Assembly (NCBI RefSeq): GCF_900117445.1
Contig: NZ_FPEJ01000001.1
Coordinates: forward strand, 610,501-674,500
Source of the DNA: Hyphomicrobium sp. NDB2Meth4
GTDB lineage: Bacteria > Pseudomonadota > Alphaproteobacteria > Rhizobiales > Hyphomicrobiaceae
DNA: 64,000 nucleotides
Direction: 5' to 3'
Of the stretch, positions 1 through 64,000 are shown piece after piece. The notes beneath the pieces are model-generated. The model made no database searches and had not been told where the DNA came from. It saw nothing but the letters and a program-made list of their open reading frames with translations. Numbering within the stretch: position 1 is the first letter of the stretch; each line of letters begins with the position of its first letter. The position numbers and the translations under genes are program-made.

Positions 1-85
1 AAGCCTTCTCGTAGAAGGCGATCGCCGCGGCCGCATTCTCAACGGTCAAATAGACCTCGATCGCAGAAATGACTTCCTCCGCCAT
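1..85 (-). CDS. VOC (glyoxalase/PhnB-like) family protein, 5' part only
   Basis: The first 28 residues of a protein are visible, reading MAEEVISAIEVYLTVENAAA and then AIAFYEKA before the window edge. The pattern 'YLTVENAAAAIAFYEKA' is the typical first beta-alpha unit of the vicinal oxygen chelate fold in PhnB-like glyoxalase/bleomycin-resistance proteins. The ATG at 83-85 is preceded by a good ribosome binding site (TAAGGAG, minus strand). It begins about 30 bases after the sucB stop on the same strand, so it may be the last gene of the TCA operon, in the place where lpd is often found. The substrate cannot be guessed from this fragment. Confidence 0.7.
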   Translation of the reverse strand, partial: MAEEVISAIEVYLTVENAAAAIAFYEKA

Positions 86-114
86 GGTGCTTGCTCCTTA
101 GCCATCGCACGGGC

Positions 115-1377
115 TTAGAGCTCCAATAGGAACCGCTGCGGATCTTCGAGACACTCTTTGACGCGAACAAGGAAAGCGACCGCCTCTTTGCCATCGACGA
201 TGCGGTGATCGTAGCTGAGAGCGAGGTACATCATCGGGCGCGCCACGATTTCGCCATTGCGCACCACCGGGCGCTCCTCGATGCGATGCATCCCGAGGAT
301 GCCCGACTGCGGCGCGTTGAGGATCGGCGTCGACATCAGCGAGCCATAAACGCCGCCGTTGGTGATCGTGAAGGTGCCGCCCTGCATCTCATCGATGCTC
401 AGCTTGCCGTCGCGGGCGCGCTTACCGAAGTCGGAAATCTGTCCCTCGATCTCGGCGAGGCTCATTCGGTCGGCTTCACGCACCACCGGCACGACGAGGC
501 CGCGCTCGGTCCCGACCGCCACGCCGATGTGATAGTAGTTCTTATAGATGATCTCATCGCCGTCGATCTCGGCGTTGACGGCCGGTATCTCCTTCAGCGC
601 CTGCAGGCACGCCTTCACGAAGAAGCCCATGAAGCCGAGCTTCACCCCGTGGCGCTTCTCGAACAGATCCTTGTATTCGCTACGCAGTTTCATCACCGCG
701 CCCATGTCGACGTCGTTGAACGTCGTCAGCATCGCCGCGGTGTTCTGCGCATCCTTGAGGCGCTGCGCGATCGTCTGGCGCAGACGCGTCATGCGCACAC
801 GCTCCTCGCGCGCCGCATCATTCGATGGTGACGGAACGCGCAAATGCTGCGTCGGAACGGGAACTGGAGCCAGCCCACGAGCTGGAGCCGACGGCGGCGC
901 GGGCTCGGGCGCCTTCTTCGCGGCCGGCGCCGGAACGTCCTCCTTCAGGACCTGTCCACGCTTGCCCGATCCCTTCACCTCACTGGCATCGATGCCCGCT
1001 TCAGCGAGCTTCTTGCTGGCAGCAGGGCTGGGCGGCATCGACGTTGCCGTTGCGGCGGGAGCGGCCTCGACCTTCGCAGGGGCTGCATCGGCCTTCTTTG
1101 GCTCTGGAGCCTTATCGGCCTTTGGGGCGGCTGCACCGGCTCCATTGGTGATCGCGCCGAGCAGCGCACCAACCGCAACCGTTTCGCCTTCCGTCGCCTT
1201 GATGTCACCGAGCACACCGGCCACGGGCGCGGGAACCTCGACCGTCACCTTGTCGGTTTCGAGCTCGACCAGCGGCTCATCCACATTCACCGTGTCGCCG
1301 GACTTCTTGAACCACTTTCCGACAATCGCCTCGGTGACGCTTTCGCCCAGGGTCGGCACACGAATTTCGGTCGCCAT
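115..1377 (-). CDS. sucB: Dihydrolipoyllysine-residue succinyltransferase, E2 of 2-oxoglutarate dehydrogenase
   Basis: This is the E2 core of the 2-oxoglutarate dehydrogenase complex, moving the succinyl group from E1 to CoA through lipoyl-lysine. The N-terminal lipoyl domain carries ETDKV with the lipoylated lysine at about residue 43. An Ala/Pro/Lys-rich linker follows, then a peripheral subunit-binding domain around residues 125-155 ([13 protein letters not shown]...[11 protein letters not shown]). The catalytic domain ends with [13 protein letters not shown], catalytic His about 391. Length 420 aa is normal for the family. I chose ATG at 1377 ([13 protein letters not shown], the conserved start) over an in-frame GTG four codons upstream. 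The gene follows sucA by 47 bases in the same operon. Confidence 0.97.
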
Positions 1378-1424
1378 TTTCCGTCTCACTTCCCCGCCAA
1401 ATTATCGTTGGCGCACGGTTGCGC

Positions 1425-4391
1425 TTACCCGTTCGCCGGGCCCGTCAATGCTGCTTCGACAAGTGTCTTTTGTTCGTTGAGATGCTTCGAGAGCTGCCCC
1501 GTCGCCGTCGATGCCGACGCCGGACGCCCCGCGTATACCGGCCGCTTGTACGTCGCGTTGATCCGCTCCAGCACCCACGTCAGATTCGGCTCGATGAAGC
1601 TCCACGCGCCCATGTTCTTGGGCTCTTCCTGGCACCACACGATCTCGGCCTGCGGGAACCGGCTCAGCTCATGCATCAGCGCGCGCGCCGGGAACGGGTA
1701 GAGCTGCTCCACGCGCAACAGGTAGACATTGTCGATGCCCGCGGCCTCGCGCGTCTCGTAAAGATCGTAGTAGACCTTGCCGGTGCTCAGCACGACGCGC
1801 TTGATGCGCTCGTCCGACACCAACTTGATCTTCTCGCTCGGCTTGTGTTCCGCATCGTCCCACAGCACGCGATGGAAGGTCGTGTCTGGCCCGAGATCGG
1901 CGAGCGGCGACACCACGCGCTTGTGGCGCAGCAGCGACTTCGGCGTCATCAGGATCAGCGGCTTGCGGAACTTGCGCTTCATCTGCCGCCGCAGAATGTG
2001 GAAGTAGTTGGCGGGCGTCGTCACATTGGCGACCTGCCAATTGTCCTCAGCGCACAGCTGCAGGTAGCGCTCGAGCCGCGCCGAGGAATGCTCCGGGCCC
2101 TGGCCCTCGTAGCCATGCGGCAGCAGGCACACCAGACCCGACATGCGCAGCCACTTGCGCTCGCCGGACGAAATGAACTGGTCGAACACGACCTGCGCGC
2201 CATTCGCGAAATCGCCGAACTGCGCTTCCCACATTACGAGCGCATTCGGCTCCGCCAGCGAGTAGCCGTACTCGAACCCGAGCACCGCCTCCTCCGACAG
2301 CATCGAGTTGATCACCTCGAACCGCGCCTGGTCATTCGCGACATGCTTCAGCGGTGTCCAGCGGCGCTCGGTATCCTGATCGATGAGCACCGAATGGCGC
2401 TGCGAGAAGGTGCCACGTTCTGAATCCTGGCCCGACAGACGCACCGGGAAGCCCTCGGACACGAGTGAGCCGAAAGCCAGATGCTCGGCCATCGCCCAAT
2501 CGAGGCCCTCGCCCGTATCGACCATCTCGCGACGGCGATCCAACAGCCTCCGCACCACCTTGTGCGCGTTGAAGTCGGGCGGGATCGACGTGATGCGCCG
2601 GCCGATGATCTTCAGCCGCTCGATGTCGACACCGGTGTTGCCGCGGCGCTCGTCATCCTCGGCAAATCCCATGCCCGCCCAACGGCCATCGAGCCAATCG
2701 GCCTTGTTCGGGCGGAAGTTGTCGGCGGTGGAAAATTCCTCTTCGAGGTGCGCACGGAACGACGCCTGCATGCGCTGGCTGTCCTCCATCGGCACCACGC
2801 CTTCTTCGGCCAGACGCTTGGCGTAGATGTCGATCACCGTCGGATGCGACTTGATCGCCTTGTACATCAACGGCTGCGTGAACATCGGCTCGTCGGACTC
2901 GTTGTGTCCGTAGCGCCGGTAGCAGAACATGTCGATGACGACAGGCTTCTGGAACTTCTGCCGGAATTCCGTTGCGATCTTCGCAACGTGAACCACAGCC
3001 TCCGGATCGTCGCCGTTCACGTGGAAGATCGGCGCCTCGATCATGCGCGCCACATCCGAGCAATAGGGCGAGGACCGCGAAAGCCGCGGATTGGTCGTGA
3101 ACCCGATCTGATTGTTGATGATGAAGTGGATCGACCCACCCGTGCGGTGCCCCTTGAGCCCCGACAGGCCGAAGCACTCGGCAACGACGCCCTGCCCGGC
3201 AAACGCAGCATCGCCATGGATCAGCAGCGGCATCACCGGGGTGCGCTCGCCCGGCGCGCATCCGCGCTGGTCCTGCTTTGCGCGCACTTTTCCCAGCACG
3301 ACCGGATCGACGATTTCCAGGTGCGAAGGGTTGGCGGTCAGCGACAGATGCACGTTATTGCCGTCGAACGCGCGGTCCGACGAGGCGCCGAGGTGATACT
3401 TCACGTCACCTGAGCCCTCGACGTCGTCCGGCTTGAACGATCCGCCTTTAAACTCGTGGAAGATTGCGCGGTGCGGCTTAGCCATCACGTTGGCGAGCAC
3501 GTTGAGGCGCCCGCGGTGTGCCATGCCGATGATGATCTCTTTAACGCCGAGCTGGCCGCCACGCTTGATGATCTGCTCCAGCGCAGGAGCCATCGACTCG
3601 CCGCCGTCGATACCGAAGCGCTTGGTGCCAGTGTATTTGACCTCGCAGAACTTCTCGAACGTCTCCGCTTCGATCAGCTTGTTGAGGATGGCCCGCTTGC
3701 CCTCGACGGTGAAGCGGATGTCCTTTTCCTCGCCTTCGATGCGATCTTGGATCCACGCTTTCTGCGCCGGGCTGGTGATGTGCATGTACTGCACGCCGAT
3801 GTGCCGGCAGTAGGTGCGGCGCAGGATGCGCAGGATCTGCCGCATCGTGGCCGTCTCCAGCCCCAGCACCCGATCGATGAAGATCGGCCGGTCGAGGTCG
3901 GCTTCGGTGAAACCGTACGTTTCCGGCTTCAGCTCGCGATGCACCTTGCGGTCGGCCAGCCCCAGCGGATCGAGATCGGCCGCCAGATGCCCCATCACGC
4001 GATAGGCGCGGATCAGCATCAGCGCGCGGATCGAATCCTGAGTCGCCCTGAGCGACGCCGCCGGCGACATCTCAAAGCCCAGCGCATGCGTCCGCGCCTT
4101 GAGGTTCGCTTGAATCTGACGCGCGCTCGCTTCGTATTCGCCCGTCAGCGCCGAGACGATCTCGCCGTTTTCCAGCAATTCCGGCGCCGGCACACCCCAT
4201 GAAGGGCCCCGTTCGCTCTCCCCGCCGCCTGAGCGCTCTTCCTTCAGGCTCTCGAAAAAGAGCCTCCACTCATCGCTTACCGAGCCGGGATTGCGTTCGT
4301 ATTCGGCCTGCATGTCCTCGACATAGGCGGCATTGGCGCCATCTAGGAACGAAGTGCGCAGGAAGGCTTCATTGAGGGGATTGCGGGTCAT
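1425..4391 (-). CDS. sucA: 2-oxoglutarate dehydrogenase E1 component
   Basis: Thiamine-diphosphate-dependent E1 that decarboxylates 2-oxoglutarate and succinylates the E2 lipoyl group. The 988-aa length matches the family. Visible landmarks are the short N-terminal E2-binding segment (FLDGANAAYVEDMQAEYERN), the MAHRGRLNVLANV segment, the thiamine-binding region beginning GDAAFAGQGVVAECFGLS with the following HFIINNQIGFTT, and the C-terminal ending with LLRVEQLYPFP. It lies between sucD and sucB on the same strand, in the common order sucCDAB. The ribosome binding site before the ATG at 4391 is weak, so translation may depend on the 5' leader or on coupling. Confidence 0.97.
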   Translation of the reverse strand: MTRNPLNEAFLRTSFLDGANAAYVEDMQAEYERNPGSVSDEWRLFFESLKEERSGGGESERGPSWGVPAPELLENGEIVSALTGEYEASARQIQANLKARTHALGFEMSPAASLRATQDSIRALMLIRAYRVMGHLAADLDPLGLADRKVHRELKPETYGFTEADLDRPIFIDRVLGLETATMRQILRILRRTYCRHIGVQYMHITSPAQKAWIQDRIEGEEKDIRFTVEGKRAILNKLIEAETFEKFCEVKYTGTKRFGIDGGESMAPALEQIIKRGGQLGVKEIIIGMAHRGRLNVLANVMAKPHRAIFHEFKGGSFKPDDVEGSGDVKYHLGASSDRAFDGNNVHLSLTANPSHLEIVDPVVLGKVRAKQDQRGCAPGERTPVMPLLIHGDAAFAGQGVVAECFGLSGLKGHRTGGSIHFIINNQIGFTTNPRLSRSSPYCSDVARMIEAPIFHVNGDDPEAVVHVAKIATEFRQKFQKPVVIDMFCYRRYGHNESDEPMFTQPLMYKAIKSHPTVIDIYAKRLAEEGVVPMEDSQRMQASFRAHLEEEFSTADNFRPNKADWLDGRWAGMGFAEDDERRGNTGVDIERLKIIGRRITSIPPDFNAHKVVRRLLDRRREMVDTGEGLDWAMAEHLAFGSLVSEGFPVRLSGQDSERGTFSQRHSVLIDQDTERRWTPLKHVANDQARFEVINSMLSEEAVLGFEYGYSLAEPNALVMWEAQFGDFANGAQVVFDQFISSGERKWLRMSGLVCLLPHGYEGQGPEHSSARLERYLQLCAEDNWQVANVTTPANYFHILRRQMKRKFRKPLILMTPKSLLRHKRVVSPLADLGPDTTFHRVLWDDAEHKPSEKIKLVSDERIKRVVLSTGKVYYDLYETREAAGIDNVYLLRVEQLYPFPARALMHELSRFPQAEIVWCQEEPKNMGAWSFIEPNLTWVLERINATYKRPVYAGRPASASTATGQLSKHLNEQKTLVEAALTGPANG

Positions 4392-4491
4392 TGCTGGGTC
4401 TCAACGCATGTTGATGCAGCGATCGCCACGCCGGCTATTTGGGGGAAGGCGCGCGGTCCGCAGGGAATATGGTGTGCAGTGCAGCATATGC

Positions 4492-5418
4492 CTACTCAGC
4501 GAGTTTGGCATGCCTAGTTTGCGATTTAAGGACGTCCATCAAGGTGGTCCCGAGGGCCGCTGGGCTTGGCGCGATGGCAATTCCCGCCGAACGCATCGCC
4601 TCGAACTTGTCTTCGGCCTTGCCCTTGCCGCCTGAAATGATGGCGCCGGCATGGCCCATTCGCCGGCCCGGAGGAGCCGTTGCGCCGGCAATGAAGCCCG
4701 CCATCGGCTTCGACCGGCCCTTCTTGGCTTCCGATTTGATGAACTCTGCCGCGTCTTCCTCTGCCGAACCGCCGATCTCACCGATCATGATGATGGAATC
4801 GGTTTCGGGGTCCGCGAGGAACATCTCCAGCACTTCGATGAATTCGAGGCCCTTCACCGGATCGCCACCGATGCCGACCGCGGTCGACTGGCCAAGGCCC
4901 GCGTCCGACGTCTGCTTCACCGCCTCATAGGTCAGCGTGCCCGAGCGCGAGACGATGCCCACGCGGCCCGCCTTGAAAATGTTTCCCGGCATGATGCCGA
5001 TCTTGCATTGGTTCGGCGTCAGCACACCTGGGCAGTTCGGTCCCAACAGCCGCGAGCCCGAGCCCTGCAGCGCGCGCTTCACCTTCACCATGTCGAGCAC
5101 TGGGATGCCTTCGGTGATGGCGACGATGAAGGGAAATCCTGCGTCGATCGCTTCCAGAATTGCATCGGCAGCGAACGGCGGCGGCACATAGATAGATGTC
5201 GCGTCGGCGCCGGTCGCTTCACGCGCCTCAGCGACGGTATCGAACATCGGCACATCGGCGAGCTCGGGATCGGGATGTGTCGAACCGCCCTTGCCCGGCG
5301 TTACGCCACCGACGATCTTCGTGCCGTAAGCCTTTGCCTGTTTCGTGTGAAATGTGCCCTGGCTGCCAGTAATGCCCTGGCAAATGACCTTCGTGGACTT
5401 GTCTACGAGAATAGCCAT
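4492..5418 (-). CDS. sucD: Succinyl-CoA ligase (ADP-forming) alpha subunit
   Basis: Alpha subunit of succinyl-CoA synthetase, which binds CoA and carries the phosphohistidine used in substrate-level phosphorylation. The protein starts with [20 protein letters not shown], the CoA-binding Rossmann start, has [10 protein letters not shown] near residue 125-133, and the active-site loop GHAGAI with the phosphorylated His at about residue 256. The 308-aa length is slightly longer than the common 290-300 aa. It pairs with sucC, from which it is separated by a small membrane-protein gene rather than being directly adjacent. Confidence 0.97.
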
Positions 5419-5550
5419 ATCGCCGCCCGTTGCGACCGAGCACTAGCGCTCCGCCTTCGCACTCTCTTTGGGCCCATTTTTGCAGTGCATCAAGCCAGAC
5501 TTTTTGGCCAGATGCCGCAAACTTCGGCACCCGCCGCGATCCGACCGAGA

Positions 5551-5793
5551 TCAGCGCGGACCAGCCAAAAGCAACAGCGCGCCGACAACGGCGCCCGCGA
5601 TCGGCAATCCAGGAAAAATGAGAATGAAAGGCACGCCGGAGGGCAGATTGAGCAGCCACCACGTGCCAATCGCGCCGAAAGCTATGATCTCCGCCGCGAC
5701 GTAGCCCCAGCGCGCACCCAACAGCCGACCGATTGCGAGGACGCCCAGGCATACCGTTGCTGCCGTCGCAAAGACGATGAAAAGAAGCCCCAT
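5551..5793 (-). CDS. Small membrane protein inserted between sucC and sucD
   Basis: An 80-residue protein made almost entirely of hydrophobic stretches, with probably three membrane segments (roughly residues 3-24, 30-48 and 55-77). It starts 21 bases after the sucC stop and ends about 130 bases before the sucD start, all on the same strand, so it is likely co-transcribed with the TCA operon. No Cys, His or nucleotide motif is visible. I do not recognise the family. The reading frame is clean and the hydrophobic periodicity is protein-like, but the ribosome binding site is weak, so a chance frame is possible. Confidence 0.6.
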
Positions 5794-5814
5794 GCTACCG
5801 CCAGCCGGCCGGCC

Positions 5815-7014
5815 TCAGCCAGCCTCTTTCACCGCCGCGGTGATCTTGCGCGCGGCATCGTCGAGGTCGTCGGCCGGCACGATCTTGAGGCCGCTTTCGG
5901 CCATGATCTTCTTGCCCAGTTCCACGTTCGTGCCTTCGAGGCGCACGACCAGCGGCACCGTGATGCCCATCTCGCGCGCCGCCGCCACCACGCCTTCCGC
6001 GATGATATCGCAGCGCATGATGCCGCCGAAGATATTGACCAGGATGCCCTTCACCGCCGGATCGGACAGGATGATCTTGAATGCGGCCTGCACCTTCTCC
6101 TTTGTGGCGCCACCGCCGACATCGAGGAAGTTCGCTGGCTCCGCTCCGTAGAGCTTGATGATATCCATCGTCGCCATGGCAAGGCCGGCGCCGTTGACCA
6201 TGCAGCCGATGGTCCCGTCGAGCTTCACGTATGACAGATCATACTTCGATGCCTCGACCTCGGCCGGATCTTCTTCGCTGAGATCGCGCATCTCGACGAT
6301 GTCCGGATGCCGATAGAGCGCGTTGGAATCAAAGCTCATCTTCGCGTCGAGGCACGACAGCTGGCCGTCCTTCGTCGTGATCAGCGGATTGATCTCCAGC
6401 ATGCTCATGTCTTTGGCGAGCACGAGGTTGTAGAGATCGCCGACCAGCTTCACGCACTGACCCACCTGCTTACCCTTGAGGCCCAGCGCGAACGCGATAC
6501 GCCGCCCATGAAACGGCATGTAGCCGCTCGCCGGATCGATCGTCACCGAGATGATCTTCTCAGGGGTCTCGTGCGCGACCTTTTCGATGTCCATGCCGCC
6601 TTCCGCGCTCGCCACGAAGGCAACGCGTGAGGTAGTGCGGTCGATCAGCGCCGAGAGATAAAGCTCCCGCTCGATCTCGACGCCTTCGGTCACGTAGAGA
6701 CGGTTGACCGCTTTGCCATCCGGCCCGGTCTGCACCGTTACCAGCGTCGCGCCCAGCATCTGCTCAGCGAACGTCTGCACCTCGGCGCGCGACTTAGCCA
6801 GCCGCACGCCGCCCTTTTCGCCCGCCGAAGCTTCTTTGAATTTGCCCTTGCCGCGGCCGCCGGCATGGATCTGCGCCTTCACGACGTAAATCGGACCGGA
6901 CAGCTGCTGCGTCGCTTCACCCGCCTCACGCACGGAGAACGCCGCGAACCCCTTTGGCGTCGGGATGCCGAACTGATGCAGCAATTCCTTGGCCTGGTGC
7001 TCGTGGATATTCAT
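5815..7014 (-). CDS. sucC: Succinyl-CoA ligase (ADP-forming) beta subunit
   Basis: ATP-grasp beta subunit of succinyl-CoA synthetase, giving ATP and succinate from succinyl-CoA together with SucD. The start [20 protein letters not shown] is diagnostic, as are [18 protein letters not shown] (nucleotide-binding ATP-grasp loop, about residues 45-62) and the C-terminal ligase segment with [19 protein letters not shown]. Length 399 aa is normal. It starts 35 bases after the mdh stop and belongs to the same minus-strand operon. Confidence 0.97.
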
Positions 7015-7049
7015 TCCGTGCTCCTATGCTAAAGGCGGGCAGTGAACTT

Positions 7050-8036
<987 letters not shown>

Positions 8037-8253
8037 CTAAGAAAATTGATTTGTGCGGCTTCGGCCCGCGGCTCCCTCGGACCGCCACAACTCGGTCACG
8101 ACTACGTTTAGACTAGCCCCAGTGGCAGGGAAAGCCCGGACATAAGGCCAGTGCTGCTGTGATTTGAGGCGCAGTCATCTGCGCCGCAGACCTCAATGGC
8201 GAGGGACCGAGGACAGCGACGAGAACACCGCCGCACGCACGGGGGAGAAGGAT

Positions 8254-9087
8254 TTGCGAGCCGCTCTATTGGCCTTCTCGGCCATCGGAACGATGCTGCT
8301 GGCCGGCACCGGCAATGCCGCCGAGCCCGCGACTTTTCTCGGCTTCCGCCTGCTCAATCTCGAAAACCAGACCGTAAAGTGGAGCACTCCTACTTTCGGT
8401 CGGGGGGCGGGTCTCACCTACGCATTCGCCCAGGGCGCGGTGGAAACGCCGGGAGCACGCAACTGTCCCTCGATGCTTCCGCCTGAGAACGCCTATGCGC
8501 CTTCCAATATCACCACCCCACAATTCCGCGCCGAGGTCGCTGCCGCGTTCCGCATGTGGGAAAAGGCTGCCAACCTCTCCTTCCGCTACACCGACGATCC
8601 GGCAAAGGCTGACATCATCATCGGCGCGCAGACCAAACCCATTGGCCGCGCATTCACCAACGTCGAGCTGAAGCCCGCCAGCCCCGACAGGAAGGTGATT
8701 GCCCGCTCGCTGATTTGCCTCAACCCGAAGCAGCCCTGGAAGATCGGCTTTGACGGCCGCCTCGGGGTCTACGATCTGCGCTACACCATTGCCCACGAGA
8801 TCGGCCATGCCATCGGTCTCGATCATCCCAGCGCCGCCGGGCAACTCATGTCCTATCGTTACGACGAGAAGCGGCACGGCCTGCAGCCCGGCGACGTCAA
8901 AGGTGCCGTACTTCTATATGGCGCACGCGCCGACACACGCCGCGTCGCCGAAGCCCCGGCTGACGCCACCGGCGCACCCGAGCCCACCCCCGACAATGGC
9001 TGGCCCTTCGGCATCGGCACCAAGCAGCCTTCGGCGCAGCGATTCGCCCCTCCCGAGGCAACCGGCAGCATAAACCCGGCTCGGTAA
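8254..9087 (+). CDS. Secreted matrixin-like zinc metalloprotease
   Basis: A predicted exported protease of the M10/matrixin type. With a TTG start at 8254 the protein begins with a clean signal peptide (LRAALLAFSAIGTMLLAGTG, cleavage after GNA). The TTG follows GGGGGAG/AAGGA at good spacing; a longer form from 8164 would put a charged, non-signal segment in front. The zinc site HEIGHAIGLDH lies at about residues 181-191, followed by a downstream Met (QLMSYR) that fits the Met-turn. The C-terminal tail is Pro/Ala-rich and probably unstructured. It is divergent from mdh and convergent with zapE. Substrate unknown. Confidence 0.85.
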   Translation: MRAALLAFSAIGTMLLAGTGNAAEPATFLGFRLLNLENQTVKWSTPTFGRGAGLTYAFAQGAVETPGARNCPSMLPPENAYAPSNITTPQFRAEVAAAFRMWEKAANLSFRYTDDPAKADIIIGAQTKPIGRAFTNVELKPASPDRKVIARSLICLNPKQPWKIGFDGRLGVYDLRYTIAHEIGHAIGLDHPSAAGQLMSYRYDEKRHGLQPGDVKGAVLLYGARADTRRVAEAPADATGAPEPTPDNGWPFGIGTKQPSAQRFAPPEATGSINPAR

Positions 9088-9106
9088 GAACGGTCGCCCC
9101 CGCAGC

Positions 9107-10267
9107 CTAGTCGGCGCTGGCCGTCGTCGCCCCCTCACGATTGGCGCGGTCCGCCAGATACGCCTCACTCCGCATCTCGATGAGCCGCGAGGCCGTGCGC
9201 TGGAACGCTTTCGCCCCCGCATCGTCCAGACACAGCGCATCCGGTTCCGCCGCCGCGGACGCGATCAGGCACACTTTATTGTCATAGAGCGTGTCGATCA
9301 GATTGATGAACCGGCGCACCGAGTTCCGCTGCTCCCGCGCCATCACGGGAATACCGTCGATGATCACCGTATGAAAGGCATGCGCAATCTTGAGGTAGTC
9401 GACGGTCCCCAGCGGCGCCTCACAAAGGTCCGCAAAACTGAAGCGCGCCACCCCCATCGAGGCGAGCGGCACCCGCACCTGCCGCCCCTTCACCTCTAAT
9501 GTCTCGCTTTGCCCTGGGTGGCGCCCTGTCAGACGGTCCCAATGCGCATCGATCGCAACCCTGGCGTCATCATCGATTGGTGAGAAGTAGAGCGGCTGGC
9601 CCGCCAGCTTCTCCAGGCGGTAGTCCTTCGCCGACTTCAGCTCGATGACATCCATGTACTTGCCGATCAGCGCAATGAACGGCACGAACAGCTGGCGGTT
9701 CAGTCCGTTCTCATACAGCGCTTGCGGCGCCGAGTTCGACGTCGCGACAACGACCACGTGCCGCTCGAAAAGATGCGTGAACAACCGTGCGAGAATCATC
9801 GCATCGGCGATGTCCGTCACCTGCAGCTCATCGAAGCACAAAAGACGCGCCTCGCTGGCGATCGACGCCGCTACATGCGGGATGGGATCGCCTTCAACCT
9901 CGCGCCGCGCTTTGCCGATCCGTTCGTGCACGTCGGCCATGAACTCATGGAAGTGGCAGCGCAGCTTCGGGGTGACGTCGGCACACGCGAAGAAGAGATC
10001 CATGAGCATCGTTTTCCCGCGCCCGACCTCTCCATACATATAGAGACCGCGTGGTGCGGCACCCTTGGAGCGGGCGAACAAGGCACGCAGACCATTCGTT
10101 GGCGGCCGCCACCCATCCACAGCGCGCACAAGATCGTCCAGCCGCGTCGCGGCATCCCGTTGCGCCGGATCCGCGTCCAACTCGCCCGCAGCAATCTGCG
10201 CAGCCAGACGCGCGCTCGGTAGCTCCTGCATTCGATTCAAACCCCGCGCATCAGCCGGATTGCTCAT
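9107..10267 (-). CDS. zapE: Cell division protein ZapE / AFG1-like ATPase
   Basis: AFG1/LACE1-family P-loop ATPase. In Escherichia coli ZapE acts on Z-ring stability, while the mitochondrial relative is a protein-quality factor. Walker A is GEVGRGKT at about residues 79-86 (inside LYMYGEVGRGKTMLMD) and Walker B is LLCFDELQVTD near residue 145. The 386-aa length matches alphaproteobacterial homologues. In this group zapE commonly sits next to mdh; here only the protease gene lies between them. The ATG at 10267 is the likely start. Confidence 0.93.
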   Translation of the reverse strand: MSNPADARGLNRMQELPSARLAAQIAAGELDADPAQRDAATRLDDLVRAVDGWRPPTNGLRALFARSKGAAPRGLYMYGEVGRGKTMLMDLFFACADVTPKLRCHFHEFMADVHERIGKARREVEGDPIPHVAASIASEARLLCFDELQVTDIADAMILARLFTHLFERHVVVVATSNSAPQALYENGLNRQLFVPFIALIGKYMDVIELKSAKDYRLEKLAGQPLYFSPIDDDARVAIDAHWDRLTGRHPGQSETLEVKGRQVRVPLASMGVARFSFADLCEAPLGTVDYLKIAHAFHTVIIDGIPVMAREQRNSVRRFINLIDTLYDNKVCLIASAAAEPDALCLDDAGAKAFQRTASRLIEMRSEAYLADRANREGATTASAD

Positions 10268-10498
10268 TCTTCAGGCACGCCGCAATCCCGCGACGCAATG
10301 TCACCACCTATGCCACGGGGATTGCCGCAGGCCTCGCGCCTCTTGGTCGCGCCTCGCACATGGTAATCCCGCCATCACATACGCATATTGTGCGACGCAA
10401 CACGAAAGAACGGCACTGCCCGCGAATACGCGCGGGTTCACAGGACCAACCCGTCGAGGCCGACGGCGAAGTCCGATCAAATGCGGAGGGACCTCGTC

Positions 10499-11074
10499 AT
10501 GAGCGACCAACACCAGCTGCCCGGCGACATACGCAAACTATGGCCGTCCGAGTGGCAGAAATTTCGCGACCACCTGCTGCGCCTCGACAAAGCGAGCCGG
10601 CGCATGCGCTTTGCCCACGGCGTGTCCGACTCCTTCATTGAAGACTATGCCGCGCGCATGGTCGACATGAGCGGCATCGTCTACGGCTACTTCGAAGGCT
10701 CGGAATTACGCGCCGCTGCCGAACTCAAGAAGCTCGGCGACACTTGGGGGCGCGAAGCCGAAGCCGCGTTCTCGGTAGAGCAGCCGCTGCAGGAGCACGG
10801 CATCGGCACCGAGCTCATGGGCCGCGTCATTCGCGCCGCCCGCAACCGGGGCGTACAGCACTTGTGCCTCAGCTGCCTTGCCGAGAACGGCAAGATGCGA
10901 GCGATCGCAGCGCACTTCGGAGCCGATCTCCGCTTCGAGTACGGCGAGATCGTCGGCGAGATCATTCCCGCCGGTCCGAACTACTTCTCCATCCTCGCCG
11001 AGGCCGTCGAAGATCGCTTCGGCTACATGATGGCCGTGCTCGATCTGCACTCGCGCGTGCTCAAAGCCGCCTGA
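10499..11074 (+). CDS. GNAT-family N-acetyltransferase
   Basis: A 191-aa protein with the GNAT acetyl-CoA-binding segment EHGIGTELMGRVIRAARNRG (Q/R-x-x-G-x-G/A type loop) followed by LCLSCLAENGKMRAIAAHFG, the usual beta5-alpha4 region. The start at 10499 is chosen because GGAGG lies 9 bases upstream; earlier in-frame ATGs at 10388 and 10481 lack this. The N-terminal half (WPSEWQKFRDHLLRLDKASR) resembles acetyltransferases that begin with a 'FR.HLLRLD..SRR.RF' segment. Substrate unknown. It stands alone between zapE (divergent) and the histone-like gene. Confidence 0.85.
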   Translation: MSDQHQLPGDIRKLWPSEWQKFRDHLLRLDKASRRMRFAHGVSDSFIEDYAARMVDMSGIVYGYFEGSELRAAAELKKLGDTWGREAEAAFSVEQPLQEHGIGTELMGRVIRAARNRGVQHLCLSCLAENGKMRAIAAHFGADLRFEYGEIVGEIIPAGPNYFSILAEAVEDRFGYMMAVLDLHSRVLKAA

Positions 11075-11097
11075 ACTTCGCAACTCGCACCGTCAGT

Positions 11098-11127
11098 TTC
11101 GTGCGCGAATTGATCTTCGCGCACGAA
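11098..11127. terminator. Perfect 12-bp stem hairpin after the GNAT gene
   Basis: TTCGTGCGCGAA and its exact reverse complement TTCGCGCACGAA enclose a 6-base loop, 23 bases after the GNAT stop. There is no T-run behind it on either strand, so it could end transcription poorly, stabilise the 3' end, or be a protein-binding palindrome in the long leader of the histone-like gene. Confidence 0.5.
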
Positions 11128-11353
11128 GCGATGCACGAGTCGAAAGTGCATTCAGAGTCTGCAGAAGACGGTGCAGACCATTGAAACTCGACAAAAATGA
11201 TGATTTCTCGCAACACACGGCAGTGAATGCGCGTGTTGTTAGCTTTCAATTTGCAATTTCGTGTCAACAAAATGTTGGAACTTGCACATGATTTTTTTGG
11301 TTCGAAACTGATTCGGACTGAGAGAGATAGAAACCGAGAAAGAGAGAACACCA

Positions 11354-11554
11354 ATGGTCAAGAAAGCTGTGAAGCGCAAAGTGAAGAAGGCCCCGGCTCG
11401 CACTGCTGCCAAGAAGCCGGCTGCCCGTAAGACGACGGCTCGTAAGCCGGCTGCCCGCAAGACGACCCGCAAGGCTGCCGCCACGAAGACCGTCCGCAAG
11501 ACCGCTCGCAAGGCTGCTCGCAAGCCGGCGAAGAAGGCCCGCAAGGCTGCCTAA
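11354..11554 (+). CDS. Histone H1-like Lys/Ala/Arg-rich DNA-binding protein
   Basis: A 66-residue protein composed almost only of Lys, Arg, Ala, Pro and Thr, with repeated units of the form KKPAARKTTARKPAARKTT. It looks like the C-terminal tail of eukaryotic histone H1 and like bacterial H1-like nucleoid proteins, which bind DNA without sequence preference. There is no globular domain. A purine-rich ribosome binding region (GAGAAAGAGAGAACACC) precedes the ATG. The gene has a long AT-rich upstream region (11128-11353) and its own terminator, so it is a single-gene unit, probably strongly transcribed. Confidence 0.88.
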   Translation: MVKKAVKRKVKKAPARTAAKKPAARKTTARKPAARKTTRKAAATKTVRKTARKAARKPAKKARKAA

Positions 11555-11644
11555 GCAGTCCGGGTAACGCGCCAGTCCCCTCGTTCCGCGCGACATAGGA
11601 AGTAGAAGGGCGCTTAACAGCGCCCGCCCCTTCCAACCCTTCAA

Positions 11645-11682
11645 GGCCGGTGGTCGCTATAGCGCCGCCGGTCTTTTCTTTT
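11645..11682 (+). terminator. Rho-independent terminator of the histone-like gene
   Basis: An imperfect GC-rich hairpin (GGCCGGTGGTCGC / ...GCCGCCGGTC, with GU pairs) followed by TCTTTTCTTTT. It lies 90 bases after the stop. A smaller hairpin GGGCGC-TTAACA-GCGCCC lies just upstream at about 11609-11626. Confidence 0.75.
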
Positions 11683-12024
11683 GGCCATTTGCTCTATTCC
11701 GGTTTTGCGGGCGTTTTGGCCGGTTTTTGCCCTTATCCGCACGGGGCCAATCGTCGCCGCTTGGAGGGCCGAAACAGGCCCCCGGATTAACCGGGGCGCG
11801 CCCTCCCGGAGGCACCCGAACCGCTACCTCGCCTAGCCCGAATCAGAATGTTGCATAGCCCGCCGGCGCGGAAACGAGACGCCGGATCAGGGTCCGAATC
11901 AGCCCAGATCAATGTTCAGCAAAACCAATCCCGAAGGCCAAAAAGCCCAAACGGCCGCCCCATAAGGCAACGCTAAAGCGCCCGCGCCGAGCCGCAAGCA
12001 GCGCCCAAAAGCACAAAGTCCGAG
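11683..12024. other. Gene-free stretch with a compact nested hairpin
   Basis: No convincing reading frame, tRNA or promoter was seen in these 340 bases. A nested inverted repeat is visible at 11763-11806: outer GGAGGG/CCCTCC and inner CCCCGG/CCGGGG with loop ATTAA. The right border passes into mosaic element copy 1. Confidence 0.4.
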
Positions 12025-12054
12025 GCATACAAAGCCTCTCGAGCCCGTGTCACC
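12025..12054 (+). repeat. Intergenic mosaic element, copy 1 (right end only)
   Basis: Carries the conserved right-end motif in the form CAAAGCCTCTC-GAGC-CCGTGTCACC. Its last base lies 1 base from the stop codon of the minus-strand VOC gene. The GC-hairpin modules seen in other copies are absent or degraded. Confidence 0.7.
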
Positions 12055-12055
12055 T

Positions 12056-12439
12056 TCACTCTGGAAGATGATTCACCGCTTCGATGTTGTGCCCATCGGG
12101 GTCGAGAACGAAGGCGCCGTAGTAGTTCTCGTGATAATGCGGCCGCAGCCCGGGCCCGCCATTGTCGATGCCCCCGGCGGCAATCGCGGCATCATAGAAG
12201 GCGCGCACGTCGGCCCGGCACTTGGCGGCAAACGCTACGTGCAGCCGCCCGACCAGCGGCTTGCCCGTTCCGATCCAGAAGTGCGGCCGCTCGATCCCGA
12301 AGCCGGCGTAGCCGTCCTCGCCATCCTCCGACAGCACAACTTCCATCACGATACGCACGCCCAGCGGCGCCAGCGCTTTCAGGTAGAACGCCTTCGAGCG
12401 GGCAAAGTCGCTAACCGGGAAGCCGATGTGATCGAGCAT
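12056..12439 (-). CDS. VOC family (glyoxalase/dioxygenase superfamily) protein
   Basis: A 127-residue single-domain VOC protein. It starts MLDHIGFPVSDFARSKAFYL, the classic first beta-alpha module, and ends with GAFVLDPDGHNIEAVNH, the second metal-ligand region. His near the N-terminus (LDHIG) and Glu near the C-terminus (NIEAV) fit the metal site of this fold. Start at 12439 has AGGAG upstream. The conserved AFAAKCRADVRAFYDAAIAA segment is common in small alphaproteobacterial lactoylglutathione lyase-like proteins. Reaction unknown. Confidence 0.88.
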   Translation of the reverse strand: MLDHIGFPVSDFARSKAFYLKALAPLGVRIVMEVVLSEDGEDGYAGFGIERPHFWIGTGKPLVGRLHVAFAAKCRADVRAFYDAAIAAGGIDNGGPGLRPHYHENYYGAFVLDPDGHNIEAVNHLPE

Positions 12440-12511
12440 GATTGTCCGCTCCTGAGCCAAGCAGGTGGTCATCTACGCAAGCTTCCATCACCGCGGCAAC
12501 ATCAGAGTGCA

Positions 12512-12656
12512 GCGCAAAGCGTCTCTTAAGCCCGTGTCGCTCTGGAAGCCGCCGCAGGCGGCAGGGGCCCAAAGGGCCCCGCGCCCAAAGGCGCGGATAT
12601 CAACTCGTTCAGCGGCGGGCGCACAGCAAGCTTCCCGCAGCTTGTGCCACCACAAA
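12512..12656 (+). repeat. Intergenic mosaic element, copy 2 (with a second right-end motif)
   Basis: Two right-end motifs are present: GCAAAGCGTCTCTTAAGCCC/GTGTCGC at 12512-12540, and a more diverged CAAGCTTCCCGCAGCTTGTG/CCACC just before the sdhB stop. Between them are hairpins GCCGCC-GCA-GGCGGC, GGGGCCC-AAA-GGGCCCC and GCGCC-CAAA-GGCGC. The composite suggests one copy inserted beside or into another. Confidence 0.75.
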
Positions 12657-12658
12657 AC

Positions 12659-13438
12659 CTAAACTCTGCGCTCGACCATCAGCTTCTTCAGCTCGGCAAT
12701 CGCCTGGGCCGGATTGAGCCCCTTCGGGCAAGCCTTGGTGCAGTTCAGGATCGTATGGCAGCGATACAGCCGGAACGGATCCTCGAGGTTGTCGAGCCGC
12801 TCGCCCGTCGCCTCATCGCGCGAATCTTGCACCCAGCGGAACGCCTGCAGCAGCGCGGCAGGGCCCAAATAGCGGTCGGAATTCCACCAGTAGCTCGGGC
12901 AAGACGTCGAACAGCAGGCGCACAGGATGCACTCGTAGAGGCCATCGAGCTTCTGCCGGTCCTCGTGCGACTGGCGCCATTCCTTCGGCGGAGCCGGCGT
13001 ATCTGTCTTCAGCCACGGCTCGATCAGCCGGTGCTGGGCATAGAAATTGGTGAGATCGGGGATGAGATCCTTCACCACCTGCATGTGCGGTAGCGGATAG
13101 ATCTTCACCGGGCCTTTGATCTCCTCATAGCCCCTGAGGCAGGCGAGCCCGTTCGTCCCGTCGATGTTCATCGAGCACGAACCGCAGATGCCCTCACGGC
13201 AGGACCTGCGGAATGTCAGCGTAGGGTCGATCTCGTTCTTGATCTTGATGAGCGCGTCGAGAACCATCGGCCCACAGCGCTCGGTGTCGATCCAGTAGGT
13301 ATCGATGCGCGGGTTCTCATCCCCTTCTGGGTTCCAGCGATAAACGCGGAACTCCTTCCAGGTCCCCTTGCCCTCCGGCTGGTTCCAGGTCTTTCCACGC
13401 TGAACAGTCGAGTTGCGGGGAAGCGTAAGCTGGACCAT
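12659..13438 (-). CDS. sdhB: Succinate dehydrogenase iron-sulfur subunit
   Basis: Electron-transfer subunit of complex II. The N-terminal ferredoxin-like domain carries the [2Fe-2S] ligands in [15 protein letters not shown]...LAC (about residues 60-80). The C-terminal domain has [16 protein letters not shown] and [17 protein letters not shown] for the [4Fe-4S] and [3Fe-4S] centres. Length 259 aa is normal. It lies about 4.6 kb away from sdhA, with genes on both strands between, which is unusual because sdhCDAB is normally contiguous or nearly so. Confidence 0.97.
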
Positions 13439-13561
13439 TGAAGGGGAGCCTTCCTCTTGCGCCGACGGGTATGCGATGCCCCAAATGAAGCCGCCGCGCA
13501 GCCCCTGTCAACGTCCGCTGACGTCGCGTCGGGGCAAATGAATCCCTACTTTAGTGCTTGG

Positions 13562-14170
13562 CTATTCGGGCCGATGCTTCTTCAGCTCGCGCACCAGTTC
13601 GGTGAGCCGCACGGCAACCTCGGCTCCGGTATCGACCGACACCTTCAGCGTCGCCCGGCTCTGGATCAGCTTGTTGAGCCGCTCCTGCTGCTCACCGAAG
13701 CCGAAGAACAGCTCCTCTGGGGCTTCGATCTCGCCATCTTCGACCGCCGACATCACATCGAACGCATTCTGCGAGGCCAGCACCAGCATCGATGCCACGT
13801 CGTTGATGAGCTGCTGGAACAGCCGCGCGGCATCGACGCCGACCCGCGGCCCGTGCACGCCGAACTTCAGGGGCGAAGAGGCGGGCGCACCCTCGCCCGC
13901 GAACAGCTTCGGATTGCGCTGAAACCGCCGGAAGATCTCCTGCAGTCCAAGACAGCATGTTTCGAGGTCGCGCAGCGCCGTCCCGGCCTTGCGCTTCGAG
14001 CGCGCACGATCGGGCGTCCGCTCCTGCGCCGTCCAGTTGATCGTCGCTATAGAAGCAATCGCACCGAGAGCCGACAACGCCGGCAGCACCGCCGTGAACG
14101 GATCAGGCGCCAGTCGGGTTTCCCCCTCGCTGACCGGCGGCTTTGGGCTTTCCGGTTTCTTATCGGCCAT
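13562..14170 (-). CDS. Hypothetical protein of about 202 residues
   Basis: Not recognised. It starts with a Lys/Pro/Glu-rich segment (MADKKPESPKPPVSEGE), has a short hydrophobic stretch (AVLPALSALGAIASIATI, about residues 25-45), then a mostly helical, charged region ending in RLTELVRELKKHRPE. The single hydrophobic stretch could be a membrane anchor. The start at 14170 is chosen for its composition; an ATG 14 codons upstream is possible and neither has a good ribosome binding site. It lies upstream of sdhB on the same strand. Confidence 0.7.
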   Translation of the reverse strand: MADKKPESPKPPVSEGETRLAPDPFTAVLPALSALGAIASIATINWTAQERTPDRARSKRKAGTALRDLETCCLGLQEIFRRFQRNPKLFAGEGAPASSPLKFGVHGPRVGVDAARLFQQLINDVASMLVLASQNAFDVMSAVEDGEIEAPEELFFGFGEQQERLNKLIQSRATLKVSVDTGAEVAVRLTELVRELKKHRPE

Positions 14171-14304
14171 CGTGTTTGTTGGGCCCGTCGGTTTGAAGAA
14201 GCGGCTCCGCATCAGAAAACTGGCCCTTTTATCCCGATCACGGCCGGCGCACGACTGGTCGACATTGAACCTCTATCATGACGGCACCGAAAAGGACTGC
14301 CCCT

Positions 14305-14715
14305 ATGGCATTTCCTCCAACGCCAGCGCTCACCACCGACTGCGTCGTCTTCGACGGGCGCGGCAGGTTGCTGCTCATTCGCCGCAAGAACCCGCCGTTT
14401 CAAGGGGCCTACGCCCTCCCAGGTGGCTTTGTCGAGATCGGCGAGACCACAGACAACGGCTGCCGCCGCGAGCTAAGCGAGGAAACTGGGCTCAACGTGG
14501 GCGAGCTGACGCTCGTCGGCGTCTATTCCGACCCTGATCGCGATCCGCGCGGCCACACTTGCTCCATTGCCTACCTGGCCAACGTGGCGTCCGCCGAGCC
14601 GGTAGCAGGCGACGATGCCGCTGCCGCCGAGTGGGTCGACAACTGGCGAGAGCAGAAGCTGGCGTTCGACCACGCCAGGATTATCGCCGATGCGGAAAAG
14701 CTGCGCGGCGGCTGA
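14305..14715 (+). CDS. NUDIX hydrolase (ADP-ribose pyrophosphatase-like)
   Basis: A 136-residue protein with a complete NUDIX box: GGFVEIGETTDNGCRRELSE then ETGL, matching G-x5-E-x7-R-E-U-x-E-E-x-G-U. The preceding FQGAYALPGGFVE is typical of ADP-ribose or nucleoside-diphosphate-X hydrolases. The ATG at 14305 has AAAGGA upstream; an ATG at 14278 has no ribosome binding site. It stands alone between minus-strand genes. Substrate not defined by sequence alone. Confidence 0.9.
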   Translation: MAFPPTPALTTDCVVFDGRGRLLLIRRKNPPFQGAYALPGGFVEIGETTDNGCRRELSEETGLNVGELTLVGVYSDPDRDPRGHTCSIAYLANVASAEPVAGDDAAAAEWVDNWREQKLAFDHARIIADAEKLRGG

Positions 14716-14752
14716 CGCTTCCGGATCAGAGCGCGCGAAGGCTCGCGCCCCT

Positions 14753-15073
14753 CTACCGCGCCCCACCGCCGAAATACTCCGGCACGCCGGCATCGAGGCA
14801 CGTCATCTGCACCCGGATGTCCGTGTAAAGGAACCGGCACAGCTCTTTCTTGTGGTTGGGGTTGTTACGGATCGCCGCGAACGTTGTCTTGAACCCGCGC
14901 GCATTAGCGACTTCCGCCAGCAGCTTGTCCTGGCAATACGGCGTCGCCATCCAGTTGCCCTGGATCAGCTGATTGCCGTCATTACACTTGATAGCCGCCG
15001 CGGCAGGCGCCGTAGCTCCAACAGCCAGCAGCGGTAGTCCCGCCGCAATCAGGATAGCTCTGGTCAAGGCCAT
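14753..15073 (-). CDS. Small secreted cysteine-containing protein
   Basis: A 106-residue protein with a clear signal peptide (MALTRAILIAAGLPLLAVGA, cleavage around APAAAA). The mature part has four Cys (KCNDG, YCQDK, LCRFL, TCLDA), probably forming two disulfides. Start at 15073 has GGAGG 8 bases upstream. Family not recognised; it resembles small exported proteins common in Hyphomicrobiales. It lies next to two other small secreted proteins. Confidence 0.8.
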   Translation of the reverse strand: MALTRAILIAAGLPLLAVGATAPAAAAIKCNDGNQLIQGNWMATPYCQDKLLAEVANARGFKTTFAAIRNNPNHKKELCRFLYTDIRVQMTCLDAGVPEYFGGGAR

Positions 15074-15214
15074 TTGGGCGTCCTCCCTCGCTCGCGCAGG
15101 CGCCGGATGAAATCTGCGCCGCTGCGAATCGCAATGTAGAGGCAAACCTAGCGCAGCCAAGTCTGGCCGCGAAGCCGGAGAGGGCGCGGCGCCCTCAAAG
15201 CGCCGCGCGCGAAC

Positions 15215-15685
15215 TCACTGGCCGTCGGGGAAGTATTCGAGCGTGGTCCGGCAGCTCGCCGCCCACTCTTCCTTCGTCATCTGCGTCTGCGGCCCCCAGT
15301 CCTTCATGCACTCTTCCATGCTCTTGTGGGTGACCTTGAAATTGCGCTTCGAGTCCTGGATGACGACGTTGGCCTCGTCGTCGCCGCGCTGGCCGAGCTC
15401 CTCATCCGTGGGAGGCGGTCCCTGCGGTGCGCTCTTCGCCTGGTCGACGGCGGAATCCGGGATGACGCCATCGTCGCCCGACGGCGGAACTGAAGCCTGC
15501 CCGTCGCTCGGGAGCACGTTCTCCTCCTGAGCAATGCCGCTGCGCTCCGCCTGCGTCAGCGGATCGTCGTAGTATGAGTCCTTCGGAACTTCGGCCGCGG
15601 TCTCGGCACTCGCGGCCGCGTTGAACATGGTCAGCGCCGCGACTGCAACGGCAATGGCTGACAGCGAAGACTTCACAGCACGCAT
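15215..15685 (-). CDS. Small secreted protein with a disordered acidic linker
   Basis: A 156-residue protein with a signal peptide (MRAVKSSLSAIAVAVAALTM, cleavage near ASA). It has a long Pro/Gly/Asp/Ser-rich low-complexity middle and a short C-terminal part with two Cys (MEECMKDWG and AASCRTTLEYF). The C-terminal module is similar in style to the small secreted neighbours. Function unknown. Confidence 0.75.
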   Translation of the reverse strand: MRAVKSSLSAIAVAVAALTMFNAAASAETAAEVPKDSYYDDPLTQAERSGIAQEENVLPSDGQASVPPSGDDGVIPDSAVDQAKSAPQGPPPTDEELGQRGDDEANVVIQDSKRNFKVTHKSMEECMKDWGPQTQMTKEEWAASCRTTLEYFPDGQ

Positions 15686-15974
15686 GAAATAGCCCCTCTA
15701 AGAAAACTCGTTCCCGCTTCAAAGAGCGGGATGCGGGCTGAAAGCTACATGATCGCGCTGAGAGTTCAGCAAAGGGCGACCTCGGCGTTTTAGTAAAATT
15801 TTCTGGGTTATCAGCGGGATGCGTTTAACGCCGCCGGCACGTTATCGACCCGATAAGCTATTCTTATGGGCACTTCACGTGATTGCGATTTCTGTTTATC
15901 AGGCTGCGACACTATATTCCTCTTATCGGAACAGGCGAGCAGGCGGCTCGCCGGTCGTTCAACAGGAGGAAATC

Positions 15975-16064
15975 ATGAAGGTTTGGAGCAAGCCGGCCGT
16001 TCGCGAGCAGGAAGTTGGCCTCGAGGTCACGTCCTACATGCCGGCCGAGATCGACATCATCTAA
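15975..16064 (+). CDS. pqqA: PQQ precursor peptide PqqA
   Basis: A 29-residue peptide with the PqqA signature EVTSY, where Glu17 and Tyr21 (spacing E-x3-Y) are the residues cross-linked by PqqE and built into pyrroloquinoline quinone. The tail after Tyr (MPAEIDII) is like methylotroph PqqA tails (AEID). A strong AGGAGG ribosome binding site lies 6 bases before the ATG. The gene is followed at once by a strong terminator and no pqqBCDE genes are in the window, so it is an isolated, separately expressed copy. PQQ serves methanol and other dehydrogenases in the periplasm. Confidence 0.92.
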   Translation: MKVWSKPAVREQEVGLEVTSYMPAEIDII

Positions 16065-16087
16065 CCCTTACCGGGTAAGCTGATACG

Positions 16088-16126
16088 AAAGCGGCGACCG
16101 AGTATCTCGGTCGCCGCTTTTCTTTT
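16088..16126 (+). terminator. Strong terminator after pqqA
   Basis: A perfect 15-bp stem (AAAGCGGCGACCGAG / CTCGGTCGCCGCTTT) with a 3-base loop, followed by TCTTTT. It ends the pqqA transcript about 55 bases after the stop, so pqqA is a one-gene unit. Confidence 0.9.
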
Positions 16127-16140
16127 GCGATGTAGCTTAT

Positions 16141-16707
16141 TTAGAGCGGCTTACATGCCGTGCCCACTGCAATGCACTGCAGTCCGGCCTTCACGTCGTG
16201 GCAGTCGACGTCGGTTTCCTTCGCGTTCTTCCACACGGCGTAGTCCTTGCCATGCTTCTTGCGCACGTCGAGCTCCCAGCCGATCGTGGCCTGCTCCAGC
16301 GCATCCTTCTTGTCTTTCTTAGCCGCGCCGTACGAGCTCAGAGAATCCGACTTGCAGTCGCGCTTCGGGGCCACTGCTTCCTTGGCGCCGCCGATCGTGC
16401 GGTTGAGCAGGTCGAGGCAGGGTTTCGCGGTGCGCACGCAGGTCCACTGACCGCCCTTTTCCTTACAGTCGACCTTGGCGTCCTTGGCATAGCGCCAGGA
16501 GTTATATTCGCCGCCGAACTTCTCTTTCACGGCAGAGCGCCATGCCAGCAGCGAGTTCGGATAAGCTCCGAGATCGCGAAGTGTGGCAGGCTTTCCTTCT
16601 GCAACAACCGTGTCTTTGCAATCCTCAGCGGCCGCCGCAGGCAGGACAGCCACAACACAAAAGGCGGCTGCCATAGCGGCTAGCCGCGCACCAAATTTGA
16701 TTTCCAT
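16141..16707 (-). CDS. Secreted protein with two copies of a Trp/Cys module
   Basis: A 188-residue protein with a signal peptide (cleavage near AAAAEDC). Two halves share a pattern: AWRSAVKEKFGGEYNSWRYA...VDC...WTCVRTAKPC and GWELDVRKKHGKDYAVWKNA...VDC...LQCIAVGTACKPL. Each unit thus has W-x(4-5)-V-x-K-x-G-x2-Y-x2-W followed by three Cys, so the protein arose by an internal duplication. Family not recognised. The gene is convergent with pqqA. Confidence 0.82.
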   Translation of the reverse strand: MEIKFGARLAAMAAAFCVVAVLPAAAAEDCKDTVVAEGKPATLRDLGAYPNSLLAWRSAVKEKFGGEYNSWRYAKDAKVDCKEKGGQWTCVRTAKPCLDLLNRTIGGAKEAVAPKRDCKSDSLSSYGAAKKDKKDALEQATIGWELDVRKKHGKDYAVWKNAKETDVDCHDVKAGLQCIAVGTACKPL

Positions 16708-16848
16708 TGTTCGTTTCCCGATAGGTCAGCGTACGCGCCTCCCCGCGCCGATCTGGCTGGAGGCGTCAGAAACTCGCATAAAATCGTGCGCGATTTTAGG
16801 CTGGCAATGGCCCTGAACGGCGGTGACTTCACCTCCGTTGCCGCCGGG

Positions 16849-17697
16849 TTACAGCCGCACCCGCCTAAGCCCTAGGTAAGTCTCCACAAACCGCCGCAGA
16901 GCCTGACTTGGAATTTTGCCGCGAGCAAAATGACTGAAGTGCGCCAAGCGATGCACTGGATTGCGAAATGAGGGCCGGTCGGCTTCCAGCACGTTGGCGA
17001 TCTTCACGGCGACTTCCTGTGGATCACGCCCCTTCGCAGCAACGTGGCCATCGCCTGCCCGGAACACATTCTCACTCCACCGCCGATAGACGCTCTCGGG
17101 CGGCGCAAACCGGGGCGAGGCCTGCCAGATGTCGGTGACATAGGGCCCCGGCTCCACCAGCAGCACTTTGATCCCGAACTGCTCGACGTCATAAGCCAGC
17201 GATTCCGCCCACCCCTCGACTGCCCACTTCGACGCGACATAGATCGAGTTGCCGGGCATACCGGCGAACGCCGCCTCGCTCGACACGATCAGGATGCGCC
17301 CCGACCGCTGCTTGCGGAATGTCGGCAGCAGCGCCTTCGTCAGCGCCATCACGCCGAAGAAATTCGTCTCCATCACGCGCCGCAGCTCGACGTCGGGGAT
17401 GTCCTCGAATGCGCCACCAGCCGCCACGCCTGCATTGTTCACCACCGCATCGAGAAAGCCGCCCGTGATCGCAAGCGTCTCCTCGACACCCTTGGCGATC
17501 GACGCCGCATCCGTCACATCGAGCTGCACGAAATCGACATTCTGCGCAGCGCCCGATTTAGCCAGCGCTGCTTCGAGCGCGCCCCGGCGCTCCAGATTGC
17601 GCATTGTAGCGATCACACGCCAGCCGCGCTTGGCAAGCTCGACGGCCGTCAGCAGGCCAAAGCCGCCTGATGCCCCCGTGATCAGAACTGTGCGCAT
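16849..17697 (-). CDS. Short-chain dehydrogenase/reductase
   Basis: Classical SDR of 282 residues. The cofactor motif TGASGGFG is at about residues 6-13, NNAGVAAGG lies near residue 87, the catalytic Ser is in LIVSSEAAF and the active site is YVASK. Substrate unknown. The C-terminal part (VHRLAHFSHFARGKIPSQAL) is shared with SDRs annotated as oxidoreductases of lipid or aldehyde substrates. It sits alone between the secreted-protein gene and sdhA. Confidence 0.9.
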   Translation of the reverse strand: MRTVLITGASGGFGLLTAVELAKRGWRVIATMRNLERRGALEAALAKSGAAQNVDFVQLDVTDAASIAKGVEETLAITGGFLDAVVNNAGVAAGGAFEDIPDVELRRVMETNFFGVMALTKALLPTFRKQRSGRILIVSSEAAFAGMPGNSIYVASKWAVEGWAESLAYDVEQFGIKVLLVEPGPYVTDIWQASPRFAPPESVYRRWSENVFRAGDGHVAAKGRDPQEVAVKIANVLEADRPSFRNPVHRLAHFSHFARGKIPSQALRRFVETYLGLRRVRL

Positions 17698-17926
17698 GTC
17701 GACCCCGCTTTCTCGCCGCCCTTCTATCCGGCAGCGCCGGCGGGTCGGTTGCTACGTGAAAGGAGCGCCTTGTATATCCGCACTGGGCGCGCCTGGGAAA
17801 CCCGCGAGCCGTCCGAGAGCAGCCGCGAACCTCGGTTTCCGCGGTAAAAGTTTGCCACCGATAAATCAGATGCGTTCAAAGCCGAACGACCGGCGTCTTC
17901 GGGAAAAACCCGCGGATGAACGGCTC
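17698..17926. other. Gene-free stretch between the SDR gene and mosaic element copy 3
   Basis: No reading frame is supported. It should hold the SDR promoter on the minus strand and the left, less conserved part of the intergenic element. Confidence 0.4.
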
Positions 17927-18031
17927 GGCCGCGAAGCGGCAAGGGCGCAAGGCGCCCCGCGCCTTAGGCGCGGCTATCAGCTCGCGCGACAGCCGCCGCA
18001 CACAAAGCATCTCTCAGCCCGTGTCACGCCA
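17927..18031 (+). repeat. Intergenic mosaic element, copy 3
   Basis: One of the best-preserved copies: GCCGC-GAA-GCGGC hairpin, GGGCGC...GGCGCCC, CGCGCC-TTA-GGCGCG hairpin, then the right end CAAAGCATCTCTCAGCCCGT/GTCACG. The right end is about 4 bases from the sdhA stop. Confidence 0.8.
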
Positions 18032-18034
18032 AAA

Positions 18035-19906
18035 CTAATAAACACGCGCCTTCGGCTCGATGTACTTGACCTCGTTGGTCATCGTGAACGTGTGCACCGG
18101 GCGATAATCCAGCTTCACGTTCTTGGAGCCATAATCGGCCCACGCCAGCGTGTGCTTCATCCAGTTCGCATCGTCGCGATTGGGGAAGTCCTCGCGCGCG
18201 TGCGCACCGCGGCTTTCCTGCCGGTTCAAGGCACCCGTCACCGTCACAGCCGCCTGCGCGATCAGGTTGTCGTATTCCAGCGTCTCGACGAGATCGGAGT
18301 TCCAGATCAGCGAGCGGTCGGTCGTACGGATGTCGTCGGAAGCCCGCCAGATCTCACCGATCTGCTTGACGCCTTCCTCCATCACCGGCCCATCGCGGAA
18401 CACCGCGCAGTGCGACTGCATCGACTTCTGCATGCGAAGCCGCAAATCGGCCGTCGGCGTCGAGCCCTTCGCGTAACGGAAGCGATCGAGCCGAGCCAGC
18501 GCACGATCGGTGATCTCTGGAGCAAGGTCGGGCTGCGCGGCACCGGCCTCCAGCGTCTCTGCACAGCGCAGGCCCGCGGCGCGTCCGAACACAACGAGAT
18601 CGATCAGCGAGTTCGAACCGAGGCGGTTGGCGCCGTGCACCGACACGCACGCAGCTTCGCCGATCGCCATCAGGCCAGGCACCACCGTATCCGGGTTGCC
18701 GTCCTTCAACGTCAGCACTTCGCCGTGGAAGTTCGTCGGGATGCCGCCCATGTTGTAGTGCACCGTCGGCAGCACCGGGATCGGCTCGCGACGGAGGTCG
18801 ACACCCGCGAACACCTTCGCGCTCTCCGTGATTCCGGGAAGCCGCTCCGCCAGGATCTTCGGATCGAGATGGTCGAGGTGCAGGTAGATGTGGTCGCCGT
18901 CCGGACCGACGCCGCGTCCTTCGCGGATCTCGACCGTCATCGAGCGTGAAACGACGTCGCGCGAGGCAAGATCCTTCGCGTGCGGCGCATAGCGCTCCAT
19001 GAAGCGCTCGCCCTCGCTGTTGGTGAGGTACCCGCCTTCTCCGCGCGCACCCTCAGTGATCAGCACGCCCGCGCCATAGATGCCGGTGGGATGGAACTGC
19101 ACGAATTCCATGTCCTGCAGCGGCAGCCCCGCGCGCAGCACCATCGCATTGCCATCGCCGGTGCAGGTATGCGCCGACGTGCACGAGAAGTACGCGCGCC
19201 CATATCCGCCCGTCGCCAGGATCGTCTTCTTCGCGCGGAAGCGATGGATCGTCCCGTCATCGAGGTTCAGCGCCAGGATCCCGCGGCACGCGCCGTCCTG
19301 ATCCATCAGCAGGTCGAGCGCGAAATATTCGACGAAGAATTCCGCTGAGTAGCGCAGCGCCTGGCCATAGAGCGTATGCAGCATCGCGTGACCGGTGCGG
19401 TCGGCCGCGGCACACGTCCGCTGCGCCGGCGGTCCTTCGCCGAACTGCGTCGTCATTCCGCCGAACGGCCGCTGGTAGATCTTGCCTTCCTGCGTGCGGC
19501 TGAACGGAACGCCGTAGTGCTCCATCTCATAAACCGCAGCCGGAGCGTTGCGGCACAGGTACTCGATCGCATCCTGATCGCCGAGCCAGTCCGAGCCCTT
19601 CACGGTATCGTACATGTGCCAACGCCAATCGTCGGGCCCCATGTTGCCCAGCGCTGCCGCCACACCACCCTGCGCCGCCACTGTGTGCGAGCGGGTCGGA
19701 AACACCTTCGTCACGCACGCCGTCTTGAGGCCGGCTTCCGCGCATCCCAACGTCGCGCGCAATCCTGCGCCGCCAGCGCCGACGACAACGACATCGTAGG
19801 TGTGATCATGGATCGGATAGGCATGGCCAGTGACCGCGGGGCCCGCAGCCTTGTCCGGCTTCTTTGCGCCGTTGGCCTTCGCAGAACCGTTCTTCTTCTC
19901 GGCCAT
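18035..19906 (-). CDS. sdhA: Succinate dehydrogenase flavoprotein subunit
   Basis: Catalytic flavoprotein of complex II. The FAD dinucleotide motif [11 protein letters not shown] is at about residues 41-51 and [10 protein letters not shown] gives the His that binds FAD covalently (about residue 74). [11 protein letters not shown] and the C-terminal [18 protein letters not shown] are family hallmarks. The 623-aa protein has an extra Lys/Ala-rich N-terminal extension of about 25 residues ([20 protein letters not shown]). It follows sdhD by 6 bases. sdhB is not adjacent. Confidence 0.97.
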
Positions 19907-19912
19907 TATCGC

Positions 19913-20293
19913 CTAGCCCCCGAAGCTCAATTTCAGCACGGCAAAGATCGCAATTGCCGCGATCGCCGCCGAGAAGAATGTGTTTGCCAGCAGCGTCAGC
20001 ATCTTCATGCCTTCGCCGTGCACGTAATCCTCGATGATCACCTGCATGCCGAGCCGCATGTGCACGGTCATCGACACGATCAGCGCGATCAGCGCGATGG
20101 CGACGAGCGGATTCGCCATCGTCGCCTTCACCGTCGCAAGGTCGGCGCCCGCGAGCTTCACCAGAAGCCCGACCGCAAATGCCGCTAGGATGAGATTGGC
20201 CGCAGCCGTCACCCGGATCTTGATGAAGTGTCCCGGGCCTTCATGTGCGGAACCAAGACCGCGCGCACGCTTCAGAGGTGTCGTCATTGCCAT
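19913..20293 (-). CDS. sdhD: Succinate dehydrogenase membrane anchor subunit
   Basis: A 126-residue membrane protein with three hydrophobic segments, matching the SdhD anchor. HEGPGHFIKIRVTAAANL and MTVHMRLGMQVIIEDYVHGE carry the conserved His and the typical Q-V-I-x-E-D-Y segment of the haem/quinone site. The ATG overlaps the sdhC stop (TGATG), so translation is coupled. Confidence 0.93.
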   Translation of the reverse strand: MAMTTPLKRARGLGSAHEGPGHFIKIRVTAAANLILAAFAVGLLVKLAGADLATVKATMANPLVAIALIALIVSMTVHMRLGMQVIIEDYVHGEGMKMLTLLANTFFSAAIAAIAIFAVLKLSFGG

Positions 20294-20709
20294 CACTGCA
20301 CCCATCCGCGTTCGCAGGCGATGTAGAACCAAAGCGCGCCGGTGAGCAGCACCGATAGAATAATCGTGCCCCACGAGAGAAGATTGACGCTGGGAATATC
20401 GAAGGCTGCGCCCGTGTCCCACACGAAGTGGCGCAAGCCGCCCAGCGCGTGATGTATCAGCGCCCAGGAGAAGCCGACCAGCACCACCATGCCGAACCAC
20501 GTGGCGAACAGGCCGTTGACGAATGCGAAGTATTCCGGGCCAGTCGCCGCCGCGAACAGCCACCAGGCCAGCAGCACGGTGCCGACATAGAGCGCCGTCC
20601 CGGTGATGCGATGCACGATCGACATCACCATGTTGATTTGCGGCTTGTAGATTTGCAGGTGCGGAGAAAGCGGCCGCGCGCGCGTCCGCTCTGGTGTCAC
20701 CCCGGCCAT
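20293..20709 (-). CDS. sdhC: Succinate dehydrogenase cytochrome b556 subunit
   Basis: A 138-residue protein with three membrane segments. RPLSPHLQIYKPQINMVMSI (conserved SPHL.IY.P motif) and SIVHRITGTAL are diagnostic for SdhC, and ALIHHALGGLRHFVWD carries the haem-ligand His region. It is the first gene of the sdhCDA cluster. An upstream start is unlikely because 20710-20815 is non-coding in character. Confidence 0.95.
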   Translation of the reverse strand: MAGVTPERTRARPLSPHLQIYKPQINMVMSIVHRITGTALYVGTVLLAWWLFAAATGPEYFAFVNGLFATWFGMVVLVGFSWALIHHALGGLRHFVWDTGAAFDIPSVNLLSWGTIILSVLLTGALWFYIACERGWVQ

Positions 20710-20814
20710 ATGGTCCTCGTCGCTAGGTTTAGAGCGGTTCTAGCGCGCCGACCGCCCCCCTGCAATTCGCCATTCGCCACATCCAGCCCAACCTGCACCC
20801 ATCGGCCCTTCAAA

Positions 20815-20975
20815 CCGCCGCCTGCGGCGCTCAGGCGCCAACGGCCCGGCGCAGTCGCTCCGATCGCCCGAGCACCCACCAGCGAGGGCGTGAATCGGCA
20901 GCGCAAAAGTCACGCCGGCTATCAGCTTGCGCTACATCCGCCACAGGCGATGCTTCTCTCCACCCGAGTCACCCC
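20815..20975 (+). repeat. Intergenic mosaic element, copy 4
   Basis: Contains the left module (CGAGC...CCAGCGAGGGCGTGAATC then GGCAGCGCAA), the GGCGCC-AAC-GGC-type hairpin, and the right end ATGCTTCTCTCCACCCGAGT/CACCCC, about 9 bases from the stop of the minus-strand hydratase gene. Confidence 0.8.
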
Positions 20976-20982
20976 GCAAAAA

Positions 20983-22041
20983 TCAACGCGGCAGCAGCAC
21001 CCAGGCGTCGAGCTCCAGCAGCACGCCCTCGGCGTACTGGCCGTCCTCTTTCTTCAGCGGGAAATCGGCGCAATCGTTGTTCTTCACGGCCACCAGCCGG
21101 ATGCGCAGTGCGCCGACGTCCGTGCGGCCCGGCAGCTCCGCCTTCTCCAGCACCTCCGACCAGGCATAGACCGTATCGCCCGCAAAGCACGGCGAGACGT
21201 GCCGGCCGCCGTTGATCGCCGCCAGATGGAACGCGTTGTTGAGCCCATTGAACGACAATGCCCGCGCCAGCGAGATGACCACGCCGCCATAGACGATGCG
21301 CTTACCGAACCGGCCTTTGGATTCGGTGTGCTGGTTGAAATGCACCTTCGCCGTGTTCTGGTAGAGGCGCGTCGCGATCTGATGCTCGGCCTCTTCCAGC
21401 GTCATGCCGTCGACATGGGCGATCTTCTCGCCCACTTCGTAGTCACCCCAGCGATAGGGCGATCCGGCCAGCGCGAAGTCGTATTTGCCGATATCGAGCT
21501 TCGGTACCGCGCCGCCGATCTCGGCCGGGTCCACGCGATCAGGCAGTTTCGGCACGATGGCTTCAGGCGCCGGCGCTTCCTTGTCGCGCTTGCGCACCAT
21601 CACCCAGCGCACGTAGTCGAGCACCACATCGCCCGTCTCGTCGCGGCCGATCGAGCGCACGTAAACCGTGCCCGTCTCGCGGTTCGAGTTCTCCTTGAGG
21701 CCGATCACCTCAGACGTCGAAGCCAGCGTCGCCCCCGGATAGACCGGCTTCAGGAAGCGGCAGTTGGCATAGCCGAGATTGGCAATGGCGTTCAGCGAGA
21801 TCTCCGGCGTCGTCTTGCCGAACACCACGTGGAACGTCAGCAGGTCGTCCAGCGGCGACTTCGGATACCCGATGGCCTTTGCGAACGCATCCGACGACTG
21901 GACCGCAAACCGCGTGCCGTAAAGGCTGGTGTAGAGCGCCACATCGCCCACCGTCACCGTGCGCGGGGTCGGGTGCACAATCAGCTGCCCGAACTTGAAG
22001 TCTTCGAAGTAGTTGCCGGGATTGGTCTTTGTCGAGGTCAT
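20983..22041 (-). CDS. mch: Mesaconyl-CoA hydratase (MaoC-like, ethylmalonyl-CoA pathway)
   Basis: A 352-residue protein with two MaoC/hot-dog halves, as in mesaconyl-CoA hydratase (beta-methylmalyl-CoA dehydratase). It starts with GNYFEDFKFGQLIVHPTPRT and has SLYGTRFAVQSSDAFAKAIG, both typical of that family. The C-terminal half has GKRIVYGGVVISLARALSFN and the active-site-like INGGRHVSPCFAGDTVYAWS. It is followed on the upstream side by a malyl-CoA lyase-like gene, which fits the ethylmalonyl-CoA pathway for acetyl-CoA assimilation in methylotrophs and related bacteria. Symbol as used in Rhodobacter. Confidence 0.88.
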   Translation of the reverse strand: MTSTKTNPGNYFEDFKFGQLIVHPTPRTVTVGDVALYTSLYGTRFAVQSSDAFAKAIGYPKSPLDDLLTFHVVFGKTTPEISLNAIANLGYANCRFLKPVYPGATLASTSEVIGLKENSNRETGTVYVRSIGRDETGDVVLDYVRWVMVRKRDKEAPAPEAIVPKLPDRVDPAEIGGAVPKLDIGKYDFALAGSPYRWGDYEVGEKIAHVDGMTLEEAEHQIATRLYQNTAKVHFNQHTESKGRFGKRIVYGGVVISLARALSFNGLNNAFHLAAINGGRHVSPCFAGDTVYAWSEVLEKAELPGRTDVGALRIRLVAVKNNDCADFPLKKEDGQYAEGVLLELDAWVLLPR

Positions 22042-22132
22042 CGCTGAAATCGGTCCTTCTTGGAGGGCTCGGGGGCCGAATAGTCACAAAGAGGCGCTCT
22101 GTCGACTGCCTTTTCGCCGCTAACGCTGGTCT

Positions 22133-22161
22133 CCCTCTCCCCATCCTTCATGGGGAGAGGG
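22133..22161. repeat. Palindrome CCCTCTCCCCAT-N5-ATGGGGAGAGGG
   Basis: A perfect 12-bp stem with a 5-base loop followed by TCGGGGTGAGGGG. This form is a common dispersed intergenic palindrome in Hyphomicrobiales genomes. It lies between the two ethylmalonyl-CoA pathway genes and would form in the read-through RNA. Confidence 0.75.
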
Positions 22162-22220
22162 TCGGGGTGAGGGGCAGAAGCTGGCGCTTCCCTCGGCCGC
22201 TGCCAGCGCCGCAGCAGCCT

Positions 22221-23120
22221 TCAAAACCACTCCTCTTCCGTCTTCCGCATGGCCTCGATGGCGTCCGCAATGGCCACCGTCCGCCGCGCCATGACGAGAT
22301 GGAGACGCTCCACCATCTTCCCCTCGAGCGTGATGACGCCCTTGTGCCGGTTGGCGGGCTCGTCGAACGCAGCGATGATCTTGCGCGCCCACGAGACCTC
22401 CTCCTCCGTCGGCGAGAACACCTCGTTGCAAGGTCCCACCTGCGAAGGATGGATCAGCGTCTTGCCGTCCATTCCCAGCGTGCGCCCATGCTCGCACTCC
22501 TCGCGGAAGCCAACATCGTCGCGGAAATCGTTGTAGACACCATCCAGCACATCGAGGCCGTACGCGCGCGCCGCCACGATCGTCATCGCCAGCCACGGCA
22601 CCACGGCGATCCTGTTATGCAGCGCCCGCGCCCGCGACTCCTTCAATAGATCGTTCGTGCCCATCACCAGGCAGGAGAGGCGGTTTTCCGGGTCCGCGCC
22701 CAGCGCTGCAATCTCGCGGTTGTTGAGCACCGAGCTGGGCGTTTCCATCATCGCCCACAGCCGCACTTTCGGGGGAGCGTTGATCGCCCCCAGCACCTTC
22801 GCGACGGTCACGATATCGCCCGGCGTCGAAACCTTCGGCACCAGGATGGCATCCGGCTCGACGCTGGCCGCGGCCCGCAAGTCGTCCATGCCCCAAGCCG
22901 TTTCGATGGCGTTGACACGGATCACCAGTTCGCGCCGGCCATATCCGCCCCCGCGCACCGCTTCACAGATGTTGTCGCGCGCCGCCACCTTGCCTTCCGG
23001 GGCAACGGAATCCTCGAGGTCGAGGATCAGCGCATCTGCTGGAAGTGACTTTGCCTTTTCGAGCGCTCGTTGATTGGCGCCAGGCATGTAGAGCACACTA
23101 CGTCGCGGGCGGACGGTCAT
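22221..23120 (-). CDS. HpcH/HpaI-CitE family CoA-ester lyase (malyl-CoA lyase or malyl-CoA thioesterase)
   Basis: A 299-residue TIM-barrel CoA-ester lyase. It starts RPRRSVLYMPGANQRALEKA, has ADALILDLEDSVAPEGK with the metal-ligand acidic residues, VLVPK-type PDAILVPKVSTPGD, AMMETPSSVLN and GMDGKTLIHPSQVGPCNEVF. These fit L-malyl-CoA/beta-methylmalyl-CoA lyase and the related (3S)-malyl-CoA thioesterase, which are hard to separate by eye. The neighbouring mesaconyl-CoA hydratase gene supports a role in the ethylmalonyl-CoA pathway. Confidence 0.88.
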   Translation of the reverse strand: MTVRPRRSVLYMPGANQRALEKAKSLPADALILDLEDSVAPEGKVAARDNICEAVRGGGYGRRELVIRVNAIETAWGMDDLRAAASVEPDAILVPKVSTPGDIVTVAKVLGAINAPPKVRLWAMMETPSSVLNNREIAALGADPENRLSCLVMGTNDLLKESRARALHNRIAVVPWLAMTIVAARAYGLDVLDGVYNDFRDDVGFREECEHGRTLGMDGKTLIHPSQVGPCNEVFSPTEEEVSWARKIIAAFDEPANRHKGVITLEGKMVERLHLVMARRTVAIADAIEAMRKTEEEWF

Positions 23121-23394
23121 CCTCTGCTCCCTCTTGTGTGATGATCGAGAAAGTCGCCATCACGAGGTGCTGGGCGCCGAACGAATTTCTCGATCTGAAT
23201 CGCACGAGCAACTCAATGATCAGAACGTCCATTTTTGCTCCGGAAACTCGCTCGCCCCCTTAGCTCGCGAGCTTCCGATCAGGACGCTTGTGCATCGCAC
23301 AATATCGTGCCTTCCGCAGAACACCAAGCACCGCGCACAACTTCGCGACGCTTCGCTGCTTGGCGAATGCCGCGACCTTCGGCACAGTCACCCC

Positions 23395-24222
23395 ATGGCC
23401 CGCATCTTAGCTCTTTCCTCGCACGTTGCATTCGGTTCGGTCGGCCTTGCCGCCATCGTTCCGGCGCTGCATTGGCTCGGCCACGAAGTGATGGCCTTCC
23501 CAACCGTCATACTTTCCAGCCACCCGGGATACCCGCACTACGCTGGCGGCGAAGTCGAAGTCGCTCGGCTTCAAGCCATGCTCGACGCCGCCGACGCGAA
23601 CGGCTGGCTCGCTGACACGGCCGCCATCCTCACTGGCTATCTGCCGACGCCCGAACACGTGCGCTTCGCCCGCACGGCCGTCGAGCGCGTCCGCAGCGCC
23701 AACGCCGCCGCCATCTATATGTGCGACCCCGTCTTCGGAGACGACCCGGAGGGCATGTACCTTTCGATCGGGACCGCCGAGGCCACCCGCGATCAGCTCC
23801 TGCCTCTCGCCTCGATCACCACGCCGAACAGCTTCGAGCTGTCCTGGCTGTCTGGCGGCGATCCTGTCGACGGTCCCGAGAGCGCGCGCCGCGCTGCCGC
23901 CGCACTGGGCGTACCGACCGTCCTCGCGACCTCCATACCTGCCAGCGACAACCGCCTCGCCAACATCCTCTTCCAGAACAACCAGGGCCTCGCCTGCTAC
24001 GTGCGCCGCCGCGTTTCTGCCCCGCACGGCACGGGCGATCTCCTATCGTCGATGTTCCTCGGCAATCAGCTGAACGATTTCTCACCCGCCTACTGTCTTG
24101 GTGCCTCCGCATCCGCGGTGGACGCCAGCGTAGCCGCCAGCATGGGCCGCGATGAATTGCCCCTCGCGGGAGCAAGTGCTTTATGGGCCAATGCGCGGGT
24201 GCTGCCCGCAGCATCCGCCTGA
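23395..24222 (+). CDS. pdxY: Pyridoxal kinase-like protein (PdxY type)
   Basis: A 275-residue ribokinase-fold kinase. The start MARILALSSHVAFGSVGLAA corresponds to the 'I.SHV..G..G..A' N-terminus of pyridoxal kinases, and SAPHGTGDLLSSMFLG holds the anion hole and catalytic Asp at about residue 215. MCDPVFGDDPEGMYL matches the DPV.GD segment. It probably phosphorylates pyridoxal in the PLP salvage pathway. The ATG at 23395 is chosen because the reading frame upstream is not protein-like. It is followed 29 bases later by nhaA on the same strand. Confidence 0.85.
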   Translation: MARILALSSHVAFGSVGLAAIVPALHWLGHEVMAFPTVILSSHPGYPHYAGGEVEVARLQAMLDAADANGWLADTAAILTGYLPTPEHVRFARTAVERVRSANAAAIYMCDPVFGDDPEGMYLSIGTAEATRDQLLPLASITTPNSFELSWLSGGDPVDGPESARRAAAALGVPTVLATSIPASDNRLANILFQNNQGLACYVRRRVSAPHGTGDLLSSMFLGNQLNDFSPAYCLGASASAVDASVAASMGRDELPLAGASALWANARVLPAASA

Positions 24223-24251
24223 ACGGCACCAACGCGAGGACAAGAGGTTCG

Positions 24252-25490
24252 ATGGCCCGTAGGACGCAAAACCGCCCCAGAAAGACGATCATTCAGCGCG
24301 TCGACGGAGCCAAGGCCTTCTTCCAGCACGAGGCCGCAGGCGGCATTGTTCTGCTCGTCGCCGCGATCGTCGGCCTGCTGATGCAGAATTCTGGGGCAAG
24401 CTGGCTCTACGACGCCCTGCTCTCGACACCCGTGACGGTCCGCGTCGGCGCCCTCAATCTCGACAAGCCGCTGCTGCTGTGGATCAACGACGGCATGATG
24501 GCCGTCTTCTTCTTTCTCGTCGGCCTCGAGATCAAGCGCGAGATGGCCGTTGGCGAGCTCTCAAGCGTCAAACAGGCCTCGCTTCCCGCAATTGCCGCCG
24601 TCGGCGGCATGCTCGTGCCCGCTCTCATCTACTGGGCCATCAACCGCAACGACGACATCGCGTTGCATGGCTGGGCCATCCCCACGGCGACCGACATTGC
24701 CTTCGCCGTCGGCGTGCTCGCCCTGCTCGGGCCGCGGGTTCCGTTGGCCCTCAAGGTATTTCTGCTCGCGCTCGCCATCATCGACGACCTTGGCGCCATC
24801 ATTGTCATCGCCGTCTTCTACACCGAGCACCTGACCGTCGAGGCACTCGGGCTCGCCAGTGTCGGCGTGGCGGCCCTCGCCGTCCTCAATGCCAAGGGCG
24901 TCACGCGCACGGCGCCTTACATCCTCGTTGGTCTGTTCATCTGGGTCTGCGTGCTGAAATCGGGCGTTCACGCGACGCTCGCAGGCGTCGTCACTGCGCT
25001 CGCCGTCCCGCTGGCGCGCCCGCCCGGCGGTGGGCATGGCACCCTCGAGAACCTCGAAGAGGCGCTCGGGCCATGGGTCAAGTTCGCCGTGCTGCCGCTA
25101 TTTGCATTCGCCAACGCTGGCGTCTCGCTGGCAGGGATGACGTTCTATCACCTCATCGCCCCCATCCCCCTTGGCATTGCCCTTGGCCTCTTCATCGGTA
25201 AGCCGGTCGGCATTTTTGCCTTCTCGCGCGCAGCTATCGCCATGGGGCTGGCGCAGAAGCCGGAGGGCTCGACCTGGCCGCAGCTCTTCGGCGTTGCCTG
25301 GCTCGGCGGCATCGGTTTCACCATGAGCTTGTTCATCGGCATGCTGGCCTTCGTCGACGCCGAGCGCGCCGCCGAGATCCGCATCGGCGTCATCTTAGGG
25401 TCGCTGGCATCCGCGATCGCCGGCTACTTGTTCCTCAAGGCGGCAACCAAACCACGCACGCCCCTCGAGCAGCGCGCGACACGCGCGTAG
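24252..25490 (+). CDS. nhaA: Na+/H+ antiporter NhaA
   Basis: A 412-residue inner-membrane antiporter that expels Na+ in exchange for H+. About 11-12 membrane segments are visible. IIDDLGAIIVIAVFYTEHLT carries the two adjacent Asp residues of the ion-binding site, and NDGMMAVFFFLVGLEIKREM and HGWAIPTATDIAFAVGVLAL are signature segments. The N-terminal ARRTQNRPRKTIIQRVDGAK is a longer cytosolic lead than in E. coli. It ends 12 bases before a strong convergent terminator. Confidence 0.95.
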   Translation: MARRTQNRPRKTIIQRVDGAKAFFQHEAAGGIVLLVAAIVGLLMQNSGASWLYDALLSTPVTVRVGALNLDKPLLLWINDGMMAVFFFLVGLEIKREMAVGELSSVKQASLPAIAAVGGMLVPALIYWAINRNDDIALHGWAIPTATDIAFAVGVLALLGPRVPLALKVFLLALAIIDDLGAIIVIAVFYTEHLTVEALGLASVGVAALAVLNAKGVTRTAPYILVGLFIWVCVLKSGVHATLAGVVTALAVPLARPPGGGHGTLENLEEALGPWVKFAVLPLFAFANAGVSLAGMTFYHLIAPIPLGIALGLFIGKPVGIFAFSRAAIAMGLAQKPEGSTWPQLFGVAWLGGIGFTMSLFIGMLAFVDAERAAEIRIGVILGSLASAIAGYLFLKAATKPRTPLEQRATRA

Positions 25491-25501
25491 GCAAAATGAA
25501 T

Positions 25502-25530
25502 CGAGCGCAGCGGTCACCCCGCTGCGCTCG
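25502..25530. terminator. Bidirectional hairpin between nhaA and the SulP gene
   Basis: A perfect 12-bp stem CGAGCGCAGCGG / CCGCTGCGCTCG with a 5-base loop, centred between two convergent genes. T-rich tracts are weak on both sides, so it may act as a shared 3'-end structure. Confidence 0.65.
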
Positions 25531-25560
25531 CAATCTTCTCAGCTGATTTCGACAGCGGCT

Positions 25561-27120
25561 CTATGCGCTGAGCTTGCTCGCCGTTGCCTGCTGCTGCCGC
25601 GCCGCCCTGATGCTGGACGACCGGCGCTGATGATATTTCTTCGACAGCTCGTCCCATTCGATCGTCAGCGAGCCCCCGCTCGCCGCATGCTGGCGATCCC
25701 AGTTCGACAACAGATCGAGGCAGGCATGATCGATGTAGTCTAGCTCACCGATGTGCACGTGCACTTGCGTCCCGGGCTTGAGCGTTTCGAGTACCGCCGC
25801 CAGCTTCGGCAGCCGGATCAGTGTTGCCGAACCCTTGAGGTGCAGATCGACACGGTTCTCGGCAGCGTTCTCGTCCCTGCCCACTTCCAGATGCGAGAAC
25901 GCGTAGAGCAGCTTGATCAGCGACAGTCCCAGGCCGACCAGCACGCCTTCCAGGAGGTTCGTCGCCACGATCATCGCGATGGTGACGAAATAGATCACCA
26001 CCTCGCCGCGCCCGAACTTGAGCAGCGCCGGCACGATCTTCGGATAAGCCAGCTTGTACCCGGTGAACACCAGGATCGCCGCGAGCGCCGACAGCGGAAT
26101 GTAGGACAGCGTGAAAGGAATGACCGACACGAACAGCAACAGCCAACATCCGTGCATGATCGCCGACCATTTGGTCACTGCACCCGCCTCGACGTTTGCG
26201 CTGGAGCGCACGATCACACCCGTCATCGGCAGTACGCCGAGCACGCCGCAGATCGCGTTGCCGACGCCTTGAGCCGCGAGCTCGCGATCATATTTTGTGC
26301 GCGGTCCGCTGTGCATCTGATCGACCGCCGTCGCGCACAGCAGCGTCTCCGCGCTAGCGATGAAGGCGATAGAGATTGCACCGATAATCATGGGCCACTC
26401 GACGATCCGGGCCAGCCGATCCCACGTCGGCAGGATCGTCACAGACCAGATGTTGTCGGGCACCTCCACGTATTTGATGTCGAGCTTCAGCACAGCCGAG
26501 ATCGCAATAGCAACCAGCACGCCGACAAGCGGAGCGGGCATCAATCGCCAGCTCTTCGGCGTCAGCGCGCCCCAGGCAAAAATCGTCGCGATCGTCGCTG
26601 CGCCGACCAGGAATGCCGTGAGATGCGATCCGCCGCTGCTGAACGCATTCAACAGCGCGCCGGGGATGCCGATCAGGTTGTGGATGCCATCACCGATCGG
26701 CTTTGAATCGAGCATCACATGAAACTGCGATGCGAGAATGAGAACGCCGATGCCCGCGAGCATTCCGTGGATGACCGCTGGCGAAACTGCTCGAAACCAC
26801 TGCCCCAGCTTCAACAAACCTGCCGCAACTTGCAGCAGGCCAGCGAACAGAATGACGACGCCGAGCATCTCGACGCCCCACTGCTGCACGAACTGCCATA
26901 CCAGCACTGTCAGTCCCGCGGCCGGTCCGCTCACTTGCAACGGCGAGCCCGCGAGAAAGCCGACGACGATACCGCCGATGATCCCAGTGATGATGCCCGC
27001 TGTCGGCGGAAGCCCCGAAGCCAGAGAAACGCCCATGCAGAGCGGCAGGGCGACCAGGAACACGACAATCGATGCCATGAAGTCGCGACCGAAAGTCTGC
27101 GATGAAAAAGACGCTTTCAT
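25561..27120 (-). CDS. SulP family anion transporter with STAS domain (probable bicarbonate transporter)
   Basis: A 519-residue membrane transporter. About 10-12 membrane segments are followed by a C-terminal STAS domain at about residues 410-500 (GTQVHVHIGELDYIDHACLD). FMASIVVFLVALPLCMGVSL and GLPPTAGIITGIIGGIVVGF are typical of SulP. It is divergently transcribed from a beta-carbonic anhydrase gene 217 bases away, an arrangement known for SulP proteins that import bicarbonate (BicA-like), so bicarbonate is more likely than sulfate. The substrate is inferred from context only. Confidence 0.9.
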   Translation of the reverse strand: MKASFSSQTFGRDFMASIVVFLVALPLCMGVSLASGLPPTAGIITGIIGGIVVGFLAGSPLQVSGPAAGLTVLVWQFVQQWGVEMLGVVILFAGLLQVAAGLLKLGQWFRAVSPAVIHGMLAGIGVLILASQFHVMLDSKPIGDGIHNLIGIPGALLNAFSSGGSHLTAFLVGAATIATIFAWGALTPKSWRLMPAPLVGVLVAIAISAVLKLDIKYVEVPDNIWSVTILPTWDRLARIVEWPMIIGAISIAFIASAETLLCATAVDQMHSGPRTKYDRELAAQGVGNAICGVLGVLPMTGVIVRSSANVEAGAVTKWSAIMHGCWLLLFVSVIPFTLSYIPLSALAAILVFTGYKLAYPKIVPALLKFGRGEVVIYFVTIAMIVATNLLEGVLVGLGLSLIKLLYAFSHLEVGRDENAAENRVDLHLKGSATLIRLPKLAAVLETLKPGTQVHVHIGELDYIDHACLDLLSNWDRQHAASGGSLTIEWDELSKKYHQRRSSSIRAARQQQATASKLSA

Positions 27121-27337
27121 TCTGTGATCGTCCGCTCACTGCCCATTCAGACCGGCGGACGCACGGCAGCCCCAATGTGCTCCGTATTCAAATTTCCCCC
27201 GGAAGGCCGGAACATAGACCCTGAGTTGCATCACAGCAAGTGCACGCCGTTCATTGAAAAACGAGCGTTAACTCAACGCTTGACGCGGCGCTCCACTCGG
27301 ACGATTTGACATCTCCGCTTCGCTTGGAGAAGCGGGC

Positions 27338-27988
27338 ATGGAACAGACCATGAGCAGCTTTCCCGAAAAACTCGCCGACCGGTACCGCCGGTTCCACCAT
27401 CGCCACTTCCTGCCCAAGGCAGAGGAATACGAAGAGCTGGCCGCTTACGGGCAGAGCCCCGAGGCCATGATCGTTTCGTGCTCCGACAGCCGGGTCGACC
27501 CTGAAACGATCTTCAGCGCCATGCCTGGCGAGCTTTTCGTCGTGCGCAACGTCGCCAACCTGATCCCGCCTTACGAGACGGGTGGCAAGTTCCACGGCGT
27601 CAGCTCCGCGATCGAGTTTGCCGTGCTCAACCTGCGCGTCAAACACATGATCGTCATGGGCCATTCTGGTTGTGGCGGCGTCAAAGCCGCTCTTGACCAG
27701 AGCGCCGCCAAGCAAACCGAAGCGCAGTTCATCTCGCGCTGGATGTCGATGCTCGACGATGCCCGCCTGCGGGTTGTCGCGGCCCATCAGACCGCCACCG
27801 AGGCTGAACGCCAGGCCGCGTTGGAGAAGGAGGGCGTCAAGACCTCCATCAAGCACCTGCGCACCTTCCCCTTCGTCTCCGAGGCCGAGGACAAAGGAAA
27901 GCTGGCCATTCACGGTGCCTACTTCGACATCGCCACCGGCACGCTATCGGTGCTGAACCACTCTCGCGGCGAATTCTTCCCGCTCTAG
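27338..27988 (+). CDS. can: Beta-class carbonic anhydrase
   Basis: Zinc enzyme for CO2/bicarbonate interconversion. Zinc ligands and catalytic dyad are visible: Cys48 with Asp50 and Arg52 in CSDSRVDP, and His109 with Cys112 in GHSGCGG. The length of 216 aa matches the bacterial Can group. GGAGA precedes the ATG. It is divergent from the SulP gene and the two probably share a regulatory region at 27121-27337. Confidence 0.95.
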   Translation: MEQTMSSFPEKLADRYRRFHHRHFLPKAEEYEELAAYGQSPEAMIVSCSDSRVDPETIFSAMPGELFVVRNVANLIPPYETGGKFHGVSSAIEFAVLNLRVKHMIVMGHSGCGGVKAALDQSAAKQTEAQFISRWMSMLDDARLRVVAAHQTATEAERQAALEKEGVKTSIKHLRTFPFVSEAEDKGKLAIHGAYFDIATGTLSVLNHSRGEFFPL

Positions 27989-28017
27989 AGCCTGATCGCT
28001 TCAGACCTTCCAGAACT

Positions 28018-28046
28018 GTCATCCTCGGGCTTGTCCCGAGGATGAC
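28018..28046. repeat. Palindrome GTCATCCTCGGG-N5-CCCGAGGATGAC
   Basis: A perfect 12-bp stem with loop CTTGT, 30 bases after the carbonic anhydrase stop. This sequence is a widely dispersed intergenic palindrome in alphaproteobacteria; two related stems occur at 44325-44347 and 44395-44415. Confidence 0.8.
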
Positions 28047-28084
28047 CGATGCGGGGATGCGAGCTGGGATCACAGCACTCTCCC

Positions 28085-28252
28085 AGCGTGGCGAGCGAAG
28101 CGCGCCATGCTCAGGCGCCAACGGCGCCCGGCGCTGTCGCTCCGATCGCCCGAGCGTCTACCAGCGAGGGCGTGAATCGGCAGCGCAAGAACGGCGCGGA
28201 TTTCGGCTTGCGCGACTTTTGCCATCGAACAAGCTTCTATCCGCTCGTGTCA
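28085..28252 (+). repeat. Intergenic mosaic element, copy 5 (supplies the ccmG stop codon)
   Basis: Holds the GGCGCC-AAC-GGCGCC hairpin, the left module (CGAGCGTCTACCAGCGAGGG, CGTGAATCGGCAGCGCAA), and the right end AAGCTTCTATCCGCTCGTGT/CAC. The TGA that ends ccmG on the minus strand is read from the GTGTCAC of the element, so the element edge lies inside the gene end. Confidence 0.82.
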
Positions 28253-28834
28253 CTGCGCTCTAACAATCGCCGGCATCAGCTTCTCCTCGATGCTCTGCAC
28301 CGAGACCGGCCCCACGTGCTTGAACACGATCTCACCCTTGCCGTTGAGGACGAACGTCTCGGGCATGCCATAGACGCCCCACTCGATCGCGCCGCGCCCC
28401 TTGGGATCGGTACCCACCGCCGCGAAAGGATTGCCGTAGCGGCCGAGGAATCGCCGCGCCGCCACTGGGTCGTCCTTGTAGTTCACCCCGTACAGCGCAA
28501 CGCCCGAGCGCTTCTGCAATTGCACCAGCAGCGGCTGCTCCTCCGCACAGGGGGCGCACCATGAAGCCCAGAAGTTGACGATCACCGGCTTGCCGGTCGC
28601 CAGTTCGCCGCTCGTGAACCCCGGCACCGGCTTTTCATCAGCCAGCAGGCCCTCCAGCGGCGCGAACTCCGTCACGGGTGCCGGTTTGCCCAGCAGCGCC
28701 GACGGCAGCTTCGAGGGATCTCCGCCCTGCAGCGCGAAGGCGAACAGCGCCACCAGTCCGGCAAACACCAGAACCGGCGTTAACACCCAGCCGATACCGC
28801 GTTTACGCGTGCTTGGCGCAGGCTCGTTGGTCAT
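28250..28834 (-). CDS. ccmG: Thiol:disulfide interchange protein CcmG/DsbE
   Basis: Periplasmic, membrane-anchored thioredoxin-like protein that reduces apocytochrome c haem-binding cysteines. An N-terminal anchor (VLTPVLVFAGLVALFAFAL, about residues 17-35) precedes the thioredoxin domain with active site WCAPC (Cys93, Cys96) and the cis-Pro region GVYGMPETFVLNGKGEIV. Length is 194 aa. It is the last gene of the ccmABCDG operon, starting 20 bases after ccmD. Confidence 0.95.
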   Translation of the reverse strand: MTNEPAPSTRKRGIGWVLTPVLVFAGLVALFAFALQGGDPSKLPSALLGKPAPVTEFAPLEGLLADEKPVPGFTSGELATGKPVIVNFWASWCAPCAEEQPLLVQLQKRSGVALYGVNYKDDPVAARRFLGRYGNPFAAVGTDPKGRGAIEWGVYGMPETFVLNGKGEIVFKHVGPVSVQSIEEKLMPAIVRAQ

Positions 28835-28853
28835 CGCTGTTGTGCTTTCTTGT

Positions 28854-29033
28854 TCAGGCCCGCGAGGCACTGCGCCGCTTGACGCCACGTGCCGCAAAAT
28901 CTGCCAGCCGCCGCTCCTGCTCGCGCCCATCGAGGATGAGCCAGGCAATCATCGCGCCGATCACCACCGTGACGACGCCATACGCTGCCCAGATGAAGCT
29001 TGCGTGCGGCCCAAGGTCCAATCCGAGGTCCAT
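28854..29033 (-). CDS. ccmD: Haem exporter protein D
   Basis: A 59-residue protein with one membrane segment (SFIWAAYGVVTVVIGAMIAW) followed by a basic helical tail (LILDGREQERRLADFAARGV), the standard CcmD layout (Y..V.......W ..R...). It links CcmC and CcmE in haem delivery. It begins 5 bases after the ccmC stop. Small size and position between ccmC and ccmG support the call. Confidence 0.9.
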   Translation of the reverse strand: MDLGLDLGPHASFIWAAYGVVTVVIGAMIAWLILDGREQERRLADFAARGVKRRSASRA

Positions 29034-29037
29034 ACTG

Positions 29038-29802
29038 CTACTCCGCCGCCGCCAGTTGCGATGCCTGCGCGCGTTCCACCTCGGCAAGCTGCAGCGCCTT
29101 CACCCGTCGCCGCATGATTTCGTTGCGCATCGCTTTGAGGTGCATGGCGACAAACATCAGCGTAAAGCCCACAGCCATCACCAGCAGCGGCACCAGCAGC
29201 GCGGTATCGATCGTCGGACCGCCCGCGCGGATCACGCTAGCGGGCTGATGCAGCGTGTTTCCGAAGTTCACCGAGAACTTGATGATCGGCAGCATGACGA
29301 TGCCGACGAGCGCCAGGATCGCCGTGAGCTTCGACGCTAGTGCTTCATCCTCGATCGAGGAGCGCAGCGCCATCAGGCCGAGATAAAGAAAAAACAGGAT
29401 CAGCACCGACGTCAGGCGGGCATCCCACACCCAGTAGGTGCCCCACGTCGGCCGTCCCCACAGCGAACCCGTCACCAGGGCAAGGAACGTGAACGCCGCG
29501 CCGAGTGGCACCGCCGCCTTGGCCGATACGTCCGCCAGCGGATGCCGGAACACCAGGAGTCCGAACGACGACATGGCGATGATCGCGTACACCGCCATCG
29601 ACAGCCACGCGCACGGCACGTGGATGAACATGATCCGCGCCGTCTCGCCCTGCAGATAGTCGGGCGGGGCAACGAAAAAGCTCAAGTAGAGCCCGTAACC
29701 GATCACCAGAGCCGCGGCGCCAGCGACCCACGGCAACACGGAAGCCGAAAGCTCCATGAAGCGGGTCGGATTGGCCAGTCGCTGGGTCAGGGTCTGCGTC
29801 AT
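29038..29802 (-). CDS. ccmC: Haem exporter/lyase protein CcmC
   Basis: A 254-residue inner-membrane protein with six segments. It contains the tryptophan-rich WGTYWVWDARLTS motif of haem-handling proteins and the flanking His residues (MFIHVPCAWLSM and FGNTLHQPAS). It attaches haem to CcmE in the periplasm. The ATG at 29802 (MTQTLTQRLANPTRFM) is chosen; the region upstream (29803-29951) is non-coding and separates it from ccmB. Confidence 0.95.
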   Translation of the reverse strand: MTQTLTQRLANPTRFMELSASVLPWVAGAAALVIGYGLYLSFFVAPPDYLQGETARIMFIHVPCAWLSMAVYAIIAMSSFGLLVFRHPLADVSAKAAVPLGAAFTFLALVTGSLWGRPTWGTYWVWDARLTSVLILFFLYLGLMALRSSIEDEALASKLTAILALVGIVMLPIIKFSVNFGNTLHQPASVIRAGGPTIDTALLVPLLVMAVGFTLMFVAMHLKAMRNEIMRRRVKALQLAEVERAQASQLAAAE

Positions 29803-29951
29803 TGAAAACGATCTAAGCGGTTGCGCGCTGAAGCGCAAATGAACAACGGGCAATCCGGCAGAGGCAAGCAAATAGCCCTGCTGCATTGCAGTAAGGTGAA
29901 CTCGCCCCGCCCTACCCCGACTGCCTACTGCCTTACGGCCTACTGCCCTTC

Positions 29952-30617
29952 TTATTGCATCTGCAGCCGCAGCGCAGCGGCCGCGGCGAGCGGACACAGC
30001 ACCACCGACGCCAGCGACAGGGCGATGAGGATCAGGAACGCACTCATCGTACCCGAAGCCCCGAGCAGCCCATTGATCGCCGCCATGCCGAAAATCAACG
30101 TCGGCACATAGAGCGGCAGCACCAGCAGCGCGATTAGCAGCCCGCCGCGGTAGGCCCGCAGCGTCAGCGCCGCGCCCACCGCGCCGATGAACGAGATCGC
30201 CGGCGTCCCCGCCAGCATCGTGCCGAACAAAAGCGGGTAGGCGCTGAGTTCGAGATTGAGCAGCAGGCCCAGCACCGGAGCCATCAGCGCCAGCGGAATA
30301 CCGGTAGAGATCCAGTGCGCAAGCGCCTTCGCCCCGACCACCAGTTCCATCGGCAACCGCCCGGTAGCGAGCACATCCAGCGTGCCGTCCTCATAGTCGG
30401 ATGAGAACACCCGCCCGAGCGACAGCAATGCTGCCAGCAACAGCGCGATCCACAGCACGCCCGGCGCAATCCGCGAAAGCAGATTGAGGTCAGCCCCGAG
30501 ACCTAAAGGCAGCAGCGTGACCACCAGCATGTAGAAACCGAGCGCCGTGCCGAGCGCGCCGCCCTGGCGCACCGCCAGACGGAGGTCGCGGCTGAGAAGG
30601 GCAAGAAACGCACTCAT
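29952..30617 (-). CDS. ccmB: Haem exporter membrane protein CcmB
   Basis: A 221-residue permease of the CcmAB ABC transporter. It starts MSAFLALLSRDLRLAVRQGG, typical of CcmB, has six hydrophobic segments and the conserved EDGTLDVLATGRLPMELVVG segment. Its start overlaps the ccmA stop by 4 bases, so translation is coupled. Confidence 0.94.
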   Translation of the reverse strand: MSAFLALLSRDLRLAVRQGGALGTALGFYMLVVTLLPLGLGADLNLLSRIAPGVLWIALLLAALLSLGRVFSSDYEDGTLDVLATGRLPMELVVGAKALAHWISTGIPLALMAPVLGLLLNLELSAYPLLFGTMLAGTPAISFIGAVGAALTLRAYRGGLLIALLVLPLYVPTLIFGMAAINGLLGASGTMSAFLILIALSLASVVLCPLAAAAALRLQMQ

Positions 30618-31270
30618 GCAGGCACCTGCGCCCGCCCGAGCTGCATCGATCGCACGCTTGCCAATTCCATCGGCAAATGCGTCGCGATCACAGCCATGCC
30701 GCCCGCTTTGAGGTGCGCGTCGATGGCATCGGTCAGCACCTTCACCGAGGCAACGTCCAGCGACACGGTCGGCTCATCCAGGAGCCAGATCGGCCGCTTG
30801 GCGACGGCGAGACGCGCAAGGCCCAGACGCCGCTTCTGGCCGGCGGAAAGGTACCCCGCCGGAATTTCCGCCAGCGCATCGAGCGCAAACTGCTCCAGCG
30901 CATCCTCGACCCGATGCGCCGTGCTCTGCTTCGCATCAGCGGGCCCCGCCAGATACGTCGCCCAGAAAGCGAGGTTCTCCTTCACCGTCAGGTGCGTCTT
31001 TATCCCGTCGAGATGGCCGACGAAATGACACACCTCGGCGACTTCGCCGGATTCGCTGCTGCCTTCGAAGGCACCGTTCTCTCCGCGCACTTTCACCGTT
31101 CCCTCGCTTGGCCGCAAATAGCCCGCCAAGGCGCGCAGAAGTGTTGATTTTCCCGAGCCATTCGGCCCGGTCAGCAGCAGCGCTGTCCCGCTCTCGAGTA
31201 CGAACGAGACGCCATTCGCAATTCTGCGAGCGCCCCGCTCCAAGGTTAGATTTTCAGCAACGAGCTGCAC
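30614..31270 (-). CDS. ccmA: Haem exporter ATP-binding protein CcmA
   Basis: A 218-residue ABC ATPase. Walker A GPNGSGKS is at about residues 35-42, the signature LSAGQKRRLGLARL follows and Walker B is IWLLDEPTVSLD. With CcmB it powers release of holo-CcmE in cytochrome c maturation. It is the first gene of the minus-strand ccm operon; the promoter is expected in 31271-31520, which also serves acnA on the other strand. Confidence 0.95.
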   Translation of the reverse strand: MQLVAENLTLERGARRIANGVSFVLESGTALLLTGPNGSGKSTLLRALAGYLRPSEGTVKVRGENGAFEGSSESGEVAEVCHFVGHLDGIKTHLTVKENLAFWATYLAGPADAKQSTAHRVEDALEQFALDALAEIPAGYLSAGQKRRLGLARLAVAKRPIWLLDEPTVSLDVASVKVLTDAIDAHLKAGGMAVIATHLPMELASVRSMQLGRAQVPA

Positions 31271-31520
31271 GGCTCTTGATCATCCGTGTGTCAGAATGCG
31301 CTAGCGAAAGGGTGGGAAAATCCCGCAAGATGGGCAATGGATGCGCGCTGGACTGGCGGGTCGGACGCAATAAGCCATCGGTTCCCCGTGGACAAGGCTT
31401 CCGAGCTGCCGACCTTACCAGCATAAACGCGCGCCGTCCCCCGCCGTACTATCGGCAGGGTTGACGATCGGGGAGTAACGGCTATCGCAGGCCGTCGACT
31501 GCGAAACGAAGGAGACGAAT

Positions 31521-34238
<2,718 letters not shown>

Positions 34239-34258
34239 CCCTGACGCCCCTTTCGCGG

Positions 34259-34290
34259 AGGAGGGCGGCACGCCCTCCTTCTCTCCCCCC
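34259..34290 (+). terminator. Probable acnA terminator
   Basis: A perfect 9-bp stem AGGAGGGCG / CGCCCTCCT with a 3-base loop, 20 bases after the acnA stop, followed by a pyrimidine-rich TTCTCTCC tract rather than a pure T-run. Confidence 0.6.
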
Positions 34291-34317
34291 TTGGCCCGGG
34301 GGGAGGGCTGGGGTGGG

Positions 34318-34492
34318 GGTGGCCCGAGCACCTGCCAGCGAGGGCATGAATCCGCAGCGCCAAGCCCAACCAAGCCGCGAACCCTGTTGGTCGCAGAGCG
34401 ACAAGGCGCCAAGGGCGCCCGCGCCCGGTGGCGCGGATCTCAACGTGTTCGACAGCCGCTGTCGAACAAGCTTCTCTCCAATGGTGTCGCCC
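34318..34492 (+). repeat. Intergenic mosaic element, copy 6 (between two plus-strand genes)
   Basis: Left module CGAGCACCTGCCAGCGAGGG and CATGAATCCGCAGCGC, then GGCGCC-AAG-GGCGCC hairpin, GTTCGACAGC/GCTGTCGAAC inverted repeat, and right end AAGCTTCTCTCCAATGGTGT/CGCCC. It is the only copy with no minus-strand gene end at its right border. The rest of the 34239-34587 gap holds the acnA hairpin and nothing else recognised. Confidence 0.8.
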
Positions 34493-34587
34493 AGTAAAAC
34501 CCCGAACACAGCTTTGTGAGTTCTGTTGTATCGTTACGCCCTGCGCCTAGTCTTATGGAGCAAGCCCTTTCGGTGTATTTTGCCCCC

Positions 34588-35364
34588 ATGCGGCTAGTTC
34601 CAACCATCGCCCTGACCTGTATCGCGGCCTGCGCCCTGTTCATGCCGGCCCCCGCATCGCGGGCACAGGACGTCTCGCCCGGCGTTAACCCGTCCTTCCC
34701 GCCCTACAAGAACGTCCTTGAGCTGTTCACCAGCCAGGGCTGCGACACCTGCCCGCCCGCCGATCACGTGCTCGCCGGGTTCGCCGGACGGCCGAACGTG
34801 ATTGCGATCACGCTGCCAGTCGATATTTGGGACTATCTCGGCTGGAAGGACACGCTCGCTTCCGACAAGAACTCCGAGCGCCAGCGCGCCTACGCCAAGG
34901 CCCGCGGTGATGGCGCCATCTACACACCGCAAGTCGTCGTCAACGGCATGATCGGCGTGAACGGCTCCAACGCCGACGCCATCGAGGACGCAATCAAGGT
35001 CACCGACGAAGCACTGCGCGGCGCCCGCATCCCGGTGCGCTTCTGGTACGAGCGCAACTCCATCAAGATCGAAGCCGGCGACGCCCCAGCCGGACATCAC
35101 TACAAGGACGCCACCATCTGGTTCGCCGTGGTGCAGAAGCGCGCCGAGGTGCCGATCGAGCGCGGCGACAACAAGGGCAAGACCCTCACCTACACCAACA
35201 TCGTCCGCGAAATGCTGCCGGTCGGCTCATGGAACGGCAAGGCGATGAGCCTGCAGCTTGCTCGCACCGCCATCATGCGTCCCGAGACCGAAGCCGCCAT
35301 CGTACTCCTTCAGGAGGGCAAAGCCGGCCCCATCATCGGCGCCGCCTGGACCGGCCTCTGGTAG
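34588..35364 (+). CDS. Secreted DUF1223 thioredoxin-like protein
   Basis: A predicted periplasmic protein of 258 residues. The signal peptide MRLVPTIALTCIAACALFMP ends near SRA-QDV. The conserved DUF1223 segment VLELFTSQGCDTCPPADHVL gives a CxxC pair at about Cys52 and Cys55, followed by LPVDIWDYLGWKDTLAS and IYTPQVVVNG. Start is uncertain: ATGs at 34516 and 34555 are in frame but would hide the signal peptide. Likely a thiol-redox protein; partner unknown. Confidence 0.88.
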   Translation: MRLVPTIALTCIAACALFMPAPASRAQDVSPGVNPSFPPYKNVLELFTSQGCDTCPPADHVLAGFAGRPNVIAITLPVDIWDYLGWKDTLASDKNSERQRAYAKARGDGAIYTPQVVVNGMIGVNGSNADAIEDAIKVTDEALRGARIPVRFWYERNSIKIEAGDAPAGHHYKDATIWFAVVQKRAEVPIERGDNKGKTLTYTNIVREMLPVGSWNGKAMSLQLARTAIMRPETEAAIVLLQEGKAGPIIGAAWTGLW

Positions 35365-35365
35365 C

Positions 35366-35470
35366 TAGTCTGTCATCCCGGCCAAAGCGCTTGCTCGGTG
35401 ATGGCCATCTTCGCGGCCATCACCCGCACCACTCCCGCCGCATGCAAAGCTTCTCTCGGCTCGTGTCGCC
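35366..35470 (+). repeat. Intergenic mosaic element, copy 7
   Basis: Begins with a degraded GTCATCC palindrome, has GATGGCC/GGCCATC inverted repeat around CATCTTCGC, and the right end CATGCAAAGCTTCTCTCGGC/TCGTGTCGCC. It separates the convergent DUF1223 and M3 peptidase genes; the peptidase stop is 12 bases further. Confidence 0.75.
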
Positions 35471-35481
35471 ACTTACAAAAC

Positions 35482-37629
35482 CTAACCCGCCAGCCCGCGC
35501 TTCTTCAGCATGCCCTTGATCTCTGGCGGGCGGCCGCGAAACGCGACATACGCCTCCAGCGGATCGCGCTGATTGCCGCCAGAATAGATGAACTTGCGCA
35601 GCTTCTTCGCGGTCGCCTTGTCGAAGTGGTCGCCCGCCTCCTCGAACGCGGCGAACGCGTCGGCGTCCATCACCTCTGACCACAGGTAGCTGTAATAGCC
35701 CGCCGCATACCCGCCCATAATGTGCAGGAAGTGCGGAATCCGGTGCCGCATCACGATCTCACTCGGCATGCCCAGCCGCTTCAGCGTCTCGCTCTCGAAC
35801 TTGCCGACATCCACGTCGCCCTCGTCCTCGCGCGCATGCAGTTCCATGTCGACGAACGCCGACGCTAGATACTCGATGGTCGAGAAACCCTGGTTGAAGT
35901 TGCGCGCCTTCTTGATCCGCTTCAAAAGCTTCGGCGGCATCGGCTTGCCGGTTTCGTGGTGAAGCGCGAACTTCTCCAGCGTCGCCGGCACCATCAGCCA
36001 GTGCTCGTAAAGCTGCGACGGCAGTTCGACGAAATCACGCGTCACCGCCGTGCCCGAGATCGACGGATACGTCACGTCGGACAACAGCCCGTGCAGCCCG
36101 TGCCCGAACTCGTGGAACAGCGTGCGCGCATCATCCAGCGAGAGCAGGCTCGGCGTCGCATCATCACCCTTCGCGAAGTTCATCACGTTGACGATGATCG
36201 GCGCCACCTCGCCCGCCACCTTCGACTGCGAGCGGAACGCGCTCATCCACGCGCCGGAACGCTTCGACGGCCGCGCGTAGTAGTCGCCGAGGAACACGCC
36301 GACATGATCGCCACGCTTGTTCGTCACTTCCCAGACGCGCACATCCTCGTGGTAGCGCGGCGCATCCTTCATCTCCTTGAACTTCAGTCCGAACAGCTTG
36401 CCCGCGGTCTCGAACGCCGCCGCGATCACGTTGTCGAGCTTGAAGTACGGCCGCGTCGAAGCCTCATCGACGTCATAGAGCGCCTTGCGCTCCTTCTCCG
36501 CGAAGTAGCGCCAGTCCCACGGCGCGATGGCGAAATTGCTGCCCTCTGACCGCGCCCGCGCCTGCAGCGCGTCGCGCTCCTCACCGGCACGCTTCACCGC
36601 CGGATCCCACACCGCTGTCAGCAGATCGCGCACGCTGCCGGGCGTCTTCGCCATCGTCTCTTCCAGCGAGTAGTCGGCGTAGGTCTTGAACCCGAGCAGA
36701 TTGGCGAACTCGGTGCGCAGCGCCACGATCTCCGCGGTAATGGCGCGGTTGTCGGTGTCCTTGCCCATCTCGCCACGACGGATCCATGCGTTGAACGCCT
36801 GCTCGCGCAGGTCGCGGCGCGACGAAAACTGCAGAAATGGCTCGATCGACGAGCGCGACAGCGTGATCACGTATTTGCCGGCAAGCCCGGCATCCGCGGC
36901 AGCCCGCGCCGCCGCATCGCGCAGTGCCGTGGATAGGCCTTCCAGATCGCTCTCTTCCAGCACCATGCGCCAGGACTGTTCGTCCTTCAGCACGTTCTGC
37001 GAGAATTGCGTGGCGAGCGTCGCCAGGCGCTGATTGATTTCGCCGACCCGTGCCTTCTGCTTGGCGCCTAGCTTCGCGCCCGCGCGCACGAGCCACTTGT
37101 AGCGCAGCTCCAGCACGCGACGCTGCTCGTCGTCGAGCCCCAGCGTATCGCGACGCTCGTAGAGATCCTCGACGCGCTTGAAGATCTTGGAGTTGAGCAT
37201 GATCGCCGTTTCATGTGCGGCGAACTTCGGCGCCATTTCGCGCTCGATCGCCTGCAACGCATCGTTCGTGTCGGCGCCGGTGAGATTGTAGAAAACCGAA
37301 GCGACCTTATCGAGCAGCCGCCCGCTCTTCTCCAGCGCCACGATCGTGTTGGCGAACGTCGGTTTCGCTTCCTGATTGGCGATCCGCGCGATGTCCGCCT
37401 TGTGCTCCTTCAGCGCCTCGGCGAACGCACCCTTGTAATGGTGCGGCTCGATCTTCGCGAACGGTGGGATGCCGAAAGCGGCACTCCAGCGCGTCAGCAG
37501 CGGATTGCTCGGCTTCTTGCGTGCAGGCAGTTTTGCACGCGCCTTCGCCACCCGCGCGGCAACCTTCTTCTGCGCCGCCGACTTTACCTTCGATTTTTCC
37601 GACTTCTTCGCCACGTCGATCCGCTCCAT
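35482..37629 (-). CDS. M3 family oligopeptidase (oligopeptidase A/dipeptidyl carboxypeptidase type)
   Basis: A zinc metallopeptidase of about 715 residues that cleaves short peptides in the cytoplasm. The zinc motif is HEFGH in TLFHEFGHGLHGLLSD, with the downstream Glu in the EYLASAFVDMELH segment. GNQRDPLEAYVAFRGRPPEI near the C-terminus is a family hallmark. The N-terminus has an unusual Lys/Ala-rich extension of about 35 residues (KKSEKSKVKSAAQKKVAARV). Start is uncertain: ATG at 37629, or a GTG at 37614 that has GGAG upstream. Confidence 0.93.
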   Translation of the reverse strand: MERIDVAKKSEKSKVKSAAQKKVAARVAKARAKLPARKKPSNPLLTRWSAAFGIPPFAKIEPHHYKGAFAEALKEHKADIARIANQEAKPTFANTIVALEKSGRLLDKVASVFYNLTGADTNDALQAIEREMAPKFAAHETAIMLNSKIFKRVEDLYERRDTLGLDDEQRRVLELRYKWLVRAGAKLGAKQKARVGEINQRLATLATQFSQNVLKDEQSWRMVLEESDLEGLSTALRDAAARAAADAGLAGKYVITLSRSSIEPFLQFSSRRDLREQAFNAWIRRGEMGKDTDNRAITAEIVALRTEFANLLGFKTYADYSLEETMAKTPGSVRDLLTAVWDPAVKRAGEERDALQARARSEGSNFAIAPWDWRYFAEKERKALYDVDEASTRPYFKLDNVIAAAFETAGKLFGLKFKEMKDAPRYHEDVRVWEVTNKRGDHVGVFLGDYYARPSKRSGAWMSAFRSQSKVAGEVAPIIVNVMNFAKGDDATPSLLSLDDARTLFHEFGHGLHGLLSDVTYPSISGTAVTRDFVELPSQLYEHWLMVPATLEKFALHHETGKPMPPKLLKRIKKARNFNQGFSTIEYLASAFVDMELHAREDEGDVDVGKFESETLKRLGMPSEIVMRHRIPHFLHIMGGYAAGYYSYLWSEVMDADAFAAFEEAGDHFDKATAKKLRKFIYSGGNQRDPLEAYVAFRGRPPEIKGMLKKRGLAG

Positions 37630-37737
37630 GCCGCGCGCCCGGCCTCGAGCGCTTTGCATGCAAGGTAGACATCGGCGCGTGAACGTCCAGATGCGCGCGG
37701 CGACAAACCACGCGCCGCCGCGTGAAAGCAGCAACGC

Positions 37738-37890
37738 AAAAAAATTGGGCCAGTGGGGGACCGGCCCATTTGGGGGGATGAAGTACAACGGGAAGGCTAC
37801 CTAAAAACCCGGTCCTGAAGCTGCCCGGGGGCTGGGGGGCTGAGAATCCAAGCGGCTTACTCGGACCGGGTCTTGAGGCAACTGTTGATA
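37738..37890 (-). ncRNA. Candidate small RNA with its own terminator
   Basis: Read on the minus strand, this gene-free region ends in a hairpin (TGGGCC / GGCCCA) followed by seven T residues, a standard intrinsic terminator with no gene upstream of it on that strand. Upstream of the hairpin, ACCCGGTCC (37863-37871 complement) pairs perfectly with GGACCGGGT (37807-37815), flanked by short further pairs (CCT/AGG, CAAC/GTTG), giving a rod-like fold of about 100 nt. It does not match tRNA, SRP RNA, RNase P RNA or tmRNA features I know; 6S-like RNA cannot be excluded. The 5' end and promoter are not defined. Confidence 0.45.
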
Positions 37891-38086
37891 CATTCGCTTC
37901 GCTTTGGGGCGGATCATTGTCGAGGTCGGGGAGCGATTTTGACTATGTCGGGGTAATTCCGTGCCCCTCTCCTGCGCGCTTTGCGCACAGCTCCGCGTCA
38001 CCAGACGGCATGTTTCCTGGCACTCTGGTGCTTGAAATCGTCCTCAACCGGCGCAATCATGACGATATCGCGACAGGGAGGAGCCA
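37891..38086. other. Intergenic region upstream of the DUF2794 gene
   Basis: No gene is supported. It should contain the promoter of the candidate small RNA (minus strand) and of the DUF2794 gene (plus strand). A hairpin TGCGCGC-TTT-GCGCACA type is visible near 37972-37990. Confidence 0.35.
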
Positions 38087-38476
38087 TTGAGCGAATCCGA
38101 CCCGATAATTTTTGCGCCGCCTGTGGCAGGCGGCTCTCGCAGCACATCGGCCGCATCCGGCCCGCTACCCGAATCTCAGCGTCAAACGGCATTCACCCGG
38201 CAGGAGCTCACCGCCATCCTCGCCGTTTACGGTCGCAAGGTCGCCGCCGGCGAATGGCGCGACTACGCTATCGACCTGGGCCGCGATAAAGCGGTCTTCT
38301 CGGTCTTCCGGCGCTCCAGCGAAATCCCGCTCTACCGCATCGAGAAGAGCCCCAAGCTTGCCCGCAAGCAAGGCGCCTACAGCGTCGTTGCGCCGGCAGG
38401 ACTGATCCTCAAACGCGGCCACGATCTTCTGCGCGTCTTGAGCGTCCTCGACCGGCCCCGCCTCGTCTCCGCCTGA
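38087..38476 (+). CDS. DUF2794 family protein
   Basis: A 129-residue protein with the conserved DUF2794 core: FTRQELTAILAVYGRKVAAG, EWRDYAIDLGRDKAVFSVFR and PLYRIEKSPKLARKQGAYSV, then LILKRGHDLLRVLSVL. This family is restricted mainly to alphaproteobacteria and has no assigned function. The start is TTG at 38087, directly supported by AGGGAGGAG 6-14 bases upstream. Confidence 0.9.
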   Translation: MSESDPIIFAPPVAGGSRSTSAASGPLPESQRQTAFTRQELTAILAVYGRKVAAGEWRDYAIDLGRDKAVFSVFRRSSEIPLYRIEKSPKLARKQGAYSVVAPAGLILKRGHDLLRVLSVLDRPRLVSA

Positions 38477-38477
38477 C

Positions 38478-38645
38478 TCCCTGTCATCCTCGGCTGCCGT
38501 GGATCCATGGCTCCACGAACTTCGACGCTGAAGCGGCTCGGTCGCCGTCAGGCGGCAAGGCGCCAAGGGCGCCCGGCGCTGGCGCCGGCTGTCAGCTTGC
38601 ACCCGGCCAACCGCATGCAAAGCTTCCAGCCGCCTCGTGTCACCC
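38478..38645 (+). repeat. Intergenic mosaic element, copy 8
   Basis: Begins with a half GTCATCCTCGGC palindrome, continues with GGCGCC-AAG-GGCGCC and GGCGCTGGCGCC stems, and ends with CATGCAAAGCTTCCAGCCGC/CTCGTGTCACCC. It fills the space between the convergent DUF2794 and BI-1 genes; here a true terminator separates it from the BI-1 stop. Confidence 0.8.
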
Positions 38646-38647
38646 AA

Positions 38648-38682
38648 ACAAAAAAGGCCCCGAAGCGTAAGCTTCGAGGCCT
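38648..38682 (-). terminator. Rho-independent terminator of the BI-1 gene
   Basis: On the minus strand, GGCCTCGAAGC / GCTTCGGGGCC forms a hairpin followed by TTTTTTTG. It lies about 20 bases after the BI-1 stop. Confidence 0.88.
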
Positions 38683-38703
38683 TTCTTGCGTCTTCGTTCA
38701 GAA

Positions 38704-39447
38704 CTACTCGCGCTGACCGAACAGGTTGAGCAGCATCATGAACATGTTGATGAAGTCGAGGTAGAGGCTGAGGGCGCCCATGATCGCGCTCTTCGCCGCC
38801 AGCTCTGCATTGCCGGCCACCTGGAAGTAGGTGTCCTTGATGCGCTGCGTGTCGTAGGCGGTGAGGCCGGCGAACACGAGCACGCCGATGACCGAGATCG
38901 CGAACTGCAGGCCGCTCGAGCCGAGGAAGATGTTCACGATCGAGGCGAGGATGATGCCGATCAGACCCATGAACAGGAATGAGCCCCAACCGGAGATGTC
39001 ACGCTTCGTCGTGTAGCCCCACAGGCTGAGCGCACCGAACGTCGCCGCGGTGACGAAGAAGATCTGCGTGATCGACTGGCCGGTGAAGACCAGGAAGATC
39101 GACGACAGCGAGATGCCCATAACGGCCGCGAAGGCCCAGAAGGTCATCTGCGCCGCACTGGTGCTCATCCTCTCGATGCGGAAGGAGAGGAAGAACACGA
39201 AGCCGAGCGGGGCGAGCATGACGACCCACTTCAGCGGAGAATTGTAGAGCGCCTCGCCGAAGGGCGTGATCTGCCCGCCGGAAACGGCGAACGAGTACGT
39301 CAGGTAGGCGGCAATGCCCGTAAGGGCCACGCCGGCGGCCATATAGTTGTAGACGCCAAGCATGTAGGAGCGCAGGCCCTCGTCTACCGCAGCCGACGTG
39401 CGGCCCGGATAGGCTGGAGTTGCGTACCTGTTGTCGAGCTGAGACAT
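38704..39447 (-). CDS. Bax inhibitor-1/YccA family membrane protein
   Basis: A 247-residue protein with seven hydrophobic segments after a polar N-terminus. Family landmarks are YNYMAAGVALTGIAAYLTYS, RIERMSTSAAQ, and near the C-terminus FAGLTAYDTQRIKDTY and ALSLYLDFINMFMMLLNLFG. BI-1 proteins form pH-sensitive cation leak channels or modulate FtsH. The start at 39447 (MSQLDNRYATPAYPG) is the conserved one. It is a single-gene unit with its own terminator. Confidence 0.94.
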   Translation of the reverse strand: MSQLDNRYATPAYPGRTSAAVDEGLRSYMLGVYNYMAAGVALTGIAAYLTYSFAVSGGQITPFGEALYNSPLKWVVMLAPLGFVFFLSFRIERMSTSAAQMTFWAFAAVMGISLSSIFLVFTGQSITQIFFVTAATFGALSLWGYTTKRDISGWGSFLFMGLIGIILASIVNIFLGSSGLQFAISVIGVLVFAGLTAYDTQRIKDTYFQVAGNAELAAKSAIMGALSLYLDFINMFMMLLNLFGQRE

Positions 39448-39601
39448 ATTTCTATCCCTAAGATCCCTTGGTTCGGCCAAACGTAGCCAAATCGCGTAAC
39501 GAAATATGATCTGCCACTGCGAACCTTTCAAGGCTTACGAAAATGTAAGAATCGACAGCCAGCACTTTTGCGTCGAACACATTTGATGGTTTTTCAATAG
39601 C

Positions 39602-42175
39602 TTACTCTGATCTGAGGTACGGTACCGCCGGAGCGCGTAGAATCGCCCAGGTACCCGCGCCCCCGAAAAGGAAGACCAGACCCACCGACACGGCGAGCGC
39701 CAAAGCCACCGCGCCGACTGAGAACACGAACGGAACATGCATCAGCTGCGTCACCACGATCGACGCCGCGAGGGCCCCCAGACCCACCGCAAACAGCGCC
39801 GTCACCGCCGCCAGGATCAGGTACTCGAGGAAGTGCGCGGTCAGAATCCGCCGCCGCGTCGCCCCGAGCGTCTTGAGGATCACCGCCTCCAAGATCCGCC
39901 GCCGCTGCGCCGTCGCCAGCGCCCCCGCCAGCACCAGGGCGCCCGCAATCAGCGTCACGCTTCCGGCCGCGCGAACCGCCGTCATCACCTTCGTGAAGAC
40001 GTCATTGACCATCACCAGCACGTCTTTGACGCGAATGGCCGTCATCGACGGATAGGCCCTCGCCACCTCGCGCATCGCGTCGCCCTCGGTGGACAGCGGG
40101 GTGCCAGGCGGCAGTGACACCGTCACCAAGAGGTTGTGCGGCGCCCCCCGCAGCGTGTTGGGCGAGAACAACATCACGAAGTTGATGGCGAGGCTTTCCC
40201 AGTGCACTTCGCGCAGACTGGTGATCTTCGCCGTCACGTTGCGCCCCAGAACGTTCACCGTGACCGTATCGCCAAGCTTCAGCCCCAGCTTCTTGGCCAG
40301 CTCTGCCTCGAACGACACCAGCGGCTCGCCGTCGTAGTCTTTCGGCCACCACTCGCCTTCGACCACCCGCGAACCCGCCGGCACGTCGTCCGAATAGGAA
40401 AGACCCCGGTCGCCATTCAGCACCCACTGTGCTTCCGGCGGCGCCTTCACCTCTTCCACCGGCACGTCGTTGAGCCGCACCAGCCGTCCCCGCAACATCG
40501 GCGCTTCGTCCAGTACAGCACCTGGGATTTGCCGCGTGATCAGCCCGCGCATTGCCGCAAAGTCGTCCTTCGGCACGTCGAGCACGAAATAGTCGGGCGA
40601 CGAGGATGGCAGCCGCTGCTGCAGCTCCCGCACTAAAGACGCATCTGCCAGCGACACCGCGACCAGCAGAGACAACCCCGCCCCCAGCGACAACACCACC
40701 GAGCGCGTCAGTCCCCCTGGCGAACCGAGATTGGCAATCGCTAAAGACAGCTCCGGATAGCGCGGCCGCGGCACGCGACGCGCTAGCCACGTCACCGCGA
40801 TGCCCAGCGCATAGAACACCGCGAACACGACCACGAGTCCAATGGCGAAAAAGATGGCAATGCGCTGCGAATCGGACGTCAGCGCCGCAAACGCGAACAG
40901 CGCCAGCGCAATGCCGAGCGTGCTCACGATCACCCACGGCCGCGGCAGCGTCCGTTCCGACGAAACCTCGTCGCGGAACAGCATCGAAGCGCTGACGCGC
41001 TCCACGCGGCCCAGCGGCCACAGCGTGAACAGCAGCGCCACGCCAAAGCCGTAGACCAGCGCCGTCACGATGCTGAGCGGCGTCACTGTCATTTCCGCGG
41101 CGATCGGCAGCAGATCGCCGAACAGCCAGTCGAGCACGAACGGCGCCAGCATGCCCAGCGCGAGCCCGATGCCGACACCCACCGCAGCAACCGCCAGCAC
41201 CTCGGCGAGAAAAATGCCGAGCACCATCCGGCTCGTCGCACCGATGCTCTTCATCGTCGCGATCACTTTGCGCCGCCTGTCAATGAACGTCGCCACCGCA
41301 TTGGCAATGCCGACACCGCCGACCAGCAGCGACGTCAGCCCCACCAGCGTCAGGAACTGCCGCAACCGCTCCAGCGTGCGCGTCACTTGCGGAGAGGGAT
41401 CGCGCCGATCCGCAACCGTGAAGCCCGAATCCGGCAGCTCGCTGTCGATCCTGTTGCGCAGCGCCAGTAGCTCGCTATCGCTGGCTGCAGCATCCCCGAG
41501 CTTGACCGCATAGCGCCAGCGTACCAGCGTGCCGGGCTTGATCAGGCCCGTCTTTTCCAGCGTTGCTTCCGAGATCAGCACGCGCGGACCGTAAGTAAGC
41601 CGGTCGGTGATCCCATCAGGCTCTGACTTCAGCGCGCCGCCAACCTTCACCCGCGCATCGCCCAGCCCCATCTCGTCGCCGACTTTGAGCTTCAGACGCT
41701 CCAGCAGCGCCGGATCGACCACCGCGCCCTTGGCCAGCGCGTCCTTCAGGTCGATGCCATCGGCGATCTCGACCTTGCCCACCAGCGGATAGGCGTCGTC
41801 CACCGCCTTCAATTCAGCCAGCGCCTGATCGCTGGCATCGGGGCGCCGTGCCATCGTACGCATCGTGCCCGTCTCGCTGACGCGCCCGAACGTGTCGATG
41901 ATCGCCCGCTCGTCCTCATCGGCCTTGACGTGCGTTCGCGCCAGCGTCGCATCGCCGCCGAGGATCGCCTCGCCCTGGCGCTCGAAGCCGCCACGCAATG
42001 CATCGGACACCGCGCCGACGCTCGCGATCACCATCACGCCCAGCGCCACGCAAGCGATGAAAATGCGGAAGCCCGAAAACCCGGCCCGCAGCTCGCGCGC
42101 AGCAATCGAAAGGATCAGCGGCAGCCTGACCTGCCCCGCGTTCGGTGATGAATTGAGTGTATCTGCTGCCGTCAC
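39602..42175 (-). CDS. ABC transporter permease, FtsX-like (YbbP type)
   Basis: An 857-residue permease with two FtsX blocks: an N-terminal segment (ELRAGFSGFRIFIACVALGV), a large periplasmic domain, a central group of membrane helices including GVGIANAVATFIDRRRKVIA, and a C-terminal FtsX block (VLAGALATAQRRRILEAVIL) followed by LKTLGATRRRILTAHFLEYL. This is the YbbP layout. Its start overlaps the ATPase stop by 4 bases. With the adjacent ATPase and divergent TesA-like gene it reproduces the E. coli ybbAP/tesA neighbourhood. Substrate unknown. Confidence 0.92.
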   Translation of the reverse strand: MTAADTLNSSPNAGQVRLPLILSIAARELRAGFSGFRIFIACVALGVMVIASVGAVSDALRGGFERQGEAILGGDATLARTHVKADEDERAIIDTFGRVSETGTMRTMARRPDASDQALAELKAVDDAYPLVGKVEIADGIDLKDALAKGAVVDPALLERLKLKVGDEMGLGDARVKVGGALKSEPDGITDRLTYGPRVLISEATLEKTGLIKPGTLVRWRYAVKLGDAAASDSELLALRNRIDSELPDSGFTVADRRDPSPQVTRTLERLRQFLTLVGLTSLLVGGVGIANAVATFIDRRRKVIATMKSIGATSRMVLGIFLAEVLAVAAVGVGIGLALGMLAPFVLDWLFGDLLPIAAEMTVTPLSIVTALVYGFGVALLFTLWPLGRVERVSASMLFRDEVSSERTLPRPWVIVSTLGIALALFAFAALTSDSQRIAIFFAIGLVVVFAVFYALGIAVTWLARRVPRPRYPELSLAIANLGSPGGLTRSVVLSLGAGLSLLVAVSLADASLVRELQQRLPSSSPDYFVLDVPKDDFAAMRGLITRQIPGAVLDEAPMLRGRLVRLNDVPVEEVKAPPEAQWVLNGDRGLSYSDDVPAGSRVVEGEWWPKDYDGEPLVSFEAELAKKLGLKLGDTVTVNVLGRNVTAKITSLREVHWESLAINFVMLFSPNTLRGAPHNLLVTVSLPPGTPLSTEGDAMREVARAYPSMTAIRVKDVLVMVNDVFTKVMTAVRAAGSVTLIAGALVLAGALATAQRRRILEAVILKTLGATRRRILTAHFLEYLILAAVTALFAVGLGALAASIVVTQLMHVPFVFSVGAVALALAVSVGLVFLFGGAGTWAILRAPAVPYLRSE

Positions 42176-42864
42176 GTGAGGGCGGCCTCCGTGTCGGTAT
42201 CGACGCGCCCATCGGACATGCGGATCGTGCGCTCGCAGGCCGACGCCAGACGCTCATCGTGCGTCACCAGAATGAGCGTCGCGCCGCGCCGCCGCTGCAA
42301 GCCGAACAACAGGTCGATCACCTGCCCGCCCGTCAGCCGGTCGAGATTGCCGGTCGGCTCGTCCGCCAGAATGAGCTTCGGCCGCCGGCTCAACGCCCGC
42401 GCAATGGCAACACGCTGCTGCTCACCGCCGGAAAGCTGCGCCGGAAAATGCTCCATGCGATGGCTGAGCCCGACTTCCTGTAGCAATTCGCGCGCGGTCA
42501 CCGTCGCGTCGGCTGCACCCGCAAACTCCAGCGGCAGCGCCACATTCTCCAGCGCCGTCATGGTCGGCACGAGATAGAACGACTGAAACACGATACCGAG
42601 CGAGGCCCCGCGCATCAGCGCCAGCTCATCCTCGGACATATTGGAGAGGTCGTGCCCAGCCACCTTGACCTGGCCGCTGGTCGCCCGTTCGAGCCCGGCC
42701 ATCACCATCAACAGCGATGTTTTTCCCGATCCGGACGGCCCGACAATGGCCAGCGATTGGCCCTCGCGAGCCTTGAGATCGACATCCCGCAAAATACTCA
42801 CCGGCCCCGCTCTGCTGGGCAGCGTGAGGCGCACGTTCTTCAAATCGACAATCGGCTCGGTCAC
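42172..42864 (-). CDS. ABC transporter ATP-binding protein (YbbA type)
   Basis: A 230-residue ATPase. Walker A is GPSGSGKT (SLAIVGPSGSGKTSLLMVMA), signature LSGGEQQRVAIARAL and Walker B LILADEPTGNLDRLTG. It belongs to the LolD/MacB/YbbA group that works with FtsX-like permeases, here the overlapping downstream gene. It is divergent from the TesA-like gene, 105 bases apart. Confidence 0.94.
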   Translation of the reverse strand: MTEPIVDLKNVRLTLPSRAGPVSILRDVDLKAREGQSLAIVGPSGSGKTSLLMVMAGLERATSGQVKVAGHDLSNMSEDELALMRGASLGIVFQSFYLVPTMTALENVALPLEFAGAADATVTARELLQEVGLSHRMEHFPAQLSGGEQQRVAIARALSRRPKLILADEPTGNLDRLTGGQVIDLLFGLQRRRGATLILVTHDERLASACERTIRMSDGRVDTDTEAALT

Positions 42865-42969
42865 GATTCCTCTTTGCGGTATGCCGGGAGGGAAGGCTTG
42901 TCTGAACTTGACGGCGCCTTTACGTCATGGGGGAACGTTGAGGCCATCCTTGATCTGTCGGGGAGAAGC

Positions 42970-43698
42970 ATGAAGCCGATGTATGCAGGAAGCAACGCTT
43001 TGGCCTCGTCTCAGGTGGTATCTAAGACGGCGCTCGTCAACATTTTGACGGCGCTGGCCGTTTTTCTCAGTGCCGTAGCGGGCATCCAGATTGCGAGCGC
43101 CGCCGCAGAATCGGGCAAACCCGTCCGCATTGTCGCATTCGGCGACAGCCTCACCTCCGGCTACGGCCTGCGCCAGAGTCAGGCCTTTCCCGTCCAGCTG
43201 CAGAAGGAACTGCGCGCACGCGGCCATAACGTGGTCATCTCGAACGCTGGCGTCGCGGGCGATACCACGGCAGCCGGTCTCGCGCGCTTCGACTGGGCCA
43301 TCGGCGACGACGTCGACGCTGTCATCCTCGAACTCGGCGCCAACGACGCGTTGCGCGGCATCGACCCCAAGGTCACGCGCGAAAACCTGCAGAAGATCCT
43401 GGCCCTGCTCAATAAGCGCGGCATTCCCGTGCTGCTCACCGGCATGCGCTCGCCCGCCAACTGGGGTGACACCTACTCCGACGATTTCGACGCCATCTTT
43501 CCCGATCTCGCCAAAGAGCACGCTCTAGTGTTCTATCCCTTCTTTCTCGAAGGCGTGGTGCTGAACGCCAAGCTGAACCAGAAAGACGGCATGCACCCGA
43601 ACTCCAAGGGCGTCTCCGAGATCGTCCGCCAGATCACGCCGTCGGTGGAAGAACTGATCGCCCGCGCCGAGGCACGCCGCGCCACGCCCAAAAGCTGA
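42970..43698 (+). CDS. tesA: Periplasmic SGNH-fold esterase/acyl-CoA thioesterase I
   Basis: A 242-residue exported hydrolase. Signal segment around residues 20-43 (ALVNILTALAVFLSAVAGIQ, cleavage near ASAA). SGNH blocks are clear: FGDSLTSGYGL (Ser nucleophile), Gly in NAGVAGDTTAAG, ELGANDALRG (Asn) and DGMHPNSKGVSEI (Asp and His). GGGAGAAG precedes the ATG. It hydrolyses acyl esters or lysophospholipids. The pairing with a divergent YbbAP-type ABC system is conserved in E. coli. Confidence 0.93.
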   Translation: MKPMYAGSNALASSQVVSKTALVNILTALAVFLSAVAGIQIASAAAESGKPVRIVAFGDSLTSGYGLRQSQAFPVQLQKELRARGHNVVISNAGVAGDTTAAGLARFDWAIGDDVDAVILELGANDALRGIDPKVTRENLQKILALLNKRGIPVLLTGMRSPANWGDTYSDDFDAIFPDLAKEHALVFYPFFLEGVVLNAKLNQKDGMHPNSKGVSEIVRQITPSVEELIARAEARRATPKS

Positions 43699-43715
43699 TT
43701 GAGAAAGGTCGAGCT

Positions 43716-44294
43716 ATGCCGCGCCTGTTCACGGGCATCGAAATCCCCGCTGAGCAGCGCGAGGAAATCGCGCGGCTCAAGGTGCCGCTACCCGGCGGTG
43801 GCCGTTGGACCGACCCGGCGGACCTGCATCTGACGCTCCGCTTCGTTGGCGATATCGAGCGCCCGCAGGCGACGGAATTTGCAGATCGCCTGGAATCCAT
43901 CGACCTCGACGCCTTCGAGCTGCGCCTCTCCGGCATCGGCGTCTTTGGCGGAAACGAGCCCCGCTCTATTTGGGCGGGCGTCGAGGAGTCGGCCCCGCTC
44001 GAAGCGCTGGCCCGCGCCTGCGACCGCGCCGCCCGATCGGCAGGGCTTCCACCCGATAGCCGTCAGTTCAAGCCGCACGTCACGCTCGCGCGCCTGAAAT
44101 ATGCCAGCGCCGACGAAGTGGCGCGCGTACTTCAACGCCTCGGAGCCTTCCGCACCAAACCCTTTATCGTCTCGCGCTTCGTGCTTTTCTCGGCCAAACC
44201 GAAGACCGGCGGCGGACCCTACGCGATCGAGGAAGCCTTCAACCTGCGCGGCGGCGAATACGCCCACGACCTCGATCTAGACTACGGCTGGTAA
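43716..44294 (+). CDS. thpR: RNA 2',3'-cyclic phosphodiesterase (2'-5' RNA ligase family)
   Basis: A 192-residue 2H-phosphoesterase. Both catalytic motifs are present: HLTL at about residues 38-41 (DLHLTLRFVGD) and HVTLARLKYA in the second half. The start MPRLFTGIEIPAEQREEIAR is typical of ThpR. It acts on cyclic phosphate ends of RNA in vitro. It follows tesA by 17 bases on the same strand. Confidence 0.93.
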   Translation: MPRLFTGIEIPAEQREEIARLKVPLPGGGRWTDPADLHLTLRFVGDIERPQATEFADRLESIDLDAFELRLSGIGVFGGNEPRSIWAGVEESAPLEALARACDRAARSAGLPPDSRQFKPHVTLARLKYASADEVARVLQRLGAFRTKPFIVSRFVLFSAKPKTGGGPYAIEEAFNLRGGEYAHDLDLDYGW

Positions 44295-44324
44295 CCCGAC
44301 GCAGCGGGCGATGCATCCGCTGTC

Positions 44325-44415
44325 ATCCTCGGCTTCATGCCGAGGATCCACCGCGCCACCAGCTCCGACGTTCACTTCAAGAGAATAGCTGGGTCCTCGG
44401 GACAAGCCCGAGGAT
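44325..44415. repeat. Pair of GATCCTCGG-type palindromes
   Basis: Two stems, ATCCTCGGC-TTCAT-GCCGAGGAT (44325-44347) and TCCTCGGG-ACAAG-CCCGAGGA (44395-44415), flank 47 bases. Together they form the composite intergenic repeat common in Hyphomicrobiales, related to the palindrome at 28018. Confidence 0.8.
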
Positions 44416-44437
44416 GACGTCGTACGAGCGACTGGCC

Positions 44438-44470
44438 GCGGCACAACAAGCTTTGCGCCGCTCGTGTCAC
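44438..44470 (+). repeat. Intergenic mosaic element, copy 9 (short)
   Basis: Only the right part is preserved: CACAACAAGCTTTGCGCCGC/TCGTGTCAC, ending 1 base before the secB stop. The GC-hairpin modules are replaced by the palindrome pair just upstream. Confidence 0.75.
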
Positions 44471-44471
44471 A

Positions 44472-44984
44472 TTAATTCTTCAATTCGTTCTCTGCCCGCG
44501 CGCGCATCTCTTGCTGGCGGCTCATGTAGAGCGAAGCGAAGTCGAACGGATCGAGCAGCAGCGGCGGGAAGCCGCCTTCGCGCGTCAGGTCCGCTGCGAT
44601 CCGGCGCACGAACGGGAACAGGATCGTCGGGCAGTTGACCAGGAGGAACGGCTCCAGCGCCTGCTCGGGGATGTTCTCGATCCGGAACAGGCCTGCATAG
44701 ACCAGCTCCAGCTGATAGATCTCGCCGTTCTTGTTGACCGCCTGCGCGTTGAAATCGATCGTGCTCTCGTACAGCGACGGGCCCATGCCCTTGGCGCCCA
44801 CATTGATCGACAGCTGCAGGTTCGGCTGATCGCCCGGATCCTTGATGATCTTCTCGATGTTCGGGTTCTCGAACGAGAGATCTTTGATGTACTGCGCGAC
44901 GACCTTCACCTGAACCGGCGGCGGGGCAGACTTAGCGGCCTCGTCTGGTTTGCCATTGCCGTTGCCATTGTTGGAGCTGGCCAT
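44472..44984 (-). CDS. secB: Protein-export chaperone SecB
   Basis: A 170-residue export chaperone that keeps preproteins unfolded and hands them to SecA. The core VKVVAQYIKDLSFENPNIEK and CPTILFPFVRRIAADLTREG are diagnostic; GGFPPLLLDPFDFASLY follows. A Gly/Asn-rich N-terminal stretch (SSNNGNGNGKPDEAAK) is typical of alphaproteobacterial SecB. It lies near the dnaQ-coaE-aroE-maf group, as in other alphaproteobacteria, but with extra genes between. Confidence 0.96.
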   Translation of the reverse strand: MASSNNGNGNGKPDEAAKSAPPPVQVKVVAQYIKDLSFENPNIEKIIKDPGDQPNLQLSINVGAKGMGPSLYESTIDFNAQAVNKNGEIYQLELVYAGLFRIENIPEQALEPFLLVNCPTILFPFVRRIAADLTREGGFPPLLLDPFDFASLYMSRQQEMRARAENELKN

Positions 44985-45083
44985 CGAAGAATTCCATCAT
45001 GAGTGTTGCAACCGAGGCGGGCTAGCTAACACGCAGGCAACGCTGCGACAATCGTGCTGTGGGAGCCTGCCGATATAGTTGCG

Positions 45084-45575
45084 CTAACGCGGGCGGTCAT
45101 CGTCATCGAGACGCTCGTATGTGCCCTCGATGATGATCGGCTCTTTGGCTCCGGAAGCGTCTCGATCTCCTTGCGGGCCGGCCGGCCGGCCCCTGCCGTC
45201 TCGCCGGGCGTCGGTGAAGCCGGGAATGACTGCCCCGAGGATAAGCCGCCGCAGCGGCGGCACCAGCAGCGCAAGGCCCAGCGCATCGGAGATGAAACCG
45301 GGCAGGATCAGCAGGCTGCCGGCGAGAATAACGACGTAGCCATCCACCATCGAGGCGAAGGCAAACCCGCCCCGGCTCATGCTGTCGAACATTCGCCCGA
45401 CCATCGAAACGCCCTGGTTACGTATGATGAGCATCCCGGCGACTGCTGCCAAAACAAGCAGCCCTAGCGTTGCCCAGAAGCCGATTGCCGCGCCGACCTC
45501 GATCAGCACGGCAATTTCCAGCAGCGGGAACCCCAGCAGAAGCAGCAATGTAAAGGCGCGCACCGGCGACAACAT
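45084..45575 (-). CDS. fxsA: FxsA family membrane protein
   Basis: A 163-residue cytoplasmic membrane protein of the FxsA family. The N-terminus has FTLLLLLGFPLLEIAVLIEV and GAAIGFWATLGLLVLAAVAG, then DGYVVILAGSLLILPGFISD and ALGLALLVPPLRRLI, all hallmark segments. The C-terminal tail is Arg/Gly/Asp-rich. In E. coli FxsA relieves F-plasmid exclusion of phage T7. It sits between secB and the divergent Tim44-like gene, a conserved alphaproteobacterial arrangement. Confidence 0.92.
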   Translation of the reverse strand: MLSPVRAFTLLLLLGFPLLEIAVLIEVGAAIGFWATLGLLVLAAVAGMLIIRNQGVSMVGRMFDSMSRGGFAFASMVDGYVVILAGSLLILPGFISDALGLALLVPPLRRLILGAVIPGFTDARRDGRGRPAGPQGDRDASGAKEPIIIEGTYERLDDDDRPR

Positions 45576-45811
45576 TTTCGACTGTTCACCTCGCACTAGC
45601 GGGTTGTTGAGCATGCCACCCGTCAGGTTGCCATCGGCCTGCAATCGGGTTGGCATTGCAGCATTTGTGCCTTACCTTGCAGTCAGACCACTCTAAACCC
45701 CTTGATGGCGGACGGATGAGGCCCATCGCCCCCTTGGGCCGGGATTAAGACACGATCATATATTGCTGTCGTATCCAGTCACGCTGTTGATTGCCAGGAA
45801 GGCAGCCGTCC

Positions 45812-46552
45812 ATGGAGAAGATCGATCTCTTCACCCTTATCTCGCTCATAGTCGCGGTCATCGTGATTCTGAAGCTGAGAAGCGTCCTGGGACGCCGTAC
45901 GGGTGACGAGGAAGCCCGCGTCGAGCGCTATCGCACTGAACGCGCCCGTCAGGAGGCCGCCGCATCGGGCGACAACGTCGTCGCCATGCCCCGTCGTGAG
46001 CGCGATGCTCAGGCTCCTGCACCGGCCGCCGAAGTCACCGAGGTCGACGCCGAGGAGCGCATCAAGAACTACGCGGGTGCCGAACCGGCCGCCCGCGCTG
46101 GCCTCGTCGACATCGCGCGCCAGGATCCAGCGTTCGAGCCCGATACCTTCATCCGTGGCGCCAAACAGGCCTACGAGATGATCGTCACCGCGTTTGCTGA
46201 AGGCAATCGCAAGCTGTTGCGCGACCTCCTCAGCCGCGACGTCTACGACGGTTTCAACCGCGCTATCACCGAGCGCGAGGCGCGCGGCGAGCAGGTTGAC
46301 CAAAGCTTCGTCGGCATCGAGAAGGCCGACATCGTGGAATCGGAGCTCAAGAGCGGCATTGCCTCTGTCACCGTGCGCTTCGTCAGCGAACTCATCTCCG
46401 CGACGCGCGACAAGGCTGGTGCGATCATCGGCGGCGATCCGCAGCGCATTAAGGAGGTCACTGACATCTGGACCTTCAGCCGCGATATTTCGTCCGCCAA
46501 GGCACGCGCCAATCCGAATTGGCGTCTGATTGCCACGCAGTCGCCCGCCTGA
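45812..46552 (+). CDS. Tim44-like domain membrane protein
   Basis: A 246-residue protein with one N-terminal membrane anchor (LFTLISLIVAVIVILKLRSV), a charged linker, and a C-terminal Tim44-like domain (DPAFEPDTFIRGAKQAYEMI ... RKLLRDLLSRDVYDGFNRAI, ending VTDIWTFSRDISSAKARANP). This is the alphaproteobacterial relative (TimA) of mitochondrial Tim44. Role probably in membrane protein or export quality. AGGAAGG precedes the ATG. It is followed by mltA and smr on the same strand. Confidence 0.93.
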   Translation: MEKIDLFTLISLIVAVIVILKLRSVLGRRTGDEEARVERYRTERARQEAAASGDNVVAMPRRERDAQAPAPAAEVTEVDAEERIKNYAGAEPAARAGLVDIARQDPAFEPDTFIRGAKQAYEMIVTAFAEGNRKLLRDLLSRDVYDGFNRAITEREARGEQVDQSFVGIEKADIVESELKSGIASVTVRFVSELISATRDKAGAIIGGDPQRIKEVTDIWTFSRDISSAKARANPNWRLIATQSPA

Positions 46553-46644
46553 GGTAGATTTGCACGCGGGGGCGTGCGAGCAGAAAGGCTCTGGGCCGCG
46601 GGCAAAGCGGCTGGTGGGTTCAAACGGGGGGAACGCGAGCGACC

Positions 46645-47973
46645 ATGGCAGGCTATCGCGCCCTGGCTGCTGTGTGTTGGTGGGTGGCCGCAGCCGTGGC
46701 CGCCCATGCTCAATCATTCGACGCGCCCGCCTTCGCTCCCAGTTCCGCACCTGCAGCCATGAGCAACGACACCGCCCCGCCTCCGCCCGCCCCAGAGGCT
46801 CCCAAGAGCAACGAGCCCAAGCTCGAGCCGGCAACCTTTTCCGATCTCCCCGGCTGGGATACCGATGATCACCTCGCCGCCCTGAAGACCTTCCTCAAGT
46901 CTTGCGATGCAGTTGCTCGCATGGCCGGAAAATCTGCATCGGGTAAGACGCGGTCGCAGTGCCACGTCCCCGTCGGCGAGCTGGCCTCCACATGCCGGGC
47001 CGCGCAGGACCTAAAATCGCTCACCAAGGCAAAGGCCAAGACGTTCTTTGAAACGCACTTCACCCCGCATCGCGTGGTGCAGACCAAAACCGCCGGACTG
47101 CTGACCGGCTATTACGAACCCGTGCTGGAAGGCTCGCGCACGCGCCAAGGCAAATTCCAGACTCCCGTCTACAAGCGTCCCACCGATCTCACCAATGTCG
47201 TCGACGAAGCCGACCGCGCTTCCAAGCAGACGGGCTTCACCCATCTGCGCAAGACATCGACCGGCGAGACCTCGCCCTACCCCACGCGCGCCGAGATCGA
47301 GCAGGGCGCGCTTGCCGGCAAAGGCCTCGAACTTCTCTACCTCGAAGACCCGGTCGAAGTGTTCTTCATGCACATCCAGGGCTCGGGCCGCATCCATCTC
47401 ACCGATGGCACCACCGTGCGCATCAATTACGATGGCAAGAACGGCTATCCCTATACCTCGATCGGCCGCTACCTGATCGACAACAAGATCCTCCCTGCGA
47501 ACAAGATGTCCATGCAGGCGCTCGGCAAGTGGCTGCGCGAGGACAAAGCGCGCGGCCAGCAGATCATGTGGCAGAACAAGTCGTTCATCTTCTTCCGCGA
47601 GATCGGCGACACCGACGGCCCCATGGGGGCCATGTCCGTCCCATTGACGCCCGGCCGCAGTCTTGCCGTCGACACCGGATTCCACACGCTCGGCACGCCC
47701 ATTTATCTCAGCGTCCCCGACCTCTCTCACGCCACCAAGGGCAGCGGCTTTAATCGTTTGATGGTGGCTCAGGACTTAGGCTCGGCGATCAAAGGCCCCG
47801 AGCGGGGCGACATCTACTTTGGCTCCGGCGCCTCGGCTGGAAAGATCGCTGGCACGACGAGGCATCAAGGAAACTTCTTCGTGCTGCTTCCCACGGTGAC
47901 CCAGGCGGCCGGATCCGGCATCAGGTTCGGCGAGCACCTGAAATGGCACACGACCGTGAAGGCCGCCCAGTGA
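46645..47973 (+). CDS. mltA: Membrane-bound lytic murein transglycosylase A
   Basis: A 442-residue exported enzyme that cleaves peptidoglycan to 1,6-anhydro-muropeptides. An N-terminal signal-like segment (ALAAVCWWVAAAVAAHAQS) is followed by a Pro-rich linker. The MltA domain has KTAGLLTGYYEPVLEGSRTR, and the C-terminal 3D domain has LAVDTGFHTLGTPIYLSV and QDLGSAIKGPERGDIYFGSG, which contain the catalytic Asp residues. No lipobox is obvious. The smr start overlaps its stop. Confidence 0.95.
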   Translation: MAGYRALAAVCWWVAAAVAAHAQSFDAPAFAPSSAPAAMSNDTAPPPPAPEAPKSNEPKLEPATFSDLPGWDTDDHLAALKTFLKSCDAVARMAGKSASGKTRSQCHVPVGELASTCRAAQDLKSLTKAKAKTFFETHFTPHRVVQTKTAGLLTGYYEPVLEGSRTRQGKFQTPVYKRPTDLTNVVDEADRASKQTGFTHLRKTSTGETSPYPTRAEIEQGALAGKGLELLYLEDPVEVFFMHIQGSGRIHLTDGTTVRINYDGKNGYPYTSIGRYLIDNKILPANKMSMQALGKWLREDKARGQQIMWQNKSFIFFREIGDTDGPMGAMSVPLTPGRSLAVDTGFHTLGTPIYLSVPDLSHATKGSGFNRLMVAQDLGSAIKGPERGDIYFGSGASAGKIAGTTRHQGNFFVLLPTVTQAAGSGIRFGEHLKWHTTVKAAQ

Positions 47974-48614
47974 AGCAGCCGCCGGGTAAGAAAGCCGGGG
48001 CGCGTATTTCAAAGGAAGAACGCGAGCTTTGGGAGCACACCGCGCGCTCCATCGAGCCTATTAAAGGCAAGAAGGGCAGAATTCACGCCGCCCTCGAAGA
48101 TATCGAGACCCCACCCCCACCGCCAAAACGAGAGCCGGCCCGAAGTGCTGAGCCATCGCGGGTCCTGAAGCCCTCGCCGCCGACGCTGACGCCCCTGGTG
48201 CGCATCACCAAGGCCCCACCCCCGCCGTCAGCCGCGAACCTCGAACGCAAGAAGACGCGCAAGGTCAGCTCCGGCAAGATCGAGATCGAAGCCCGCATCG
48301 ACCTGCACGGCATGCGCCAGAGCGAGGCACACGCGGCGCTGACACGTTTCCTCAGCCGCGCTTACGCAAGCGGCAAGCGCTGGGTGCTGGTGATCACCGG
48401 GAAGGGCGCGCCACAGCGCACTGCGCTCGACGAGCGCCTCGACTACGAAAACGTTGACCGCGGCGTGCTCCGCCGCAACGTCCCGCGCTGGTTATCCGAG
48501 CCGGACATCGCCCCGATCATCATCGGCTTCACCGTAGCCGCCATCCGCCACGGCGGCGAAGGCGCCCTCTACGTGCACCTTCGCAAGCGCCCCGGTACTC
48601 CCGGAGACTACTGA
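47970..48614 (+). CDS. Smr domain protein (small MutS-related)
   Basis: A 214-residue protein: an N-terminal basic and Pro-rich half (PPPPPKREPARSAEPSRV) and a C-terminal Smr domain with ARIDLHGMRQSEAHAALTRF, WVLVITGKG and RHGGEGALYVHLRKR. Smr domains nick DNA or RNA. The GTG at 47970 overlaps the mltA TGA by 4 bases (GTGA) and has GAAGG upstream, so coupled translation is likely; an ATG at 47943 inside mltA is less likely. Confidence 0.92.
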   Translation: MKQPPGKKAGARISKEERELWEHTARSIEPIKGKKGRIHAALEDIETPPPPPKREPARSAEPSRVLKPSPPTLTPLVRITKAPPPPSAANLERKKTRKVSSGKIEIEARIDLHGMRQSEAHAALTRFLSRAYASGKRWVLVITGKGAPQRTALDERLDYENVDRGVLRRNVPRWLSEPDIAPIIIGFTVAAIRHGGEGALYVHLRKRPGTPGDY

Positions 48615-48637
48615 CCGGCTCCGCCGATCGCTCCGCG

Positions 48638-49141
48638 TCAGCCCGAGCAGGTCGCCGCGAGCTTGTCGAGAGCGGCGCTGATGCCACCCAGCGAGTACGT
48701 ATCCGTCGTCGCCGTGCCGCGCGCTGAGGTAGCCTTCACGAAGGCATTCGAGCCCTTCTTCAAGGCTTCGATCAGTTTCAGCTCCTCGTTCGGATCCTGT
48801 ACGAACCCGCGCTCGCCTTTGACGAACAGCTTGAAGGTGTCGGTGCCCACCGTAACGCTCATGTCCGCGTCCGGCTTGACCGGATAGCCCACCTTCACGC
48901 TCGGCTCGGCCTTCACGCCTTCCTTCGGCCACGCAGAGATATAGAAGAAGATCGGGCCGCGGTTGGCGCCCAGCGGCTCCACTGCCAATGGCTGCGCAGC
49001 GATGAAGCACACCGTCTTCGGCGTCGCCGCATCCGCATAAAGGCTCCATGAGCCCTGCTTCTCGACGAGTTCGACGGTCTGCGCCGAAGCAGCCGTCGCC
49101 AATGCGAAGGTCAGAATAGCTGACGCCATTGTCGTGCGCAT
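48638..49141 (-). CDS. Invasion-associated locus B (IalB) family secreted protein
   Basis: A 167-residue exported protein with a signal peptide (MRTTMASAILTFALATAASA-Q). The core GSWSLYADAATPKTVCFIAA, FYISAWPKEGVKAEPSVKVG and FVKGERGFVQDPNEELKLIE matches the IalB-like family, widespread in Hyphomicrobiales and not limited to pathogens. A strong GGAGGGGAG ribosome binding site supports the start at 49141. Confidence 0.88.
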   Translation of the reverse strand: MRTTMASAILTFALATAASAQTVELVEKQGSWSLYADAATPKTVCFIAAQPLAVEPLGANRGPIFFYISAWPKEGVKAEPSVKVGYPVKPDADMSVTVGTDTFKLFVKGERGFVQDPNEELKLIEALKKGSNAFVKATSARGTATTDTYSLGGISAALDKLAATCSG

Positions 49142-49202
49142 AAGGCTCCCCTCCCCAGCTGAGCGCGATTTGAGGTGAGCATATGCACCCGTGACCGGAG
49201 TG

Positions 49203-49778
49203 TCACCCTTCGGGGCCCACCTTACCCCCGGTTTCGCGAGAGCGTGATCCATCGGCGGACGCTTTTGCCACCGGACCTCCCTCGCCCACTGGCCGATCCG
49301 GAAACCGCGCCATGGTGCGTACCCGGTCGTACATGACGATGGCCCCGGCCATGGCGACGTTGATGCAGAATTTCGTTGGGATGCGCACCACGTGCTCGCA
49401 CCGCGCCAGCAGTTCGTCCGACAGCGAACCCTGTTCCGGTCCCAGCACGTACGCGGCGCGCAACGGATGTCTAAAGCTCGGAAGATCGACTGCATTTTCA
49501 ACGAGTTCGATCCCGACGAGCTTGCACCCATTGGGCAGCGCCATGTCGTCGAGGCTCGCCCAGTTGTAGTGCGGCAGGTGCAGCTGGCTCTTCGACGTAT
49601 CCGCGAACGCCTCCAGCGCCCGGTACGTCGCCCCCACCGTAAATGTGAAGCTGGCACCGAACCCGTGCGCCGAGCGCATCAGGTTGCCGAGGTTCAACGA
49701 TTTGGACATGCGCTCCGCGCCGATCGCGAAGTAGCCGCGCGGCGTGGGCGGCCAGGTGCTCTGTTGTCTGTCGGTCAT
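49203..49778 (-). CDS. SpoU/TrmH family RNA methyltransferase
   Basis: A 191-residue SPOUT-fold methyltransferase. Motif 1 is SKSLNLGNLMRSAHGFGASF (N-x-G-x2-x-R), motif 2 is YVLGPEQGSLSDELL and motif 3 is RIPTKFCINVAMAGAIVMYD, with the knot-forming Asn. It methylates a ribose 2'-OH in tRNA or rRNA; the target site is not clear. A short charged tail follows. It is divergent from the quinone reductase gene. Confidence 0.92.
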   Translation of the reverse strand: MTDRQQSTWPPTPRGYFAIGAERMSKSLNLGNLMRSAHGFGASFTFTVGATYRALEAFADTSKSQLHLPHYNWASLDDMALPNGCKLVGIELVENAVDLPSFRHPLRAAYVLGPEQGSLSDELLARCEHVVRIPTKFCINVAMAGAIVMYDRVRTMARFPDRPVGEGGPVAKASADGSRSRETGGKVGPEG

Positions 49779-49884
49779 TTGGCTCTCGTGCCCGGCGGCC
49801 GCTTGCGGCGCGCTCCAGGGCGTGGTGGAAGGGCGTAGTCGATGGCGTTCTGGGCGAAATTACCCTGTTGGCGGGAGGTTTTAC

Positions 49885-50859
49885 ATGAAAGCAGCACTTT
49901 GCAAGAGCCTCGAGGGTCCCAGCGCGCTCGTCATCGACGACTTGGCTGTTTCGCAGCCAGGCCCCGGCGAGATTCTGATCGACGTTAAGGCTGCCGCACT
50001 CAACTATTTCGACACCCTCATCACGCGCGGAAAGTACCAGTCAAAGCCCGACCTGCCCTTCTCCCCCTCTGCCGAGATTGCCGGGACCGTTGCGGCGCTG
50101 GGCCCGGGTGTCACTGGCCTGACGGTTGGCGAGCGCGTCGCCGCCTACATCGGCTGGGGCGGCGCCCGCGAGAAAGTCATCGCCAAGGCCGAAGCCGTCA
50201 TCCCCATTCCTGACGGCGTCAGCGACGTCGTCGCCGCCGGCGTCTCGGTCACCTACGGCACGGCCATTCACGGCCTCAAGGATCGCGCCCGCTTGCAGCC
50301 GGGCGAGAGTATCGCCGTGCTGGGTGCCGCCGGCGGCGCCGGCCTTGCGGCGGTTGAGATCGCCAAGCTGATGGGCGCACGCGTCATCGCCGTTGCGTCC
50401 TCTCCCGAGAAGCTCGCCGTCACCAAAGCTCACGGCGCCGACGACGCGATCGATTACAGCGGCACCGACCTCAAGGATGCATTGCGCGCCCTCACCGATG
50501 GCAAGGGCGTCGACGTCGTCTACGATTGCGTTGGCGGCGCCTCATCGGAGCAAGCTTTGCGAGCAACCGCATGGCAAGGCCGCTTCCTCGTCGTCGGTTT
50601 CGCATCCGGCGACATTCCCAAGATCCCGCTCAATCTGTTGCTGCTGAAGGGCTGCGATGCGTTGGGCGTTTTCTGGGGCGAAGCAGTAAAGCGCGATCCA
50701 GCCGGCCACCGCGCCAACATGGTGCAGGTGCTCGATTGGGTCGCGAAAGGCCAGCTCAATCCGCGCATCCACGGCACCTTTGCGTTGGATGACATTCGCG
50801 ATGCGCTCGCCGTCATCGAGAAGCGGCAAGCCGTCGGCAAAGTCGTCCTGACGATTTAG
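49885..50859 (+). CDS. NADPH:quinone oxidoreductase family protein
   Basis: A 324-residue zinc-free medium-chain reductase. NADPH motif AVLGAAGGAGLAAVEIAKLM lies around residues 143-162. LNYFDTLITRGKYQSKPDLP and PFSPSAEIAGTVAALGPGVT are the QOR-type N-terminal segments, and YDCVGGASSEQALRATAWQG is the usual dimer-side segment. GGGAGG precedes the ATG. Physiological substrate unknown. Confidence 0.92.
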   Translation: MKAALCKSLEGPSALVIDDLAVSQPGPGEILIDVKAAALNYFDTLITRGKYQSKPDLPFSPSAEIAGTVAALGPGVTGLTVGERVAAYIGWGGAREKVIAKAEAVIPIPDGVSDVVAAGVSVTYGTAIHGLKDRARLQPGESIAVLGAAGGAGLAAVEIAKLMGARVIAVASSPEKLAVTKAHGADDAIDYSGTDLKDALRALTDGKGVDVVYDCVGGASSEQALRATAWQGRFLVVGFASGDIPKIPLNLLLLKGCDALGVFWGEAVKRDPAGHRANMVQVLDWVAKGQLNPRIHGTFALDDIRDALAVIEKRQAVGKVVLTI

Positions 50860-50949
50860 CCGCGCAAAGACACGCGCATTCAGACTTTATTTGCCATGTT
50901 GGGCCGATGCTACGTCCGTTGAGTTTAGTTGCGGAGCGTCAGCGTCGAG

Positions 50950-51618
50950 ATGCGTCAGTCGCGTGCCATGATGATTGCCCTCGGCGCGCTGGCCGCATCT
51001 GCTGCCGCGTACGAGCCGGCTTTCGCCGAGGGCTTCTTCTCCCGTCTGTTCGGTTGGGGCAATTCCCGCCCAGCCGAGCGCATGCCAGCGCCGACGTATA
51101 ACTTCGGCTACGGCGGACAGCGCTTCGACTACGGCTACGGCTATTCCGAGGATGGCTGGCCGCGCGACAACACGCGCTACCGGTCGCTGTGCGTGCGCAC
51201 ATGCGATGGCTTCTATTTCCCCATCGGCGACAATGTCGGCCGCGAGCGGCTCTACCAGGATGCGCGCACCTGCCAGGCGCGCTGCGATGGCGAAGCGCAG
51301 CTCTACTATTACCCGACCAACGGCGGCACCATCGAAACCATGGTCGACATGGCTGGCCGCCCCTACGCGCAGACGCCGACAGCATTCCTCTATCGTAAGA
51401 AACTGGTGGAGGGCTGCACCTGCAAACCCGCGCCTTGGTCTGCGGAAACGGCTGCCCGTCATCAGGGCTACAAGGATGATGATCGCGCGCTTGCCGAGAT
51501 GCGCAACTCTGAGCAGCGCTACGCCGGCCAGCCCGCCAGCGACATCGGCGGTTATCTGATGCGCGAGAACGACGGCCCGCAGCAGACTCCCTGGGACGGC
51601 GGCCTCCGCCGCTATTAG
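50950..51618 (+). CDS. Secreted DUF2865 family protein
   Basis: A 222-residue exported protein with a signal peptide (MMIALGALAASAAAYEPAFA). The DUF2865 core is YRSLCVRTCDGFYFPIGDNV, then CQARCDGEAQLYYYPTNGGT and TAFLYRKKLVEGCTC, with six conserved Cys. A Gly/Tyr-rich stretch precedes it. Family is typical of Hyphomicrobiales; function unknown. Start among clustered Met codons (50950, 50968) is uncertain. Confidence 0.88.
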   Translation: MRQSRAMMIALGALAASAAAYEPAFAEGFFSRLFGWGNSRPAERMPAPTYNFGYGGQRFDYGYGYSEDGWPRDNTRYRSLCVRTCDGFYFPIGDNVGRERLYQDARTCQARCDGEAQLYYYPTNGGTIETMVDMAGRPYAQTPTAFLYRKKLVEGCTCKPAPWSAETAARHQGYKDDDRALAEMRNSEQRYAGQPASDIGGYLMRENDGPQQTPWDGGLRRY

Positions 51619-51714
51619 AAGCCCCTCACCCTACCGATGCACGCCCAACGTCACCCCGACGGAGGTCGGGGTCCACGCTAGCGCCGGCTTGCTCTTCTGG
51701 TGAGCATGCATTCC

Positions 51715-51873
51715 TCTTGGCCGCGCAACGGCAAGGGCCCAAAGGGCCCCGCGCCCCGCCTCCGATCGTCCGAGCGTCTATCTGCGAGGACGTGAATCGG
51801 CGGCGCAAAAAAGCGCGGCTATCCACTCGCGCTGCGCTCACCGCAAAGCGAGCTTCTCGACGCCTGTGTCAGT
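51715..51873 (+). repeat. Intergenic mosaic element, copy 10
   Basis: Contains GGGCCC-AAA-GGGCCC, the left module (CGAGCGTCTATCTGCGAGGA, CGTGAATCGGCGGCGCAA), then AAGCGCGGCTATCCACTCGC and the right end AAGCGAGCTTCTCGACGCCT/GTGTCAG. It fills the convergent DUF2865/dnaQ gap. Confidence 0.8.
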
Positions 51874-51890
51874 CTAGAAAGAACAGAACT

Positions 51891-52607
51891 TCAACCAGCG
51901 TCGGCGACCATAAATTTCTTCCAGATCGCGTTCTCGCCCAGCGAGGCAACGAACTCTGCGTGCGCCTTTTCAAGGTCCACCGAGAGGCGAGGCAGCAGCG
52001 GGCTCGGCCGCTGTTGCGCGTTGCCACGCTGCAAGGTCGTGATCTCGCCACCCTGCGCATTCGACGATCCCATCGATAGCTCGACGAACGCCGCCTGCCG
52101 TGCGCCCAGCAGCTCGATATAGACTTCGGCCAGCAGCAGCGAGTCGACGAGCGCGCCGTGCTTGGTGCGCTTGGTATTGTCGATGCCGTAGCGTTTGCAC
52201 AAGGCATCGAGATTGTTCGGACCCGCGGGATGGCGCCGCTTTGCAAGCTGCAGCGTGCACGTGACGCGATCCATCGCGATCTGCCCGAGCGACAAGCGCC
52301 CCAGCTCGAAATTCAAAAAGCCGATGTCGAACGCCGCATTGTGGATGACGAGCCCATCCTCGGCGATGAACTCCAGGAACGAGTGCGCCACCTGCGCAAA
52401 CTTCGGCTTGTCACGCAGGAACTCCGTCGAGATCCCGTGCACGTTCTCGGCCTCTTTCGGCACGTCGCGCTCGGGATTGATGAAGCAGTGATACTCGCGG
52501 CCCGAAGGAATCCGGTTGATCAGCTCGATGCAGCCGATCTCGATCAGACGGTCTCCCTTGAGCGGGTCGAGACCAGTCGTTTCCGTATCGAGGATGATTT
52601 CGCGCAT
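51891..52607 (-). CDS. dnaQ: DNA polymerase III epsilon subunit (proofreading exonuclease)
   Basis: A 238-residue 3'-5' exonuclease of the replicative polymerase. ExoI is DTETTGLD (Asp7, Glu9), ExoII is HNAAFDIGFLN and ExoIII is HGALVDSLLLAEVY with the catalytic His and Asp. RLIEIGCIELINRIPSG and HVHGIS-like NVHGISTEFLRDKP are typical. It is the last gene of the maf-aroE-coaE-dnaQ group, 32 bases after coaE. Confidence 0.96.
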   Translation of the reverse strand: MREIILDTETTGLDPLKGDRLIEIGCIELINRIPSGREYHCFINPERDVPKEAENVHGISTEFLRDKPKFAQVAHSFLEFIAEDGLVIHNAAFDIGFLNFELGRLSLGQIAMDRVTCTLQLAKRRHPAGPNNLDALCKRYGIDNTKRTKHGALVDSLLLAEVYIELLGARQAAFVELSMGSSNAQGGEITTLQRGNAQQRPSPLLPRLSVDLEKAHAEFVASLGENAIWKKFMVADAG

Positions 52608-52639
52608 TCTATTTTGACGCCGCGATTCGGCTCGTCCGG

Positions 52640-53257
52640 TCAAGCCCACTCGCGGGCATAAGCCTCACCCGACCACGTTTCCAGCTCGGCGAGGATCTTG
52701 TCGAGGTGCGCCTCGCTTGCCGCCGTCCCGCTGCCCGTGTCGACGACGAAATCGGCCCGCGCGCGCTTCTCGGCATCCGGCATCTGCCGCGCCAGCAGCC
52801 CGTCCAGCTTCTCTTTCGTCATGCCGACGCGATTGAGCAACCGCTCGCGCTGGATCTCGGCCGGGGCGGAAAGCACGATCACCACGTCGACCAGCTTGTT
52901 CGCGTTGGTTTCAAAGAGCAGCGGAATCTCGAGGACAGCGATCTGCGTGCCCCGCCGCGCCTCGGCGCGCAGGAACGATCGCTCCGACTCCCGCACCATC
53001 GGGTGCACGATTGCTTCCAGCTCGCGCAGACGTTCCGGATGCGAGATGATCGCCGTACTCAACCGTGTGCGATCGACACCCGCCTGCGTTGTCGTTCCCG
53101 GAAAGGCCCGCTCGATCCGTTCCACCGCTTTTCCACTGGCATAGAGGCGGTGCACCTCCGCGTCGGCATCGAACACGGGCACGCCCCGCAAGCGCAGGAA
53201 AGCTGCGGCTGTGGACTTCCCCATGCCAATCGAGCCAGTGAGCCCCACGATCAGCAT
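52640..53257 (-). CDS. coaE: Dephospho-CoA kinase
   Basis: Last step of CoA synthesis, phosphorylating the 3'-OH of dephospho-CoA. P-loop GSIGMGKST is at about residues 8-16 and FDADAEVHRLYASGKAVERI carries the conserved Asp. HPMVRE and LEIPLLFETN are family segments. Its start overlaps the aroE stop by 7 bases. Length is 205 aa, normal. Confidence 0.96.
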   Translation of the reverse strand: MLIVGLTGSIGMGKSTAAAFLRLRGVPVFDADAEVHRLYASGKAVERIERAFPGTTTQAGVDRTRLSTAIISHPERLRELEAIVHPMVRESERSFLRAEARRGTQIAVLEIPLLFETNANKLVDVVIVLSAPAEIQRERLLNRVGMTKEKLDGLLARQMPDAEKRARADFVVDTGSGTAASEAHLDKILAELETWSGEAYAREWA

Positions 53258-54087
53258 TTTTTCCCCTCGACGTCGGCGATGAGAATTGCGCGCAGTTCGT
53301 CAGTCACCTGTGGGCGCACGCCGAACCATTTCTCGAACCCAGGCACAGCCTGATAGAGCAGCATCCCCAACCCATCCACGGTGCGCAAGCCCTCCTTCCG
53401 CGCTTCGGCGAGCAGCTCGGTTTCGAGCGGCACATAGACGATGTCGGCGACGACGCAATCCGGATTGAAGCCGGCAAAGTCCATTCCCAGCGTACCCGCG
53501 CCCTTGAGACCTGCCGCAGTCGTGTTGACCAGCACGCAAGCCTCGCGCGATGCCTCGCTGCGCGCGTCCCAGTCGAACACCTTCACCCGCGGACCGAACG
53601 TTTCGGCGAGCACCTCCGCCCGCTGCCGCGTCCTGTTGAAAATGCGCACCTCGTCCACGCCGGCTTCGAGCACCCCGTGCACGATGGCCCGCGCCGCGCC
53701 GCCCGCGCCCAGCACACAAGCCGGCCCATCATGCGCTTTCCAGGCCGGAGCCGCATGGTCGAGGTTTGTCATGAAGCCGTATGTGTCGGTGTTGGCAGCG
53801 TGCAGCTTTCCACCTTCCAGCCACAAGGTATTCGCCGCTTGCACCGCGCGCGCCGAGGCCTCGCGCTCGTCGGCTATCGCGTAGGCCAGCTCCTTGTGCG
53901 GCACCGTCACGTTGCAGCCAACGAAGCCGCGCCTGTCCAGCGAGCGCAAAAAGTCTGCGACCTCGTCCGGCCGCACCGCCTCTTTGATATAGCTGCCATC
54001 GATGCCGTACTTCATCAGCCAATAGCCGTGAATGATCGGCGAGCGCGAATGCTCGATAGGCCAACCGATGACGCAGGCACGTTTCAT
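53251..54087 (-). CDS. aroE: Shikimate dehydrogenase (NADP)
   Basis: Reduces 3-dehydroshikimate in aromatic amino acid synthesis. Shikimate-binding HSRSPIIH lies at about residues 13-20, the catalytic Lys is Lys65 in GCNVTVPHKE and the NADP motif is LGAGGAARAI near residue 126-135. YQAVPGFEKWFGVRP ends the protein in the standard way. Its start overlaps the maf stop by 4 bases. Confidence 0.96.
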   Translation of the reverse strand: MKRACVIGWPIEHSRSPIIHGYWLMKYGIDGSYIKEAVRPDEVADFLRSLDRRGFVGCNVTVPHKELAYAIADEREASARAVQAANTLWLEGGKLHAANTDTYGFMTNLDHAAPAWKAHDGPACVLGAGGAARAIVHGVLEAGVDEVRIFNRTRQRAEVLAETFGPRVKVFDWDARSEASREACVLVNTTAAGLKGAGTLGMDFAGFNPDCVVADIVYVPLETELLAEARKEGLRTVDGLGMLLYQAVPGFEKWFGVRPQVTDELRAILIADVEGKKC

Positions 54088-54698
54088 GTCGACAAGATCC
54101 CGCGCCAGCGCAGTTCGGTCATCACCGGAAGCAGCGGCATGCCGAGAATCGTGAAATAGTCGCCCTCGATCACTTCAAAGAGCTGGATGCCCAGCCCTTC
54201 CAGTTCATAGGCGCCCACCGTCTGCGTCACGCGGTCGGCCGCACGGTTCAGGTAGTCATCGAGGAAACCGTCTGAGAAATCCCGCATCGTCAGCTTCGCT
54301 GTGCCAACGTGCGTGAAGCTCACATTGCCGTCCTCGGCGAACACCACCGCGGAGTGCAACTCGTGCGTCCGCCCGCGCAACCGCTGCAACGCCTCGCGCG
54401 CAGCTTCGATATTCGGTGCCTTGCTCAGCAATTCACCGTCGAGCGCCAGCACCTGATCGGCACCGATGACGACGCACCCGGCGCGCTTGCCGCTCACGTC
54501 CTCCGCCTTCGCAATCGCCAGCTTCTCCGCGATCTTTTCCGGCGCGATATGCTTGTCCTCTGCGAATAGCTGCGCGCGAATTGCCGGCTCGTCGACATCC
54601 GCGGCCTGCACTGTGAACGGCACGCCCGCTGCGGCCAGCATTTCCCGCCGCGCCCGGCTTCCTGACGCCAGAACAATCTCCCGCACACCCGAGCTCAT
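54084..54698 (-). CDS. maf: Maf-like nucleoside triphosphate pyrophosphatase
   Basis: A 204-residue Maf/YhdE-YceF family pyrophosphatase that removes modified NTPs. ASGSRARREMLAAAGVPFTV and VIGADQVLALDG are the signature segments, and TVGAYELEGLGIQLFEVIEG is typical of the C-terminal half. The ATG at 54698 is chosen for its GGAAGG ribosome binding site; an ATG seven codons upstream is possible. First gene of the overlapping maf-aroE-coaE-dnaQ run. Confidence 0.95.
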   Translation of the reverse strand: MSSGVREIVLASGSRARREMLAAAGVPFTVQAADVDEPAIRAQLFAEDKHIAPEKIAEKLAIAKAEDVSGKRAGCVVIGADQVLALDGELLSKAPNIEAAREALQRLRGRTHELHSAVVFAEDGNVSFTHVGTAKLTMRDFSDGFLDDYLNRAADRVTQTVGAYELEGLGIQLFEVIEGDYFTILGMPLLPVMTELRWRGILST

Positions 54699-54726
54699 GT
54701 TGCCTTCCACGCTTGTCACGCCTCTT

Positions 54727-54830
54727 CGCCGCGAAGCGGCAAGGGCCCAACGGGCCCCGCGCCCTTGGCGCGGCCATCCACCCGTTCAACATCGCCGCAC
54801 AAATGCCTCTCTCCACTTGCGTCACCGCAA
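54727..54830 (+). repeat. Intergenic mosaic element, copy 11
   Basis: Well-preserved hairpin series GCCGC-GAA-GCGGC, GGGCCC-AAC-GGGCCC and GCGCC-CTT-GGCGC, then the right end AAATGCCTCTCTCCACTTGC/GTCACC, about 15 bases from the ppsR stop. It separates ppsR from maf on the minus strand. Confidence 0.8.
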
Positions 54831-54843
54831 ATCTAAAGAGTCT

Positions 54844-55713
54844 TCAACCATCACTGACGTTCTTTGCTTCTTCCTTAGCCGCATCGCGATCGTGCAGCAG
54901 CTTCAGGATTTGGGCCGCCGACTCCTCCACCGACCGCCGCGTCACGTCGATCACCGGCCACCCGTTCTGCGCACACACCTTGCGTGAATAGGCAATTTCC
55001 GCGTTGATGCGGTCGCGATCGACGTAATCGCCGAGGTTGCGGTCGGCCAATAGCATCGCCCGATGCCGCCGCACTTCAGCGATGCGATCCGGGCTCGCAA
55101 TCAGGCACACGACGAAAGCGCTATGTGGCTTCGTCAGCTTTTCGGGCAGCGGTATGGACGGCACCAGCGGCACGTTGGCCGTCTTGTATCCGCGCTGGGC
55201 GAGATAAATGCAGGTCGGCGTCTTCGATGTCCGCGATATCCCGAGCACAATGATATCGGCGTCATTGAGATCGTTGGGCAGGTGCCCGTCATCGTGCGCC
55301 ATCGTGAAGTTCAGGGCATCGATGCGCCGGAAATAGTCGGCATCGAGCACATGCTGGCCGGCCACCGTCGGTGTCCGCGGCGCTCCCAAATAGCTCTCCA
55401 GCACTTGCATGATCGGCTGCAGAACGGCGAGGCAGGGAATCTTCAGTTCGCTGCAGCGCTTCTCCAACTCCTCGGAAAGCTCATGATTGGTGATCGTATA
55501 GAGCACGATCCCCGGAGCCTGCTCGATCTCTTGCAAAACGCGCTTCATCTGCCGCGCAGTTCTGACGAGCGGATGCACGTGCTCGATCGGACGCACCAGC
55601 GCGTACTGCACCGATGCCGCCTTAGCGATTGTGGTGAGCGTCTCGCCCGTCGAATCCGACACGAGATGCAGGTGAAAGAAACTCGGCAAATCGCTTGCCA
55701 TGACCCTCGCCAT
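54844..55713 (-). CDS. ppsR: Bifunctional kinase/pyrophosphorylase of the DUF299 family (PpsR/PDRP type)
   Basis: A 289-residue regulator that phosphorylates and dephosphorylates PEP synthetase or pyruvate phosphate dikinase with ADP. Start FHLHLVSDSTGETLTTIAKA and the P-loop-like LGISRTSKTPTCIYLAQRG, then YKTANVPLVPSIPLP, are diagnostic. ATG at 55701 is an alternative. This is the RP001-type gene that flanks hemE and the origin in Caulobacter and Rickettsia. No ppsA or ppdK gene is in the window. Confidence 0.94.
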   Translation of the reverse strand: MARVMASDLPSFFHLHLVSDSTGETLTTIAKAASVQYALVRPIEHVHPLVRTARQMKRVLQEIEQAPGIVLYTITNHELSEELEKRCSELKIPCLAVLQPIMQVLESYLGAPRTPTVAGQHVLDADYFRRIDALNFTMAHDDGHLPNDLNDADIIVLGISRTSKTPTCIYLAQRGYKTANVPLVPSIPLPEKLTKPHSAFVVCLIASPDRIAEVRRHRAMLLADRNLGDYVDRDRINAEIAYSRKVCAQNGWPVIDVTRRSVEESAAQILKLLHDRDAAKEEAKNVSDG

Positions 55714-56136
55714 ATCAGCGGGATGGAATGTTGATAACCGCCCTAGTTATCCAGAGAGGCACTGCAACCCGCCGGCTTGATGCCAGAGCCCCGTCATTTC
55801 GTCCACGACACTCCCCACATTCTCCCAATCCGGGACTGTCCAACAGGGAGTACGCCTCTCCATGAGGATTGGAGTGTTCTTGGCCCCTCGTCCAGCACCT
55901 CTCAACATGTCCGCCGTAGCAGTTGCAGCGGCCCAACATGCCCTAGAGCGTTGTTTGGACAGTCCATAAATCGCTCTAGTGGCTCTGGACCTTTCGAACC
56001 ACCAGATCAGCAACCGCTCGTCTACCCCTGTGCGCGACCTTCGGATTAGGCTAGGACAAACTGCTAATCCTCAGAACCCCCTGGGGTAAGAGAAGTAAAA
56101 ATAAAAGTCTAAGATTCTAGATTGGTTTAAGTACAG
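55714..56136. other. Putative chromosomal replication origin (oriC)
   Basis: A 423-base gap between ppsR (minus) and hemE (plus), the known origin context of alphaproteobacteria. Two DnaA-box-like 9-mers face each other: TGTTGATAA at 55729 (complement TTATCAACA, one mismatch to TTATCCACA) and TTATCCAGA at 55747 (one mismatch). A concentric palindrome lies at 55943-55979. The hemE side ends with an AT-rich stretch (about 56091-56133) that could be the unwinding element. The rest is of average composition. The call rests on gene order plus these signals; no GC-skew calculation was possible here. Confidence 0.72.
55943..55979. repeat. Concentric palindrome CTAGAGCG...GGACAGTCC...CGCTCTAG
   Basis: An outer perfect 8-bp inverted repeat (CTAGAGCG / CGCTCTAG) is exactly centred on an inner GGAC-A-GTCC. 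A second inner-type core GGAC-T-GTCC occurs at 55833-55841. The intervening bases pair partly, so the whole 37 bases are an imperfect palindrome. Confidence 0.75.
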
Positions 56137-57213
56137 ATGGGTGCACCCGCACAGGCTTCGGCCAAATCCCTTCCCAAGCGCAAGCTGCTGGAGGTCCTTT
56201 TCGGCGAAGCCTGCTGGCCACCGCCGATCTGGCTCATGCGCCAAGCTGGACGCTACCTGCCGGAGTACCGCCAAGTGCGCGCCTCCGTCGGCGGCTTCCT
56301 CGACCTGTGCTACACGCCGGCCCTTGCCGCTGAAGTCACCCTGCAGCCGATCCGCCGCTATGGCTTCGACGCGGCGATCCTGTTCTCCGACATCCTCGTC
56401 GTCCCCGACGCGCTTGGCCAGGGCGTCCGCTTCGTCGAGGGCGAAGGCCCGCGCCTCGATCCGATCACCGACGCCGCCGGTCTCGCCCGCCTGAACCCCG
56501 GCGCCACGGGCGAAAAATTCTCCCGCGTCTACGAAACCGTCCAGCGCCTGCGCCAAGATCTGCCGCCCGAAGTGGCGCTGATCGGATTTTGCGGCGCCCC
56601 GTGGACCGTGGCGACCTACATGGTCGGTGGCCAGGGTTCATCCGACCAGGCCGCCGCCCGCACCCTCGCCTACCGCGATCGCGCAACCTTCACGCAGCTG
56701 ATCGACATCGTCACCGAGACCTCGATCGAATATCTCGACGGCCAGGTGCGCGCCGGTGCCGACTGCCTGCAGATCTTCGACAGCTGGGCCGGCAACCTCC
56801 CGGATGGGGAATTCGATGATTGGGTGGTGGCGCCGACCCGTAGAATCGCCGCAGAGCTGAGACGCCGCCACCCGCAGGTGCCGATCATCGGTTTTCCGCG
56901 TGGGGCAGGCAGCAACGCAGAACGCTACGCGCACGAAACGCGCGTCGAGGGACTTGGATGCGACACGGCCATGCCGTTGCGACAGATGCAGGAGCTTGCG
57001 CAGAGAGCGGGCGTTGCCGTGCAGGGCAACCTCGATCCGCTGTTACTGGCCGCCGGCGGTCCCATGCTCGATGCGCGCATCGATGCAACGATCGACGCGC
57101 TTCGCGGATCACCGTTCATCTTCAACCTCGGACACGGCATCATTCCGCAGACCCCGCCCGAGCACGTCGCCCAGCTGGTCGAGCGCGTTCGCTCCTCAAA
57201 GCCGGACGTCTGA
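56137..57213 (+). CDS. hemE: Uroporphyrinogen decarboxylase
   Basis: Decarboxylates uroporphyrinogen III to coproporphyrinogen III in haem synthesis. The conserved IWLMRQAGRYLPEYR lies at about residues 31-45, FSDILVVPDALG holds the catalytic Asp region, and FCGAPWTVATYM, QIFDSWAG and GNLDP are family segments. Length 358 aa is normal. It flanks the putative origin and is followed 3 bases later by hemJ. Confidence 0.96.
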   Translation: MGAPAQASAKSLPKRKLLEVLFGEACWPPPIWLMRQAGRYLPEYRQVRASVGGFLDLCYTPALAAEVTLQPIRRYGFDAAILFSDILVVPDALGQGVRFVEGEGPRLDPITDAAGLARLNPGATGEKFSRVYETVQRLRQDLPPEVALIGFCGAPWTVATYMVGGQGSSDQAAARTLAYRDRATFTQLIDIVTETSIEYLDGQVRAGADCLQIFDSWAGNLPDGEFDDWVVAPTRRIAAELRRRHPQVPIIGFPRGAGSNAERYAHETRVEGLGCDTAMPLRQMQELAQRAGVAVQGNLDPLLLAAGGPMLDARIDATIDALRGSPFIFNLGHGIIPQTPPEHVAQLVERVRSSKPDV

Positions 57214-57216
57214 ACC

Positions 57217-57747
57217 ATGGCCGATCTGCCGCCGCACAGCGCCTCACCAGCGAAACGCGCAGCGGTCGCGCTGGCGATCACGGTAGGTTTGCTCGTGGCG
57301 GGCTGGCTCATCTTTGGAGATGCCGCCTACCTGTGGATCAAGGCCGCGCACATCATCGCCGTCATCGCCTGGATGGCGGGCATGTTGTATCTGCCGCGAC
57401 TGTTCATTTATCACTGCGAGGCGCCAAAGGGCTCTGCCCAATCCGAGACCTTCAAGGTCATGGAGCACCGGCTACTCACCGTCATCATCAACCCGGCCAT
57501 GGTGCTCACTTGGGTGCTCGGGCTTTGGCTCGCCTGGCAGGGGGCCTTCTTCTCCGACGGCTGGATGCACGCCAAGCTGGCACTCGTACTCGCCATGTCC
57601 GGCGTGCACGGATTTTTCTCAGCCTCTGTCCGTCGTTTCGCCGCCGATGCCAACACCACCTCCCAGCGCGCCTGGCGCATGTGGAACGAGGTGCCGACGG
57701 TCCTCATGATCGTCATCGTGCTTCTTGTTGTGGTGAAGCCGTTCTGA
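57217..57747 (+). CDS. hemJ: Protoporphyrinogen oxidase HemJ
   Basis: A 176-residue membrane protein with four hydrophobic segments that oxidises protoporphyrinogen IX. HemJ landmarks are AAHIIAVIAWMAGMLYLPRL, FIYH, KVMEHRLLTVIINPAMVLTW and WMHAKLALVLAMSGVHGF with the conserved His residues. The N-terminus has a polar lead of about 15 residues. It follows hemE by 3 bases, so the two haem genes are co-transcribed. Confidence 0.94.
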   Translation: MADLPPHSASPAKRAAVALAITVGLLVAGWLIFGDAAYLWIKAAHIIAVIAWMAGMLYLPRLFIYHCEAPKGSAQSETFKVMEHRLLTVIINPAMVLTWVLGLWLAWQGAFFSDGWMHAKLALVLAMSGVHGFFSASVRRFAADANTTSQRAWRMWNEVPTVLMIVIVLLVVVKPF

Positions 57748-57843
57748 CTTAAATCTTGACCTAATAGCTTTTCTCTGGCTTTTCGATCTGCTATAAGCCT
57801 TGCTAATTCCACATCGACTCGGGGCCGCTCAGGCCTATGAGTT

Positions 57844-57972
57844 GGTCGCCAAGGCCCCACCTCAAGGGGTAAGGCCGACCGCCTCGTGGCTTTGCCACGA
57901 CTTACGAAACCCCCCACCTTCCGGCCACGGCCTCTTTCACATCCCGCCTCATCCGCCGTGGCCCTCCGGAGC
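57844..57972 (+). promoter_or_regulatory. Structured 5' leader of rho
   Basis: Three stems precede the rho ATG: GGTCG/CGACC (57844/57876) enclosing CCCC/GGGG, TCGTGGC-TTT-GCCACGA at 57884-57900, and a 9-bp GGCCACGGC / GCCGTGGCC at 57923-57963. The last ends just before the GGAG ribosome binding site, and TCCGG at 57920 could instead pair with CCGGA over that site. This could support autoregulation of rho, which is known in other bacteria by a Rho-dependent leader. Function inferred. Confidence 0.5.
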
Positions 57973-57977
57973 ATTCC

Positions 57978-59243
57978 ATGAAGGAAATGAAGCTCGAAGA
58001 CCTCAAGCTCAAGACTCCTACGGAGCTGCTGAGCTTCGCGGAAGAGCACGGCGTCGAGAACGGATCAACCATGCGCAAGCAGGAGTTGATGTTCGCGACC
58101 CTGAAGCAGCTCGCCGCCAAAGAGGTTGAAATTGTCGGCACGGGTGTCGTCGAGGTGCTGCAGGACGGCTTCGGCTTCCTGCGCTCGCCCGACGCCAACT
58201 ATTTGCCCGGCCCCGATGACATCTATGTCTCGCCCTCGCAGATCCGGCGTTTCGCCCTGCGCTCGGGCGACACCGTCGAAGGCGTGATCCGCTCACCCAA
58301 GGAAGGCGAGCGTTACTTTGCGCTCCTGAAGGTCTCGAAGATCAACTTCGAGGACCCGGAGGCGACCAAGCACAAGATCAACTTCGACAACCTGACGCCG
58401 CTCTATCCGACCGAGTGGCTGAAGCTCGAGACCGAGGATCCGACCGTCAAGGATCTCTCCCCGCGCGTGATCGACATCGTCGCCCCGCTCGGCAAAGGCC
58501 AGCGCGCTCTGATCGTCGCTCCGCCGCGCACCGGTAAGACGGTGCTGCTGCAGAACATCGCCCACTCCATCACCACCAATCACCCCGAGTGCTACCTCAT
58601 CGTGCTGCTCATCGACGAGCGCCCGGAAGAGGTCACCGACATGCAGCGCTCGGTGAAGGGTGAAGTGATCTCCTCCACCTTCGACGAGCCGCCATCACGC
58701 CACGTGCAGGTCTCGGAGATGGTCATCGAGAAGGCAAAGCGCCTCGTCGAGCACAAGCGCGACGTGGTCATCTTGCTCGACTCGATCACGCGTCTGGGTC
58801 GCGCCTACAACACCGTTGTGCCGTCCTCTGGCAAGGTGCTGACCGGCGGTGTCGACTCCAACGCCCTGCAGCGCCCGAAGCGCTTCTTCGGTGCGGCCCG
58901 CAACATCGAAGAAGGTGGCTCGCTGACCATCATCGCGACGGCCCTCATCGACACCGGCTCGCGCATGGACGAAGTCATCTTCGAAGAGTTCAAGGGCACC
59001 GGTAACTCGGAAATCATTCTCGACCGCAAGGTCTCCGACAAGCGCGTCTTCCCGGCGATCGACGTATCCCGGTCCGGCACCCGCAAGGAGGACCTGCTCG
59101 TTCCGAAGGACCAGCTCAAGAAGGTCTACGTCCTGCGCCGTATCCTCAACCCGATGGGCACTCAGGACGGCATCGAGTTCCTCATCGACAAGCTGCGCTC
59201 GACCAAGACCAACGGCGAGTTCTTCCAGTCGATGAACACCTGA
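57978..59243 (+). CDS. rho: Transcription termination factor Rho
   Basis: A 421-residue hexameric RNA helicase. N-terminal RNA-binding domain with [20 protein letters not shown] at about residues 64-83; Walker A APPRTGKT at 181-188; [20 protein letters not shown] and [15 protein letters not shown] give Walker B and the Q/R loops. Length is typical. It lies between the hemEJ pair and a strong terminator, the standard alphaproteobacterial position before mnmE-mnmG-parAB. Confidence 0.98.
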
Positions 59244-59266
59244 TCGCGCACCAGCGCGCTTCACAT

Positions 59267-59296
59267 GAAAAGGGCCGCTTCACGCGGCCCTTTTTG
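59267..59296. terminator. Terminator between rho and the sterol desaturase-like gene
   Basis: AAAAGGGCCGC / GCGGCCCTTTTT forms an 11-bp stem with a 5-base loop, 24 bases after the rho stop. Flanking A and T runs make it suitable for both strands. Confidence 0.9.
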
Positions 59297-59339
59297 TTTG
59301 TCTGCAATGTCGCTGATAGGTCGTTCTTCCGATCCCGAC

Positions 59340-60311
59340 CTACTCCGCGGCGTCAACGATGCGGCGTGCTTCCTGAGCGGGTGTCTCGGCCGGCTGCGCC
59401 TTCGGCTTATAGCGCTCCGGTTCGCCCTGCCCAGGCTTGTAGTAGAGCGGTAGCAGCACCTGCTCGATGTAGCCCTTGGGGTAATGCGGCAGCTCGTCGA
59501 CACCCATGTCCTTGGCCGTGATCGGCCGCGACGGCTCGGGCTGGAACGTGCCGAACAGGCGATCCCAGATCGTCAGCAAGAGCCCGAAGTTGCAGTCGCC
59601 CTCGGTGCCCCAGTTCACATGGTGCATGTGGTGCACGCGTCCGATCGACAGATGCTTCTGTAGCGGTCCCAGCTGTGCATCCACATTCGAGTGCTGCACA
59701 ATCAGCGTCACCGTGATGAGGAAGCCCAGCACCACGGCCACCGGCACCGGCATGCCGATGATCACCAGCGGCATGTTGCCGACCACCATGTCGATCACCT
59801 GGTGCAGCGGATGCCGCAGCACGCCATTGAAGCCGTAAAGCCGTCCGACGCCGTGATGCACCGCATGCAGCCGCCACATCGGAGCCCACTTGTGGCTGAT
59901 GTAGTGCATCGCCATGAACGCGAAGTCGGCGAAAACGAACGCCATGATCACCTGCGCCCACATCGGCCACTGCGTCGGCCACAGGCCCTGGAACGGGAAC
60001 AGCCAGCAGATCACCGGGATCAGCAGCACGCCGACCGTTGCCTGATACTCGTAGACGACGAGATGCAGGAAGTTGGCGGTATTGTCGCCGTGCGTCTCGT
60101 GATCGTTCCAGTCATCGAAGAAGGGCGCGATCTTCTCCGCGCCGAACGCCGTAGCATAGGCGATTACCAGCAGCGGCAGGATCAGCAGATAGGCCCACGT
60201 GTGGCCCTGCGCGACCACAAGCTCGGAAACCACCCAATAGGCAGCGGCCGTCAGGCCGAACATCATGAAGGGTGCATAGCCGTAGCGCACGATCGTGCGT
60301 AGTGCCGACAT
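59340..60311 (-). CDS. Fatty acid hydroxylase/sterol desaturase family protein
   Basis: A 323-residue di-iron membrane hydroxylase. Histidine boxes are visible: HYISHKW, HAVHHG and VHHMHH, separated by hydrophobic segments. FFDDWNDHETHGDNTANFLH adds further conserved His. The start at 60311 has GGAG upstream. Such proteins hydroxylate or desaturate lipid chains, carotenoids or hopanoid-type lipids; the substrate is unknown. It interrupts the usual rho-mnmE neighbourhood on the opposite strand. Confidence 0.88.
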   Translation of the reverse strand: MSALRTIVRYGYAPFMMFGLTAAAYWVVSELVVAQGHTWAYLLILPLLVIAYATAFGAEKIAPFFDDWNDHETHGDNTANFLHLVVYEYQATVGVLLIPVICWLFPFQGLWPTQWPMWAQVIMAFVFADFAFMAMHYISHKWAPMWRLHAVHHGVGRLYGFNGVLRHPLHQVIDMVVGNMPLVIIGMPVPVAVVLGFLITVTLIVQHSNVDAQLGPLQKHLSIGRVHHMHHVNWGTEGDCNFGLLLTIWDRLFGTFQPEPSRPITAKDMGVDELPHYPKGYIEQVLLPLYYKPGQGEPERYKPKAQPAETPAQEARRIVDAAE

Positions 60312-60449
60312 CAGCAAGTCTCCGAAAGGGGCGTCACGAGTTCCAGCTAACTCCGACATCCGATTACCGGCAGAGATGCGCGCAATGGCGATGGCCAACG
60401 GGCAAACTCAACCAGCTCTATGATGTCACCTCACGCGTATTGAGCTTGT

Positions 60450-62480
<2,031 letters not shown>

Positions 62481-62558
62481 CACCTTCCCCTGCTGCCGGT
62501 CCAAACCGCGGCCCGCGGCTAACATGGGGCCTTAACGCCCTAACGGCTAGTTCAGTGC

Positions 62559-63890
62559 ATGGCCGCACCAACGACAATCTTTGCCCTTTCGACCGCACCA
62601 GGACACTCCGGTGTAGCTGTCATCCGCATCAGTGGACCCTGCGCTGGGGATGTCCTCGATCGGATGTCACCACCCCGTCCCGATCATCGCTATGCCGCGC
62701 TGAGACGCATCCGAGACCCTCACAGCGGAGACCTCCTCGACGAGGCATTGGTGCTCTGGTTCGCCGCCCCACGCACCGAGACCGGCGAGGACATGGCCGA
62801 GCTGCACCTCCACGGCAGCCCGGCGGTCGTCAAAGCCGTCCTCTCTGCCCTCGGAAGCCTTGAAGGCTGCCGCCTCGCCGAGCCTGGAGAGTTCGCCCGC
62901 CGCGCGTTCGAGAACGGCAAACTCGACCTCGCGCAGATCGAAGGCCTCGCCGATCTCATCGACGCGGAGACCGACGCCCAACGCAGCCAGGCGCTGGCAC
63001 AAATGCGCGGCGCGCTCTCGAACCTCTACGAAGGCTGGCGCCGTGACATCCTCGAAGCCAGTGCACTCATGGAAGCCGCCATCGACTTCAGCGACGAGGA
63101 CGATGTCGCGACCGACGCAGCGGACCGCGCGCTCGCCATCGTCCGCACGCTGGGAGGAGAAATCGCCGCCCACCTCGATGATGGTCACCGCGGCGAGATC
63201 CTGCGCGACGGCTTCCGCGTCGTCCTCGCCGGTCCCCCCAACGCCGGCAAATCCAGCCTCTTGAACGCTCTCGCGCGAAGAGAAGCTGCTATCGTCTCCG
63301 AGGAGGCCGGCACGACACGCGACGCCATCGAGGTGCGTCTCGATCTGGAAGGTCTACCAGTCATCGTCACCGACACCGCAGGCATCCGCACCGCGTCTGG
63401 TGAGGTCGAAAAGGAAGGCATCCGCCGTGCACTGGCACACGCCAGAGAGGCTGACCTCATCCTCTGGCTGAGCGATGCGACAGCCCCCGTCGCCACGCCC
63501 CCGCCTGAGGACATCAGCCGCGGGGACAAGTTTCTCATCCCCGTCGCCACCAAAATAGATATCCCCGGCGCCGCCCTGAGTGCCGGCCATGTCGCCATCT
63601 CAGCCAAGACCGGAGCCGGACTCCCGCAGCTGGTCGCCGCGATCACGGCAGCTGCACGCGACCGCATCGGCGCCTCGACGACACCGGCCATCACCCGCGA
63701 GCGCTACCGCCAGCAACTCACGCAATGCATGAGCGCAGTACATGCGTTCATGCAGGGCAACATGATGGAACAGGAACTGCGTGCTGAGGACCTTCGCCAG
63801 GCGGCAAGTGCGCTGGGACGCATCACCGGCCGCATCGATGTAGAAGATGTCCTGGGCGAAATCTTCGGCCGCTTCTGCATCGGCAAATAG
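62559..63890 (+). CDS. mnmE: tRNA uridine-5-carboxymethylaminomethyl modification GTPase
   Basis: With MnmG it modifies U34 of tRNA at the wobble position. The N-terminal THF-binding domain has TIFALSTAPGHSGVAVIRIS and GEFARRAFENGKLDLAQIEG. The G domain has GPPNAGKSS at about residues 225-233, DTAG (G3) and ATKID (NKxD-like G4). The C-terminal CIGK is the conserved catalytic Cys end. Length is 443 aa. mnmG, rsmG and parAB are expected just beyond the window. Confidence 0.97.
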   Translation: MAAPTTIFALSTAPGHSGVAVIRISGPCAGDVLDRMSPPRPDHRYAALRRIRDPHSGDLLDEALVLWFAAPRTETGEDMAELHLHGSPAVVKAVLSALGSLEGCRLAEPGEFARRAFENGKLDLAQIEGLADLIDAETDAQRSQALAQMRGALSNLYEGWRRDILEASALMEAAIDFSDEDDVATDAADRALAIVRTLGGEIAAHLDDGHRGEILRDGFRVVLAGPPNAGKSSLLNALARREAAIVSEEAGTTRDAIEVRLDLEGLPVIVTDTAGIRTASGEVEKEGIRRALAHAREADLILWLSDATAPVATPPPEDISRGDKFLIPVATKIDIPGAALSAGHVAISAKTGAGLPQLVAAITAAARDRIGASTTPAITRERYRQQLTQCMSAVHAFMQGNMMEQELRAEDLRQAASALGRITGRIDVEDVLGEIFGRFCIGK

Positions 63891-63899
63891 ATCGGACGA

Positions 63900-63915
63900 C
63901 GATTCACGTGAAACA
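63900..63915. promoter_or_regulatory. parS-like centromere site 1
   Basis: CGATTCACGTGAAACA matches the ParB-binding consensus TGTTTCACGTGAAACA at 14 of 16 bases, with the CACGTG core intact. It starts 10 bases after the mnmE stop. Confidence 0.88.
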
Positions 63916-63944
63916 CTTGATTAACCATGGCCGGCAGGCAGACG

Positions 63945-63960
63945 TGATTCACGTGAAACA
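63945..63960. promoter_or_regulatory. parS-like centromere site 2
   Basis: TGATTCACGTGAAACA matches the parS consensus at 15 of 16 bases. It lies 45 bases from site 1, and both are followed by an ATTAACCAT stretch. Confidence 0.92.
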
Positions 63961-63991
63961 GATTATTAACCATAAGTTGATGCAGCAACTT

Positions 63992-64000
63992 TGATTCACG
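63992..64000. promoter_or_regulatory. parS-like centromere site 3, cut by the window end
   Basis: TGATTCACG at the window edge repeats the first nine bases of site 2, 47 bases further on, so a third site is very likely. Confidence 0.7.

What the first reader, a model, noticed from the sequence alone, without database searches (positions are those of the whole stretch)
12025..54830. Family of at least eleven co-oriented intergenic mosaic elements
Eleven gaps share a right-end motif (AAGCTTCTCTC, 0-6 base spacer, CTCGTGTCACC with variations): 12025, 12512, 17927, 20815, 28085, 34318, 35366, 38478, 44438, 51715, 54727. All read the same way on the plus strand. Most also contain GC-rich hairpins of the type GGGCCC-AAA-GGGCCC and GCGCC-AAGG-CGCG. 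The shared sequence is too long and ordered for chance and lies only between genes. I recognise no named family; it may be a new REP/MITE-like repeat or a conserved 3'-end RNA element.
Basis: seen in the sequence. Interest (0 to 1): 0.85.

Follow-up and report, generated by a model that had tools for sequence, protein, structure and literature searches.

The report
One-strand repeat behind gene ends
Hyphomicrobium and a related genus carry dozens of copies of an undescribed, roughly 105-base folded DNA repeat placed just behind the ends of genes, and in the genomes with many copies nearly all of them lie on the same strand of the chromosome, which suggests that they were inserted in step with DNA copying.

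Summary
The unit (~105 nt) has a 5' box and GC-rich hairpins with strong compensatory changes.

Model R2 finds at least 61 copies in the own genome, 80 in a sister species and 0-10 in six other genus members, and 51 in a complete 3.65-Mb chromosome of a sister genus. Copies start about 0-20 nt behind stop codons or, in the sister genus, mostly behind intrinsic terminators and tRNA genes. None of 137 lies inside a called gene.

The new point is polarity: 61 of 62 own-genome copies follow their contig's strand, 71 of 71 in the sister species (one weaker later match does not), and 45 of 51 share one strand of the complete chromosome. In the two copy-rich Hyphomicrobium genomes that strand is the G-rich one.

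Best explanation: a non-autonomous mobile repeat aimed at 3' ends of transcription units and inserted through single-stranded DNA at replication forks. The mobilising enzyme was not found. Family firm; mechanism inferred.

The parts
11959..12057 (-). element copy, divergent 3' half, behind glyoxalase-family gene 12056-12439
   Evidence: R1 62.6 bits; gene, Pfam
12551..12654 (-). element copy, full length, behind sdhB-like gene (2Fe-2S/4Fe-4S, 12659-13438)
   Evidence: R1 89.4 bits; Pfam
12474..12544 (-). second, partial tandem copy directly behind the previous one
   Evidence: R1 25.2 bits, E 0.03; sequence
17928..18031 (-). element copy, best-scoring in the genome with R1, behind flavoprotein subunit gene (18035-19906)
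   Evidence: R1 102.7 bits; Pfam
20887..20976 (-). element copy with module B in the H2 loop, behind MaoC-type dehydratase gene
   Evidence: R1 67.6 bits; family D2
28099..28257 (-). element copy with module B; the TGA of its 5' box is the stop codon of the redoxin-family gene 28250-28786 in my gene call
   Evidence: R1 67.4 bits, R2 43.1 bits (C13:638599-638754)
34390..34494 (-). element copy between two plus-strand genes; not found in L032 at this site
   Evidence: R1 88 bits
35392..35473 (-). element copy behind peptidase M3 gene; site shared with G004
   Evidence: R1 55.6 bits
38544..38647 (-). element copy directly behind the T-tract of an intrinsic terminator that is also present in L033-L035, which lack the element
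   Evidence: R1 78 bits; alignment
44394..44474 (-). 5' box only, behind secB
   Evidence: R1 31.8 bits, E 0.0013; Pfam
51714..51876 (-). element copy with module B, behind exonuclease (RNase_T) gene
   Evidence: R1 69.7 bits, R2 75.5 bits (C13:662214-662373); Pfam
54728..54829 (-). element copy, full length, behind kinase/pyrophosphorylase gene
   Evidence: R1 85.3 bits; Pfam
28112..28191 (-). module B, a second repeat nested in H2; further copies at 20830-20909 and 51732-51811, a weaker match at 34286-34365
   Evidence: family D2; 21 copies in all fetched stretches

Best explanation
A new family of non-autonomous mobile repeats of about 105 bp, restricted so far to Hyphomicrobium and one sister genus. 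It is aimed at the 3' ends of transcription units: T-rich DNA just behind stop codons, intrinsic terminators or tRNA genes. It carries its own GC-rich hairpins, in the sister genus often ending in a terminator-like hairpin and T-run, so a new copy does little harm and offers a site for the next copy (tandem arrays). Copies probably enter as or into single-stranded DNA exposed on the lagging-strand template, which fixes their strand relative to fork movement. SHOWN: family, structure with covariation, placement, tandem arrays, strand rule, restricted host range. INFERRED: mobility, single-strand route, link to replication. UNKNOWN: the enzyme; copies may now be old and largely inactive.
For: Dispersed copies with the same structure: 61 and 80 in two Hyphomicrobium genomes, 51 in G320 of another genus. 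Patchy numbers within one genus: G006 10, G001 6, G003 5, G002 3, G005 and G007 0. Copies absent at syntenic sites of relatives near the PPDK gene: no R1 match in L033-L035 at E<=1. At least 16 of 52 own-genome sites shared with G004 (two of its 18 rows dropped because they arise inside one array), so the others are gains or losses since the split. Placement: nearest upstream gene on the same strand and -2..21 nt away in 39 of 58 copies (G000), -12..16 nt in 37 of 65 (G004), -2..17 nt in 14 of 14 (other Hyphomicrobium); many of the remainder are later copies of tandem arrays. In G320 12 of 19 first copies follow a terminator-like hairpin and T-run, 0.6 expected from shuffles, and two follow a tRNA gene by 7 nt. 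Copies in G320, G373 and G334 lie behind the same tRNA-Val type. One strand: 61 of 62 copies follow their contig's majority strand in G000, 71 of 71 in G004, 15 of 15 G004 contigs with two or more sites have a single strand, 45 of 51 copies (33 of 37 sites) on + in G320. That strand is the G-rich one after correction for gene direction in 28 of 28 G004 contigs and in all 22 tested bins of G000. Known single-strand transposition into the lagging-strand template (IS608, ISDra2) is described in PMC6006769 (passages); group IIC introns target DNA stem-loops and use lagging strands at forks (PMC10190682, passages).
Against: No Y1 transposase in 8 of 8 genus genomes and no RVT_1 reverse transcriptase in 7 of 8, the exception being G006; other transposase families were not searched. 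No clean insertion junction or target duplication was found; alignments with empty sites are noisy. Median identity among own-genome copies is only 64%, so most copies are old. The strand rule does not follow ordinary bidirectional replication: it does not change across hemE-parS in G000 and in G320 it also holds where skew is near zero (11 + sites, 0 - sites). In G006 copies occur on both strands behind convergent genes. Exceptions: G000 C4:599034 (+, in a region of negative D) and G004 C16:50985 (-, on a + contig). Strong covariation fits an RNA or DNA function as well as mobility.
Confidence: 0.45

Rival explanations
1. A structured 3'-UTR RNA element: copies are kept because the folded RNA ends, stabilises or processes the mRNA of the gene in front of it.
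For: Position right behind stop codons; compensatory changes in H2-H3 (169 double-change cells against 70.7 +- 5.4 in shuffles and 14-73 when slid); commonest context is between convergent genes (32 of 58 in G000, 36 of 65 in G004); terminator-like T-run in 11 of 22 G320 copies at 6 or more T in 8.
Against: T-run after H4 in only 9 of 58 G000 and 6 of 65 G004 copies. Predicted RNA folds are not clearly more stable than shuffles (z -0.44 to -1.98 for the six folds). Does not explain why plus-strand gene ends carry none in the window (10 of 26 minus-gene ends against 1 of 13 plus-gene ends, and that one lies in the convergent gap of a minus gene; p=0.063) or why copies also follow tRNA genes and existing terminators.
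Confidence: 0.25
2. A polar chromosome element: copies are kept in one direction because a protein reads them during replication, repair or segregation (as with KOPS, Chi or Ter sites, recalled comparisons).
For: Near-absolute strand rule in copy-rich genomes; agreement with the G-rich strand; 10 of 39 C13 sites in one 43-kb stretch beside hemE and parS (1.3 expected, post hoc P 1e-6).
Against: Other members of the genus have 0-10 copies, so no essential role. In G320 sites are spread over most of the chromosome. Position behind stop codons is not needed for such a role. Long structured units differ from the short oligomers known for such roles.
Confidence: 0.12
3. Relic of amplification by recombination and slippage, without any insertion enzyme.
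For: Tandem arrays with a period of about 113 bp and identical-scoring neighbours in G320 need only slippage.
Against: Does not give dozens of dispersed sites, nor tight placement behind gene ends.
Confidence: 0.08

Closest known systems
REP sequences / REPINs with TnpA-REP (RAYT)
   Same: Dispersed, extragenic, hairpin-forming, single-strand transposition proposed (PMC6006769, PMC3116915; passages).
   Different: Unit about 105 nt with several hairpins against about 20-65 nt; head-to-tail instead of inverted pairs; no Y1 transposase in 8 of 8 genomes; one strand genome-wide.
Group IIC introns (insertion behind DNA stem-loops)
   Same: Insertion behind hairpins or terminators (in G320), use of lagging strands at forks (PMC10190682, passages).
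   Different: No reverse transcriptase in G000 or G004, no Rfam match to a catalytic intron, far too short.
Rhizobial intergenic mosaic elements (RIME, recalled name; listing only)
   Same: Alphaproteobacterial intergenic repeats of about 100 bp with palindromes, as far as recalled.
   Different: Sequences were not compared; strand behaviour unknown to me.
Integron attC arrays (CALIN)
   Same: Folded sites directly behind stop codons in one direction (recalled).
   Different: Genes in front are core genes in conserved order, spread over the whole chromosome; integrase not searched.

Membership tests
REP/REPIN (RAYT-mobilised) | cognate Y1/TnpA-REP gene in the genome | tested here: not met
   PF01797: 0 of 8 genus genomes, control rings in 5 of 14
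REP/REPIN (RAYT-mobilised) | pairs of units in inverted orientation | tested here: not met
   arrays are head to tail; convergent pairs only in G006 (two contigs) and at a few G320 places
REP/REPIN (RAYT-mobilised) | GT[AG]G foot at a single hairpin of 21-65 nt | tested here: inconclusive
   consensus GGTGACACGAG... and several hairpins; no systematic foot test done
Group IIC intron | intron-encoded reverse transcriptase, at least in trans | tested here: not met
   PF00078: none in G000, G001-G005, G007; one in G006
Group IIC intron | insertion directly behind a stem-loop/terminator | tested here: inconclusive
   12 of 19 in G320, but 12 of 51 in G000, 9 of 47 in G004, 1 of 14 elsewhere (shuffles 0.6, 2.0, 1.4, 0.6)
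Intrinsic terminator | GC hairpin followed by a T-run | tested here: inconclusive
   11 of 22 G320 copies, 9 of 58 G000 and 6 of 65 G004 copies with 6 or more T in 8
Any Rfam family | match at the gathering score | tested here: not met
   none in the window; five loci at E<=5 give no match at or above a gathering score
Integron attC array | R'/R'' core sites and an integrase | not tested
   neither was searched
RIME elements | sequence homology | not testable with these tools
   no reference sequence held

The most novel reading that the evidence does not exclude
In these bacteria the main chromosome is copied largely in one direction, and the repeats either record this (insertion only into the lagging-strand template) or enforce it as polar fork barriers. 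In G000 the gene-direction-corrected GC3 strand asymmetry D keeps one sign through 1.27 Mb of contig C13, across hemE, parS and dnaA, without a flip (D -0.14 to -0.22 in 8 of 8 bins). G003, a relative with 5 copies, shows D near zero with mixed signs. In G320 the copies keep one strand through an arc with D>0 (20 + and 2 - sites) and an arc with D near 0 (11 and 0), and both strands occur only where D is negative or nearby.
Probability: 0.12. Interest if true: 0.92.

Novelty: new variant of a known kind. Interest (0 to 1): 0.62.

Why it matters
If the strand rule is caused by insertion at forks, every copy is a fossil record of fork direction, and 60-80 copies per genome would let fork direction be read from sequence in bacteria never cultivated. 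If it is instead caused by the copies, they would be an undescribed polar chromosome element. Either way the uniform skew across the usual alphaproteobacterial origin region is directly testable by coverage profiling of a growing culture. PMC7858055 (passages) reports unidirectional replication shown by experiment for chromids, not for a main chromosome.

Tried and rejected
Motif-only counting was rejected as evidence because it is at chance level. A dif-like pattern recalled from other bacteria found nothing, so the terminus was not located. A plain leading-strand reading was my first view and was weakened: skew does not flip at hemE-parS and G320 copies keep one strand in both halves. Synteny with G003 was tried to order the contigs of G000: C13 is largely colinear with G003 C1/C2, but C4 and C8 are rearranged, so a genome-wide strand statement for G000 rests on contigs, not on an ordered chromosome. 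G-U against A-C counts to tell RNA from DNA were not decisive. Plasmid and phage collections gave no match to one copy. Three further order-wide matches (G040, G361, G161; 28.8-32.9 bits) look doubtful by eye and are not counted as members. Literature: no paper on such a repeat was found in nine searches, which cover only the open library.
Full report
Check of the observation. The two 11-base motifs with up to two mismatches occur no more often than in shuffles. The longer element is nevertheless real. Twelve minus-strand copies were aligned (A1) and a model R1 built. It finds 66 places in the own genome G000 at E<=1 (150 of 4977 candidates were scored). A better model R2 from 67 copies finds 61 at E<=0.01. 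The window is G000:C13:610501-674500.

Anatomy, read on the sense strand: a T-rich stretch; a 5' box GGTGACACGAGC-GGAGAGAAGCTT; a variable stretch; hairpin H2 (CCGGCGC..GCGCCGG or CCGCGCC..GGCGCGG); H3 (GGCGC/GCGCC, GCGCC/GGCGC or GGCCC/GGGCC round CTT); H4 (GCCGC..GCGGC). With the structure I named, 91.6% of cells pair, and 169 cells show changes on both sides against 70.7 +- 5.4 in shuffles and 14-73 when the partner is slid; H2 and H3 carry most of this. The structure was drawn from these sequences, which favours it over the slid versions. H0 and H1 in the 5' part are weakly supported. Predicted folding energies are not clearly unusual (z -0.44 to -1.98). Some copies carry a second repeat, module B, inside H2; 21 copies of it were found in the fetched stretches, 19 near an element, and all 21 have the strand of the elements on that contig.

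Distribution. Genus: G000 61, G004 80, G006 10, G001 6, G003 5, G002 3, G005 0, G007 0. With R1, 6 of 40 relatives including the own genome had matches at E<=0.001, all in this genus. Order-wide with stricter filters, 9 of 397 genomes matched; convincing are three Hyphomicrobium and three of one sister genus, g36 (G320, G373, G334), the other three are weak. G320, a single contig of 3,653,837 bases, has 51 matches at E<=0.01. No match of one copy in plasmids or phages. G004 appears to be the MAG BWSM_147 and the relatives named Hyphomicrobium fit the genus; this naming rests on equal contig coordinates or lengths.

Placement. With my own simple gene caller, 0 of 137 copies lie inside a gene. 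The nearest upstream gene is on the same strand within -2..21 nt in 39 of 58 copies of G000, within -12..16 nt in 37 of 65 of G004, and within -2..17 nt in 14 of 14 of other Hyphomicrobium. Nine G000 and six G004 copies have an opposite-strand upstream gene. The spacer is T-rich. In G320 the setting differs: 12 of 19 first copies follow a hairpin and T-run, against 0.6 in shuffles, and copies at 2100581 and 3613209 follow tRNA-Val and tRNA-Ala by 7 nt; G373 and G334 also have a copy behind tRNA-Val. In the window, 38544-38647 sits directly behind a terminator that relatives without the copy also have. T-runs after H4 are common in G320 (11 of 22) and rare in G000 and G004 (9 of 58 and 6 of 65). 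Tandem arrays have a period of about 113 bp.

Strand rule. In the fetched stretches G000 has 62 copies at 52 sites: C13 48 -, C15 5 -, C8 4 -, C12 2 +, C4 2 - and 1 +. G004 has 71 copies at 49 sites on 28 contigs, each with one strand; 15 of 15 contigs with two or more sites are uniform. R2 adds one weaker opposite match, G004 C16:50985 (its listing was cut, so further weak ones may exist). G320: 45 + and 6 -; by site 33 and 4. G006 has both strands, G003 too.

Link with base skew. I measured D, the GC3 skew of the top strand averaged over genes of both directions. G000: 8 of 8 bins of C13 -0.139 to -0.220, 3 of 3 of C8, 3 of 3 of C15, 7 of 7 of C4 (-0.032 to -0.156) negative with 90% bootstrap ranges below zero, and C12 +0.122. 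So all but one G000 copy lie on the G-rich strand. G004: sign agrees in 28 of 28 contigs, using an assumed coding offset of 0.13. G003: bins from -0.057 to +0.068. G320: D 0.10-0.17 from 0.40 to 2.215 Mb, -0.086 at 2.30-2.46 Mb, near zero elsewhere; sites 20 + and 2 -, 2 and 2, 11 and 0.

A puzzle. The window ends in the gene order PPPase, hemE, rho, mnmE, which in other Alphaproteobacteria is recalled as the origin region; three parS-like sites lie at C13:674445-674690 and dnaA at C13:973715. D does not change sign at any of these. C13 is colinear with independently assembled G003 across 446-762 kb apart from a small local inversion, so a misjoin there is unlikely. Either the origin is elsewhere in this lineage or replication is unusually one-sided. 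This is the basis of the novel case and is not shown.

Mechanism. Dispersed, patchy copies, tight placement at 3' ends, arrays and the strand rule together fit a non-autonomous mobile repeat entering single-stranded DNA at forks. IS608 and ISDra2 are precedents for the lagging-strand template (PMC6006769, passages). Against: no Y1 transposase, no reverse transcriptase in the copy-rich Hyphomicrobium genomes, old copies (median identity 64%), noisy junctions. Own sites shared with G004: at least 16 of 52, after dropping two of 18 rows that arise within one array; one search missed the shared site at window 38544, seen.

Noticed in passing
window 55663-56136 and C13:674445-674690 (from window 63945): Classical alphaproteobacterial origin neighbourhood (PPPase-hemE-rho-mnmE, three parS-like sites) with no change of GC skew sign on either side.
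   Followed up: partly
window 20830-20909, 28112-28191, 51732-51811; 34286-34365 weaker: Module B, a second palindromic repeat of about 60 nt, mostly nested in hairpin H2 of the element; 21 copies, all with the element's strand.
   Followed up: partly
window 44320-44440, 28000-28050, 38500: A third short palindromic repeat around CCTCGGG..CCCGAGG; 13 matches in G000 stretches on both strands.
   Followed up: no
window 11959-54829: Copies are crowded here: 10 of 39 C13 sites in 43 kb beside hemE, 1.3 expected (post hoc).
   Followed up: partly
G000:C4:599034 and G004:C55:96525: The one opposite-strand copy of G000 lies at a site shared with G004, so it is old.
   Followed up: no
G006:C24:78626-79231: The one reverse-transcriptase match in the genus lies on a contig that also carries a convergent pair of copies, about 60 kb away.
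   Followed up: no
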